Source: Desulfoarculaceae bacterium (GTDB lineage: Bacteria; Desulfobacterota; Desulfobulbia; Desulfobulbales; Desulfocapsaceae). Taken from it: a DNA stretch of 45,069 nucleotides. The stretch is taken from assembly GCA_019429465.1 (NCBI GenBank), contig JAHYIV010000024.1:1-45069 (forward strand). The letters are read 5' to 3'. Below, piece after piece: positions 1 to 45,069 of the stretch (its first letter is position 1; every line of letters begins with the position of its first letter). The notes beneath the pieces were generated by a model, which made no database searches, was not told the origin of the DNA, and was given only the letters and a program-made list of their open reading frames with translations. The position numbers and the translations under genes are program-made.

Positions 1-127
1 TTCGTCATCGGCCTGCTTATGAACGAACCAGTACACTTCGCAGGCCTCTTTCTCGCATATGAGGCGCTGCTGAATAGTTACGTGACATGTGTTTTGGCAT
101 TTTTCCGGCATTAAGCTGGATAGTTAC
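1..127 (+). repeat. R1 element copy 1 (truncated by window edge)
   Basis: This is the right-hand part of the dispersed ~154-bp element also found at 9631, 16982, 23602 and 29663. It shares the blocks TTCGTCATCGGCCTGCTTAT, CACTTCGCAGGCCTCTTTCT, GCTGCTGAATAGTTACGTGA and the terminal CTGGATAGTTAC ending at 127. The left end lies outside the window, so the target duplication cannot be checked. Its orientation matches the copies at 9631 and 29663 and is opposite to those at 16982 and 23602. Confidence 0.9.
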
Positions 128-340
128 TTGCCGTCAAGGAAGAATTTGTCCCCAGTTTCGACACTGATTTAATTGATAAACGGCAATACTGTTACCAGTA
201 TTAAAACGCTATCATTATCCTCATATTAAAATCAATAATTTTTAATTAGAGTGTCTGGCAATTTGTTATTCATCAGTAAGATGAGGAGGCTTACTATCGT
301 GCCGTTGTCCCCGTCCGGCAAAACTGCTTGACCCTGACGG
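128..340. other. AT-rich intergenic stretch
   Basis: No convincing gene lies between the end of the R1 copy and the minus-strand membrane protein. There is a 7-bp stem (AATACTG/CAGTATT) at about 189-206 without a T-run, so I do not call it a terminator. The stretch is clearly more AT-rich than the coding DNA around it. Confidence 0.4.
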
Positions 341-985
341 CTACTGACTGGTTTCTTTTCCGGCCTTTCTGATCAGCAGTCCTGATGTCGAAACCATGAC
401 CCTGAATTCTTCTGTGCTGTTCGAGTTGATGAATGTGGCAGATCCGTACTCGGCATCAAGCAGGAGACTAATGATTGCGAACCTGCGCCGGAGATCGGGC
501 ATGTCGAGAGGCTTGTCTTGAGACAAAGAATACATCGTACGAACCTTTATCGTCTCATCGTTGAGGAGAGCATAGCGGCCTGCCACACGATCAAGTTCGT
601 AGGAGGTGTGCAGCCCGAAGATGTTTGCCAGCGGTTTCCATTTGAGAATGTGGGCGTCAATATAAAGCTGATCACCGGCCAGAGAAAATACTTTTTCCCG
701 GCCATCCGGCATGGAAAACCGGGCCATGAACCTCTGTTCACCGATTGGTTCAACTTTCACGATTGCGGCAAGTTCTTCTCTGGTTAATGCCTGATAGCCC
801 TGAGTAGCAATGCTTATGGTTCCGAACAGGGCGGAGATGGAGAGCATCAGTAAGGTGACCACGAAGTTCAAGGTCGTGCCGAATACCTTTCTCTTCTTCA
901 GGCCAACAAAGGCCATGGTAAGAAAGGCCAGGCTGAGGAGAGCAAAACTCATGGCAACGACGATCAGGGGATTTGACAGTATCAT
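341..985 (-). CDS. Conserved-looking membrane protein of unknown function
   Basis: A 214-residue protein with two hydrophobic helices at about residues 5-28 and 36-62 separated by a short basic loop (GLKKRKVFG). The remaining ~150 residues form a soluble domain with no motif I recognise. The topology suggests an inner-membrane anchor with a C-terminal domain on one side of the membrane. The start is supported by GGAGAAAG about 6 nt upstream of the ATG. It is a stand-alone gene beside the R1 element and the decayed restriction locus. The family is reminiscent of short proteins loosely annotated as efflux-related, but nothing in the sequence proves transport, so I leave the function open. Confidence 0.7.
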   Translation of the reverse strand: MILSNPLIVVAMSFALLSLAFLTMAFVGLKKRKVFGTTLNFVVTLLMLSISALFGTISIATQGYQALTREELAAIVKVEPIGEQRFMARFSMPDGREKVFSLAGDQLYIDAHILKWKPLANIFGLHTSYELDRVAGRYALLNDETIKVRTMYSLSQDKPLDMPDLRRRFAIISLLLDAEYGSATFINSNSTEEFRVMVSTSGLLIRKAGKETSQ

Positions 986-1099
986 CTTTTTCTTTCTCCA
1001 ACTCGGTAAATTACAGGCGGCAAAAAACAGAGCGAAGTGGCACTTTTTTGCCGCCCGAGGGCCTGGGTCTTGTTCGTGTCCTTTTCTTCTTGCTTCCTG

Positions 1100-1600
1100 T
1101 CATGCCGCAGCCGTTTGTTGATATAAATACTTCTGAAACCCTGCAAACACATGCCCGATTTCCCCGGGGCTCTGTTCCAGATCAATAACGGCATCGGGAA
1201 TGGAATCGTGATACCTGAGCTTCAGCAGTGGCGTCAGTTTGGCCTGATCAAGCTCTTCGATGACGATAGCCTCGTAGTGGGAAAGGACAAAGCCAAGGAA
1301 GACCTGGAGCTTGGAACTGAAATTCCGGGTGATGATGACCCTGGCCTTGGCCGCCCGTTCCTCTCGGGTCAGTGGCGGCAGGGCATAGGCCACATGGGCC
1401 AGCACGTCGAACAGGTCGCTCTTCTCGGCATTGCAGATCTTCTGCATCTCGGCCAGTTGGTCTTTGCCGAAGCCTTGTTCGGTGAGTCCCTGCAGCAGCT
1501 TCCTGCGTGTATCCGGACGACTCCAGATGGTTCGCAGTTCTTCTTCGTTCTTGAAAAACTCCGGCAGTTCACCAAAGAGCGCCTTCATGAACTGAGGTGG
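1100..1600 (-). pseudogene. 3' fragment of type I restriction endonuclease hsdR
   Basis: The ~165 open codons resemble the helical C-terminal domain of type I restriction R subunits (EcoEI_R_C type). Key parts are MKALFGELPEFFKNEEEL near the start and LTREERAAKARVI and LGFVLSHYEAIVIEELD further on. All helicase motor and nuclease motifs, normally in the ~700 residues upstream, are missing. The open frame begins directly after a TGA at 1601-1603, which belongs to a short scar joining this fragment to the hsdM fragment. The first ATG (1588) is probably an internal Met of the original protein. The fragment cannot make an active endonuclease. Confidence 0.8.
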
Positions 1601-1635
1601 TCAAGTAAAAATGGACAGTGTACTAAGCGGCTTTT
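1601..1635 (-). other. Scar between hsdM and hsdR fragments, possible insertion-sequence end
   Basis: These ~35 bp belong to neither gene. On the minus strand they read a stop for hsdM, then TAGTACACTGTCCATTTTTA, then a TGA that closes the frame into hsdR. The block resembles the end of an insertion sequence (IS21-like ends are similar), which suggests IS-mediated deletion of the DNA between the two fragments. The match to a specific IS is from memory and untested. Confidence 0.4.
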
Positions 1636-2481
1636 TTAAGAAGCCAGGTTCTCGGTCAGGGTGTTGGTGTGGATGATGTCGGGGGCTTCGATGCCGTGCA
1701 GGATCATGTTTATGATGGCGATGACGTAGGCCAGCGACTTCTTTTCCTTGCCGTAGAAGGAGCGCTCCTGCAGGGTCTTCAGGTCGGAGGTGGTGAGGCC
1801 CGGCCGTCCCTTGAGATAGTCGAAGGCCTCGCACAGGAAGCCCGCCGAGCCGACCGCGCCGTCGTAGATGCGCTGGCCGATCTCCGGCTTGACCACCCGG
1901 ACCATGGCCCGGATCAGCGGGCGCGGGGTGTAATACTCGCCGCCGTTGCGCCCGGCGTTGCCCATGTTCTTGATCTTGGCCTCGTAGAGGTGGGACAGCT
2001 CGTGCTTCTCGGTCTGGGAGCCGAAGCGCAGCTCGTCGATGTGGTCGATGATGTCGCGCAGGATATAGCCGCTGTGGATCTTGTTCTTGATCTCGCCGAA
2101 GATCTGGCCGATCTTAAATTCAATGGTGTCCGGCCCGGTCGCCTTCTGCTTGAAACCGTGTAGATAGGGAAAGAGCCTGCGGTCCACGAAGTCGCGCAGA
2201 TCGTCGGCGACCAGGGCCTTGTTGTGGTCTATTACCCGTCCGGTTCCTGAGCTTTGTCGAAGGATGGGTGCGGCCCAGGACTCCCAGCGGTACTCCTCGT
2301 CGAGGATAAAGGAATGCTGCTTCCCCTCGAGCTCCGCCTCCATGGCCTTGTCCCGCTCCAGGCTGTCCAGATATTTCAGGAACAGCAGCCAGGAGGTCTG
2401 CTCTGCGTAGTCCAGTTCACTGGCGCAACCGGCTTCTTTATGGAGGGCGTCGTCGATATTTTTGAAGGCTTGTTCAAACAT
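1636..2481 (-). pseudogene. 5' fragment of type I DNA methyltransferase hsdM
   Basis: The 281 residues match the N-terminal HsdM_N helical domain (about 1-150) and the first part of the N6-adenine methyltransferase domain, including GEYYTPRPLIRAMVRVVKP and the SAM-binding region around GAVGSAGFLCEAFDYL. The protein stops at NTLTENLAS, just before the region where the catalytic (N/D)PP(F/Y) motif would lie. It is about half the usual ~500 residues. hsdS and most of hsdR are also gone. Residues around ILRQSSGTGRV look like an in-frame repeat-derived insertion (see findings). Without motif IV it should be inactive as a methylase. Confidence 0.85.
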
Positions 2482-2782
2482 GGGGCATATATCCTTTACA
2501 CCGATCTATTCTGCTGTCGCTATCTGGTCTTTTTTCCGGCAGACACTAACCAGGGGCGTGTGATTATTCCTCCCGCTCAGGCAACAGATTTATCATTCCT
2601 GATTTCGGCACCGTGGTTTCACCGCTGATGCCGGGCAGAAAAAGTGGGATGAGTGATACAATGTTGTTAGACTGAGCCCGCGGGTTTGCAGGAGGTTGTT
2701 TTTAACTCCTGTGGAGTAGGTTTATAGCACCCTGGAACTGCAAAGTAAACTTTTTGCATGCTCACAGCCCCTTGAGCAGTAT
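2482..2782. other. Intergenic region upstream of the hsdM fragment
   Basis: About 300 bp between the hsdM remnant and the end of the rlmD-like gene, with no convincing gene on either strand. A short hairpin CAGGAG...CTCCTG lies at about 2690-2712. Any promoter for the old restriction operon would lie in the left part, but I cannot point to one. Confidence 0.35.
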
Positions 2783-4141
2783 TCAGGTTTTCTTTTCCAG
2801 CAAAACCACGGTCTCGATATGGTGGGTCTGGGGGAACATATCCACCGGCTGAATTTTTTTAATGGTAAAGCCGGCGTGGGTCAGTTCACCCAGGTCCCGG
2901 CACAGGGTGGCGGGATCGCAGGAGATATAGACCAACCGTTTGCGGGTGAGTGCTGCCAGTTGAGGGGCAACTCCGGGAGCACCCTGTCTGGGCGGATCGA
3001 TGACCACGCAGTCGAAACTCCGGCCTTCTGTGGCCAGGGTCCGGCAGCGCTCATGGAGGGGGCTTTTTTCAAAAATGGTGTTGGCGAGGCCAGCTCGCTT
3101 GCTGTTTTTACGGGCAGAGCGGATGGCAGATCCCTGGCCTTCAATGCCCAGCAGGGATGCTGACTGCATGGCCAGGGGGATGGAAAAATTGCCCATGCCG
3201 CAGAAGAGGTCAAGGATGGTGGTCTCGGGATCAGGCCGGCAGAAATCAAGCACGGTCTGGATAAGCTGGATATTCTGTTCCAGATTGACCTGACAGAAGC
3301 CGCCGGCCTCCCAGGAAAGCGAAATCGATTTATCGGTGTGGCCGGGAAAGGGGGGCAGCAGGAGCTGCAGCCCTTCGCAGCAGCCGTGGTCCTCTGTCTT
3401 GCTGGTGTCTGGGCCGCAGGGCAGAAAGTCCTGGCCGAAAAACAGGACCTTTTCCACCAGGGGCAGTGTCTCTACCAGTACCTCGGCCTCTTTCATGTCT
3501 GCGGGCCGCGGCCTGCGGGAGAGGTGAAACAGGCAGACCACCCTTGAGCTTGCGGGATTGAGCAGCAGTTCCAGTTCGGAGGTGATTGCTCGCAAACGGT
3601 GAAATGGGGTCTGGGCCTGGAGTTGCTGCAAGGCGCTGTTCAGCTCCGGCCTGGCCAGTAAACATGCGGTGATTGGCACGGATTGATGGGAATGGAAGCG
3701 GCGGAAACCCGGCTGCCCGTTCTCATCTATCTGCAGCCGCAGCCGCTGGCGATATCCGAAGAGCCGGGGTGAGGCAATGGTATCAGCCAGCAGCGCCGCC
3801 GCCTCTTGCAACGCCCTCTGGGGGGCACGCTGGAGCAGATCCTGAAGGATTCCCTTTTTGATCAGGAGCTGCTGCCCGTAGTCGCAGCACTGGAGGTCGC
3901 AGCCGCCGCATGTGCCATATTTAGGACATGGTGGGACGACGCGATGGGCGGAGGCCTCAAGGATATCGGTTGCGGCTGCCTCGGCAAACCCCTTTTTCTC
4001 CATAAGAATTGCGGCCTTGACGGTTTCTCCCGGCAGCACATGCCGGATCAGGACGACCTGTCCATTGTCTCTGCGGGCCAGGCCGTATCCACCATTGACT
4101 GTTTTTTCAATCCTGAGAGGGGAATCGCTCATTTTTTTCAT
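2783..4141 (-). CDS. rlmD: 23S rRNA (uracil-5-)-methyltransferase, RlmD/RumA family
   Basis: SAM-dependent methyltransferase of the TrmA/RlmD family, which makes 5-methyluridine in rRNA. The start is placed at the ATG at 4141 (MKKMSDSPLRIEK), giving about 452 residues. An open extension to 4204 lacks a ribosome binding site. An N-terminal TRAM domain is followed by the iron-sulfur motif CPKYGTCGGCDLQ (C-x5-C-x2-C) near residue 75. The C-terminal Rossmann domain has the SAM loop LDLFCGMGNFSIPLA, the motif DPPRQGAPG and the catalytic-cysteine region YISCDPATLCRDL. Whether the target is the RlmD site (U1939 in E. coli numbering) or another uridine cannot be told from sequence. The gene is divergent from tamA. 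Confidence 0.88.
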   Translation of the reverse strand: MKKMSDSPLRIEKTVNGGYGLARRDNGQVVLIRHVLPGETVKAAILMEKKGFAEAAATDILEASAHRVVPPCPKYGTCGGCDLQCCDYGQQLLIKKGILQDLLQRAPQRALQEAAALLADTIASPRLFGYRQRLRLQIDENGQPGFRRFHSHQSVPITACLLARPELNSALQQLQAQTPFHRLRAITSELELLLNPASSRVVCLFHLSRRPRPADMKEAEVLVETLPLVEKVLFFGQDFLPCGPDTSKTEDHGCCEGLQLLLPPFPGHTDKSISLSWEAGGFCQVNLEQNIQLIQTVLDFCRPDPETTILDLFCGMGNFSIPLAMQSASLLGIEGQGSAIRSARKNSKRAGLANTIFEKSPLHERCRTLATEGRSFDCVVIDPPRQGAPGVAPQLAALTRKRLVYISCDPATLCRDLGELTHAGFTIKKIQPVDMFPQTHHIETVVLLEKKT

Positions 4142-4286
4142 GACGTACGGGTTGATGAGATGGTATTTATAGGCAAGGAGTAAAATTCTCGTCGCAATCA
4201 CCATTACTGACCATTATGGCTGGCTGTTTTTATAGCCCTTCCCGGATGAAACTTCATCCATAAATCATTCGTTCAACCATATATTG

Positions 4287-6098
4287 ATGCGTATCCTGCC
4301 TCTTCTCTGTCTGGTCTTGTTGATGCTGATTGCCGATCCAGCGATGGGGGCCGTGGTCCTGGATGTTTCGGTCAGCGGAGGCAGTCTGAAACATCCTGAT
4401 GGAGTGGGGGCCAGGGCCGGAGTTTCGGGTCCATCTCGTCTGGCTGGCGCGATTATTATGGACGAGGAGATGTCTGCTTTCATCCTGTCCCGCCTCAAAA
4501 TCTACCAGCAACGGGAAAGCCTGCGGCTCACGGTAGGTGAGATGCGTCGTCTGCATCGAGGGGTACCCGCTGAGATTCGATTAATCCTGGAACCCCTGGG
4601 CTATTATTCCCCCGAGATAGAAAGCGCGCTTATCGAGACTGAGGGCATCTGGCATGCCTCCTATATTGTCACACTTGGCGAGCCGGTGCGTGTTTATTCT
4701 GTTTCCGTGGGGGTCAACGGGTCTGGCAGTGGCTTGTCTTTCTTCTCTGATCTTGGTGAGCAGTTCCCACTGCAGGACGGGGCGGTGCTCAATCATCAGC
4801 AATACGAGAGCGGCAAAAAACAGATTCTCCAGTTGGCCAGAACGAAGGGTTTTGTTGAGGCCCGCTTTGAAAAAAGTGAGATCAGGGTGCATAGGGTAAA
4901 TCTTCAGGCTGATATCGATCTGCTTCTGAATACCGGCCATCAGTTTCTCTTCGGCAAGACCCATTCCAGCCAGGAGATCATCAAACCGGAACTCTTGTCA
5001 CGTTATCTTCCTTATAAGGAGGGTGACCCTTATTCCCTGCGGACACTTACCCGGCTGCAGTCAATTCTCTACAATACGGGTTTTTTCAGCGGGGTGAACG
5101 TGGATCCCGAATTTGACAAGATCCGCGAGCAGCGGGTACCCGTTGCCCTGACCCTTACTCCGGCCCTGCGGAATCGCTACAGCCTGGGTCTTGGCTATGG
5201 CACTGATACAGGGATCCGGGGTAAGATGGAATGGCGGAATCGCCTTTTCAACGACAGCGGACATAAGGTGCACACCTCTCTGTACCTCTCTGAAAAGATC
5301 AGTATGATTGGTGCTTCCTATGAGATTCCCGTGGCTGATCCCAGGTATGACGCCTTGCAGTATGCCGGGAGCTGGGCTAGTGAACAGTGGGATAACACGC
5401 AAACGAATCTGCTGTCCGTGGCTGCGGCGTTGAGTCATACAGGGCCGGTCTATCAATATGGGGCTGCTTTTGAGGTCAGGGATGAAAAGTATGAGGTGGG
5501 TGTGACCAGCGGCTCCTCTTTTCTCTTGTTGCCTCGGGTGAGCTGGGGTGTGGTTATTGCCGAAAACAGGATTAAGACCGAGGATGGCTGGCGTTTTTCC
5601 GTGGAGGTCAAAGGTACTGACAAGAGTCTTCTTTCGGATGCCACCTTTGTCCAGGCCCAGGCCGGGGTGAAGGGGATCAGGACATTGTTTGACAAGTGGC
5701 GGTTGATTGGTCGTTTTACCCTTGGCGGTACTGCTGTCGACTCCATTGACGACCTTCCCCCGTCCTTACGATTTTATGCCGGCGGTGATCAGAGCGTCCG
5801 TGGCTATGCCTATAAAGGTATCGGCCCCGTTGATGCCTCCGGGACTGTCGTTGGCGGCCGCTATCTGATGGCTGGCAGTATGGAAGTAGAGCGGAGGATA
5901 AATGAGACGTGGAGCGCTGCCGTTTTTTATGATACCGGACAGGCCATGGACAGCATGAATGTCGAGCTGAAACAAAGTGTGGGGCTTGGTGGGAGGATCG
6001 CCCTGCCATTTGGCCAGATACGACTGGATGTGGCCTTTCCCCTGGCGGAAGAAGATTTCTCGTATCGTTTTCATCTCAACGTGGGGGCAGATCTGTGA
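4287..6098 (+). CDS. tamA: Translocation and assembly module outer-membrane protein TamA (Omp85 family)
   Basis: About 603 residues from the ATG at 4287; a TTG codon directly precedes it. A hydrophobic signal peptide (LPLLCLVLLMLIADPAMG) is followed by POTRA-type repeats up to about residue 280, for example the stretch around YLPYKEGDPYSLRTL and SILYNTGFFSGV. A C-terminal 16-strand barrel is expected from about residue 295. The Omp85 loop motif is visible in GGDQSVRGYAYKGIGP, and the protein ends in an aromatic-rich final strand (DFSYRFHLNVGADL). In known systems TamA works with the inner-membrane-anchored TamB in outer-membrane protein insertion and lipid transport. The next gene is tamB, overlapping by 4 nt (GTGA), so the two are translationally coupled. 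Confidence 0.93.
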   Translation: MRILPLLCLVLLMLIADPAMGAVVLDVSVSGGSLKHPDGVGARAGVSGPSRLAGAIIMDEEMSAFILSRLKIYQQRESLRLTVGEMRRLHRGVPAEIRLILEPLGYYSPEIESALIETEGIWHASYIVTLGEPVRVYSVSVGVNGSGSGLSFFSDLGEQFPLQDGAVLNHQQYESGKKQILQLARTKGFVEARFEKSEIRVHRVNLQADIDLLLNTGHQFLFGKTHSSQEIIKPELLSRYLPYKEGDPYSLRTLTRLQSILYNTGFFSGVNVDPEFDKIREQRVPVALTLTPALRNRYSLGLGYGTDTGIRGKMEWRNRLFNDSGHKVHTSLYLSEKISMIGASYEIPVADPRYDALQYAGSWASEQWDNTQTNLLSVAAALSHTGPVYQYGAAFEVRDEKYEVGVTSGSSFLLLPRVSWGVVIAENRIKTEDGWRFSVEVKGTDKSLLSDATFVQAQAGVKGIRTLFDKWRLIGRFTLGGTAVDSIDDLPPSLRFYAGGDQSVRGYAYKGIGPVDASGTVVGGRYLMAGSMEVERRINETWSAAVFYDTGQAMDSMNVELKQSVGLGGRIALPFGQIRLDVAFPLAEEDFSYRFHLNVGADL

Positions 6099-9000
6099 AA
6101 CGGTGGCGGCTTGTCAGCTTTTTGTTGCTGCCCCTGCTGATCGTCCTGGCGGCCCTGACCTTCCTGGGCTTGACTGAAAATGGACTCCGGCAACTGGCCA
6201 GGATCGCCACCCAGGTCTCTGGCGGGGTACTGGCCATTGAAGATGTCCAGGGCAGGCTGATTGGCAGGTGGCAACTGGATGGCTTGCAGGTGCAGACAGC
6301 CGCCGCCGATCTGAGCTGCAAAAAGATAGAGGTGCGGTGGCAGCCCCTGGCCCTTTTTCAGGGGACACTGCAGATTATCACCTTGCATGGAGAAGGTGTT
6401 GAGGTGCGGATAAAGGACGAGGGGCAGGCCCGGGAAGATGTCTCCGTTATCCTGCCCATTCCGGTGTCGTGGTCGCCATGGACGGCGCTGCAGCGACTCC
6501 TGCTGCCGGGCGGAATTGTCTTTGATACCTTTGAACTCGAAGATGTGTCCATCAATGATATCGGCGGTATGGAGCTGCTGCGTGTTGACAAGGTCAGTCT
6601 TGAGCTGGCTGCCGCGAAAGATCAGGTTACCCTGAAAAGATTTGATTTCAGCATTCCCGGGGCTTCCCTGTATGTGCAGGGGAGCGTCGGCCTGGGCGGC
6701 AAGTGGCCCCTTGATCTGCGGGGGGGGTGGGCCATGGAAGAGAAGGAGTCCGAACACTTTGGTGCCGATTTTCTGATCCACGGCACCTTGACCGATCAGC
6801 TGAACGCCCAGGTTGATTTTCAGACCCCTGTACAGACCAGGGTGAATCTGAGCTGCTCCGATCCTCTTGGAGACCTGCGCTGGCAGGCGGACGCTGTTCT
6901 TGCTCAGATCAGACTGTCGGAGGTGCATCCGGACTGGCCTGAACTGGTTCTGTCATCAGCGGAGATCAGGGCCTCGGGTACCAGGATCGCATATCAGGGG
7001 ACGGTGCAGCTGGCAGGGAGCTGGGCGCAGTCTCCTCAGACGCTGATTGAGGCGGAACTCGCCGGAGATCTTGGCGGGCTGCGGGTGTCGTCGCTGGTTG
7101 TGCAGCTGCCGGAAGGGCAGCTGGCGCTGCAAGGAACGGTCGGCTGGCAGGATGGCTTCAACTGGCAGCTTGAGCTGGAGGGAGAAGATGTTAATCCCGA
7201 GCCTTATTTTCCCGACTGGCAAGGGCGTATTAACACCAGGGCTTCCAGCAGCGGCCGGTTGCAGGGGGATGAGTTTGTCGGGGAGATGCAGCTTCTGGCC
7301 CTTGATGGCGAGCTGCTCGGCTATCCCCTGTCGGGCAGCGGTTCGGTGGTAATCGGTGAGGATGGAGTGCTGGTGAAAGAGCTGCTGCTGCGGAGCGGGG
7401 AATCAGAGCTGGCCGTGACCGGAACGGTGGGCGCTGGTACCAAGGACGGTGTCGTCGATCTGCACCTCCGATTTGATACTGAAAACCTTGGCAGCCTGTT
7501 GCCGGAGGCTGGAGGAAAGGCCCATCTTCGGGGAACTGTCCGGGGCAGTCGAGAGGCCCCTGAATTTTACTTTGATCTTGATGCCGGCACGATCTCTTAT
7601 CAGGATACTGTCGTGCAGACCCTCACTGGCCAGGGGAGCTTCAGCCCACAAGGTGCGGTGAATGTGGTGATTGCCGGGCAAGGACTGCAGGCAGGGGGAA
7701 CCGAATTTTCTACCCTGTCTGTGAATCTGGGGGGAACCATGGCCCGCCATCAGCTGCAGGCACAGCTGACAGGAGCTGCAGGCGAAATCGATCTGCAGCT
7801 GGCAGGCGGCCTGGAGGCACAGTCGTGGCAGGGTGAGATCAGTGACCTTCTTTTGCGCCTGGATTCTTACGGTGACTGGCAGTTGAAGAGTCCAGCCCCG
7901 TTGCGTATTGATGGAGAGGGAGTTGAGCTGTCTCCTGTCTGTCTGAAACAGGAAGAAAACAGACTTTGTCTGCAGGGAGGCTGGCTATCATCCGGTGAAT
8001 GGCACCTTGATGCAGACCTTGATCCCCTTGCCTCTGATCTCTTGTACCAGTGGGATCTGTCCTCTTTTCCTGTTAAAGGAAGGCTGGTTGCCTCTGTGCA
8101 GGCAGCAGGACTTGGAACACAACTGGTGAAGGGAGAGGCCCGGATTTCAGTGCCCGCACTGCAGGTTGCCCTCCTTGATGAAGATGGCAGGGAACAGCTC
8201 TTGCGTTGGACAGATACATCGCTTACTCTGGATCTGGTTGATTCCAGACTGGTTGGCGTGGCAAAAACCCTGTTTCAGGATGGGAATACCATTGATGCCA
8301 CGATCGAGGTCGGTCAATTCGGTGACCTTTCTGCTGTCTGGGATGAACTGCCGATTCAAGGAGAGATCGTTCTGGACGCCAAGGACCTCTCTTCGCTTGC
8401 GCTGTTGTCAAATTACAGAGTGACGCCGACCGGCTCGATGAAAGGAACCTTTGCCGTGGATGGCCGGGTGGGATCACCTCGGCTGAGCGGCCAACTGCGG
8501 CAGATATCAGGGAATATCTTTATTCCGGCAACGGGCATTACCCTTGAGGAGTTGCTCCTCTCAGTTGTCGCCAAGGGAGAAAAAGAGGGGATGCATCTGG
8601 TTCTTGATGCGATCTCCGGTCCGGGTACAATCAGAGTTGTCGGTGATATTATCCGGGAGAAGCAGGGTGGATGGCAGATTGATGCCATTGCCATAGGCAA
8701 GGAATTTGAGGTGGCGCACCTTCCTGATTATCAAATTATTATTAATCCTGATCTGCGCCTTGTCTTGCGTGACAGGAAAATACATGTGAGCGGCAAGCTG
8801 CTGGTGCCTCGTGCCGTTATAACTATCAAGGAGTTTGACGGTCCGGTAGCTGTCTCACGTGATGTCGTCCTAGTCGATAGCCTGGAAGAGGACAAGGGGA
8901 AGGGTATTCCTCTGGTCGCCTCGGTGATTGTGGAGATGGGGGAGGATGTCAGGATTGATAGTTTCGGCCTGAAGGGGCGGTTGATGGGAGGCTTAACGGT

Positions 9001-9628
9001 GAATTACGGTCCGAATCTCCCCCTGACCGGGAGAGGGAGTCTTACTTTGCATGAAGGTGTCTTTGTCCTCAGGAATCGCCCCTTGGACATCGCCAGGGGG
9101 CGATTCTTCTTTACCGGTAATCCTTTGGAGAATCCTGGTATTGATGTTCTGGCCCAGAAAAAAACCAAACAAAAAACAGTAGGGGTTATCGTCTCTGGAA
9201 CATTGAGCGATATGGAGCTGAGACTTTTTTCTGATCCCCCCATGGCCGAGAGTGAGATCCTGACCGAACTGCTGGCTGGGCGTCCTGTCTCTGGAACCAG
9301 CAGCCAGATGGGTTCCATCGTGGGGGCAGTGGCCACGGGGATTGGTTTCGAGGAGGGCGGATCGTTTGTTGGCGATTTTGCCTCGCGCCTGCAAGATCAG
9401 TTGGGGCTCGATGATGTTTATGTGGAGGGTGGTGCCAATGCAACCGATGTCTCACTGATGATAGGGAAGGAGCTCTTTAAGGATCTGTATATCAGTTATG
9501 GGTATGACCCGTTTAGCGCCGCCAGTATATTCAGGGCCAGATATGATTTATGGAAGGGGTTTTCTGTTGAGACAGAGGTCGGCGCCGAGAAGACCGGTGC
9601 TGATTTGCTCTGGTCTATTGAAAAATAA
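6095..9628 (+). CDS. tamB: Translocation and assembly module protein TamB
   Basis: 1177 residues starting at GTG 6095, which overlaps the tamA stop. A single N-terminal signal anchor (LVSFLLLPLLIVLAALTFLG) places the protein in the inner membrane. A very long periplasmic stretch follows, of short beta-strand repeats rich in alternating hydrophobic residues and glycine, as expected for the AsmA/TamB beta-taco groove. The C-terminal ~350 residues form the DUF490 domain, with stretches such as SGTLSDMELRLFSDPPMAE, ILTELLAGRPVSGTS and a final YDLWKGFSVETEVGAEKTGADLLWSIEK-like end. Length is close to that of other TamB proteins (~1250). Known family roles are outer-membrane protein assembly with TamA and phospholipid transfer to the outer membrane. 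An R1 element begins right after the stop. Confidence 0.93.
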   Translation: MKRWRLVSFLLLPLLIVLAALTFLGLTENGLRQLARIATQVSGGVLAIEDVQGRLIGRWQLDGLQVQTAAADLSCKKIEVRWQPLALFQGTLQIITLHGEGVEVRIKDEGQAREDVSVILPIPVSWSPWTALQRLLLPGGIVFDTFELEDVSINDIGGMELLRVDKVSLELAAAKDQVTLKRFDFSIPGASLYVQGSVGLGGKWPLDLRGGWAMEEKESEHFGADFLIHGTLTDQLNAQVDFQTPVQTRVNLSCSDPLGDLRWQADAVLAQIRLSEVHPDWPELVLSSAEIRASGTRIAYQGTVQLAGSWAQSPQTLIEAELAGDLGGLRVSSLVVQLPEGQLALQGTVGWQDGFNWQLELEGEDVNPEPYFPDWQGRINTRASSSGRLQGDEFVGEMQLLALDGELLGYPLSGSGSVVIGEDGVLVKELLLRSGESELAVTGTVGAGTKDGVVDLHLRFDTENLGSLLPEAGGKAHLRGTVRGSREAPEFYFDLDAGTISYQDTVVQTLTGQGSFSPQGAVNVVIAGQGLQAGGTEFSTLSVNLGGTMARHQLQAQLTGAAGEIDLQLAGGLEAQSWQGEISDLLLRLDSYGDWQLKSPAPLRIDGEGVELSPVCLKQEENRLCLQGGWLSSGEWHLDADLDPLASDLLYQWDLSSFPVKGRLVASVQAAGLGTQLVKGEARISVPALQVALLDEDGREQLLRWTDTSLTLDLVDSRLVGVAKTLFQDGNTIDATIEVGQFGDLSAVWDELPIQGEIVLDAKDLSSLALLSNYRVTPTGSMKGTFAVDGRVGSPRLSGQLRQISGNIFIPATGITLEELLLSVVAKGEKEGMHLVLDAISGPGTIRVVGDIIREKQGGWQIDAIAIGKEFEVAHLPDYQIIINPDLRLVLRDRKIHVSGKLLVPRAVITIKEFDGPVAVSRDVVLVDSLEEDKGKGIPLVASVIVEMGEDVRIDSFGLKGRLMGGLTVNYGPNLPLTGRGSLTLHEGVFVLRNRPLDIARGRFFFTGNPLENPGIDVLAQKKTKQKTVGVIVSGTLSDMELRLFSDPPMAESEILTELLAGRPVSGTSSQMGSIVGAVATGIGFEEGGSFVGDFASRLQDQLGLDDVYVEGGANATDVSLMIGKELFKDLYISYGYDPFSAASIFRARYDLWKGFSVETEVGAEKTGADLLWSIEK

Positions 9629-9817
9629 AGGGAACTATCCAGCAGCACCTCATCTGCTTCGTCATCGGCCTGCTTATTTACAAACCAGTACACTTCGCAG
9701 GCCTCTTTCTCGCATATGAGGCGCTGCTGAATAGTTACATGACACGTGTTTTGGCATTTTTCCCGGCATTAAGCTGGATAGTTACAAATAAAGGGAACTG
9801 GATAGTTATAAATAAAC
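9623..9817 (+). repeat. R1 insertion site with three copies of the target duplication
   Basis: The order is AAATAAAG (9623-9630), complete R1 element (9631-9785), AAATAAAG (9786-9793), a 16-bp remnant GGAACTGGATAGTTAT (9794-9809), and AAATAAAC (9810-9817). The remnant consists of the first 6 bp and last 10 bp of an R1 element fused together. Its first 6 bp share the variant GGAACT start with the complete copy. See findings. Confidence 0.85.
9631..9785 (+). repeat. R1 element copy 2
   Basis: A complete copy of the ~154-bp element, starting GGAACTATCCAGCAGCACC (the usual GTAACT with one change) and ending GCTGGATAGTTAC. It is flanked by an exact 8-bp duplication, AAATAAAG. It lies 2 bp beyond the tamB stop and about 50 bp before the FMN reductase gene, in the same orientation as copies 1 and 5. 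Confidence 0.93.
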
Positions 9818-9833
9818 ATGAGAGGAGGATACT

Positions 9834-10409
9834 ATGAGAGTTGTGGCGTTCAGTGGCAGTGCCAGGAAAGATGGGAATACCGCGCTTCTGCTCAAGACCG
9901 TTCTTGGCGAGCTTGAGCAGGCAGGTGTTGAGACCGAGCTTGTCCAGCTTGCTGGTCAGGAAGTTCGTGGCTGTATTGCCTGTTATGAGTGTTTCAAGAA
10001 TAAAGATGGCTATTGTGCTGTCAAGAAGGATAGCATCAATGACTGTCTTGATAAGATGAAGGGAGCGGATGCTATTCTCCTTGGTTCACCCACCTATTTT
10101 GCCGATGTCTCCTCCGAGATGAAGGCGTTGATGGATCGTTGCGGCATGGTCAGCCGGGCCAACGGCGATCTTTTTAAAAGAAAGCTTGGCGCCGCAGTCG
10201 TTGCCGCCAGAAGGGCAGGTGCTATTCATGTCTTTGATTCCATTAATCATTTTTTTCTCATCGGCCAGATGATCGTAGTTGGTTCCAACTATTGGAACAT
10301 CGGGATGGGGCGTGAAAAAGAAGAGGTGGCCAAGGATGAAGAAGGGATGCAGACCATGCGTGTTCTGGGGCAGAACATGGCCTGGCTGTTGAAAAAGCTG
10401 GAAGATTGA
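9834..10409 (+). CDS. NAD(P)H-dependent FMN reductase / iron-sulfur flavoprotein-like protein
   Basis: 191-residue flavodoxin-fold protein. The N-terminal FMN phosphate loop is GSARKDGNTALLL (residues 8-20). The cysteine pair CIACYECF, followed by a further Cys (DGYCAVKKD), is typical of the NADPH-dependent FMN reductase/iron-sulfur flavoprotein group. The flavin-contacting GSPTYFADVSSEMKALMDR motif is intact. AGAGGAGG lies about 5 nt before the ATG. It is a cytoplasmic redox enzyme, but the physiological substrate cannot be deduced. The gene precedes a sigma-54 response regulator by 55 bp on the same strand and may be co-transcribed with it. The R1 element directly upstream separates it from tamB. 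Confidence 0.85.
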   Translation: MRVVAFSGSARKDGNTALLLKTVLGELEQAGVETELVQLAGQEVRGCIACYECFKNKDGYCAVKKDSINDCLDKMKGADAILLGSPTYFADVSSEMKALMDRCGMVSRANGDLFKRKLGAAVVAARRAGAIHVFDSINHFFLIGQMIVVGSNYWNIGMGREKEEVAKDEEGMQTMRVLGQNMAWLLKKLED

Positions 10410-10464
10410 TACCTGAATGCCGGATGATTACCGGATTTAAGCGATAGATAAAAAGGGAGCCGGC

Positions 10465-11838
10465 GTGACTAAGGAAGGGAAACAGGTAACTATTCTGGTG
10501 GTGGATGATGAACAGGTCCATCGCTACATGCTCAGCTCCATGCTCCGGGAATGGGGCTGGATGTGCGTGGAGGCCGATGATGGCCGGACCGCGGTTGAGG
10601 CGGTGGAGAACGCCGATTTTGATGCGGTGCTCATGGATGTCCGCATGGCCAGAATGGACGGGATGGAGGCCTTTTCCAGGATCCATATCCTGCAACCGGC
10701 CCTGCCGGTGGTGATCATGACCGCCTATTCGTCGGTGGATGACGCCGTGGAGGCGATGAAGCACGGGGCCCATGATTATCTGACCAAACCTCTTGATTTT
10801 GACCGTCTGCGTCTGACCCTGACTCGGGCCCTGGATCATCACCAGGTGGAGGAAAAACGGCAGCAGGTGCAGGCGGGAGAGAAGAGACCGCAGCCTTCGA
10901 GCAGCTCCATTATCGGGAATTCTCCTCCCATGGCGGAGTTGCTGGAGATGATCTCCTATGTGGCGGCCACTGAGGCTACCGTTCTGATTACCGGTGAGTC
11001 GGGAACCGGTAAAGAGCTGGTGGCAGCAGAGCTGCATAAAAACAGCGACCGGCATGACGGGCCTTTTGTCAAGGTCAACTGCGCGGCCCTGGCCGAGACC
11101 CTGCTGGAGTCTGAACTCTTTGGCCATGAAAAGGGAGCCTTTACCGGCGCTGACCGCAGGCGAGAGGGAAAGTTTGTCCAGGCGGACGGGGGGACGCTCT
11201 TTCTCGACGAAATAGGCGAGACTACTCAGGCCATGCAGGTCAAAATGCTGCGGGTCCTGCAGGAACATGAACTGCAACGGGTTGGTGGTGATGAGACCAT
11301 CAAGGTGGATGTGCGTATCCTGGCGGCCACCAATCGTGATCTGGCGGTTGAGGTCAAGGCGGGGCGATTCCGGGAGGATCTTTATTACCGCTTGAATGTG
11401 GTGACACTGTCCGTGCCGCCCCTGCGGGAGCGAAGGGAGGATATCCCCCTGCTGGTGAGCCATTTCGTGCGCAAGTTTTCCGAGAAGAACCGGAGGAGCG
11501 TGGAGTCGGTGACACCTAGGTGTATGGAACTGCTTGTCAGTTATGGTTGGCCAGGTAATGTGCGGGAGCTGGAAAACGCCATCGAACGCGGAGTGATCCT
11601 CATGCGTGGGGATCAACTCAGTGAAAAAAGCCTGCCCCTGCCCATTCAGAAACAGCAAGGAACAGGAAAAGGAACAATTGCCGGCCCTGCATCATTGCAG
11701 GAGGCAGAGAGGCTGCTGATCCTCCAGACCCTGGAAGAGACAGGCGGCAATAAGAGCGAAGCTGCCAGACGTCTGGGAATTACCAGAAAGACCCTGCAGA
11801 ACAAATTGCAAAGATATGATTTGAATTTTAAGCTGTAA
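10465..11838 (+). CDS. Sigma-54-dependent NtrC-family response regulator
   Basis: 457 residues from GTG 10465 (AAAAGGGAG just upstream). The receiver domain spans 1-125 with phospho-acceptor Asp58 (LMDVRMARMDG) and switch Lys in YLTKPLD. The AAA+ domain (about 148-385) has Walker A GESGTGKE (177-184), the sigma-54 contact loop GAFTGA (224-229) and Walker B GTLFLDEIGE. A C-terminal Fis-type helix-turn-helix follows (NKSEAARRLGITRKTLQNKL). It should activate sigma-54 promoters after phosphorylation. No partner kinase is adjacent: the kinase at 25.4 kb lies next to a different regulator. The closest functional relatives are the ZraR/HydG and AtoC groups, but targets cannot be assigned. Confidence 0.93.
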   Translation: MTKEGKQVTILVVDDEQVHRYMLSSMLREWGWMCVEADDGRTAVEAVENADFDAVLMDVRMARMDGMEAFSRIHILQPALPVVIMTAYSSVDDAVEAMKHGAHDYLTKPLDFDRLRLTLTRALDHHQVEEKRQQVQAGEKRPQPSSSSIIGNSPPMAELLEMISYVAATEATVLITGESGTGKELVAAELHKNSDRHDGPFVKVNCAALAETLLESELFGHEKGAFTGADRRREGKFVQADGGTLFLDEIGETTQAMQVKMLRVLQEHELQRVGGDETIKVDVRILAATNRDLAVEVKAGRFREDLYYRLNVVTLSVPPLRERREDIPLLVSHFVRKFSEKNRRSVESVTPRCMELLVSYGWPGNVRELENAIERGVILMRGDQLSEKSLPLPIQKQQGTGKGTIAGPASLQEAERLLILQTLEETGGNKSEAARRLGITRKTLQNKLQRYDLNFKL

Positions 11839-11909
11839 GTGGTAAGTTTTTTTGATTTGCCTCCATCTATAATTGGTCATGCCTTAATTTTTATTCAGGA
11901 GTTTGTTCA

Positions 11910-13214
11910 ATGAGAACAGATATAGTTCACATCGGGGCCGGAGAGCTGACATACGAGATCAGGAATATCGTGGGTGTCGGGATGAAGTTGCAGAAACTGG
12001 GGTTGACCACCAACTGGGAGAATATCGGCGATCCCATTGCCAAGGGTGAGCAGATTCCCCTGTGGATGAAGGAGATCGTGGCAGAGGCCGTGATGGATAA
12101 CTTGACCTATGGCTATTGCCCCACCAAGGGCGTGCTGGCCACCCGTGAGTTTATCGCCGCCGAGACCAACAAGCGGGGCGGGGCCCAGATTGATCCTGAG
12201 GATATCATCTTCTTTAATGGTCTGGGCGATGCCATTGCCAAGATCTTCGGCTTTCTGCGAAGCACGGCCCGGGTGCTGGTGCCGACGCCGAGTTATACGA
12301 CGCATTCGTCCGCCGAGGCCGCCCATGCCGGTGATAAGCCCCTGACCTATATCCTTGATCCGAATCATCATTGGTATCCTGATCTCGATGATCTGGAGAA
12401 GAGCGTCAAGTACAATCCGGCAGTGGCCGGCATCCTGATCATCAATCCCGATAACCCGACAGGCGCGGTCTATCCCCGGGAGATCCTCGAGGACATTGTC
12501 GAGATTGCCCATCGCTATGATCTGTTTATTATCTGTGACGAGGTCTATCACCATATCGTCTATAATGGGCAGTCCACACCATCACTCTCCGATGTGATCG
12601 GGGATGTTCCGGCCATTGCCATGCGCGGCATCTCCAAGGAGATGCCCTGGCCCGGTTCGCGCTGCGGCTGGATAGAGGTCTATAACGGCGATAAGGATCC
12701 CATGTTCGCCAAGTATATCCAGTCCATCCTTAATGCCAAGATGGTCGAGGTCTGTTCCACGACCCTGCCTCAGATGGTCTATCCCAAGGTAGTGACCCAT
12801 CCCGCCTATCAGGGCTATCTGCAGGAACGGATCAGTCGCTATGAAAAGTTCTCCAATATTGCCTATGAGAGTCTGAAGGATGTCAAGGGGGTGCTGGTCA
12901 ACCGTCCCAACGGTGCCTTTTATATGAGTGTCTGCTTTGAAGCAGGAATATTGAATCACCGGCAGACCCTGCCCATTGAAAATAAGGAGATCCGCAAACT
13001 GGTCGAATCGCTGGTTGCAGCTCCTGGTTCCTCCGTGGATAAGCGTTTTGTCTATTATCTGCTTGGTGCCACCGGGGTCTGCGTGGTACCGTTGACCTCG
13101 TTTGCCACCGATCTTCAGGGCTTTCGCATTACCCTGCTGGAACGTGACGAGGAAAAATTTATCCAGATTTTTCAGACGATTGCCCGATCTATTACCCAAT
13201 ATCTGAACAGTTGA
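11910..13214 (+). CDS. Class I/II PLP-dependent aminotransferase
   Basis: 434-residue fold-type I aminotransferase. Landmarks are YGYCPTKGVLATREFI near the N-terminus, the cofactor-contacting IINPDNPTGAVYP, DEVYHHIVY, and the PLP lysine in GISKEMPWPGSRCGW with the substrate-carboxylate arginine near the C-terminus (LQGFRITLLE). TTCAGGAG precedes the ATG. The family includes alanine, aspartate and aromatic aminotransferases. The small insert after the PLP lysine (EMPWPG in place of the usual xxxxG) is shared with some AlaT-like enzymes. The next gene is an amino acid symporter of the alanine/glycine family, making alanine or glycine a reasonable but unproven substrate. Confidence 0.87.
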   Translation: MRTDIVHIGAGELTYEIRNIVGVGMKLQKLGLTTNWENIGDPIAKGEQIPLWMKEIVAEAVMDNLTYGYCPTKGVLATREFIAAETNKRGGAQIDPEDIIFFNGLGDAIAKIFGFLRSTARVLVPTPSYTTHSSAEAAHAGDKPLTYILDPNHHWYPDLDDLEKSVKYNPAVAGILIINPDNPTGAVYPREILEDIVEIAHRYDLFIICDEVYHHIVYNGQSTPSLSDVIGDVPAIAMRGISKEMPWPGSRCGWIEVYNGDKDPMFAKYIQSILNAKMVEVCSTTLPQMVYPKVVTHPAYQGYLQERISRYEKFSNIAYESLKDVKGVLVNRPNGAFYMSVCFEAGILNHRQTLPIENKEIRKLVESLVAAPGSSVDKRFVYYLLGATGVCVVPLTSFATDLQGFRITLLERDEEKFIQIFQTIARSITQYLNS

Positions 13215-13439
13215 CAGCGCTTACGAAATAACTCCAAAAGGGGGAGTAAGACGAGAAATGGTCATTGCCCATGTCGAAATGTTCTATGATAGCAAATCCA
13301 TCTCCATATGGGAGCTCGTCCGCCTGAACAATGTGCGGAAATGCGACTTTACGAAAAAAAACACCTTCCAAACCCATCTTTCCTTGACCATATCAGACAG
13401 ACTCTTTCCCTCCCAAAAAATCATGCAAGGCATGCACCC

Positions 13440-14762
13440 ATGAATTTCATCGAAGTGTTGATTTCCATCCTTTCCGGCTGGATCTGGGGACCACCCATGC
13501 TGGCGCTGCTGGTGGGGACCGGCCTGTACCTGACCGTGATCCTGCGCGGTATGCAGTTTCGTGCCCTGCCCCACGCCCTGCGGCTGATCTGGCAGAAGGA
13601 GCACGGTGGCGACGGCGACATCAGTCATTTTGCCGCGCTGATGACGGCGCTTGCGGCAACGGTGGGGATCGGGAATATCGTCGGGGTGGCGACCGCCATC
13701 AGCCTTGGCGGACCCGGGGCGGTGTTCTGGATGTGGATGACCGGGCTAGTGGGGATGGCTACAAAATACGCGGAAGCAGTGCTGGCAGTGAAGTACCGGG
13801 AAAAGGGCGAACACGGCATGCGCGGCGGCCCCATGTACTACCTGGCCAAGGGTGCTGGTCTGCCCAAGCTGGCGTGGCTCTTTGCCCTGTTCACCGCCTT
13901 GGCGACCTTCGGTATCGGCAATATGACCCAGGCCAATGCGGTGGCCACCATTTTTCAATCGACCTTCAACATTGAACCATGGCTCACCGGCACCATCCTG
14001 ATGCTGCTGACCGGTCTGGTGATTCTAGGGGGTATCAAGTCCATCGGCAGGTTCACCTCCCTGCTGGTACCGTTCATGATCGTCGGCTACGTTAGTGCTG
14101 CGCTGCTGGTGTTGGCACTCAACGCCGGTGAAATCCCCCACGCCTTCGGACTGATTTTTTACCACGCCTTCAACCCCGCCGCGGCCTCCGGCGGCTTTGC
14201 CGGCTCGGTGGTGGCCGCCTCCATGCGCTACGGCATCGCCCGCGGCATCTTTTCCAATGAGTCGGGGCTGGGTTCGGCCCCTATTGCCGCGGCCGCCGCC
14301 CGGACCCGCGATCCGGTCAAACAGGCGCTGGTGAGCATGACCCAGACCTTCATCGACACCCTGGTGGTCTGCACCATAACCGCCTTGGTGATTCTGACCG
14401 GTCACTCCTGGCTGGAAGGGGTTGCGCCTGGGCAATTGACCAGCGCCAGCTTCGGCGAGACCCTGGGCCAGGGAGGGGTGGTGATTATAGCCGTGGCCAC
14501 GGCACTCTTTGCCTACTCCACTCTGATAGGCTGGAATTACTACGGGGAAAAGGCCATCGAGTATCTGGCGGGCCGTCGCGCCATTGCCCCCTACCGAGTG
14601 GTTTTTGTGGTGGTGGTGATCGTGGGGGCGATGATGAAACTGGAATTCGTCTGGAATTTTTCCGACCTCATGAACGGCATGATGGCCATCCCCAACATTG
14701 TCGGCCTGCTGCTGCTCTCCCAGGTGGTCAAGGCGGAAACCGAGCGGTATTTCAAAAAGTAA
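13440..14762 (+). CDS. Sodium:alanine/glycine symporter, AGCS family
   Basis: 440 residues from the ATG at 13440 (MNFIEVLIS). The open frame reaches back to 13308, but that extension is hydrophilic and AT-rich and does not resemble the family. About ten transmembrane segments are visible. Signature stretches are ATVGIGNIVGVATAI, the glycine-rich GGPGAVFWMW, RGGPMYYLA and SNESGLGSAPIAAAAART. The family imports alanine or glycine with Na+ at the inner membrane. The gene is GC-rich while the 225 bp before it are AT-rich, which could mean a transferred gene, but compositional evidence by eye is weak. It sits between an aminotransferase and hflX on the same strand. Confidence 0.92.
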   Translation: MNFIEVLISILSGWIWGPPMLALLVGTGLYLTVILRGMQFRALPHALRLIWQKEHGGDGDISHFAALMTALAATVGIGNIVGVATAISLGGPGAVFWMWMTGLVGMATKYAEAVLAVKYREKGEHGMRGGPMYYLAKGAGLPKLAWLFALFTALATFGIGNMTQANAVATIFQSTFNIEPWLTGTILMLLTGLVILGGIKSIGRFTSLLVPFMIVGYVSAALLVLALNAGEIPHAFGLIFYHAFNPAAASGGFAGSVVAASMRYGIARGIFSNESGLGSAPIAAAAARTRDPVKQALVSMTQTFIDTLVVCTITALVILTGHSWLEGVAPGQLTSASFGETLGQGGVVIIAVATALFAYSTLIGWNYYGEKAIEYLAGRRAIAPYRVVFVVVVIVGAMMKLEFVWNFSDLMNGMMAIPNIVGLLLLSQVVKAETERYFKK

Positions 14763-14807
14763 GGCACAGGGTATCGGCGGCAAAGCCCTGCCCTGTTTGC
14801 AAAGGTA

Positions 14808-16454
14808 GTGGAGGAAAATAAAATCGGAAATGTCAGCGGCAATACCAGCGGTCTGAAGAAGCATCAACTGGCGGCCCTTGAGCGTCTGGCCGGCAAGCGG
14901 GTGGCAAGAGAAGAGGTCATCTCGCCGGAGATGGCCAAGGCCCTGTGTCAGCTTTCTTTTGAGATGAACCGGCAGATAGGGATTCTGCTCTCTCGTGCGG
15001 GTAAGGTGGAGCAGGTCGTGGTCGGTGATTTCAAGGGGATCATGCTTCCCCGGCTGGGTGCTCTCCGCAGTGCTGGCGGACGTTTGAAGGGTTTGCGTCT
15101 GGTTCATACCCATCTGGCGGGAGAGGAGATCAGCGATGAAGATCTGATGGATCTGCTCTTTCTGCGTCTGGATCTGCTTTCTGTCTTGACGATCAGTCAG
15201 GACGGGCTGCCGGAGCGTCTGTATTCCGCCCATCTTCTGCCTGCAGCCGTAAGCGGCAAGAGCTGGGCCTTTCTGGAACCAGTGCATCCGGCCGCTCAGA
15301 CGGATTCCTTTACCGACTTTATTGCGGCCCTTGAAGGTCAGTTTTCCCGCCTTCAGGCTACCAGCGAAGTGGACAAGGGGCAGGATCGGGCTATCCTGGT
15401 CAGTGTGACCATGGAGGCCCAGATCCAGGCCGAGGAATCTCTGGCCGAGCTGGCTGAGCTGACCCGTTCCGATGATATCCTGGTTCTAGATAGTGTGCTC
15501 CAGCGGAAAAGAAAGATAAATCCCCGCCTGATCATCGGCAAAGGGAGACTGGCTGAGATTATGATCAAGGCCCTGCAGCTTGACGCCAACCTCCTCATCT
15601 TCAATCAGGAGTTGAATCCCTCTCAGATCCGTTCGATCACCGATTATACCGAGATGCGGGTGATCGACCGCACCCAGCTGATCCTTGATATCTTTGCCCA
15701 TCGGGCCTTGAGTCGGGAGGGACGACTGCAGGTGGAGATGGCGCAGTTGAAATATATGCTGCCCCGTCTCTCAACGCGTGACGATGCGCTCTCCCGCTTG
15801 AGTGGCGGCATCGGCACCCGGGGCCCTGGAGAGACCAAACTTGAGACCCATCGGCGGCGTATCGATGACCGGCTGGCCAGACTGACCAAAGAGCTTGAGC
15901 ATGTGGGCCGTGAGCGCTACCGTCGCCGTTCCAGACGTCGGAAGAAGGAGCTGCCGGTGCTCTCGCTGGTGGGCTATACCAATGCCGGCAAATCAACGCT
16001 GCTCAATACCCTGACCAACAGTGATATTGTAGCCGTTGACAAACTCTTTGCCACCCTGGATCCCACCAGCCGCCGGTTGCGCTTTCCGCATGAGATGGAG
16101 GTGATTGTGACCGATACCGTGGGATTTATTCGCCATCTACCCGCTGATCTGTTGCAGGCCTTTGCTGCGACGCTTGAGGAGTTGCAGGAGGCGGATCTCC
16201 TGGTTCACGTCATCGATCTGTCCAGCCCCGGTTTCCGGGAACAGATGCAGGTGGTTGATGAGCTGTTGCGTGAGCTTGAGCTGGACTCTATCCCCTGCCT
16301 CAAGGTCTTTAACAAGATTGATCGGGAAAATGTGGGTGAGCAGCTCCTGGCCTATGCCCGAGAGGAGGGGGTGGTGATCAGCGCCCTTGATGCTGGAACC
16401 TTTGGACCTTTTCTGGAACGGGCCGAGCAGATGATGGGGAAGATCCTGCGATAG
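14808..16454 (+). CDS. hflX: GTPase HflX
   Basis: 548 residues from GTG 14808. The N-terminal ~190 residues form an extension longer than E. coli HflX (426 residues). The HflX nucleotide-binding N-domain follows (LDSVLQRKRKINPRLIIGKGR and FNQELNPSQIRSI), then the linker motif SGGIGTRGPGETKLETHRRR. The G domain has G1 GYTNAGKS (389-396), G3 DTVGF and G4 NKID. HflX rescues or splits stalled ribosomes under stress and binds near the peptidyl transferase centre in characterised species. The long N-terminal extension is also found in several delta-proteobacterial and Gram-positive homologues. The gene is convergent with the PilZ remnant. Confidence 0.93.
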   Translation: MEENKIGNVSGNTSGLKKHQLAALERLAGKRVAREEVISPEMAKALCQLSFEMNRQIGILLSRAGKVEQVVVGDFKGIMLPRLGALRSAGGRLKGLRLVHTHLAGEEISDEDLMDLLFLRLDLLSVLTISQDGLPERLYSAHLLPAAVSGKSWAFLEPVHPAAQTDSFTDFIAALEGQFSRLQATSEVDKGQDRAILVSVTMEAQIQAEESLAELAELTRSDDILVLDSVLQRKRKINPRLIIGKGRLAEIMIKALQLDANLLIFNQELNPSQIRSITDYTEMRVIDRTQLILDIFAHRALSREGRLQVEMAQLKYMLPRLSTRDDALSRLSGGIGTRGPGETKLETHRRRIDDRLARLTKELEHVGRERYRRRSRRRKKELPVLSLVGYTNAGKSTLLNTLTNSDIVAVDKLFATLDPTSRRLRFPHEMEVIVTDTVGFIRHLPADLLQAFAATLEELQEADLLVHVIDLSSPGFREQMQVVDELLRELELDSIPCLKVFNKIDRENVGEQLLAYAREEGVVISALDAGTFGPFLERAEQMMGKILR

Positions 16455-16460
16455 TCTGGA

Positions 16461-16970
16461 TCAGGGAAAGAGGTAGAAACGGAGTCCCTGCTCAAGGGGT
16501 TCATTGCCGGCAAATCGGCAGCCGATGATGTTGCCGGTAACCGAGTGAACAATGACACCTTTGCTGATTTCGGTCTGTTGCCGGTCATCGAGGGTGAAGG
16601 TGACTTGTACCTCTTGGCCGATCTTCAGGGCATGGCTGTCAGGTATGGTGAATTGCAAACCACCACCAGAGATGTTGGTCACCTCCATGTGATCATCGCC
16701 AACAGACGGTGCCTGCATGGTATAGGTGTCGGTCACTTTTGTCTTCTGCCAGCTCCTGCCGTCACTCTCCGGTGTTTGGGCTTTGTATATTCCTGGCAAG
16801 GCAGCGTTTTTTCTGTAGAATCTGCGGAAGTCAAGGCTGACGAAAAAAGAGTGGCCGCAGGCGCACCGTATCTTTATGGTGTGTCGGGTTGAGCGAAATT
16901 TACCAACAGCAACCGTTCTGGCGAGTTGGCACTCAGGGCAGTGGGTTGTTGCTGTATCGTCTGCTGTGAC
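16461..16970 (-). pseudogene. Zinc-ribbon plus PilZ-domain protein lacking a start codon
   Basis: The open frame encodes an N-terminal zinc ribbon (CPEC, then CACGHSFFV about 30 residues on), a basic linker ending in FRRFYRKN, and a C-terminal PilZ domain with NISGGGLQF and IGCRF. PilZ domains commonly bind cyclic di-GMP, but I see no clear RxxxR motif at the expected place in front of NISxxG. No ATG, GTG or TTG occurs in frame before the ribbon. The first candidate is a TTG at 16799, which would remove the ribbon. An R1 element begins 11 bp upstream (16982) and puts a stop codon (TAG) in this frame. An ATG beyond the element is in another frame. I infer a gene damaged at its 5' end. Confidence 0.65.
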
Positions 16971-16981
16971 AAAGATTTTTT

Positions 16982-17135
16982 GTAACTATCCAGCTTAATG
17001 CCGGGAAAATGCCAAAACACATGTCACGTAACTATTCAGCAGTGCCTCATATGCGGGAAAGAGGCCTGCGAAGTGTACTGATTCGTGCATGAGCAGACCG
17101 ATGACGAAGCAGATGAGGTGGTGCTGGATAGTTAC
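16982..17135 (-). repeat. R1 element copy 3
   Basis: A complete 154-bp copy, orientation opposite to copies 1, 2 and 5. It starts GTAACTATCCAGCTTAATGC and ends GTGCTGGATAGTTAC. Flanks are GATTTTTT (16974-16981) and GATGTTTT (17136-17143), an 8-bp duplication with one mismatch. It sits at the 5' edge of the zinc-ribbon/PilZ frame. Confidence 0.92.
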
Positions 17136-17435
17136 GATGTTTTACTATTATTTGACATTATATCAAAATTGTAGAGATTCCCCTTGAGAATAAAGCTTCT
17201 TTGTCAGAGGGAATCTTTAGCAATCAATGAAAAATATGGCTTGTGGCAGGATGTCAAACTGTCATTCAGGAGTCGTCAGACAATAACAGCTGTGTTCTGA
17301 CCATTTTAGGGCAACGGCCGTGAAGAGTCTGGCGCCGCTTGCCCTATAAGACGGACTTCCTATAGATGGGATGGCTTGGGGGGATGGAGAGCGACCTCCA
17401 CTTGGTGCCATTTCTCGCCATCCCGTTGACGACCA
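17136..17435. other. 300-bp non-coding stretch with several hairpins
   Basis: No convincing gene. Three inverted repeats are visible: AGATTCCC/GGGAATCT (17175-17182 and 17209-17216); AGGGCAACGGC paired with GCCGCTTGCCCT (one bulge) at about 17308-17346; and GGGATGGC/GCCATCCC (17368-17375 and 17417-17424). None has a clean T-tract. The region follows the pyrE operon on the minus strand, so it could be its 3' untranslated region or hold a small structured RNA. I recognise no known RNA family. Confidence 0.4.
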
Positions 17436-17606
17436 TTAATCATAGATAATGGTCGGATAGTTTTCCAGCAGTTTTTCCGTTTCCGGGTCAAGGTCGCTGG
17501 CCACTTCGTGGATCTGATATTCACGTTTACAGCCTGTGCAGCGCAGTCGTACCTGTCCGCATGTCCGCAAGACCTCGAGTATGTTGGCGCATTCCCTACA
17601 TTGCAT
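17436..17606 (-). CDS. 56-residue zinc-ribbon-like protein in the pyrE operon
   Basis: The ATG at 17606 lies 5 nt after the pyrE stop, so the two genes must be co-transcribed and are probably translationally coupled. The protein begins MQCRECANILEV and has two cysteine pairs, CREC at residues 3-6 and CTGC at residues 23-26, as in a minimal zinc ribbon. An acidic tail follows (ASDLDPETEKLLENY). Spacing, codon use and a regular two-CxxC pattern support a real gene. I believe similar small proteins occur beside pyrE in related bacteria, but that is from memory. No catalytic role is indicated; nucleic-acid or protein binding is the usual job of such ribbons. Confidence 0.75.
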   Translation of the reverse strand: MQCRECANILEVLRTCGQVRLRCTGCKREYQIHEVASDLDPETEKLLENYPTIIYD

Positions 17607-17611
17607 AACGT

Positions 17612-18163
17612 TTAGCTGAGCAGCTCCTCCCTGGTGAAAATGGCTTCAAGTGTGTATCCCGCATCAGCCAGGGCCTTTACTCCCCCCTCCTGCCGTTCAA
17701 CCACCGTAATGACCACTCCGACCTTAAATCCTTGGGCCTCCACCCGCTCAATGACCTGCAGCAGGGTGCCGCCAGTGGTTACTACATCTTCGATGAGGGC
17801 GACCCGGCATCCGGCGGGCATGTTTTTCAGCCCTTCAATGTAGTTTCCGGTGCCGTGACCTTTGGCCTCCTTGCGGACAATGAAGGCGGGGATCGGATTT
17901 TTCTCCAGAAAACTGACGATGGATGCGGCTGTGACCAGCGGGTCAGCGCCGAGTGTCATGCCGCCAACCGCCTGGATGGGTTCTTTTTGTTTCTGAATCA
18001 GTTCCAGGATCAGCTTACCGCAGAGGTAGGCGCCTTCAGCTGACAGGGTGGTCTGTTTACCGTCAATATAAAAATCCGAGGTCAGCCCGGAGGTGAGGGT
18101 AAAGGAACCATGGCGATATGATTTTTCCAGGAGGATCTCTTTGAGTCGTTGTCTCTCATTCAT
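17612..18163 (-). CDS. pyrE: Orotate phosphoribosyltransferase
   Basis: 183 residues. Converts orotate and PRPP to orotidine 5'-phosphate in pyrimidine synthesis. The PRPP-binding motif is VALIEDVVTTGGT, and the N-terminal FTLTSGLTSDFYIDGK and the flexible-loop region IVRKEAKGHGTGNYIEG, with its catalytic lysines, are present. Length is slightly shorter than E. coli PyrE (213). The start ATG at 18163 has AAAGAG upstream. The 56-codon zinc-ribbon gene follows immediately. The region upstream is AT-rich and presumably holds the promoter, but I cannot place it firmly. Confidence 0.93.
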   Translation of the reverse strand: MNERQRLKEILLEKSYRHGSFTLTSGLTSDFYIDGKQTTLSAEGAYLCGKLILELIQKQKEPIQAVGGMTLGADPLVTAASIVSFLEKNPIPAFIVRKEAKGHGTGNYIEGLKNMPAGCRVALIEDVVTTGGTLLQVIERVEAQGFKVGVVITVVERQEGGVKALADAGYTLEAIFTREELLS

Positions 18164-18363
18164 AATAAATCTCTTTATGCTTTTATTTTTTTAAGGTTAA
18201 CTCTCTGATTGATATAGTCTCTAAAAATACTTGTTTTATAAGGCTATTAAAAGAAAAAACTCGCATTAATGAAAAATGTCATGTTAGTTTGGACAAATAA
18301 ATGAGCATTCGGGGTAAACTCTTGTGGAAAATTATCGTTAGGGGCGGGGAAAATACTGGTTAT
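18164..18363. other. AT-rich upstream region of pyrE
   Basis: About 200 AT-rich bp between the pyrE start and repeat R3 copy A. TATAAA-like boxes on the minus strand (around 18236-18245) could be a -10 element for pyrE, but no matching -35 is evident. No coding frame of interest. Confidence 0.35.
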
Positions 18364-18497
18364 CTGAATTGCGATTGGATTTGGACCGGATCTGGCTGCA
18401 CTGATTGAGTAAAACCGCAGATGTAGTTACGCTCCATCGAGGATTTTGCGATTGAGGTGCGGTCAAAGATGCCCCGAAGAAGGGAAGCAAGATGGTA
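18364..18497 (-). repeat. R3 repeat copy A (134 bp)
   Basis: The reverse complement matches 28440-28573 over the full 134 bp with scattered substitutions. Shared blocks include GACCGCACCTCAATC, AAAATCCTCGATG and ACTACATCTGCGGTTTTACT. The centre forms an imperfect inverted repeat (AAAATCCTCGATGGAG against CTACATCTGCGGTTTT in this orientation). No protein frame spans it. Confidence 0.85.
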
Positions 18498-18678
18498 TGT
18501 CACTATTTTCCGCGCCCCTTATCTGGCGGGCTAAATGGTCGTTGTTTTTCCTCCTGCTCTGGAGTAAACAATACTGCACTATCCATGGCCATAATAACGA
18601 GATGATCAGAAAGCAGCAGGTGTTGTTTGACGGCTTCTTGCTTGTTGTGGTCTGCTCGTCGCATAAAATTCTGGTATG
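18498..18678. other. Non-coding spacer between R3 and the degenerate R1 copy
   Basis: No gene recognised. A small plus-strand frame (18446-18682) runs from the repeat into this spacer but has no family resemblance and an improbable composition. Confidence 0.3.
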
Positions 18679-18939
18679 GTAACTGTCCAGTAGCATCATC
18701 ACATCTGCTTTATCATCGGCTTGCTTCTGTTGCCGCATGCACGCTTTGCAGGTCTTCTGCGCGCCGTAGGTAAGCGAGCGTAGCGAGACTCCGTGTGTGG
18801 CCATGATGGACAGTTAGAGCCTGTGGTTTGAGTGCCTTACAGATTATTTTCTTGTTTTATTGTACGAAAATAATCTGCGAAAGGCACTTATCCCGTTCAT
18901 CGGGGTTAGTGCCTTTCCGGCATCAAGCTGGATATTTAT
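18679..18939 (+). repeat. Degenerate R1 element (copy 6) carrying an R2 hairpin
   Basis: The left part (GTAACTGTCCAGTAGCATC, then CATCTGCTTTATCATCGGCT) and the right end (TTTCCGGCATCAAGCTGGATATTTAT) match the R1 ends with many changes. The centre is replaced by unrelated sequence and by the R2 hairpin at 18831-18905. No target duplication can be seen. It lies directly upstream of glmS, ending 18 bp before the start codon and next to its ribosome binding site. Confidence 0.7.
18831..18905 (-). repeat. R2 hairpin repeat copy A
   Basis: On the minus strand it reads CCCCG-ACGGGATAAGTGCC followed by two long complementary arms: the left arm contains TTTCGCAGATTATTTTC and the right arm contains GAAAATAATCTGTAAGGCACT. 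Copies at 28360 and 40421 match almost base for base. The arms are about 24 bp around a loop of about 10 nt. There is no coding content. Confidence 0.85.
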
Positions 18940-18956
18940 AAAAATAGGAGTGAACT

Positions 18957-20801
18957 ATGTGTGGAATTGTCGGTTATGTCGGGCCAAGACGGGTAGTTCC
19001 TGTGGTTCTTGAGGGTCTGCGGCGCCTTGAATATCGGGGATATGACTCAGCGGGAATTGTCTATCTGCAGGATGGTCGACTGGTGAAGTATCGGGCTGCC
19101 GGCAAGCTGTCTGCTCTCGCGGCAATTATTGATGATGCCATTGTCGCCCCTTCGCATATCGGTCTTGGTCATACCCGCTGGGCCACCCATGGCGCTCCGA
19201 CCACCGAAAATGCGCATCCCCACACTGATTGCAGCGGCAATCTGGTGGTGGTTCACAACGGGATCATCGAAAATTATCATTCCCTGCGCGAGGAGCTGCT
19301 GGCCAGGGGCCATCGTTTCAGCTCCGAGACCGACACCGAGGTGCTGGCCCATCTCATTGAAGAGCATCTGGCTGGTGATGATCTGGTGGCGGCGGTACGC
19401 CAGGCCCTGGAGCGGGTGGAAGGTTCGTATGCCCTGGGGGTCCTCTGGACCGGAAGACCCGATACCCTGATTGCCGTGCGCAATCATAGCCCGCTGGTTC
19501 TCGGTGTTGATGATGAAAATGGCTCGTTTCTGGCCTCGGACATTCCGGCCTTCCTCCCCTTTACCAAACAGGTTATCTTCCTGGATGATCTGGAGATGGC
19601 GGTGCTGACTCCTGCCGGCCGCACCTTTTATTCGCTGCAGACAGGGAAGGAAATCAGCAAGGAAATCCAAGTTATTGAGTGGAATGCGGCCATGGCGGAA
19701 AAGGGTGGCTATCGCCATTTCATGCTCAAGGAGATCTTTGAACAGCCCCAGGCCATTATCAATACGGTCAGTGGCCGGATCGATCTGGAGACTGGGGCGG
19801 TGGAACTGCCGGAGATCCATCTGGGCGCAGACGATCTTGAGAATATCGACCGGATCTTTCTGGTGGCCTGCGGCACATCTTGGCATGCGGCCCTGGTGGC
19901 CAAGTACTGGATTGAACGCTGGGCCGGGATCCCGGTGGAGGTTGATATCGCCTCCGAGTTTCGCTATCGCCGTCTGTTGATAAACGATCGGGTGCTCACC
20001 ATTGCCATCTCCCAGTCCGGTGAGACCGCCGATACCCTGGCCGGTATCCGTCTGGCCAAAAAACTGGGTTCCAAAATCATTACCATCTGTAATGTGGTTG
20101 GTTCCACCATGACCCGCGAGGCCGATGGAACGGTCTATACCCATGCCGGCCCTGAGATCGGAGTTGCCTCCACCAAGGCCTTTATCTCGCAGTTGGCGGC
20201 CCTCTTTCTCTTTACCCTCTATCTGGGAGAGCAGAAAAAGACCATCAGCGCCGAAAAGAGGAGGGAGCTGGGGCAGGCCCTTATCGGAATCGCCACCGTC
20301 ATTGAAACGGAACTGCCCCGCCTGCAGGAAGAGATCAGGTCGCTGGTGGAGGGCTATTATGACTGTCGGGATTTTCTCTTTGTCGGGCGGGGCCTCAATT
20401 TCCCCATTGCCCTGGAGGGTGCCTTGAAGCTGAAGGAGATATCCTATATCCATGCGGAAGGATATGCCTCAGGCGAGCTCAAGCATGGTCCCATTGCCCT
20501 GATTGACAAGGAGATGCCCATACTGGCCCTTGTACCCCGGGATGCGGTGTATCAGAAGTCAATCTCCAATGTGGAGGAGATCAAGGCCAGGCAGGGGCGT
20601 CTGATCCTGCTCGGAACCGAGGGAGACAGCCATCTGCAGACTATCACTGAAGATGTCATCTACCTGCCCCAGGTGCATGAGGAGATGAACCCCATTCTCT
20701 ATACCATTCCGGCCCAGCTCCTCGCCTATGAGATTGCCATCAGACGCGGCTGTGACGTGGATCAGCCGCGGAATCTGGCGAAAAGTGTCACTGTCGAGTA
20801 A
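18957..20801 (+). CDS. glmS: Glutamine--fructose-6-phosphate aminotransferase (isomerizing)
   Basis: 614 residues, the normal GlmS length. Cys2 (MCGIVGYVG) is the N-terminal nucleophile of the class II glutaminase domain, supported by LRRLEYRGYDSAGI and HTRWATHG. Two SIS sugar-isomerase domains follow (ACGTSWHAALVAKYW, SQSGETADTL, EVGVAS-like TKAFISQ). The C-terminal tail is DQPRNLAKSVTVE. It makes glucosamine 6-phosphate for peptidoglycan and lipid A. TAGGAG precedes the ATG. No glmS ribozyme is visible upstream; that region is filled with repeats. The gene leads an envelope cluster: the namZ-like gene follows directly, then lpxD and fabZ. Confidence 0.97.
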   Translation: MCGIVGYVGPRRVVPVVLEGLRRLEYRGYDSAGIVYLQDGRLVKYRAAGKLSALAAIIDDAIVAPSHIGLGHTRWATHGAPTTENAHPHTDCSGNLVVVHNGIIENYHSLREELLARGHRFSSETDTEVLAHLIEEHLAGDDLVAAVRQALERVEGSYALGVLWTGRPDTLIAVRNHSPLVLGVDDENGSFLASDIPAFLPFTKQVIFLDDLEMAVLTPAGRTFYSLQTGKEISKEIQVIEWNAAMAEKGGYRHFMLKEIFEQPQAIINTVSGRIDLETGAVELPEIHLGADDLENIDRIFLVACGTSWHAALVAKYWIERWAGIPVEVDIASEFRYRRLLINDRVLTIAISQSGETADTLAGIRLAKKLGSKIITICNVVGSTMTREADGTVYTHAGPEIGVASTKAFISQLAALFLFTLYLGEQKKTISAEKRRELGQALIGIATVIETELPRLQEEIRSLVEGYYDCRDFLFVGRGLNFPIALEGALKLKEISYIHAEGYASGELKHGPIALIDKEMPILALVPRDAVYQKSISNVEEIKARQGRLILLGTEGDSHLQTITEDVIYLPQVHEEMNPILYTIPAQLLAYEIAIRRGCDVDQPRNLAKSVTVE

Positions 20802-20815
20802 TGGGGAACTCTTGT

Positions 20816-21988
20816 ATGCTGACAATCGGACTGGAAAATTTCCTGGCGGCTCCGCCCTCGGATCTGGACGGCCAGCGGCTGGGGCTTCTTTGCAACCAGG
20901 CCTCCACTGACCGGAATCTGGTGCATGCCAGGGCGCTCCTGCAGCAGCGATTCGGCTCCCGCTTGACCTGTCTCTTCTCTCCCCAGCATGGATTTTTCTG
21001 TGAGAAGCAGGACAACATGATCGAATCTGATCATCAGATCGACCGGCTGACCGGCCTGCCGCTGTTCAGCCTCTACGGGGAGAGCCGCAGGCCATCGAAG
21101 GCCATGTTTGACCACTTGGACGTCCTGCTCATTGATCTGGTGGATGTGGGGACCAGGGTCTATACTTTCCTTTATACCATGGCCTATTGTCTGGAGGCGG
21201 CTGCTGAGTACGGGAAGCGGGTTGTGGTCCTTGATCGGCCCAATCCCGTGGGCGGGATGGCGGTTGAGGGCAATATCCTGGATCCGGAGTGGGCGTCCTT
21301 TGTCGGATTGTATCCCCTGCCCATGCGTCATGGCCTGACCTTCGGTGAGCTGGCCCTGCTGCTGAATCAGGAGTTTGGTCTGGGGGCGGATCTGCAGGTG
21401 GCTCCCATGCAGGGGTGGAAACGTTCCATGCTGTTCAGGAATACCGGGTTTCCCTGGGTCTTTCCCTCACCCAACATGCCTGCGCCGGAAACGGCCCTGG
21501 TCTATCCGGGGCAGGTGATCTGGGAGGGGACCAATATCTCGGAGGGGCGGGGCACCACCCTGCCGTTTGAACTGGTCGGGGCCCCGTTCTGGGAGCATGA
21601 GCCGATTGCGAAGGCCCTGGAACAGACAGATCTGCCCGGCTGTTGCTTAAGGCCGCTGCTCTTTGAACCAACCTCCGGTAAGTGGGCCGGCCAGGGCTGT
21701 GTCGGCTTTCAGCTGCATGTAACCGATGGGGGTACATTTTTGCCGTACCGAACCTCTTTGGCATTATTTCAGGCGGTCTTCCAGCTGTATCCCGGAGATT
21801 TCCTGTATAAAGAGCCGCCCTATGAATATGAATATGAACGACTGCCCATGGATCTGATCCTGGGGGACCGGAAGGTGCGTCGGGCGCTTGAGGATGGTCT
21901 GCCCATGCGTGAGATTGAGGCTGGTTGGCAGGAAGGACTGGATGAGTTCAGGAATGTGCGGAACAGGTATCTTCTTTACCCGCAATGA
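20816..21988 (+). CDS. DUF1343 family protein, NamZ-like exo-beta-N-acetylmuramidase
   Basis: About 390 residues. The start is placed at ATG 20816 (MLTIGLENFL), which has GGGGAA 7 nt upstream. An earlier ATG at 20801 overlaps the glmS stop (TAATG) but lacks a ribosome binding site. Family landmarks are GLLCNQAST, FSPQHGFF, VDVGTRVYTFLYTMAYCLE, LDRPNPVGG, and WEGTNISEGRGTTLPFE. Characterised NamZ enzymes release terminal N-acetylmuramic acid from peptidoglycan fragments. Unlike exported members, neither start gives a signal peptide, suggesting action on internalised muropeptides in the cytoplasm. Its coupling to glmS fits amino sugar recycling. The activity is inferred from the family only. 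Confidence 0.85.
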   Translation: MLTIGLENFLAAPPSDLDGQRLGLLCNQASTDRNLVHARALLQQRFGSRLTCLFSPQHGFFCEKQDNMIESDHQIDRLTGLPLFSLYGESRRPSKAMFDHLDVLLIDLVDVGTRVYTFLYTMAYCLEAAAEYGKRVVVLDRPNPVGGMAVEGNILDPEWASFVGLYPLPMRHGLTFGELALLLNQEFGLGADLQVAPMQGWKRSMLFRNTGFPWVFPSPNMPAPETALVYPGQVIWEGTNISEGRGTTLPFELVGAPFWEHEPIAKALEQTDLPGCCLRPLLFEPTSGKWAGQGCVGFQLHVTDGGTFLPYRTSLALFQAVFQLYPGDFLYKEPPYEYEYERLPMDLILGDRKVRRALEDGLPMREIEAGWQEGLDEFRNVRNRYLLYPQ

Positions 21989-22039
21989 TATTTCAGCACC
22001 GCCAGCGGGATTATGAAGGATAAGAGAGTGGAGAAAAGG

Positions 22040-23104
22040 ATGGGTGTGACGGTGAAAAGTGTTTCTTTGCAGCAGTTGGCAGAGTTGGTCGAGGGGGAAC
22101 TGGTTGGTGATGGAGAGGTGCGGATCCATGAGCTGGACGCCCTCGAGACGGCCGGCGTTGGGGCAATCACCTTTCTGGTGCAGGCCAAGGAGGCAGCGTC
22201 TCTGGAGAGTAGTGGGGCCTCGGCAGTGATCGTGCCCATGGCCGTTGAGTCAGGACCCCTGCCCATCATCCGGGTGCGTGACCCTTATCTGGCCGCGGCC
22301 CTTGTCCATACCTATCTGCTGGAGACCCCTTTTCAGTCAGCAGGGGTGCACGCCAAGGCCCATGTGGGAGCCGGGACAGTGGTTCCGGATCAGATCTCCA
22401 TTGCCCCACTGGCAGTCATAGGCGAGAGGGTACACCTTGGCCGGCGGGTGATCATTGAATCGGGCGTGGTGATTGGCGATGATGTAGAGATTGGCGATGA
22501 TACCAGAATCCTGGCCAATGTGACGGTGGGGCGTGGATGCCGGATCGGCAGCCGGGTGACCCTCCACCCCGGGGCAGTGATCGGCAGCGATGGTTATGGC
22601 TATGCCACCGACAGCAGGGGCTGTCACGTGAAACGGCCGCAGGTGGGAATCGTGCAGATCGATGATGATGTGGAGATCGGGGCCAATACCTGTATTGATC
22701 GGGCCACCTTTGGCAAGACCTGGATCAAGTCCGGGACCAAGATTGATAATCTGGTTCAGGTGGCCCATAATGTGGTGGTCGGTGAAAACTGTCTGCTTGT
22801 GGCCCAGGTGGGTATCTCCGGTTCGACAACCCTGGGCCGCAATGTGGTGCTTGGTGGTCAGGTCGGTGTTTCCGGCCATATTCACCTGGAGGACGGGGTG
22901 ATGGTGGCAGCCCAGGGTGGGGTTGTCAGTAATAAGTCTCGGGGCGCGGTGATCGGCGGCACTCCTGCCATACCCATGAAAAAATTCGCCAGGGTGGTTG
23001 CCGCCCAGGGAAGATTGCCGGAAATGGTGACCGAGTTGCGCCGCATGCGCAAGGAGATTGCCGCCTTGCAGGGTGCACTAGATGTTCAAGAAAAGCAAAG
23101 ATGA
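22040..23104 (+). CDS. lpxD: UDP-3-O-acylglucosamine N-acyltransferase LpxD
   Basis: About 354 residues from ATG 22040, chosen over ATG 22013 because GGAG lies 6 nt upstream and the protein then begins like other LpxD. The N-terminal uridine-binding domain (SLQQLAELVEGELVGDGEV) is followed by many left-handed beta-helix hexapeptide repeats (for example VIGDDVEIGDDTRI) and a C-terminal helix (RLPEMVTELRRMRKEI). The catalytic His is in VQVAHNVVV (about residue 243). It adds the second hydroxyacyl chain in lipid A synthesis. fabZ follows with an overlap or close spacing, as in many Gram-negative lpx clusters. Its stop codon overlaps an alternative fabZ ATG. Confidence 0.95.
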   Translation: MGVTVKSVSLQQLAELVEGELVGDGEVRIHELDALETAGVGAITFLVQAKEAASLESSGASAVIVPMAVESGPLPIIRVRDPYLAAALVHTYLLETPFQSAGVHAKAHVGAGTVVPDQISIAPLAVIGERVHLGRRVIIESGVVIGDDVEIGDDTRILANVTVGRGCRIGSRVTLHPGAVIGSDGYGYATDSRGCHVKRPQVGIVQIDDDVEIGANTCIDRATFGKTWIKSGTKIDNLVQVAHNVVVGENCLLVAQVGISGSTTLGRNVVLGGQVGVSGHIHLEDGVMVAAQGGVVSNKSRGAVIGGTPAIPMKKFARVVAAQGRLPEMVTELRRMRKEIAALQGALDVQEKQR

Positions 23105-23118
23105 AAGGAGAGCGGATC

Positions 23119-23571
23119 GTGTCTGAAACAGTCATTCCTGAGAGTATAGATATTCTGGAGATATTGAGGCTTCTGCCCCATCGTTACCCTTTTCTGCTGG
23201 TGGATCGGATCCTGGCGATAACTCCCAACAAGGATATTGTCGGGTTGAAGAACGTCACCTTTAATGAACCGTTTTTCCAAGGCCATTTTCCAGGAAGACC
23301 TGTTATGCCGGGGGTCCTGATCCTCGAAGGCATGGCCCAGGTCGGCGGGGTGCTGGCCTTTTATTCGGAACCGGAGAATATCGGTAATAACGTGCTCTAT
23401 TTTGTGGGCATTGACAAGGCCCGTTTCCGGCAGCCGGTAACCCCAGGTGATCAGATTTATTTCAAACTGGAGCTCTTGAAGAAGCGGCGGGGAATCTGGC
23501 AGATGGCGGCTCATGCCTATGTAGATGAAAAACTTGTCGCCGAGGCCGAGTTGATGGCGTCGTTTGGGTAG
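23119..23571 (+). CDS. fabZ: 3-hydroxyacyl-ACP dehydratase FabZ
   Basis: 150 residues from GTG 23119, which has AAAGGAG 8 nt upstream and gives the usual FabZ length. An ATG at 23101 overlapping the lpxD stop would add six residues. Hot-dog fold enzyme with catalytic His in LPHRYPFLLVDR (about residue 21) and Glu in PGVLILEGMAQ (about residue 70), with FFQGHFPGRPVMPG between. It dehydrates 3-hydroxyacyl-ACP in fatty acid synthesis and draws on the same precursor pool as LpxA/LpxD. The usual lpxA neighbour is absent: an R1 element lies 30 bp downstream, so the cluster ends here. Confidence 0.95.
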   Translation: MSETVIPESIDILEILRLLPHRYPFLLVDRILAITPNKDIVGLKNVTFNEPFFQGHFPGRPVMPGVLILEGMAQVGGVLAFYSEPENIGNNVLYFVGIDKARFRQPVTPGDQIYFKLELLKKRRGIWQMAAHAYVDEKLVAEAELMASFG

Positions 23572-23601
23572 GGGCCGTCAGGAAAAAACTATTATCTTTC
23601 T

Positions 23602-23755
23602 GTAACTATTCAGCTTAATGCCGGGAAAATGCCAAAATACATGTCACGTAACTATTCAGCAGCGCCTTATGTGCAAGAAAGAGGCCTGCAAAGTGCACTG
23701 ATTCGTACATAAGCAGGCCGATGACGAAGCAGATGAGGTGCTGTTGGATAGTTAC
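23602..23755 (-). repeat. R1 element copy 4
   Basis: A complete 154-bp copy from GTAACTATTCAGCTTAATGC to TGTTGGATAGTTAC, in the same orientation as copy 3. It is flanked by an exact 8-bp duplication, ATCTTTCT at 23594-23601 and 23756-23763. It sits in the convergent gap between fabZ and the NtrC-type regulator. Confidence 0.95.
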
Positions 23756-23771
23756 ATCTTTCTGATCATTT

Positions 23772-23892
23772 CTTTACGCAGGCCATGAATGGCCCAGTGT
23801 CGCGAGCGCCATGGACGGCGTAGCAGCGACCGGCTCCTTATGCCGCTCCGGGCACTTAGATGGCCATGTTATTTTTTTACAGCGGCTTAGTT
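23772..23892. repeat. R4 palindromic repeat copy A
   Basis: The 53 bp at 23837-23889 (CTTATGCCGCTCC...TACAGCGGCTTA) match the reverse complement of 27338-27391 with few changes. The preceding part contains an imperfect palindrome (GTCGCGAGCGCC and GGCGTAGCAGCGAC). Similar blocks occur at 38670-38735. It lies between two convergent genes and may end transcription of either. Confidence 0.7.
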
Positions 23893-23936
23893 GGCTTTTT
23901 TTGTTGTGGCATGATCTGTCGGTCGCAACCAGGAAA

Positions 23937-25319
23937 TTATTCAATGACAATCTGATACCCCTTGATTTTGCTCAGCAGGGAAGGGTAGCTGAGCTCTAAT
24001 AATTTTGAGGCCTGGAGACGATTGCCCCCTGTCTCTTTCAAGGCCTTGGTGATTATTTGTTCTTCCATTGCTTTTTGCGCCTTTTTCAGGGAAAAACCGG
24101 TCATGAATTGTTCAAAACATGGTGGCGGAGTTGTCTGCACAAGGTGCGGCGGCAATTGGTCCAGGCCGATGGTTTGATCGTCTGCCAGCACAATCCCTCT
24201 TTGAATTATATTTTCCAACTCCCGGACATTGCCAGGCCAGGTATGAGTCAAGAATCTTGCCATGGCCTCAGCTGTTATTGAGCGAATCGTGGTTCCGAGT
24301 GCTCTGTTCAATTTTTTAAGAAAGTGATGGCATAAGAGGGGAATGTCTTCAGGTCTCTCTCGTAAGGGGGGAATGTGCAGGGTCAGAATATTGAGGCGAT
24401 AAAACAGGTCCTCTCGGAAGGTTCCCTGGTGCACCTCATCTTCCAGATTTCTGGCGGTTGCCGCCAGGATGCGAACATCGATTTGTTCTGTTTTGTTGGA
24501 GCCGACAGGTTTTATTTCGCCCTCCTGGAGGACCCGAAGGAGCTTGACCTGCATCTCCAGGGGAAGCTCACCTATCTCATCCAAGAAAAGTGTGCCCTTG
24601 TCTGCCTCGACCAGCAGGCCCTTCCTGGTTTTCTCTGCCCCGGTAAAGGCGCCTTTAACATAGCCAAAAAACTCACTCTCCAGTAAGTTCTCAGGGATAC
24701 TGCCACAGTTTACGGCTATAAAGGGCTGCCCGTTTCTTGGCGATGAGGCGTAGATCCCTCGGGCCACCAGTTCTTTGCCGGTGCCGGATTCACCGACGAT
24801 CAGGACGGTCGTATTGTAAGGAGCGACCTTTCTGGCCAGGGTGAAGAGGGAGTGCATGGACTTGCTGCTGGCGACCATCCTGTCAAAACCATCACCGGCA
24901 TTGATCTCTTCCAGCTGTTCTTTCAGCAGGCGGTTCTCCTGTCTCAGGCTCTCTCTTTCTTCTGCTTTTTTCAGGGTAAGCAGGACCTCGTCGCTCTTGA
25001 AGGGTTTTGAAATAAAATCATAAGCCCCGGCCTTGATCGCTTCCAGGGCCATGTCGATGGTGCCGTAGGCGGACATCATGATCACAGTTGATCTCTGGAT
25101 GGCCAGCCCTGCTTTCTGCAGAAATTCAATGCCGTCCATGTGCGGCATCCTGATATCACAGAGGATGAAATCGAACTGTTTCCCGGCAATCCTGTTCAGG
25201 GCATCCTGACCATCAACGGCGGTTTCTACTGTATAGCCATGACGACTCACCATGGCCTGCAGCATGTGACGCATATTCTCCTCGTCATCGACGATAAGCA
25301 ATGTTCTGTTCTTGGCCAT
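23937..25319 (-). CDS. Sigma-54-dependent NtrC-family response regulator
   Basis: 460 residues. Receiver domain with Asp55 (LCDIRMPHMDG) and Lys in FISKPFKSDE; a coiled-coil linker (ERESLRQENRLLKEQLEEI); AAA+ domain with Walker A GESGTGKE (176-183), GAFTGA (223-228) and GTLFLDEIGELP; and a C-terminal Fis-type HTH (NRLQASKLLELSYPSLLSKI). It follows the sensor kinase gene by 43 nt and is surely its partner. The gene upstream of that kinase is a heavy-metal binding protein, so a metal or envelope-stress signal is possible, but nothing in the sequence identifies it. It is clearly a different subfamily member from the regulator at 10465. Confidence 0.94.
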   Translation of the reverse strand: MAKNRTLLIVDDEENMRHMLQAMVSRHGYTVETAVDGQDALNRIAGKQFDFILCDIRMPHMDGIEFLQKAGLAIQRSTVIMMSAYGTIDMALEAIKAGAYDFISKPFKSDEVLLTLKKAEERESLRQENRLLKEQLEEINAGDGFDRMVASSKSMHSLFTLARKVAPYNTTVLIVGESGTGKELVARGIYASSPRNGQPFIAVNCGSIPENLLESEFFGYVKGAFTGAEKTRKGLLVEADKGTLFLDEIGELPLEMQVKLLRVLQEGEIKPVGSNKTEQIDVRILAATARNLEDEVHQGTFREDLFYRLNILTLHIPPLRERPEDIPLLCHHFLKKLNRALGTTIRSITAEAMARFLTHTWPGNVRELENIIQRGIVLADDQTIGLDQLPPHLVQTTPPPCFEQFMTGFSLKKAQKAMEEQIITKALKETGGNRLQASKLLELSYPSLLSKIKGYQIVIE

Positions 25320-25362
25320 TATTAGTGAAACATGAGTTGTGAAGGAATATCAGTAGATTGGC

Positions 25363-26877
25363 TTAATGATTTGCCGACAATGGGAGAAGAATGGATACCG
25401 TGGCTCCCTGACCTTCCTCTCCTTGTATCTGCATCTGTCCGTGGGCGCCTTCAACAAGCGCATAGGAGACAGAAAGGCCAAGGCCGGTTCCTTGGCCTGG
25501 TTCCTTGGTGGTAAAGAATGGGTCAAACAGGCTGTTCTTGTCTGCGTCTTTGATCCCTGCTCCGTTGTCCTCTATCGTGATCTGAATGCATGGTTTTCCT
25601 GCGTCACGGGTGGTGTTGACAGTAGAAAGATATATCTTGCCCTTGTCTGGACCATTGCCTTCTTTGATGGCATCAATGGCATTGAGCAGACAGTTGAGAA
25701 AAACCTGATGTAAGCTCTCTGCTCCGACTGCTACCCGATCATATTCCGCATCAAGATGCAAGTGAAACTCCAGACCAGCCAGTTTTTTCTGGGCCTGCAG
25801 CATGTCAACAAGTTTCTGGAGTAATGGATGGATCTCCGTACTACCAGAGTCATCGGTCCGGCTCCTGGAAAAATCCAGAAGTTGGTGAATCAGGCGACTG
25901 ATCCGTTCCAGTTCCTGTAGGGAACGACCGGAAAATTGTTGCTGTTCCTCTTTTGATAAACCAGATTGTCCCAACAGCTCAAGATACCCCTGGACAATGC
26001 CAATGGGATTGCCAATCTCATGGGCAAGACCGGCAGCCAGTCTGCCGATTGCTGCCATCTTTTCAGTCTGTACCATTTTTTGCTGAGTGGCCCGCAGCTG
26101 TTGATTCGCTTTTTCAAGTGAACTCACGGTCTCCCGCAGTTTGTGCCTGTCATCGTCAATCCGATGCATCATTCTGTTCAGGGCAATGGAAAGCTGGCCA
26201 AATTCATTCCCCTCTTGATCAGACAGAAAGGGGCTGTTTTCAGCGCTCTGATAGGTGTCCGTCAGGGTAACCAGATGTTCAATGGGGCGAACCACCACTT
26301 GAATGAAACGAAACAGGCCGATGGTTGTCAGGATAATAACATTGACCAAGAGGTAGATATAGGCAATCCGACGTCCCTGATTCACCTGCTCATAGACGGA
26401 TTGTAAAGAGGTCGTGACGCCGATGGAGCCTCGTACTCCATGCTGCTCTATGGGGACGGCAGTCACCAGAGTCGTGTGCCTGAGAAAAAGAAGCCCTGGG
26501 CTGGTGTCGATCGTTTGTGTGCTGGCAATTCCTGTCCCAATAATCTGCTCAAGATGTTTCTGCAGTGCTGAGTCTGCTGGGCCACAATGTTCGGGGATTC
26601 TGGTGACGATATTATTGATGGAGAGCATGAGGCAGGAAGCGCCCAGATCCTTTTGGAGCTGGGTCAGAACCTCAGGTGGAAAAAGTACCTTATTGTCTGC
26701 TGTCTGTATGGCAATATTGACCGCAGTAGAGAGGACCACCACGGTCTTTTCCATTTCTGACCGCAGTAAGCTCCGTTGCCAGAAGATGGTAATAACCAGG
26801 GTTATCAGGAGCATGCCGATCGTCAGGAGAATTGCAAGAATGGCGGTAATCTGGGATTTAATACCTTTCGATCTCAT
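25363..26877 (-). CDS. Membrane sensor histidine kinase
   Basis: 504 residues from ATG 26877; a GTG at 26886 in the same frame is a weaker alternative. TM1 lies at about 12-35, followed by a ~140-residue periplasmic sensor region containing two isolated cysteines, TM2 at about 173-193 and HAMP at about 195-250. The HisKA helix has the phosphorylated His in [20 protein letters not shown] (about residue 286). The ATPase domain has the N box (NAIDAIKEG), G1 DNGAGI, the F box and G2 [18 protein letters not shown]. The HEIGNP-type dimerisation helix is typical of kinases paired with NtrC-family regulators, and the gene for such a regulator follows. The signal is not identifiable. Confidence 0.94.
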
Positions 26878-26997
26878 CTCTCTCACAGATTTGGGGCTTA
26901 ATGGCAGAATTTAGCAATGGCATTATGGCAGTAGAAATCTGGGCGTGAGATTGAAGAGGGCAGGCACTGAAATGACCAGTCCTGCTCCTCGGGATCT

Positions 26998-27192
26998 CTA
27001 TTGAATGACCTCAAAGCCAATCCTGGTGATGGCCTCTTTCACTGTTTGGATATCAACGTTGCCGTCGAATACAGCCTCGCCTTTTGCCAGATCTATCTGG
27101 ACATTAGAGACCCCGGGTATTGCTTCAAGAGCTTTACGGGTAGAAGCTACGCAGTGTTGACAGCTCATGCCTTTCACTTTTATTTTTGTCAT
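26998..27192 (-). CDS. Heavy-metal-associated domain protein, CopZ/MerP-like
   Basis: 64 residues forming one ferredoxin-like HMA domain. The metal-binding motif is GMSCQHC (residues 8-14), followed by the usual helix and the partner segment SNVQIDLAKGEAVFDG. No signal peptide is present, so it is cytoplasmic like CopZ rather than periplasmic like MerP. It would carry Cu(I) or another soft metal to a P-type ATPase, but no such ATPase is in the window. It lies 112 nt upstream of the sensor kinase on the same strand, with its own AAGGAG-type ribosome binding site. Co-regulation with that kinase is possible. Confidence 0.9.
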   Translation of the reverse strand: MTKIKVKGMSCQHCVASTRKALEAIPGVSNVQIDLAKGEAVFDGNVDIQTVKEAITRIGFEVIQ

Positions 27193-27337
27193 GTCTTCTC
27201 CTTGTGTTGTCTTGAATTTTGTCAGGTAAAATATTCGAATCCATTTAATTATACTGGAGTATCTTGTAAAAGTCTATTCTGCTTCGTTGTGAAAAAGCGG
27301 CACACCTTAAAGGTGTTTGGTGTCTCGTCCGGATCGT
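27193..27337. other. Upstream region of the HMA-domain gene
   Basis: No gene seen. AT-rich DNA near 27230-27265 could carry the promoter of the metal-binding protein gene. A short inverted repeat (CACCTTAAAGGTG) lies at about 27303-27315. Confidence 0.3.
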
Positions 27338-27453
27338 TAAGCCGCTGTAAAAAAAACAACATGGCCATCTAAGTGTCCGGAGCGGCATAAGCGGCATACA
27401 AGGAGCCGTAACGAAATAGATATAAATGGCCATGTTATTTCGTAACGGCTCCT
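27338..27453. repeat. R4 palindromic repeat copy B with an 18-bp perfect stem
   Basis: 27338-27391 is the inverse copy of 23837-23889. It is followed by a perfect 18-bp inverted repeat, AGGAGCCGTAACGAAATA (27401-27418) and its complement (27436-27453), around a 17-nt loop. Part of the loop (AAATGGCCATG) repeats a block of the R4 core. No coding content. Confidence 0.75.
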
Positions 27454-27516
27454 AAGCTGCAAGAATCCAAACGCGAGACCCTGCTCACTTTTACGAGTGC
27501 AACCTTTGATACAGAT

Positions 27517-27567
27517 AAAAAAAGGAAAGGGCCTGACTCTTCGCAAGTCAGGCCCTTTCCTTTTTTT
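27517..27567 (-). terminator. Strong bidirectional-looking terminator after the comEA-like gene
   Basis: A 22-bp stem (A-run plus GGAAAGGGCCTGACT, with its complement) around the 7-nt loop CTTCGCA, with A/T runs on both outer sides. It lies 49 nt past the comEA-like stop, and its T-run faces the minus-strand transcript, as expected for intrinsic termination. Confidence 0.92.
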
Positions 27568-27615
27568 ATCCGGATGTTGACTGAAAAATCAGTTCAGCCA
27601 ACTCAGGGTACGTTA

Positions 27616-27867
27616 CTATATTTCAATCTCTTGCTCTACTTTCTCCAGCATTTTTGGGCCGATCCCTTTTACCTGGAGCAGTCCTTCCTTTGTTTTAAAG
27701 TTACCATTCTGGGTCCGGTAATCGATAATGGCTGCGGCTTTGGCTGCGCCAATCCCTGGAAGAGTCTCAAGCGCTGCCTGGTCGGCGTTGTTGATATTGA
27801 CGGCAGCAAAGGCTGCACTTGCCAGGAAAAGCAGGGTGAAAATAAACAGTACTGTTTTTTTGATCAT
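27616..27867 (-). CDS. ComEA-like helix-hairpin-helix DNA-binding protein
   Basis: 83 residues. An N-terminal signal peptide (KKTVLFIFTLLFLASAAFA) is followed directly by a ComEA-type double helix-hairpin-helix: VNINNADQAALETLPGIG and GLLQVKGIGPKMLEKV. This is the short exported form of ComEA found widely in Gram-negative bacteria. Known relatives bind double-stranded DNA in the periplasm during natural transformation. No other competence gene except pilT (39.3 kb) is in the window, so a role in DNA uptake is only suggested. A clear terminator follows at 27517-27567 and GGAGAA precedes the start. Confidence 0.9.
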   Translation of the reverse strand: MIKKTVLFIFTLLFLASAAFAAVNINNADQAALETLPGIGAAKAAAIIDYRTQNGNFKTKEGLLQVKGIGPKMLEKVEQEIEI

Positions 27868-28359
27868 TTTTTCTCCTTTACCAATGAATTTCTCTTTTTA
27901 TGAGAAAAGGTTTAGCCCTGCCCTGTTGCTCATGGCGCACGAACGACAGTCACAGGAATGTTTGAGTCTTTGAACTGTAGCCGATGAGAAAAATGAAGTA
28001 AATGGGTACAAATACTCAATTTTACGATTAATTTGTGTTGTTTTGTTTGTTGCTTACATGAAATCTTGATAAAATAAAAGCTCTGGTACAGGTCTGTTGT
28101 ACCCATGTAGATGACAGTGAGTGTGTTGATTTTATTGACGTCTGTGTTGTTTTTCATTGCGCGTTCGTGGCCGTCACTGTTCGGTCAAAATTCCAAGACG
28201 ATGAATTTCAAGGTTCTTTGGAATCTTGCAGGGCCGTTAACCGGTAAGCGGATTTTTTGTCAGGATGGGTCAGGGGAGAGGAGACTGCTTCGTTCCTTTC
28301 ATTTACTGGTTGCATTTACTGTTCCTTTGTTTACAGTAAATAGGGACGCGAAAAATACG
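27868..28359. other. Gene-free region upstream of ppk2
   Basis: About 490 bp with no supportable gene on either strand. The left part is AT-rich (27990-28090) and probably carries the comEA promoter on the minus strand. From 28360 the R2 and R3 repeats begin. A candidate plus-strand frame at 28111-28422 is rejected. Confidence 0.4.
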
Positions 28360-28435
28360 AACCCCGTGAGCGGGATAAGTGCCTTTCGCAGATTATTTTC
28401 TTGCAAAAAAACAAGAAAATAATCCGTAAGGCACT
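28360..28435 (+). repeat. R2 hairpin repeat copy B
   Basis: ACCCCGTGAGCGGGATAAGT leads into arms AGTGCCTTTCGCAGATTATT(TTCTTG) and (CAAGAA)AATAATCCGTAAGGCACT around a short A-rich loop. The match to the copies at 18831 and 40421 covers about 77 bp. R3 copy B begins 4 bp after it. Confidence 0.9.
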
Positions 28436-28439
28436 ACTA

Positions 28440-28573
28440 TACCATCTTGCTTTCCGTCTTCGGGACATCTTTGACCGCACCTCAATCACAAAATCCTCGA
28501 TGTAGCGCAACTACATCTGCGGTTTTACTCAATCGGTGCCGCCAAATCTGGCCCAAATCCAGTCGCAATTCAG
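28440..28573 (+). repeat. R3 repeat copy B (134 bp)
   Basis: Collinear with the reverse complement of 18364-18497. The centre is an imperfect inverted repeat around CGCAA: AAAATCCTCGATGTAG and CTACATCTGCGGTTTT. It lies 64 bp upstream of the first ppk2 and could form part of its leader. Confidence 0.85.
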
Positions 28574-28637
28574 GTACATCCGTATTCTCCGAGTCCCTTA
28601 GGCTTGTCTATAACGTCATCTTCTCCAGGATTACAAT

Positions 28638-29609
28638 ATGTCCTCATCTGCCAATAAGAAGCAGCTCCTCAACAGGCCGGAACATAAAGGAGCAACAGCT
28701 CTTATCCGTCAGCTTGTCAAAAATCTTGATAATGAATTGAAAAAATACTCATCTGTTGGCATAAGTGAGATTGTTGAAGAATTGAAGGTGCGACAAAAAG
28801 AAAAAATAGTCGCATCTGCACTTCTTAGCTATTGTTCTTCTGAAGAATTGAAACCTTTTCAGGCTGAACTGATCAAGATGCATGCCCATCTTGAACGAAC
28901 CGGTAAAAAGATGATTGTTCTTTTTGATGGTCGTGATGCCTCGGGAAAAGGGGGAACAATCCGGGCTGTTACCAGATATATGAATGAAAAACGATACAGG
29001 ATAGAGGCCCTGGGAAAACCGACAGAAGAGCAGAGAACAGAGTTGCATATGAAACGCTATATCGAGCGTTTTCCTCATGCCGGGGAAATAGTTCTTTTTG
29101 ACCGAAGCTGGTATAATCGCGCCATGGTTGAACCGGTTATGGGCTTTTGTTCTAATGAGCAGTATCATCGATTTTTGCATAAGGTTACCACCTATGAAGA
29201 GAATTTTATCCTGGACGCCGGTAAGACCATTCTCCTGAAGCTTTATTTCTCAGTGACCAAGGAGGAACAGGCCAGGAGATTTGAACGACGTAAAAATGAT
29301 CCCCTGCGTCAATGGAAGCTGAGTGAGGTCGATCTGCAGGCACAGGAATTGTGGAACGAGTTTACCCAAAAGAAAAAGATCCTCCTGCAGAAAACCCATA
29401 CCAAGGATTCAAAATGGTGGGTCATTCGTTCTGACAATAAGCATCTTGCCAGACTGGAGACGATGAAATTGATTCTCCGTTCAGTAAAATACCGGGGACG
29501 CAGTCGGACCTTGGACTTTTCGGCGAATCCCGAGGTTGTTATTGCAGGTGACAAAGAACTGCATATTATGCTGAAACAGGAAAAAGAGTTTGGTGTTCCC
29601 TTGAGTTGA
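28638..29609 (+). CDS. ppk2: Polyphosphate kinase 2 family protein (first paralogue)
   Basis: 323 residues with a P-loop kinase fold. Walker A is GRDASGKGGT (98-107) and the PPK2 signature with Walker B is VLFDRSWYNR (about 152-161), followed by VEPVMGFCSNEQ. The single-domain architecture matches class I PPK2, which uses polyphosphate to phosphorylate nucleoside diphosphates; substrate class cannot be proved by eye. The ~85-residue N-terminal arm is longer than in the neighbour at 29850. The two paralogues lie in tandem on the same strand with an R1 element between them. R2 and R3 repeats fill the upstream region. The ribosome binding site is weak (CCAGGA). Confidence 0.92.
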   Translation: MSSSANKKQLLNRPEHKGATALIRQLVKNLDNELKKYSSVGISEIVEELKVRQKEKIVASALLSYCSSEELKPFQAELIKMHAHLERTGKKMIVLFDGRDASGKGGTIRAVTRYMNEKRYRIEALGKPTEEQRTELHMKRYIERFPHAGEIVLFDRSWYNRAMVEPVMGFCSNEQYHRFLHKVTTYEENFILDAGKTILLKLYFSVTKEEQARRFERRKNDPLRQWKLSEVDLQAQELWNEFTQKKKILLQKTHTKDSKWWVIRSDNKHLARLETMKLILRSVKYRGRSRTLDFSANPEVVIAGDKELHIMLKQEKEFGVPLS

Positions 29610-29662
29610 GCAAAGGTATTGGAGAAACCTGTGTCTCTGCTGGTTGTTACTCTATGATTTCT

Positions 29663-29817
29663 GTAACTATCCAGCAGCACACCTCATCTGCTTCGTCATC
29701 GGGCTGCTCATGACAAATCAGTACACTTCGCACGCCTCTTTCTCGCATATTAGGCACTGCTGAATAGTTACGTGACATGTGTTTTGGCATTTCCCCGGCA
29801 TTAAGCTGGATAGTTAC
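29663..29817 (+). repeat. R1 element copy 5
   Basis: A complete 155-bp copy from GTAACTATCCAGCAGCACAC to AAGCTGGATAGTTAC, oriented as copies 1 and 2. Flanks are TGATTTCT (29655-29662) and TAATTTCT (29818-29825), an 8-bp duplication with one mismatch. It separates the two ppk2 genes and ends 32 bp before the second start codon. Confidence 0.93.
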
Positions 29818-29849
29818 TAATTTCTCTGATAAAGAAGGATGCAAGTACC

Positions 29850-30749
29850 ATGGCAAAAAATAACAAAAAGAGTGATGAAAAAGAGCAGGTCAAACTTCTA
29901 GAGGGGACGGCCACCAGGAATAGTGATGCCAAAAAAGAGAATGGCCGTGTTGCGGTCTGGGTTAAAGAAAGTGATCTGGCGTACGAGGCGGAATTAAAGA
30001 TCCTGCAGATTGAGTTGATGAAACTGCAGCAACATATGCAGCAGAGTGGGGAGCGGATTCTGGCCATTTTTGAGGGACGGGACGCAGCCGGAAAGGGGGG
30101 CACCATCCAGCGGATTATAAGCAACCTGAACCCACGGAATACGAGGGTGGTGGCCCTGGCAAAACCGAATGAAACTGAGCAGGGCCAGTGGTATTTTCAA
30201 AGGTATGTCAGCCAGTTGCCTCGTGCCGGTGAGTTTGTTCTCTTTGACCGGAGCTGGTATAATCGGGCCATGGTGGAACCGGTCATGGGCTTTTGTACAG
30301 ATGAGCAGAATAAACGTTTTCTCAAAGATGCGCCGATGGTGGAAGAGCTTCTGGTGAAAGACGGGATACAACTGTTCAAGTTTTATTTCTCTGTATCCAA
30401 GGAGGTACAGAAGGAACGGTTTGATTCCAGAAAGGCTGATCCCTTGAAACAGTACAAACTTTCCCCAGTCGACAATCTGGCCCAGGAATACTGGGACCAG
30501 TATTCAATCCGTAAATTCCAGATGCTGTCGGAGACCAATCGATCCATCTCTCCCTGGACCATTGTCCGTTCAGATAATAAGAAGAAGGCGCGGATCAACT
30601 GTATGAAGTCTGTGCTTTCATCAATGAACTATAGTGAAAAAATGCCGGATAAACATTTAACTCCTGACCCGAAGATCATTGTTTCAGGGATTGATGAATT
30701 GCAGCATATGCAGAAATATCTGCTGAGCCCTGAAAGGCTGCACGGTTAA
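29850..30749 (+). CDS. ppk2: Polyphosphate kinase 2 family protein (second paralogue)
   Basis: 299 residues. Walker A is GRDAAGKGGT (76-85); the signature VLFDRSWYNRA and VEPVMGFCTDEQ follow, with the lid region KRFLKDAPMVEELLVKDG. The C-terminal part (RSDNKKKARINCMKSVLSSM) matches class I PPK2 proteins. The sequence diverges clearly from the first paralogue, especially at the N-terminus (lysine-rich here), so this is an old duplication. Substrate preference (ADP or GDP) is unknown. AGAAGGA precedes the ATG. The gene is convergent with pfkA 20 bp away, so their transcripts must meet here; no clear terminator is present. Confidence 0.92.
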   Translation: MAKNNKKSDEKEQVKLLEGTATRNSDAKKENGRVAVWVKESDLAYEAELKILQIELMKLQQHMQQSGERILAIFEGRDAAGKGGTIQRIISNLNPRNTRVVALAKPNETEQGQWYFQRYVSQLPRAGEFVLFDRSWYNRAMVEPVMGFCTDEQNKRFLKDAPMVEELLVKDGIQLFKFYFSVSKEVQKERFDSRKADPLKQYKLSPVDNLAQEYWDQYSIRKFQMLSETNRSISPWTIVRSDNKKKARINCMKSVLSSMNYSEKMPDKHLTPDPKIIVSGIDELQHMQKYLLSPERLHG

Positions 30750-30769
30750 AAAAAGGAGGATGAAACAGA

Positions 30770-31903
30770 TTAGCGGCAATCACCCAGGCAGGTTCCTACG
30801 CTGCGAGCGGATTCAATCCAGGCGTGATTCAGCGGCACAATTCTCCTTTTGTTGACTACTTCTTCCAGCGGAACCGGAACAACCTTTCGGCCCTGTACCG
30901 CTATCATCACCCCGAAAACCCCTTCTTTGATCAGGCGTATACAGGCGGTACCAAGTTTGGTGGACAGCACTCGGTCGGTTGCAGACGGGGTGCCACCGCG
31001 CTGCAGATGACCAAGAATGGTCAGCCGTGCCTCAAGTCCGGTTAATTCCTCCAGTATCCTGGCCAGATTCAGGGTATGGTTGGTTCGGTTTTCTTCAAAG
31101 TCGGCCAGATCGGCCACGATCTTCCGCATCAATTTCCGTTTATCCTGCGCCCTGGCCTCTTCCTTTCTGGCCTTGAGAACATTCAGGATTTTGTGCTCTT
31201 TCAAGGAGAGAGCCCCTTCCGAGACGGCCACAATGCTGAAGTTACGTCCCCGCTGGACACGTTTATGGATGGCGTTGGCCACCAGTTGAATATCGTAGGG
31301 GATCTCGGGGATAAGAATCACGTCGGCGCCGCTGGCCAGGCCGGCGCCAAGTCCCAGCCAGCCGGCATTGTGGCCCATGATCTCGACGACGATGATGCGA
31401 TGATGGCTGTGGGCGGTGGAATGGAGGCGGTCGATGGCCTCGGTGGCAATAGATAAGGCTGTGTCGTAGCCGAAGGAGATATCGGTCATGGCCACGTCAT
31501 TGTCAATGGTCTTGGGCAGGGTGATGATGTTGAGCCCCTTTTTCGCCAGGCGATAGGCGTTTTTCTGGGTGCCGCCGCCGCCGATGCAGACCAGGGCGTC
31601 CAGGTGGTGACGATGGTAGTTGTCTACAATAACGTCAGTCATGTCCTTCAGCGATCCGTTCACCGGCATCCTGTGCGGTTTGTCACGACTGGTGCCAAGA
31701 ATGGTGCCGCCTAGGGTCAACAGCCCTGTCATCGACTCACCTTCCAGCACGACAGTCCTGTTTTCCATCAAGCCGCGAAATCCATCGCGAAAGCCTGTTA
31801 CCCGCATGTTGGTATTCATGGCGCCTTTGCCGATGGCGCGGATGGCTGCGTTGAGACCTGGACAGTCGCCGCCTGCCGTAAGAATGCCTACATGTTTTGC
31901 CAT
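30770..31903 (-). CDS. pfkA: 6-phosphofructokinase, group III-like
   Basis: 377 residues. Phosphorylates fructose 6-phosphate. Landmarks are [13 protein letters not shown] (11-23), [20 protein letters not shown] (GGGGT at 108-112), the catalytic LPKTIDNDV (Asp134 and Asp136) and [12 protein letters not shown]. Lys131 in PKTIDND is typical of PPi-type and group III enzymes (ATP-PFKs of the E. coli type have PGTIDND), while Gly at the next-to-last place of GGGGT points to ATP use. The metal-site Asp of GGDG is Gly here. The phosphoryl donor is therefore uncertain. It lies 136 nt after secA with its own start signals. Confidence 0.92.
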
Positions 31904-32039
31904 GCGCCTACTCCTTGAAAATGAGAAAAAATAGTCACTGCTCAGCGATAGAAGCCTGAGCTTTTTAAAACCTTCGGTTCAACAATTCCAGACGAAAAAA
32001 TCTGAGTTACTGGGTGGCATTGCATGCAGCTCTGCCCAT
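31904..32039. other. Spacer between secA and pfkA
   Basis: 136 bp without a gene. It contains the downstream side of secA and presumably the pfkA promoter or leader; AAGGAG lies just upstream of the pfkA ATG. No clear terminator hairpin with a T-run was found. Confidence 0.35.
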
Positions 32040-34598
32040 TTATCTCGGCAGGCCGCAGCATTTTTTATATTTTTTCCCGGAGCCGCATGGGCAATCGGCA
32101 TTACGGCCTATCTTGTCAATTTCACGTTTTACCGGTTTTTGCAGGGCGGGTTCGTTTTCTTGTACCCCGGCAGGCCCCATATTTAACTGTATCTCCTGGG
32201 CCTGACGTCTGCGGTGTTCCTCCTCCAGGCGTGCGACCTCGTCTTCCTGGACCACATGAACCCGCATCAGGGTGGAAACAGTCTGTTCCTTGACCATCTC
32301 AATCATCCGCATAAACATGTTAAATCCTTCTTTTTTGTATTCATTCAAAGGATTTTTCTGGCCATAGCCCCTGAGGCCGATTCCCTGTTTCAGGTGATCC
32401 ATGGACAGGAGATGATCTTTCCACAGATCGTCAACCATCTGCAACAGCACAACTCGCTCCAGCTGCCGCTGTACTGGTAGTGAATTCCGTTCTTCCTGGG
32501 CCGTGTAGGCGTTGGCAACGAGTTCTTGCAATTTTCCCCGGAAAGTCTCCTTGTCCATACCGGCCCGATCCTGTTCGGTCCATCCCGGCTTAATGTTGAA
32601 TGTCGTCACCATTCGTTGGTCAAAATCCTGCCAGTCCCAATCTTCTGAGGCCCGTCGCTCTTGAGCAAATTCCTCAACCACGGAATCGATCAGGTCAGAT
32701 CGCATGCTTTTAATAACTTCGCTGAGATCTTCACCAGTCAGGACCTCACGGCGCTGACGGTAGATAACCTCACGCTGTTTGTTCATAACATCATCATATT
32801 CCAGCAGGTGTTTACGGATATCAAAGTTATGTCCCTCCACCTTGCGCTGGGCATTCTCGATGGCCTTGGAGATCATATTATGTTCAATGGGCTCATCCTC
32901 TTCCATTCCCAGTTTTTCCATAATCCCGGAGATCCGCCCGGATCCAAAAATGCGGAGCAGGTCGTCTTCGAGTGACAGGAAAAAACGTGAAGATCCAGGA
33001 TCGCCCTGACGTCCCGAGCGCCCCCGTAACTGATTGTCAATACGCCTCGATTCATGGCGGGAGGTGCCAAGGATATGGAGGCCGCCGACTTCACACACGC
33101 CTTCCCCCAGTTTGATATCAGTGCCGCGTCCTGCCATATTGGTGGCAATAGTCACCTTGCCCAGTTGGCCGGCACCGGCGATAATTTCAGCCTCACGATC
33201 ATGCTGTTTGGCATTGAGCACCTCATGGGGAACCTTTTCTTTTTTGAGCATATCGGAGATCTTCTCGGATACATCAATGGAGATGGTTCCCACCAGCACC
33301 GGCTGTCCCTTGGCATGCAGATTTTTGATCTCCTGGACCACTGCCCGATATTTTGCCGCCTCATTTTTATAGATCACGTCAGGAAAATCCGTGCGGATCA
33401 TGGGCTGGTTGGTGGGCATGATGATGACGCTGAGATTATAGATCTTCTTGAACTCAGGGGCCTCGGTGTCGGCGGTTCCGGTCATGCCGGACAGCTTGTC
33501 GTACATGCGGAAATAATTCTGAAAGGTGATGGAGGCCAGCGTCTGATTCTCTTTTTGGATGGCGACATGTTCCTTGGCTTCAAGCGCCTGATGCAGGCCG
33601 TCACTGTAGCGCCTGCCCTCCATGGTGCGGCCGGTAAATTCATCGACGATGATGACCTCACCATTTTTAACGATATAATCAACGTCACGTTGAAAAAGGG
33701 CATGGGCCTTCAAGGCCTGGGTCAGATGATGCAGCTGCTCTATGCTGGAAGGATCGTACAGATTGTCAACTTCCAGGAGTTTCTCACCGAGGGCCACACC
33801 TTCTTCGGTCAGGGACGCCTGTTTGGCTTTTTCATCAACGATATAATGTTCGTCCACATGAAAATGCGACATGATCTTGTCAACATTGACATAGAGTTCG
33901 GTTGAAATCTCTGCCGGGCCGGAGATGATAAGCGGGGTTCTGGCCTCATCAATGAGGATGGAGTCCACCTCATCGACAATGGCGTAATTAAATCCGCGCT
34001 GACAGAAATCACTTATCTCGAATTTCATATTGTCACGCAGATAATCGAAACCAAACTCATTATTGGTGCCATAGGTCACATCAGCGCCATAGGCCGCCCT
34101 CCGTTCGCTGTCATCCATACCATGAACAATCTTGCCAACGCTGAGCCCAAGGAACTGATACACCTTGCCCATCCATTCAGCATCCCGGGCGGCAAGATAA
34201 TCGTTGACGGTTACCAGGTGCACCCCTTTGCCGGTGAGGGCATTGAGGTAGGTGGGTAGGGTGGAGGTCAGGGTCTTGCCCTCGCCGGTCTTCATCTCGG
34301 CAATTTTACCCTGATGGAGAATGACCCCGCCGATGAGCTGGACATCATAGTGTCTCTCACCCAGGACACGTTTTGCCGCCTCACGCATCACGGCAAAGGA
34401 TTCAGGGAGGAGGTCGTCCAGGGGCTCACCTTTGATCAGTCGTTCTTTAAAGGCAACGGTTTTAGCGGCAAGTTGGGCGTCGTCCAGGGTTATAAGGGGC
34501 GCTTCCAATTCATTGATCCGGCTTACCAGGGGCAGGATCTGTTTAATTGCCCGATCATTGTTGCTGCCGAATACTTTTGTCAGTAATTTTCCAATCAT
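32040..34598 (-). CDS. secA: Preprotein translocase ATPase SecA
   Basis: 852 residues. The motor of the Sec export pathway, acting at SecYEG on the inner membrane. NBD1 has Walker A MKTGEGKT and the DEAD-type [16 protein letters not shown]. The preprotein cross-linking domain, NBD2 ([37 protein letters not shown]) and the helical scaffold follow in order. The C-terminal zinc-binding SecB-contact motif [14 protein letters not shown] is intact. It begins 10 nt after the GNAT gene stop and therefore sits in the same minus-strand transcript as argS and alr. Confidence 0.97.
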
Positions 34599-34608
34599 AT
34601 CATTATCT

Positions 34609-35085
34609 TTATTTTGAATGGGTGGTGAAAATCAGAGCTTCCTCGTCACAGTCAGGAAACTTATGGCAATGGAGACAGTCGCTCCAGATTTTGTGGGGCA
34701 GATCACGTTTGTCAATATCAGTAAAGCCCTGCTTACGGAAGAAACCTGCCTGGTAGGTCAGGGTAAAGATCTTCTCGATTTCTAGTTTTCTGGCCTCCTG
34801 CAGGCAGGACTGGACCAGTTGCGCGCCAAAGCCCTGTCCCTGGAAGGCCTCATAAACAGCCAGTGATCTGATCTCCGCCATGTTCTCCCAGCTGATCTGC
34901 AGGGCACAGACGCCAAGGATTTCACCTGTCTCATTGGTGAGAACAATAAAATCACGAAGATGGTCATAAAGTGAACTGATGGAACGACCGAGCAACAGCC
35001 CCTTTGCTGCAAAATGATTGAGCAGAGAGTGGATCTTCTTGACATCGTCCATGCGAGCGTTTCGTATCATTGGTATAATTGGCAT
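34609..35085 (-). CDS. N-acetyltransferase, short ArgA-like GNAT (probable N-acetylglutamate synthase)
   Basis: 158 residues, a single GNAT domain with the acetyl-CoA loop in [19 protein letters not shown]. The C-terminal part ([22 protein letters not shown] then [11 protein letters not shown]) carries the Cys-rich tail seen in short N-acetylglutamate synthases that lack the amino-acid kinase domain of E. coli ArgA. The probable reaction is glutamate plus acetyl-CoA to N-acetylglutamate, the first step of arginine synthesis. Location beside argS supports an arginine link. Two Met codons (35085 and 35070) could start it, and neither has a strong ribosome binding site. Confidence 0.82.
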
Positions 35086-35121
35086 TTTGTTGGTCTGAAT
35101 GGATGAATAAAAATAATTCTG

Positions 35122-35325
35122 CTAGTTTGTTTTTTTGAAGAGTGTTGTCTTGGGGGGCTCGGTTTTGCCTTGATCCACTGCTTGCAATAAAAATTCGCTT
35201 GTCCAGACCCCTAGCAGAAACATCCACAAAAAAATGCAGAAACAGATTACGCCCACTCCGGCAATAGCGCTGCGCGTCAGTTCAAATTTGATCTTTTTCA
35301 GCTGTTTTCTTGGTGATCCTGCCAT
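35122..35325 (-). CDS. Small single-span membrane protein next to argS
   Basis: 67 residues: a basic N-terminus (MAGSPRKQLKKIKFELTR), one transmembrane helix (about 19-42, IAGVGVICFCIFLWMFLLGVW), and a short hydrophilic tail. In related genomes, genes at this place often encode a longer protein with the same N-terminal anchor and a C-terminal peptidoglycan-binding SPOR domain. Here the tail stops after ~25 residues without such a domain. That comparison is from memory. It may be a naturally short form or a truncated gene. It lies 15 nt after argS in the same direction. Confidence 0.7.
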   Translation of the reverse strand: MAGSPRKQLKKIKFELTRSAIAGVGVICFCIFLWMFLLGVWTSEFLLQAVDQGKTEPPKTTLFKKTN

Positions 35326-35340
35326 TCTTCAACGGTCCTG

Positions 35341-36999
35341 TTACATCTCTTCAGGGGCGGTCAGGCCGACGATTCGGAGACCGTTCTGAAAAACCACCTG
35401 CAGGGCCTCAATCAGGCAGAGCCGTGACTGGCTGATTCCCATGTCATCAGTAATGACTTTATGTTTGTTATAGTAGCCATGGAACTGACCTGCAAGATCC
35501 ATCAGGAAAAAGATAGCACGATGGGGGGCAAGACCGAGCGCCGCGTCTTCGATCATGGCCGGGAAGGCGGCCATGATCTTCAACAACTTCAGTTCCTCCG
35601 GTTCAGCAAGCAGGGAGATGTTCACATCCTGCACCGGAAGTTTTTTCACGCCCTTTTCTTCGGCCTGGCGCAGGATGGAACAGATTCGGGCGTGGGCATA
35701 TTGCACATAATAGACCGGATTCTCCTGACTTTCCTTGGTGGCCAGATCCAGATCGAATTCAAGCTGGCTGTCGGCCTTGCGCATCATGAAAAAGAAACGG
35801 GCCACGTCAACCCCGACCTCATCAAGGAGCTCATCGACCGTGACAAAGGTCGCCTTGCGGGTGGACATCTTCACCTGTTTGCCGTCTCGGGTCAGGGTCA
35901 CGAATTGATGGAGGACTACGGTTACCTTGGAATCGTCATAGCCCAGGGCCCGCACCCCGGCCAGCACGTCCGGGACGGTGGCGATATGATCGGAGCCGAG
36001 GACATTGATCAGCCAGTCAAAGTTGCGCCGGAATTTTTCCCGGTGATAGGCGATATCAGGCAACCGGTAGGTGGGCTCGCCGGTACTCTTGATAATGACC
36101 CGGTCCTGCTCCTGGCCAAAGTCAGAGGTCTTGAACCAGGTAGCCCCCTCTTTTTCATAGACCAGTCCTTTTGCCCTGAGTTCGGCGACCACTGAGTCCA
36201 CATGACCATCTTCATAGAGGGTGTGTTCGTTGAAATAGTTGTCAAAGACGATTCCCATCCGCTCAAGGGTCCCGGAGATGTCCTTGAAGATCAGGTCCTT
36301 GGCCTTGGTGGTAAAGGGAGCGACATCCGCATCATCCTTGAGGGAGTCGCCGTGTTCGGCGATCATCTCCCGGGCAATATCGAGGATATAATCCCCCTGA
36401 TAGCCATCTTCCGGAAACTGGCTGGGCAGACCCAGCAGTTCCAGGTACCTGGCCCGGGTGGACTCGCCGAGCACCCGCATCTGTCTCCCGGCGTCATTGA
36501 AATAATATTCACGAAAGACATCATGCCCAGTGGCCGTCAGCAGACGGGAAATAGCATCCCCGAGGATGGCCTGGCGGCCATGACCAATACTGAGAGGGCC
36601 GGTGGGATTGGCACTGACGAACTCCACCATCACTTTTTTGCCATTGCCGATGGTGGAAAGACCAAAGTCACTCCGCTGTTTTAATATTGGAAACAGCGTT
36701 TGCTGCCAGACCACTGGTCTCAAGAAGATATTGACAAAGCCGGGCCCGGCAATCTCCAGATGATCGATGATCTCCGTCTCTTCTTCAAGAAGGGCAACAA
36801 GTTGGGTTGCAATCTGCCGTGGGTTGGTTTTTTCGCTGCCAGCAAGAATGAGGGCCATATTGGTGGAGAAATCCCCCTGGCCGTCACGTTTAGGGACTTC
36901 AACAGTGTAGTGTCCGCCCAGATCCGCTGACCATGTCCCTGCGCTGACTCCCTGCTCGAAACAGGCGTCAATGACTTGTTTTAAACGTTGCCGTATCAT
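35341..36999 (-). CDS. argS: Arginyl-tRNA synthetase
   Basis: 552 residues, class I synthetase charging tRNA-Arg. The N-terminal Add1-like tRNA-binding domain (about 1-110) precedes the catalytic Rossmann fold. The HIGH signature region reads SANPTGPLSIGHGRQA, with Ser in place of the first His. The KMSK-like loop is VKMSTRKATFVTV. A C-terminal DALR anticodon domain ends in VVFQNGLRIVGLTAPEEM. Length matches ArgRS (~560). The ATG overlaps the alr stop by 4 nt (ATGA), so the pair is translationally coupled. The unusual SIGH is reported under findings. Confidence 0.95.
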   Translation of the reverse strand: MIRQRLKQVIDACFEQGVSAGTWSADLGGHYTVEVPKRDGQGDFSTNMALILAGSEKTNPRQIATQLVALLEEETEIIDHLEIAGPGFVNIFLRPVVWQQTLFPILKQRSDFGLSTIGNGKKVMVEFVSANPTGPLSIGHGRQAILGDAISRLLTATGHDVFREYYFNDAGRQMRVLGESTRARYLELLGLPSQFPEDGYQGDYILDIAREMIAEHGDSLKDDADVAPFTTKAKDLIFKDISGTLERMGIVFDNYFNEHTLYEDGHVDSVVAELRAKGLVYEKEGATWFKTSDFGQEQDRVIIKSTGEPTYRLPDIAYHREKFRRNFDWLINVLGSDHIATVPDVLAGVRALGYDDSKVTVVLHQFVTLTRDGKQVKMSTRKATFVTVDELLDEVGVDVARFFFMMRKADSQLEFDLDLATKESQENPVYYVQYAHARICSILRQAEEKGVKKLPVQDVNISLLAEPEELKLLKIMAAFPAMIEDAALGLAPHRAIFFLMDLAGQFHGYYNKHKVITDDMGISQSRLCLIEALQVVFQNGLRIVGLTAPEEM

Positions 37000-38156
37000 T
37001 TTTTCTCAATTTTTGTTTGATTATAGTTTCTTTCATTAGTATTGCCAAACAGACAGAGGACTTCATAGGAAATTGTCCCCATCCATTCGGCAATTTCATC
37101 AGCAGTGATTGTCTCCGTCCCCTGTGATCCCAGAATAACTACCTGATCACCCGTCTCCACCCCTTGAATCCCGGAGATGTCGGCCATGCACAGGTTCATG
37201 CAGATGCGGCCGATAATCCTGGCCCGCTGCCCTTTAATAAGCACTTGCGCCTTGTTGGACAAGGTGCGAAGGAATCCATCGGCATAGCCAACAGGCAGAA
37301 CAGCAATCTTGGTCTCCTGGCTGGTGATAAAGGAATGGCCATAGCTGATTCCGGTTCCAGGCGGCACCGATTTTACCTGTACGACCTGAGTGGTAAACGA
37401 CATGGCCGGAATAAGTCCTTCTGCTCTTGCATCATGTCTGCCCTTGGCGCCATCTGGACAATAGCCATAGAGAGCAATACCTGGACGTACCATGTCTCCA
37501 CAGGTCTCGGGAAAATAAAGGGCTGCTCCGGAATTGGCAATGTGACAAAGAGCGGGAGGCTGCTTGAGCGACTGGGCGCAGACTTTTTTGTATCGTTGAT
37601 ACATCTCCAGTGTGTGTTTGGACGCGGGATTATCAGCCATGGGAAAATGGCTCATTAACCCGGCAAGAGAGAGTCCGGTACATCCCTCCACGTGGGCTAG
37701 AAAGTCCTGCATCTCTGAGGGCATGATTCCCAGTCTGCCCATGCCACAATCGACCTTAAGGTGAACAGCCAACTCTTTGCCGTTTCTCACCGCGGCCAGC
37801 GAGAGCAGTTCCAGCGCCTGGTGATCAACGATGACCGGGGTCAGATCATAATCAAAAAAGAGCTGTTCCTGCGAGGGCACAAAACCGAGCAGCACAAAGA
37901 TCTGACCCTGGATTCCGGCGCGTCGTAATGCAACCCCTTCTCCGATCTCGGCGACCCCGAAACAGTCACATCCTGCCCTGGCAAAACTGACGGCGGACTG
38001 GATCATCCCGTGGCCATAGCCATCAGCCTTGACCATGGCCATGATTCGGGTCTCCCGGCCGATCCGTTGCTGCAATATGCTAAAATTCACCTGCAGGGCA
38101 GAGGAGTCAATGGAAACCTGATTCAAGGACCTGAGAGATGATGGAGGAAGAATCAC
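36996..38156 (-). CDS. alr: Alanine racemase
   Basis: 386 residues from GTG 38156. Makes D-alanine for peptidoglycan with PLP on Lys in MAMVKADGYGHG. The second catalytic residue, Tyr, is in GISYGHSFIT, and the cofactor-supporting MVRPGIALYGYCPDG is present. The fold-type III barrel is followed by the C-terminal beta-domain (ARIIGRICMNLCMADISG). The start overlaps the stop of the upstream membrane protein by 4 nt (GTGA), and its own stop overlaps argS. A cytoplasmic enzyme in an operon that joins cell-wall and translation genes. Confidence 0.95.
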   Translation of the reverse strand: MILPPSSLRSLNQVSIDSSALQVNFSILQQRIGRETRIMAMVKADGYGHGMIQSAVSFARAGCDCFGVAEIGEGVALRRAGIQGQIFVLLGFVPSQEQLFFDYDLTPVIVDHQALELLSLAAVRNGKELAVHLKVDCGMGRLGIMPSEMQDFLAHVEGCTGLSLAGLMSHFPMADNPASKHTLEMYQRYKKVCAQSLKQPPALCHIANSGAALYFPETCGDMVRPGIALYGYCPDGAKGRHDARAEGLIPAMSFTTQVVQVKSVPPGTGISYGHSFITSQETKIAVLPVGYADGFLRTLSNKAQVLIKGQRARIIGRICMNLCMADISGIQGVETGDQVVILGSQGTETITADEIAEWMGTISYEVLCLFGNTNERNYNQTKIEKK

Positions 38157-38602
38157 TGGTTTTCTCGCCGGTCAGAAATATGGTGCCAGGCGAGCCAGGC
38201 GTGCCGACTGGAAAAAAACAAGGCCCAGCCTATCGCCACATACAATCCTCCCAGCAGTTCTTCCGGCAGGCCGGAATGACGTAGTACCACGCCGGCACCG
38301 ATCATGAGCAGGACCAGCAGCCATGTGCGGAGAGAATAGACCGCTCCCAGACAGGTGCCGTCGACCATCTCAAGGATACGCTGCACTCCCTTTCTGGCAG
38401 TGTTGTCAAGGATAAACAATGATTTCATGGTCCCGGCAATCAGGGCAGGAGCCATGATCCAGAGCCTGCCGACTGCACTCAGCCAGGAAACTCCACGGAA
38501 TACGAGCATGACTCCTATTAAACTCCATAGGGTGGCTGCCAGCAACAGATGAATTCGCCTGGGAACCCCTGGTTTTAATTTCCTAAGTGTCCGTTTTGTC
38601 AT
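38153..38602 (-). CDS. Conserved-type integral membrane protein of unknown function
   Basis: About 149 residues from ATG 38602 (MTKRTLRKLKPGVPRR); a GTG at 38611 is an alternative start. The basic N-terminus is followed by four hydrophobic helices, at about residues 18-42, 48-66, 92-110 and 117-137, with a charged loop (DNTARKGVQRILEMVDG) between the second and third. No catalytic motif is visible. It is the first gene of the alr-argS operon, overlapping alr by 4 nt. Tight coupling to alr in a cell-wall context might hint at an envelope role, but that is guesswork. Confidence 0.75.
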   Translation of the reverse strand: MTKRTLRKLKPGVPRRIHLLLAATLWSLIGVMLVFRGVSWLSAVGRLWIMAPALIAGTMKSLFILDNTARKGVQRILEMVDGTCLGAVYSLRTWLLVLLMIGAGVVLRHSGLPEELLGGLYVAIGWALFFSSRHAWLAWHHISDRRENQ

Positions 38603-38781
38603 CGGAAGCACGTGTCTTTGGGAGCTGTTGCGCTAACCATTCTATCTTTGACCATTTTGTTATGCCGGTCATGGCTGGCCTGATGCCTCTCGCTCCAAGG
38701 ATGGACGTAGGGAGCGAGAGGCTCCTTAAGTTGGCCACACAATCTTGATGTTACGGTTATTTTTGCATGAAGGTTTAAAAC
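38603..38781. repeat. Palindromic repeat related to R4 upstream of the alr operon
   Basis: Contains a 12-bp perfect stem, GCCTCTCGCTCC (38685-38696) and GGAGCGAGAGGC (38711-38722), inside CATGGCTGGCCTGATG...GGCTCCTTAAGTTGGCC. The order and several blocks (ATGGACG-AG, GGCTCCTTA) resemble R4 copy A at 23780-23840. The promoter of the alr operon probably also lies here. No gene. Confidence 0.5.
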
Positions 38782-38821
38782 AAGACAAGCCCATTCCCCC
38801 AAAAGGGAATGGGCTTGTCTT
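38782..38821 (-). terminator. Intrinsic terminator after the ferredoxin gene
   Basis: A 17-bp perfect stem (AAGACAAGCCCATTCCC and its complement) with a 6-nt loop, 20 nt past the ferredoxin stop. The stem is long and GC-rich in the middle, and the A-run on its left (AAAACAAG) gives Ts on the minus-strand transcript. Confidence 0.88.
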
Positions 38822-38841
38822 AAGACTGAGGCTGTTGGAAA

Positions 38842-39030
38842 TTATACTTCAGTAACAGTAATCGCGCCCTCAGGACAAACCTCAACACAGGTCTCACAAC
38901 CAAGACACTCGTCTGGCTCGGCAGCAAAGGCCTTACCATCACGCATCTCATATACCTGTGCAGGACAAGCATTTACACATTCTTCATCACCAACACATTT
39001 ATCTAAATCAATAACGATATCCCAAGCCAT
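38842..39030 (-). CDS. Small dicluster ferredoxin with Asp in the first cluster motif
   Basis: 62 residues from ATG 39030, which has GGAGGTGT just upstream. An open extension to 39084 lacks a start signal. The first motif is C12-x2-D15-x2-C18-x3-C22-P, with Asp where the second cluster Cys is expected. The second is a full C42-x2-C45-x2-C48-x3-C52-P. This pattern is like Desulfovibrio africanus ferredoxin III and Pyrococcus furiosus ferredoxin, where the Asp site allows [3Fe-4S]/[4Fe-4S] or mixed-metal clusters. It is a low-potential electron carrier in the cytoplasm. The gene is single, with its own terminator, probably highly expressed given the strong ribosome binding site. Confidence 0.93.
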   Translation of the reverse strand: MAWDIVIDLDKCVGDEECVNACPAQVYEMRDGKAFAAEPDECLGCETCVEVCPEGAITVTEV

Positions 39031-39273
39031 GGTACACCTCCAAAATAGAATTAAAAGAACAAGTATTTTATACGTAAACAACAAAGTAACAACAGATACG
39101 ATTTTTTTTTATTCGTGCTTGTTGAAATAATTCACGGTCTGATTTTTGTCAAGAAAAATTCATCTTGATGTCCGAATGGGTGCTGAGTCATGGTCAGGAG
39201 ATAAGGTCGTCATTGCCATGAGAACACAATGGAATTATTCGGAATGTGAAAATTATATGGTGATGGTTTCATG

Positions 39274-40356
39274 TCAGACCTCGGTGAAGTCTGAAGGAGG
39301 ATTGTGTAGGTATTTTAAAAATTTAGGTTTGTCTATACAATTAGAATACGCGGAGTCAGGACTGATCATTTTTTTATCCAGAAATGCGAGGATGGCATCA
39401 TCAAGGGTTTGCATCCCATATTTTTTCCCGGTCTGCATCACCGAGGCAATCTGGTAGGTCTTGCCTTCACGAATAAGATTCCGGACGGCCGGGGTGGCGA
39501 TCAGGATTTCAAGAGCGGCGCAACGCCCCTTGATGTCAACACGTTTGAACAGGGTTTGCGAGACAACGGCCTTCAGGGCATCAGACAAGGTGGATCTGAC
39601 CTGCCCCTGCTGATTGGCTGGAAAGATTTCAATAATACGGTCAACGGTCTTCATGGCATTCAAGGTGTGCAGGGTGCCAAAGACAAGATGGCCGGTCATG
39701 GCGGCCTCCATGGCCAGGGAGATGGTCTCAAGGTCGCGCATTTCACCGACCATGATGATATCAGGATCTTCACGAAGAGCACCGCGAAGGGCGGCGGTAA
39801 AGGATTTGGTGTGCAGGCCGACTTCCCGGTGATTGATGATGCATTTCTGACTTTGATGGACAAACTCGATGGGATCCTCAATGGTCAGGACATGATCTTT
39901 TCTGGTCTTGTTGACCTCATCAACTATGGCTGCCAGGGTTGTTGATTTACCGGAGCCGGTAGGGCCGGTCACCAGAACAAGTCCTTTGGGCAGTTGGGCC
40001 AGACGGGAGACAACCTTGGGAAGTCCCAGCTGTTCGCAGGACAGGATGTCGCTGGGGATTTCACGGAAAACGGCGCCGATACCATGCTTCTGCTGAAAGA
40101 AGTTGCAACGGTAACGGGCGAGTCCTGGAATCTCATAGCCAAAATCGACATCACCGGATTCTTCGAAAATCTTGATCTTTTCCTCCGGACAGATCTCATA
40201 GAGCATTTTTTTAAGATCTTCGTTTGCCATGGTTTTGAATTTCACCCGCTCCATATCACCACGGATACGGAGAATCGGTTGTTGGCCTGCCACCATATGC
40301 AGATCCGAGGCGCCTTCATCGTGCATCAATTTAAAAAAAGCATCTATTTGAGCCAT
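39274..40356 (-). CDS. pilT: Twitching motility ATPase PilT
   Basis: 360 residues. The retraction motor of type IV pili, a hexameric ATPase at the inner face of the cytoplasmic membrane. The N-terminal PAS-like N1D domain (LMHDEGASDLHM) precedes Walker A GPTGSGKSTT (131-140), the Asp box (TIEDPIEFVH), Walker B DPDIIMVGEMRD and the His box MTGHLVFGTLHT. The family-typical AIRNLIREGK-like stretch reads AVRNLIREGKTYQ. It is alone here; no other pilus gene lies in the window. Retraction ATPases also drive DNA uptake, which pairs loosely with the comEA-like gene at 27.6 kb. R2 copy C lies upstream. Confidence 0.95.
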   Translation of the reverse strand: MAQIDAFFKLMHDEGASDLHMVAGQQPILRIRGDMERVKFKTMANEDLKKMLYEICPEEKIKIFEESGDVDFGYEIPGLARYRCNFFQQKHGIGAVFREIPSDILSCEQLGLPKVVSRLAQLPKGLVLVTGPTGSGKSTTLAAIVDEVNKTRKDHVLTIEDPIEFVHQSQKCIINHREVGLHTKSFTAALRGALREDPDIIMVGEMRDLETISLAMEAAMTGHLVFGTLHTLNAMKTVDRIIEIFPANQQGQVRSTLSDALKAVVSQTLFKRVDIKGRCAALEILIATPAVRNLIREGKTYQIASVMQTGKKYGMQTLDDAILAFLDKKMISPDSAYSNCIDKPKFLKYLHNPPSDFTEV

Positions 40357-40420
40357 AAATTCACCTTATTTATTAATTGTACCGGCTTTTTTTTCAGGAT
40401 AAAATGATTGCCTGTTACCT

Positions 40421-40497
40421 AACCCCGGTAAACGGGATAAGTGTCTTTCGCAGGTTATTTTCTTGCAATAAAACAAGAAAATAATCTGTAAGGCACT
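40421..40497 (+). repeat. R2 hairpin repeat copy C at the end of the LOG-family gene
   Basis: AACCCCGGTAAACGGGATAA leads into the same long arms as at 18831 and 28360, around the loop ATAAAA, ending AGGCACT at 40497. The last bases overlap the stop codon of the minus-strand LOG-family gene (40496-40498). It thus lies just after that gene's end and in front of pilT, where a hairpin could act as a terminator or mRNA end. Confidence 0.9.
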
Positions 40498-41179
40498 AAA
40501 AAACAACGGTCTTTGTTATATAATTTACCACACTGTCGACGTCATCCATGATGTTGATAAGTAAAAGATCATCTTTGGATATGTTACCATTGGTGAGAAA
40601 CTTATCTTTGATCCACTCTAAAAGTCCACCCCAAAACTCACTGCCCACCAGGATAATAGGGAAGGGCTTAACGCTTTTGGTCTGAATAAGGGTAAGGGCT
40701 TCAAAAAGTTCATCTAGAGAACCGAAGCCACCGGGCATACAGATAAAGGCCATGGAGTATTTCATGAACATCACCTTGCGGACAAAAAAATACTTGAAGT
40801 GCAAGGGGAAATTGATGAATTCATTAGGGGCCTGTTCGTGGGGAAGGTTGATGTTGAGACCAATGGAGACGCCGCCTGCTTCAAATGCACCCTTGTTGGC
40901 TGCCTCCATGATGCCTGGACCACCTCCGGTGACAATGCCATAACCAGCCAGGGCTAATTCTCTGGCAAGCTTTTCCGTGAGTTTATAGTAAGGGTGGTCT
41001 CTTGCTGTCCTGGCGGAACCGTAAATCGTTACCGCCGGCACATCGACTGCCGACAGAGAGTCAAAACCATCCACAAATTCTGACATGATGCGAAACATTC
41101 GCCATGAATCGCCAACTACAGTATTGTCCAGAGCATACTTCGGTTCTCTTTTTATCCGCCGTCGATCACTGCTCAGCAT
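40496..41179 (-). CDS. LOG family protein (TIGR00730-type Rossmann protein)
   Basis: 227 residues. Landmarks are GGGPGIMEAANKGAFEAGG and PGGFGSLDELFEALTLIQT, the PGGxGTxxE nucleotide-sugar site with Ser replacing Thr. Members with this motif act as cytokinin riboside 5'-monophosphate phosphoribohydrolases or as nucleotide 5'-monophosphate nucleosidases; many are mis-annotated as lysine decarboxylases. The ~30-residue N-terminal extension is typical of the bacterial type II group. The last residues (TKTVVF) directly border repeat R2 copy C, which supplies part of the stop codon. It lies 33 nt downstream of the TPR protein gene. Confidence 0.88.
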   Translation of the reverse strand: MLSSDRRRIKREPKYALDNTVVGDSWRMFRIMSEFVDGFDSLSAVDVPAVTIYGSARTARDHPYYKLTEKLARELALAGYGIVTGGGPGIMEAANKGAFEAGGVSIGLNINLPHEQAPNEFINFPLHFKYFFVRKVMFMKYSMAFICMPGGFGSLDELFEALTLIQTKSVKPFPIILVGSEFWGGLLEWIKDKFLTNGNISKDDLLLINIMDDVDSVVNYITKTVVF

Positions 41180-41212
41180 AGTGTGATAATCCTTTTCTCG
41201 AGTTTGAGAGGT

Positions 41213-43369
41213 TTATGTTGTCTGGAGATCTGTCATATAGTGATCGGCCTGTTTCTGCCAGATGCTCCCGGTCGCTTCATGGTTGATCGTCTTGGAAAAC
41301 CAGTGCCTGGCCCGCAGCTTCTGTCCCTGTCTCCAGCAGATCAAGCCCATCTGGAACTCAGCCGCTCCTTTAGTCGCTTTGTCTCTGAGACAGCGACGCA
41401 GAGATTCTCTGGCCGCTTCCAGAAACCCGCATTGTACCTGCGCCCTGGCGAGCCGAAGGTGAAATACGGGTGGCATCGGGTTTAACTCGACACTTTTTTC
41501 ACAGAGTTTGAGGGAAATCTGGTCGCCTTCCTTGTTTTCAAGGTAGATCTCACCGAGAAGACTCAGGGCATTAGCATCAAACTCATCAAAGCGTATGGCA
41601 CGCTGCAGCCAGATCGTTGCTTCCCGATCCCGGCCAACTCCATGAAAAGATTCACCAAGATAGCGCAGCGCCCGGCCAACCCCTGGAACACTGTTCTTTT
41701 TATCATACCAGGGCAAAAGGATATCCAGTGCTTCTTGATATCGCCCTGTCCGGCAGTAGAGTTTGCCAAGTTGCAAAGGCAGTTCGGCTCGAACGTCTGC
41801 CGTATCCTGTTCGTTATCAGTATGACATTTGCAGGCATGTTCAAAAGATTCCACTGCCCCGGCAATATTTCCCTGCAATTCGCGTCCAAGTCCCAGATTG
41901 TACCAGGACATGAAGTTATCATTTTTTACCGTCAGGGCCTTCAGGAAGCAGTCATTGGCCAGACGGTGTTTATTCATCATGGCATAACTGACGCCAAGAC
42001 TATTGAGCAGATTGACATCATGGGGCTGGATCAATAAACCTCGTCTGTAATCTTTCACGGCCCTGGGGATATCACCTTCTCCATAGAAGATATCACCACT
42101 GACATTCAGGCTTAAGGCATCAAAGACAGTGATCATGCCTTCTCCCATTAATGCTCCATGCAGCAGGGCTTTCCGGCAATTGAGCACCAGTTCTGCTTTC
42201 CTGAAATCGCCAAAGGGAAAGATGGCGATACCTGCCGCGACAGCACTTTTGATCCTCCGATCACGACGTATGGAGAGAAGTATTTTTTGGACAAGAGCCA
42301 CCACTTTGCGGGAAGCAGTGATCGGAAGCAATATGAACACATCGTTGTCGTGCCCCTTGAATTTTTTACTGCCGGCGAGGTCGAGGGCAATCTTGTCATA
42401 GATGTTTTCTGTTGCCTCTGCGGGATGCAGTTGGACCAGGGCGAATTGATCCAGGTTCTGCCAGCAGGGGCTGATTCTGGCCAGGAGACTTTGACTTGAG
42501 GTGTAGAGAGAATGGCGCTGGCAATTTTGTAGTGAGCGATAGGTACAGAAGCTGAAAGGGCCTCGTGTGCAGGCAGCCTGCAGGGCAAGCCAGGACTCAT
42601 CGAGGATCCTCCTGGTTTCGCTTTGTCGGCCATCTCCGATTTGCCCTTGGCTGTACCCTACGTGGATGCGTTTGAATTGTTCCCGTTTTAAGAAGGAGAC
42701 CAGCAAGGGGCCAAAACGGGAGGCGGGATCTTCATTGCAGTTCTGCCAGGAGAAGGCAAATACAGACTGTCCGATGTGATAGAGGGGGACATGTCCTCCA
42801 ATAAAGGATTTAAGCACTGCTGCTGAATGTCGTACATGTTGCATGGCCTCCATCGCGGTGCGAACTCTGGGGTAGATTTCTACTAGAACCAGGCCGACAT
42901 GCTCACCTTCGGCAGCGGTGTCAAATAATGTATTCAGGTGGGCGCTATTGAGAAGACCAGTCTGCAGGTCAACACCTGCCTGTTTTACGGTCAGAAATTC
43001 TCTCTGCAGGGTGTCGCGGGTCTCCTGCAGCCAGTCGTGGCCGACTTTTTTTACCAGCAGCCGATCGACCCCGGTAACCAGGGCCACAACGATCCGCTCA
43101 TCATTAACGGAAAAAGGAAAGAGCAGGCAGTCATCAGAGGCAGCAGGTGCTTTTGTTTCGATGGCTTGGCTGAAAATTCCTTGAAGATGAGAAAATTGAG
43201 CTGCATCAGTTGTTAAGTCTTCCAGTTGCCAGGCATCTTCAAGAAAATAGACCTCTGCGGCCGTAGCTATTTTTTCTTTTATTTTCCTGGAAAAAGGTAA
43301 GGAAAAGCTGTGAAAATCATGGTTTGAAAGGGAATTGGCGATGGCAAATAAGGGGAAATGATGAATCAT
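41213..43369 (-). CDS. Degenerate GGDEF / TPR protein coupled to selA
   Basis: 718 residues with no signal peptide. The first ~150 residues are unassigned and could be a GAF-like domain. Two regions resemble degenerate GGDEF domains: about 155-290 (DLQTGLLNSAHLNTLFD, with HIGQSVFAFSW at the GGDEF place) and about 315-450 (FKGHDNDVFILLP, then VAAGIAIFPFGDFRKAELVL). Neither keeps a GG(D/E)EF motif, so neither should make cyclic di-GMP. From about 465 to the end there are six or more TPR-like repeats (for example LLNSLGVSYAMMNKHRLANDCF and SWYNLGLGRELQGN). Its start overlaps the selA stop by 4 nt, so the two are co-translated. It is probably a scaffold or signalling protein; the reason for linkage to selA is unknown. 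Confidence 0.8.
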   Translation of the reverse strand: MIHHFPLFAIANSLSNHDFHSFSLPFSRKIKEKIATAAEVYFLEDAWQLEDLTTDAAQFSHLQGIFSQAIETKAPAASDDCLLFPFSVNDERIVVALVTGVDRLLVKKVGHDWLQETRDTLQREFLTVKQAGVDLQTGLLNSAHLNTLFDTAAEGEHVGLVLVEIYPRVRTAMEAMQHVRHSAAVLKSFIGGHVPLYHIGQSVFAFSWQNCNEDPASRFGPLLVSFLKREQFKRIHVGYSQGQIGDGRQSETRRILDESWLALQAACTRGPFSFCTYRSLQNCQRHSLYTSSQSLLARISPCWQNLDQFALVQLHPAEATENIYDKIALDLAGSKKFKGHDNDVFILLPITASRKVVALVQKILLSIRRDRRIKSAVAAGIAIFPFGDFRKAELVLNCRKALLHGALMGEGMITVFDALSLNVSGDIFYGEGDIPRAVKDYRRGLLIQPHDVNLLNSLGVSYAMMNKHRLANDCFLKALTVKNDNFMSWYNLGLGRELQGNIAGAVESFEHACKCHTDNEQDTADVRAELPLQLGKLYCRTGRYQEALDILLPWYDKKNSVPGVGRALRYLGESFHGVGRDREATIWLQRAIRFDEFDANALSLLGEIYLENKEGDQISLKLCEKSVELNPMPPVFHLRLARAQVQCGFLEAARESLRRCLRDKATKGAAEFQMGLICWRQGQKLRARHWFSKTINHEATGSIWQKQADHYMTDLQTT

Positions 43370-44775
43370 GAGGGCTCACATCCTCTCAGGAAGGTAAGCA
43401 AAGAAGCCGCCAATTCCGGGATCTCATGATCGTCTACTGTTCTCATGTCTAAGAAGAGCGAATCGTTTTCAATCCTGCCGATAATAGGGGTGGAGAGCCT
43501 GCGCAATTCTTTTTCCATGGCACTGACAGGTATGTGGGCAGGTTTGAAGGCAACCGCCCAGCTTGACAAACCATGTTCAGGCATGGCACCACCACCGACA
43601 CGCGACATAGTGGGGAGCAGGCTCATTGAACAGATCGGGCGGGCGGTTGATTGCACTCTGCGCATAAGTCTTCTGGCTCTTTTTTTTATCAGATCCACAG
43701 GCTGGGTCAACATCCTGAGGGTAGGAATCCTGGTCAGAGCCAGATCGAGATCATAATAGTTCCGTAAAACTGCCTCAAGTGAGGCCAGGGTGAATTTGTC
43801 AATGCGCAGGGCCCGATTTAAGGGATTGCGTTTGATGTGGTCAATAAATGTTTTTTTGCCGACGATAAGGCCAGCCTGGGGGCCGCCAAGGAGTTTGTCG
43901 CCACTGAAGGTGATCACATCAACACCGGCCTTGACAATCTGCTGTACCGTTGGCTCCCGCGGCAGACCAAACGGGGAAAGATCAACCAGGCAACCACTGC
44001 CCAGATCTTCCATGACAGGCAGACCTTTTACTTGTGCCAGGGCCACCAGCTCTTCAGCAGAAACCTCGGAGGTGAAACCTATAACCCTAAAATTAGAGGT
44101 GTGCACCTTGAGGAGCAGGGCGGTTTCATTATTAATACCTTTTTCATAGTCAACCAGGTGGGTTCGATTGGTAGATCCGACTTCTATCAGGTGAGCGCCG
44201 CTTTTGGCTATCACATCAGGGATCCTGAACGATCCGCCGATTTCAACCAACTGCCCTCTGGAGACAATGACTTCCTTGCCATTGGCCAGGGTGTCAAGCG
44301 ACAGCAGCACGGCAGCGGCATTATTGTTAACAACCAGGGCAGCCTCAGCCCCTGTCAGGTCGCAGATGATTTCTTCCACCAGGCTGTATCTGCTGCCTCG
44401 CTTGCCAGTGGTGAGATCAAACTCGAGATTAGTATAATGGGCTCCGGCCTGCTGGAGGGCATTAACTATGGGCGGCGAAAGTACAGATCGCCCCAGATTG
44501 GTGTGAATGACCACGCCTGTGCCGTTAATAACTCGCCGGAGATTCATCTGGTTTTTCAGGGTTATTGCCTCAAGGAGCCTCTTGTTCCATTGTTGGGGAC
44601 TTAATGAAATGCATTCCTCATCACCCTTTAAGATGCGTTGCCGTTCAGCATTTATGCAATCACGCACTGCAAGTTTAACAAGTCGAGAAGGGATTGATAC
44701 CGTCCTGTCAGCGAGGCTAGCAAGAGCTTCATCAATTTTTGGTAAGGCGCAAAGGAGCTGTTTTTTTTCAGTCAT
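43366..44775 (-). CDS. selA: L-seryl-tRNA(Sec) selenium transferase
   Basis: 469 residues. Converts seryl-tRNA(Sec) to selenocysteinyl-tRNA(Sec) using selenophosphate and PLP. The N-terminal tRNA-binding domain (VRDCINAERQRIL) is followed by the fold-type I core with NGTGVVIHTNLGRS, VNNNAAAVLL and the PLP lysine 294 in TFSGDKLLGGPQAG. The active-site arginine region and C-terminal domain are complete. SelB and selC, often adjacent, are not in the window; the next gene on the same strand is the TPR protein. Its presence means the organism decodes UGA as selenocysteine, so formate dehydrogenase-like or other selenoproteins are expected elsewhere. No in-frame UGA was noticed in the genes here. 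Confidence 0.96.
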   Translation of the reverse strand: MTEKKQLLCALPKIDEALASLADRTVSIPSRLVKLAVRDCINAERQRILKGDEECISLSPQQWNKRLLEAITLKNQMNLRRVINGTGVVIHTNLGRSVLSPPIVNALQQAGAHYTNLEFDLTTGKRGSRYSLVEEIICDLTGAEAALVVNNNAAAVLLSLDTLANGKEVIVSRGQLVEIGGSFRIPDVIAKSGAHLIEVGSTNRTHLVDYEKGINNETALLLKVHTSNFRVIGFTSEVSAEELVALAQVKGLPVMEDLGSGCLVDLSPFGLPREPTVQQIVKAGVDVITFSGDKLLGGPQAGLIVGKKTFIDHIKRNPLNRALRIDKFTLASLEAVLRNYYDLDLALTRIPTLRMLTQPVDLIKKRARRLMRRVQSTARPICSMSLLPTMSRVGGGAMPEHGLSSWAVAFKPAHIPVSAMEKELRRLSTPIIGRIENDSLFLDMRTVDDHEIPELAASLLTFLRGCEPS

Positions 44776-45069
44776 AAGGTCATGTGTTCAAGAGGTAAGG
44801 GGGCAGCATGGTTACGCCCTGATTGTTAGTTGGAAAGTAATCGTTAGCTATGTTACGGTTTCTACAGGGGAAAAGCAAACAGTTTTCATCAGGAATGAAA
44901 ATGATGGTGCCAATAAAGAGAATATGGGCCTTATCGCGGTCATTTTTCTTATTGACAGGTCGAGACGGATTGAGTATTTTGCCGCGGTCGGCGGGTGAGA
45001 CGCAGAAGTTGCGGATCAGCTGTCGGTTGAGTGGCAGTAAAAGGAATGACCGGGTTGAGAAAGTTATTG
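44776..45069. other. Upstream region of selA and window edge
   Basis: A minus-strand frame stays open from the right edge to a TGA at about 44786, and a plus-strand frame overlaps it. Neither has a recognisable domain. The minus frame (with KILNPSRPVNKKND and similar stretches) could be the end of a gene cut by the window, but its composition is not persuasive. The selA promoter may lie at about 44800-44870. Confidence 0.3.

What the first reader, a model, noticed from the sequence alone, without database searches (positions are those of the whole stretch)
9623..29825. Family of ~154-bp non-autonomous elements (R1) with 8-bp target duplications and IS66-like GTAA ends
Five clear copies (1-127 truncated, 9631-9785, 16982-17135, 23602-23755, 29663-29817) and a degenerate one (18679-18939) lie in 30 kb, all between genes. 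Ends are inverted (GTAACTATYCAGC). Flanking 8-bp duplications are exact at copies 2 and 4 (AAATAAAG, ATCTTTCT) and 7/8 at copies 3 and 5. This shows transposition as a discrete unit with no coding capacity, i.e. a MITE. IS66-family elements are known for 5'-GTAA ends and 8-bp duplications, so an IS66-like transposase may move it in trans. The density suggests a recent, genome-wide burst.
Basis: partly seen in the sequence, partly recalled or inferred. Interest (0 to 1): 0.7.

Follow-up and report, generated by a model that had tools for sequence, protein, structure and literature searches.

The report
Jumping DNA hairpin of sulfur bacteria
A short piece of DNA that codes for no known protein has spread to dozens of places in this bacterial genome, probably by borrowing the enzyme of another jumping element, and its folded core is shared by most sampled genera of an order of sulfur bacteria while its ends differ, which points to something more than ordinary junk DNA.

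Summary
The genome carries 61 distinct places with the element's hairpin. Of 50 own copies testable, 41 have an 8-bp target duplication with at most one mismatch, 34 exact, control 0 (38 and 31 without positional slip). One window copy has empty orthologous sites in congeners. IS66 transposase fragments in the same genome end in the same 13 bp.

The finding is larger than it looked. The 154 bp are an outer left end, a ~33-bp spacer and a 108-bp imperfect hairpin. The hairpin occurs in 130 of 193 sampled genomes of the order (Desulfobulbales, inferred from records) and in some genomes elsewhere in the phylum. Over 62 diverse cores its stems covary strongly (29 of 38 pairs doubly changed). The terminal arms differ between lineages, and two arm types match the ends of IS66 elements: GTAACTATYCAGC and GTAA..ATCACRGGG. 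Interior conserved with ends exchanged is the reverse of an ordinary MITE. Most likely a MITE lineage mobilised in trans by IS66-family transposases and selected for its hairpin. Why the hairpin is kept is not shown.

The parts
1..127 (-). Copy 1, cut by the contig end (outer end 115-127, spacer, hairpin part 1-81)
   Evidence: identical 127 bp at another contig end (C38); R1 40.4 bits at 1-54
9631..9785 (-). Copy 2: hairpin 9631-9738, spacer, outer end 9773-9785
   Evidence: 107.4 bits
9623..9630 (.). 8-bp target duplication of copy 2 (first side); contains the stop codon of the TamB-like gene 6095-9628
   Evidence: exact 8 of 8; TamB
9786..9793 (.). 8-bp target duplication of copy 2 (second side)
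16982..17135 (+). Copy 3: outer end 16982-16994, spacer, hairpin 17028-17135
   Evidence: 105.9 bits
16974..16981 (.). Target duplication of copy 3, 7 of 8
17136..17143 (.). Target duplication of copy 3, second side
18679..18817 (-). Degenerate old relative of the hairpin core
   Evidence: motif; only 16.4 bits, E 0.044, over 18707-18764
23602..23755 (+). Copy 4: outer end 23602-23614, spacer 23615-23647, hairpin 23648-23755
   Evidence: fold z -9.8; 105.5 bits
23594..23601 (.). Target duplication of copy 4, exact
23756..23763 (.). Target duplication of copy 4, second side
29663..29817 (-). Copy 5, between two PPK2 genes: hairpin 29663-29771, outer end 29805-29817; absent from the same gene pair in 14 congener loci
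   Evidence: 83.4 bits
29655..29662 (.). Target duplication of copy 5, 7 of 8
29818..29825 (.). Target duplication of copy 5, second side

Best explanation
It is a non-autonomous transposable element (MITE) of a lineage spread through Desulfobulbales. It is mobilised in trans by IS66-family transposases of the single-ORF (ISBst12-like) kind, which recognise the GTAA-starting ~13-bp ends and duplicate 8 bp of target. The moved unit runs from an outer left end, over a ~33-bp spacer of conserved length but free sequence, to the right end of a hairpin. The hairpin (~106-108 bp) is kept by selection on its fold in one strand, most simply selection at the level of the element (mobility, or tolerance by the host). 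The lineage persists by changing its end sequences to match whichever IS66 lineage is around. Shown: repeats, duplications, empty sites at one locus, matching IS66 ends, covariation, wide spread, differing ends. Inferred: trans-mobilisation, the ISBst12-like assignment of the partner (from element length and ends), end exchange as adaptation to transposases, and element-level selection for the fold.
For: Own genome: 61 distinct places. TSD of at least 7 of 8: 41 of 50 tested own copies, 34 exact, control 0; other genomes 67 of 166, 45 exact, control 2, with 63 of the 67 using the outer left end (one base of slip allowed on each side). Without slip: own 38 of 50 (31 exact), others 58 of 167 (40 exact), no control hit. 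Same end on IS66 fragments at three contig starts with three different flanks, and on a left-end fragment. Two IS66 elements delimited by exact 8-bp duplications carry two of the MITE end types: GTAACTATTCAGC/GTAACCATTCAGC (1730 bp, G030) and GTAAGCTATCACAGGG/GTAACTGATCACGGGG (1555 bp, G005). PMC12898284 (passages): ISDge4, ISBst12 group of IS66, has ends GTAACTGCTCAGCA/GTGACTACTCAGCA, one ORF and an 8-bp repeat. Structure: 29 of 38 pairs doubly changed, 94.6% of cells paired, slid controls 22-41%. Spread: 130 of 193 genomes, 51 of 62 genera. Empty site: spacer 77 bp after removal against 64-107 bp in 12 of 14 congener loci.
Against: IS66 presence does not go with element presence across the order: PF03050 in 49 of 130 carriers and 24 of 63 non-carriers, odds ratio 0.98. 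G054 has many closely alike copies and G042 several, and neither has a PF03050 match; assembly gaps or loss of the partner may explain this, which is not shown. No full IS66 was seen in the own genome, and the genes of both relatives' elements look broken. The MITE shares only about 13 bp with the IS, so it is not a simple internal deletion. Within the genome the outer ends are only slightly less variable than the rest (2.1% and 2.8% against 3.3-3.4%, 41 full-length copies), so end conservation gives little support. Element-level selection does not by itself explain why the internal loops stay unpaired.
Confidence: 0.78

Rival explanations
1. The hairpin is a functional RNA: a structured, strand-specific module (internal loops with G-A-rich, kink-turn-like sequence) that acts in transcripts, with the IS66 ends as its vehicle.
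For: Strong covariation; purine-rich internal loops, the left one conserved outside the columns fixed by my pattern; wobble G-U cells 259 against A-C 46 on the modelled strand, so the fold is kept on one strand; hairpin wider than one end type and found beyond the order; element often just after gene 3' ends (98 of 159 neighbouring 3' ends within -10..30 nt against 58 of 165 5' ends).
Against: No orientation bias in favour of the sense strand: in tandem gene pairs the own genome has 11 sense, 8 antisense; other genomes 22 sense, 48 antisense. By columns the G-U excess is modest (20 against 15 columns with at least 2 cells). No Rfam family matches. No transcript data.
Confidence: 0.2
2. The concerted arm changes are a mutational by-product: template switching within an imperfect palindrome copies one arm onto the other, without selection on the fold.
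For: Such correction of quasi-palindromes is known in bacteria (recalled). One copy has its core inverted behind the 46-bp left part, with an exact duplication (L061/L098), which shows the hairpin can be rearranged.
Against: It would be expected to erase the internal loops too, yet they stay unpaired, with the caveat that part of the right loop was fixed by the search pattern in 38 of 62 rows; it does not predict the strand asymmetry of wobble pairs.
Confidence: 0.12
3. A fixed structural or regulatory repeat (such as a terminator) rather than a mobile element.
For: Stable fold (z -9.8 to -12.2 over five cores); frequent position just after gene 3' ends; 114 of 145 elements not overlapped by a called ORF.
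Against: Duplications in 41 of 50 own copies; empty site in congeners at the one locus tested.
Confidence: 0.02

Closest known systems
ISBst12 group of the IS66 family (e.g. ISDge4, PMC12898284, passages read)
   Same: Ends GTAACTGCTCAGCA-like, 8-bp duplication; IS66 elements in these genomes carry the element's ends
   Different: Those are transposase-coding elements (1.55-1.73 kb in the two relatives measured here); this one has no gene and an unrelated hairpin interior
ERIC/RU-1 of Enterobacteriaceae (PMC2229807 and PMC10969869, passages)
   Same: About 100-150 bp, mostly intergenic, long stem-loop, spread over a whole host group, copy number varies
   Different: Other hosts; here 8-bp duplications and IS66-type ends, a bipartite left end, and ends that differ between lineages while the interior stays. 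Not compared by sequence
Chunjie MITE of Geobacter uraniireducens (described in PMC10969869, passages; original paper not held)
   Same: Non-coding MITE with inverted and direct repeats, mostly intergenic, in a bacterium of the same or a neighbouring phylum (placement recalled)
   Different: 178-235 bp, described from one species; sequence not compared here
Correia/NEMIS, RUP, CIR (PMC2229807, passages)
   Same: Small mobile or repeated hairpins; folds proposed or shown to act in transcripts for some
   Different: Different hosts and ends as summarised there; not compared by sequence

Membership tests
MITE | Short, no transposase gene | tested here: met
   154 bp; five of six frames of the 108-bp consensus core hold a stop, one antisense frame is open for 36 codons
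MITE | Terminal inverted repeats | tested here: met
   GTAACTATYCAGC at both ends
MITE | Target-site duplication | tested here: met
   41 of 50 with at least 7 of 8, control 0 of 50
MITE | Many copies and empty sites | tested here: met
   61 places; empty at the one locus tested, PPK2 pair, in congeners
IS66/ISBst12-mobilised element | GTAA ends and 8-bp duplication | tested here: met
   published example
IS66/ISBst12-mobilised element | IS66 with the same ends in the same genome | tested here: met
   Three contig starts with an IS66 transposase 3' end followed by GCTGGATAGTTAC, and one left end; only fragments at contig ends seen
IS66/ISBst12-mobilised element | IS66 present wherever the element is | tested here: not met
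   PF03050 in 49 of 130 carriers, 24 of 63 non-carriers; draft genomes, capped scoring
IS66/ISBst12-mobilised element | Transposase moves it in trans | not testable with these tools
   needs an assay
ERIC/RU-1 | Enterobacterial/Vibrio host range | tested here: not met
   80 listed loci of a capped scan of 84,980 species: no enterobacterium among the titles; order and phylum searches
Rfam RNA families | Match at gathering score | tested here: not met
   none on the window or on 17 element-bearing loci, 15 of other genomes and 2 of the own (one tRNA only)

The most novel reading that the evidence does not exclude
A mobile structured nucleic acid that reaches beyond one order of its phylum: a hairpin with covarying stems and conserved G-A-rich internal loops that acts as RNA (or as a folded single DNA strand) and survives by exchanging its transposon ends to ride on successive IS66 lineages, so that the cargo, not the ends, defines the element.
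Probability: 0.25. Interest if true: 0.8.

Novelty: new variant of a known kind. Interest (0 to 1): 0.58.

Why it matters
MITEs are normally defined by their ends and have disposable interiors. Here the interior fold is shared by 51 of 62 sampled genera of an order and by some genomes beyond it, while the ends differ and resemble those of different IS66 elements. That makes two open questions testable: what keeps a non-coding mobile hairpin alive over long times, and how non-autonomous elements switch transposases. It also offers insertion sites as markers in Desulfobulbales and accounts for at least one contig break here.

Tried and rejected
Coding hypothesis: by reading, the 108-bp core looked open for 36 codons in some copies; rejected, since the own-genome consensus has a stop in that frame and core lengths vary between species; an antisense frame of 36 codons stays open in the consensus and was not followed further. 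Derivation from an IS66 by internal deletion: not supported, since the IS left ends seen have no second GTAA repeat at 46 bp and only about 13 bp are shared. Sense-strand mRNA function shown by orientation: not supported (the first version, dropped 31 of 145 elements overlapped by called ORFs and was replaced; the element is masked with stops, so it cannot test whether genes span it). IS66 co-occurrence across the order: no association. Strong conservation of the ends within the genome: one search suggested it (1.5% at the ends), but those alignments were trimmed; on 41 full-length copies the difference is small, so I dropped it. Viral contigs: pattern absent. Literature: searches listed no report of this family in the held open-access library; most subscription papers are missing, so it may be described elsewhere.

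Rows dropped: in the TSD test, of 55 distinct own motif places 3 lacked a right end and 2 a left candidate; of 187 in other genomes 13 lacked a right end, 6 a left candidate and 1 was cut (one search tested 166 of these). Cores shorter than 100 bp, and 3 of 164 without a readable left end, were left out; representatives had to be 100-120 bp; six of 68 were left out of A1 for odd lengths or ends. L220-L249 (fetched but not listed by name) were left out and kept. In one search, loci under 1500 bp and elements under 300 bp from a locus end were left out.
Full report
CHECK. Five copies of the element lie in the window as described. Four are end to end (9631-9785, 16982-17135, 23602-23755, 29663-29817). 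The fifth (1-127) is cut by the contig end: the same 127 bp stand at the end of contig C38, so it is most simply an assembly break. Target duplications are 8 of 8 at copies 2 and 4 and 7 of 8 at copies 3 and 5. The degenerate copy is about 18679-18817 and weak (16.4 bits, E 0.044).

OWN GENOME. The window is contig C49 of a 2.84-Mb, 72-contig genome. A 154-bp query gave 42 matches with 40 of 73 candidates scored. The covariance model gave 109 hits on both strands (150 of 1370 candidates scored), which I count as 61 distinct places, four of them partial at contig ends. Of 55 distinct motif places held, 50 had ends that could be tested. Of these, 41 have at least 7 of 8 matching flanking bases (34 exact) when one base of slip is allowed on each side, against 0 of 50 for shifted flanks; without slip 38 and 31, control none. 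Fifty near-full copies differ from their consensus by a median of 3.0% (range 0 to 26%). Copy 5 sits between two PPK2 genes. In 14 congener loci the same gene pair is 64-107 bp apart in 12, and 176 and 207 bp apart in two that hold other sequence. The own spacer of 240 bp is 77 bp once the 155-bp element and one 8-bp copy are taken away. This is an empty site; only this one locus was tested.

ANATOMY. The unit is: outer end GTAACTATCCAGC, a ~33-bp spacer, then a 108-bp core that starts with a second GTAACTATTCAGC and ends with the inverted GCTGGATAGTTAC. The core alone is an imperfect hairpin (z -9.8 and -10.1 in the two window copies folded, -10.3 to -12.2 in three from relatives). The functional left end is nearly always the outer one: in other genomes 63 of 67 duplications fit the outer end, 4 (all 7 of 8) a shorter unit. 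One core-only insertion is in the own genome (L054, exact CACCATTT on both sides by reading; the script placed its left end wrongly). One copy carries its core inverted behind the left part with an exact duplication (L061/L098).

PARTNER. PF03050 finds one IS66 transposase 3' end in the own genome, and the own-protein search finds it at three contig starts. Each is followed by GCTGGATAGTTAC, with different flanks. Contig C50 holds a left end beginning GTAACTATCCAGC that runs into a gene start like that of a relative's IS66. That relative's element (G030) is 1730 bp with ends GTAACTATTCAGC/GTAACCATTCAGC and exact 8-bp duplication GCCCACAC; its gene reads in two open pieces (131 and 364 codons), so it may be broken. 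A second IS66, in congener G005 (1555 bp, duplication GAACCGTC exact, gene matched in two pieces with a stop), ends GTAAGCTATCACAGGG/GTAACTGATCACGGGG. That is the other end type seen on hairpins of the family, e.g. in L145, L188 and L209. PMC12898284 (passages) describes ISDge4 of the ISBst12 group with ends GTAACTGCTCAGCA/GTGACTACTCAGCA, one ORF and an 8-bp repeat; the assignment of the partner to that group is inference from ends and length. Against a tight link: IS66 genes are no commoner in carriers (49 of 130) than in non-carriers (24 of 63), and G054 and G042 have 14 (the scoring limit) and 9 matches but no PF03050 match.

SPREAD. BLAST of the 154 bp finds it in 20 of 58 genomes searched, own included. 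An exact pattern from the right half finds at least 110 stretches in the named genome collection (the scan stopped at its limit). Of the 80 listed loci all but one are titled Desulfobulbaceae, Desulfocapsa, Desulfurivibrio, Ca. Desulfatifera, Desulfobacterales, Deltaproteobacteria or unspecified proteobacteria; the Kiritimatiellae locus shows no hairpin arms by eye and is probably chance. Contig lengths identify congener G005 with the Desulfocapsa sp. ppb01 record (9311 and 107984 bases), and NCBI places Desulfocapsaceae in Desulfobulbales (genus to family recalled); the host's name rests on this. The model finds the hairpin in 130 of 193 genomes of the order, 51 of 62 genera, with limited scoring per genome, and in 29 of 297 genomes drawn from the phylum, 6 of them from the own order with the own genome counted. 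Of the other 23, G232 and G334 have 13 matches (the limit) and G268 has 7, while many have one weak match and may not all be relatives.

CONSERVED FOLD. A1 holds 62 cores chosen to be no more than about 92% alike. RNAalifold gives 31 pairs, 27 with changes on both sides. With a 38-pair structure taken from L150, 94.6% of cells are paired, 29 pairs have double changes and 221 cells are doubly changed, against 51 plus or minus 6 in shuffles; sliding the partner gives 22-41% paired. Caveat: 38 of the 62 rows were fetched by an exact pattern that fixes part of the right half. Of the 27 pairs outside that stretch, 24 have double changes (my count). Wobble cells (259) far exceed A-C cells (46), which points to folding of one strand, but by columns the excess is small (20 against 15). 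The left internal loop (e.g. GCGAAAGAGG) is conserved outside the pattern; the right loop (GATGACAAAGC or GATGACGAAGC) is partly fixed by it. A kink-turn-like reading of the loops is mine and recalled, not tested. No Rfam family matches.

POSITION. With the element masked, 162 elements have neighbours called by a simple ORF method. Neighbouring gene 3' ends lie within -10..30 nt in 98 of 159 cases, 5' ends in 58 of 165. In tandem gene pairs the own genome has 11 sense and 8 antisense; others 22 and 48 (p 0.0025, one of several tests). So no sense bias, if anything the reverse. Unmasked, 31 of 145 elements were overlapped by a called ORF. Window copy 2 has its duplication over the stop codon of a TamB-like gene.

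INTERPRETATION. The MITE reading is well supported. The stronger point is that the interior fold is what is shared across the order while the ends differ in concert and resemble the ends of different IS66 elements. I take this as a MITE lineage that exchanges ends to follow its transposases and is selected for its hairpin, most likely at the level of the element. Whether the hairpin works as RNA, as folded DNA during transposition, or only protects the element is open. Passages on ERIC, Correia, RUP and CIR show that hairpins on small mobile elements are a known kind; I found no report of this family in the searches listed.

Noticed in passing
window 18831-18904, 28362-28435, 40424-40498; L354: A second, 75-bp hairpin repeat (GATTATTTTCTTG..CAAGAAAATAATC, GTGCCTT arms), three copies in the window; a similar hairpin sits in the PPK2 spacer of congener G010, and in L052 a ~50-bp mini-element with GTAACTATCCAGC..GGACAGTTAC ends lies inside what looks like such a repeat (by eye).
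   Followed up: partly
window 18361-18498 and 28439-28576: Inverted pair of 138 bp, 91% complementary, near the 75-bp hairpins.
   Followed up: no
window 23837-23878 and 27350-27391: Inverted 42-bp repeat, 95% complementary.
   Followed up: no
L056 around 1014-1185; L052 around 1034: Other miniature elements with the same GTAACTATCCAGC-type end but unrelated interiors, so several kinds of cargo seem to use these ends.
   Followed up: partly
L051: An element interrupted by a different miniature element (ends GTGTCTGTCC/GGACAGGCAC), with what looks like a 6-bp duplication TAACTA.
   Followed up: no
other genomes' loci: Excess of antisense over sense orientation in tandem gene pairs, 48 to 22, unexplained.
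   Followed up: no
L152 and L160; L163 and L174: Same insertion context in two different genomes each, so some insertions may be older than the species (by eye).
   Followed up: no
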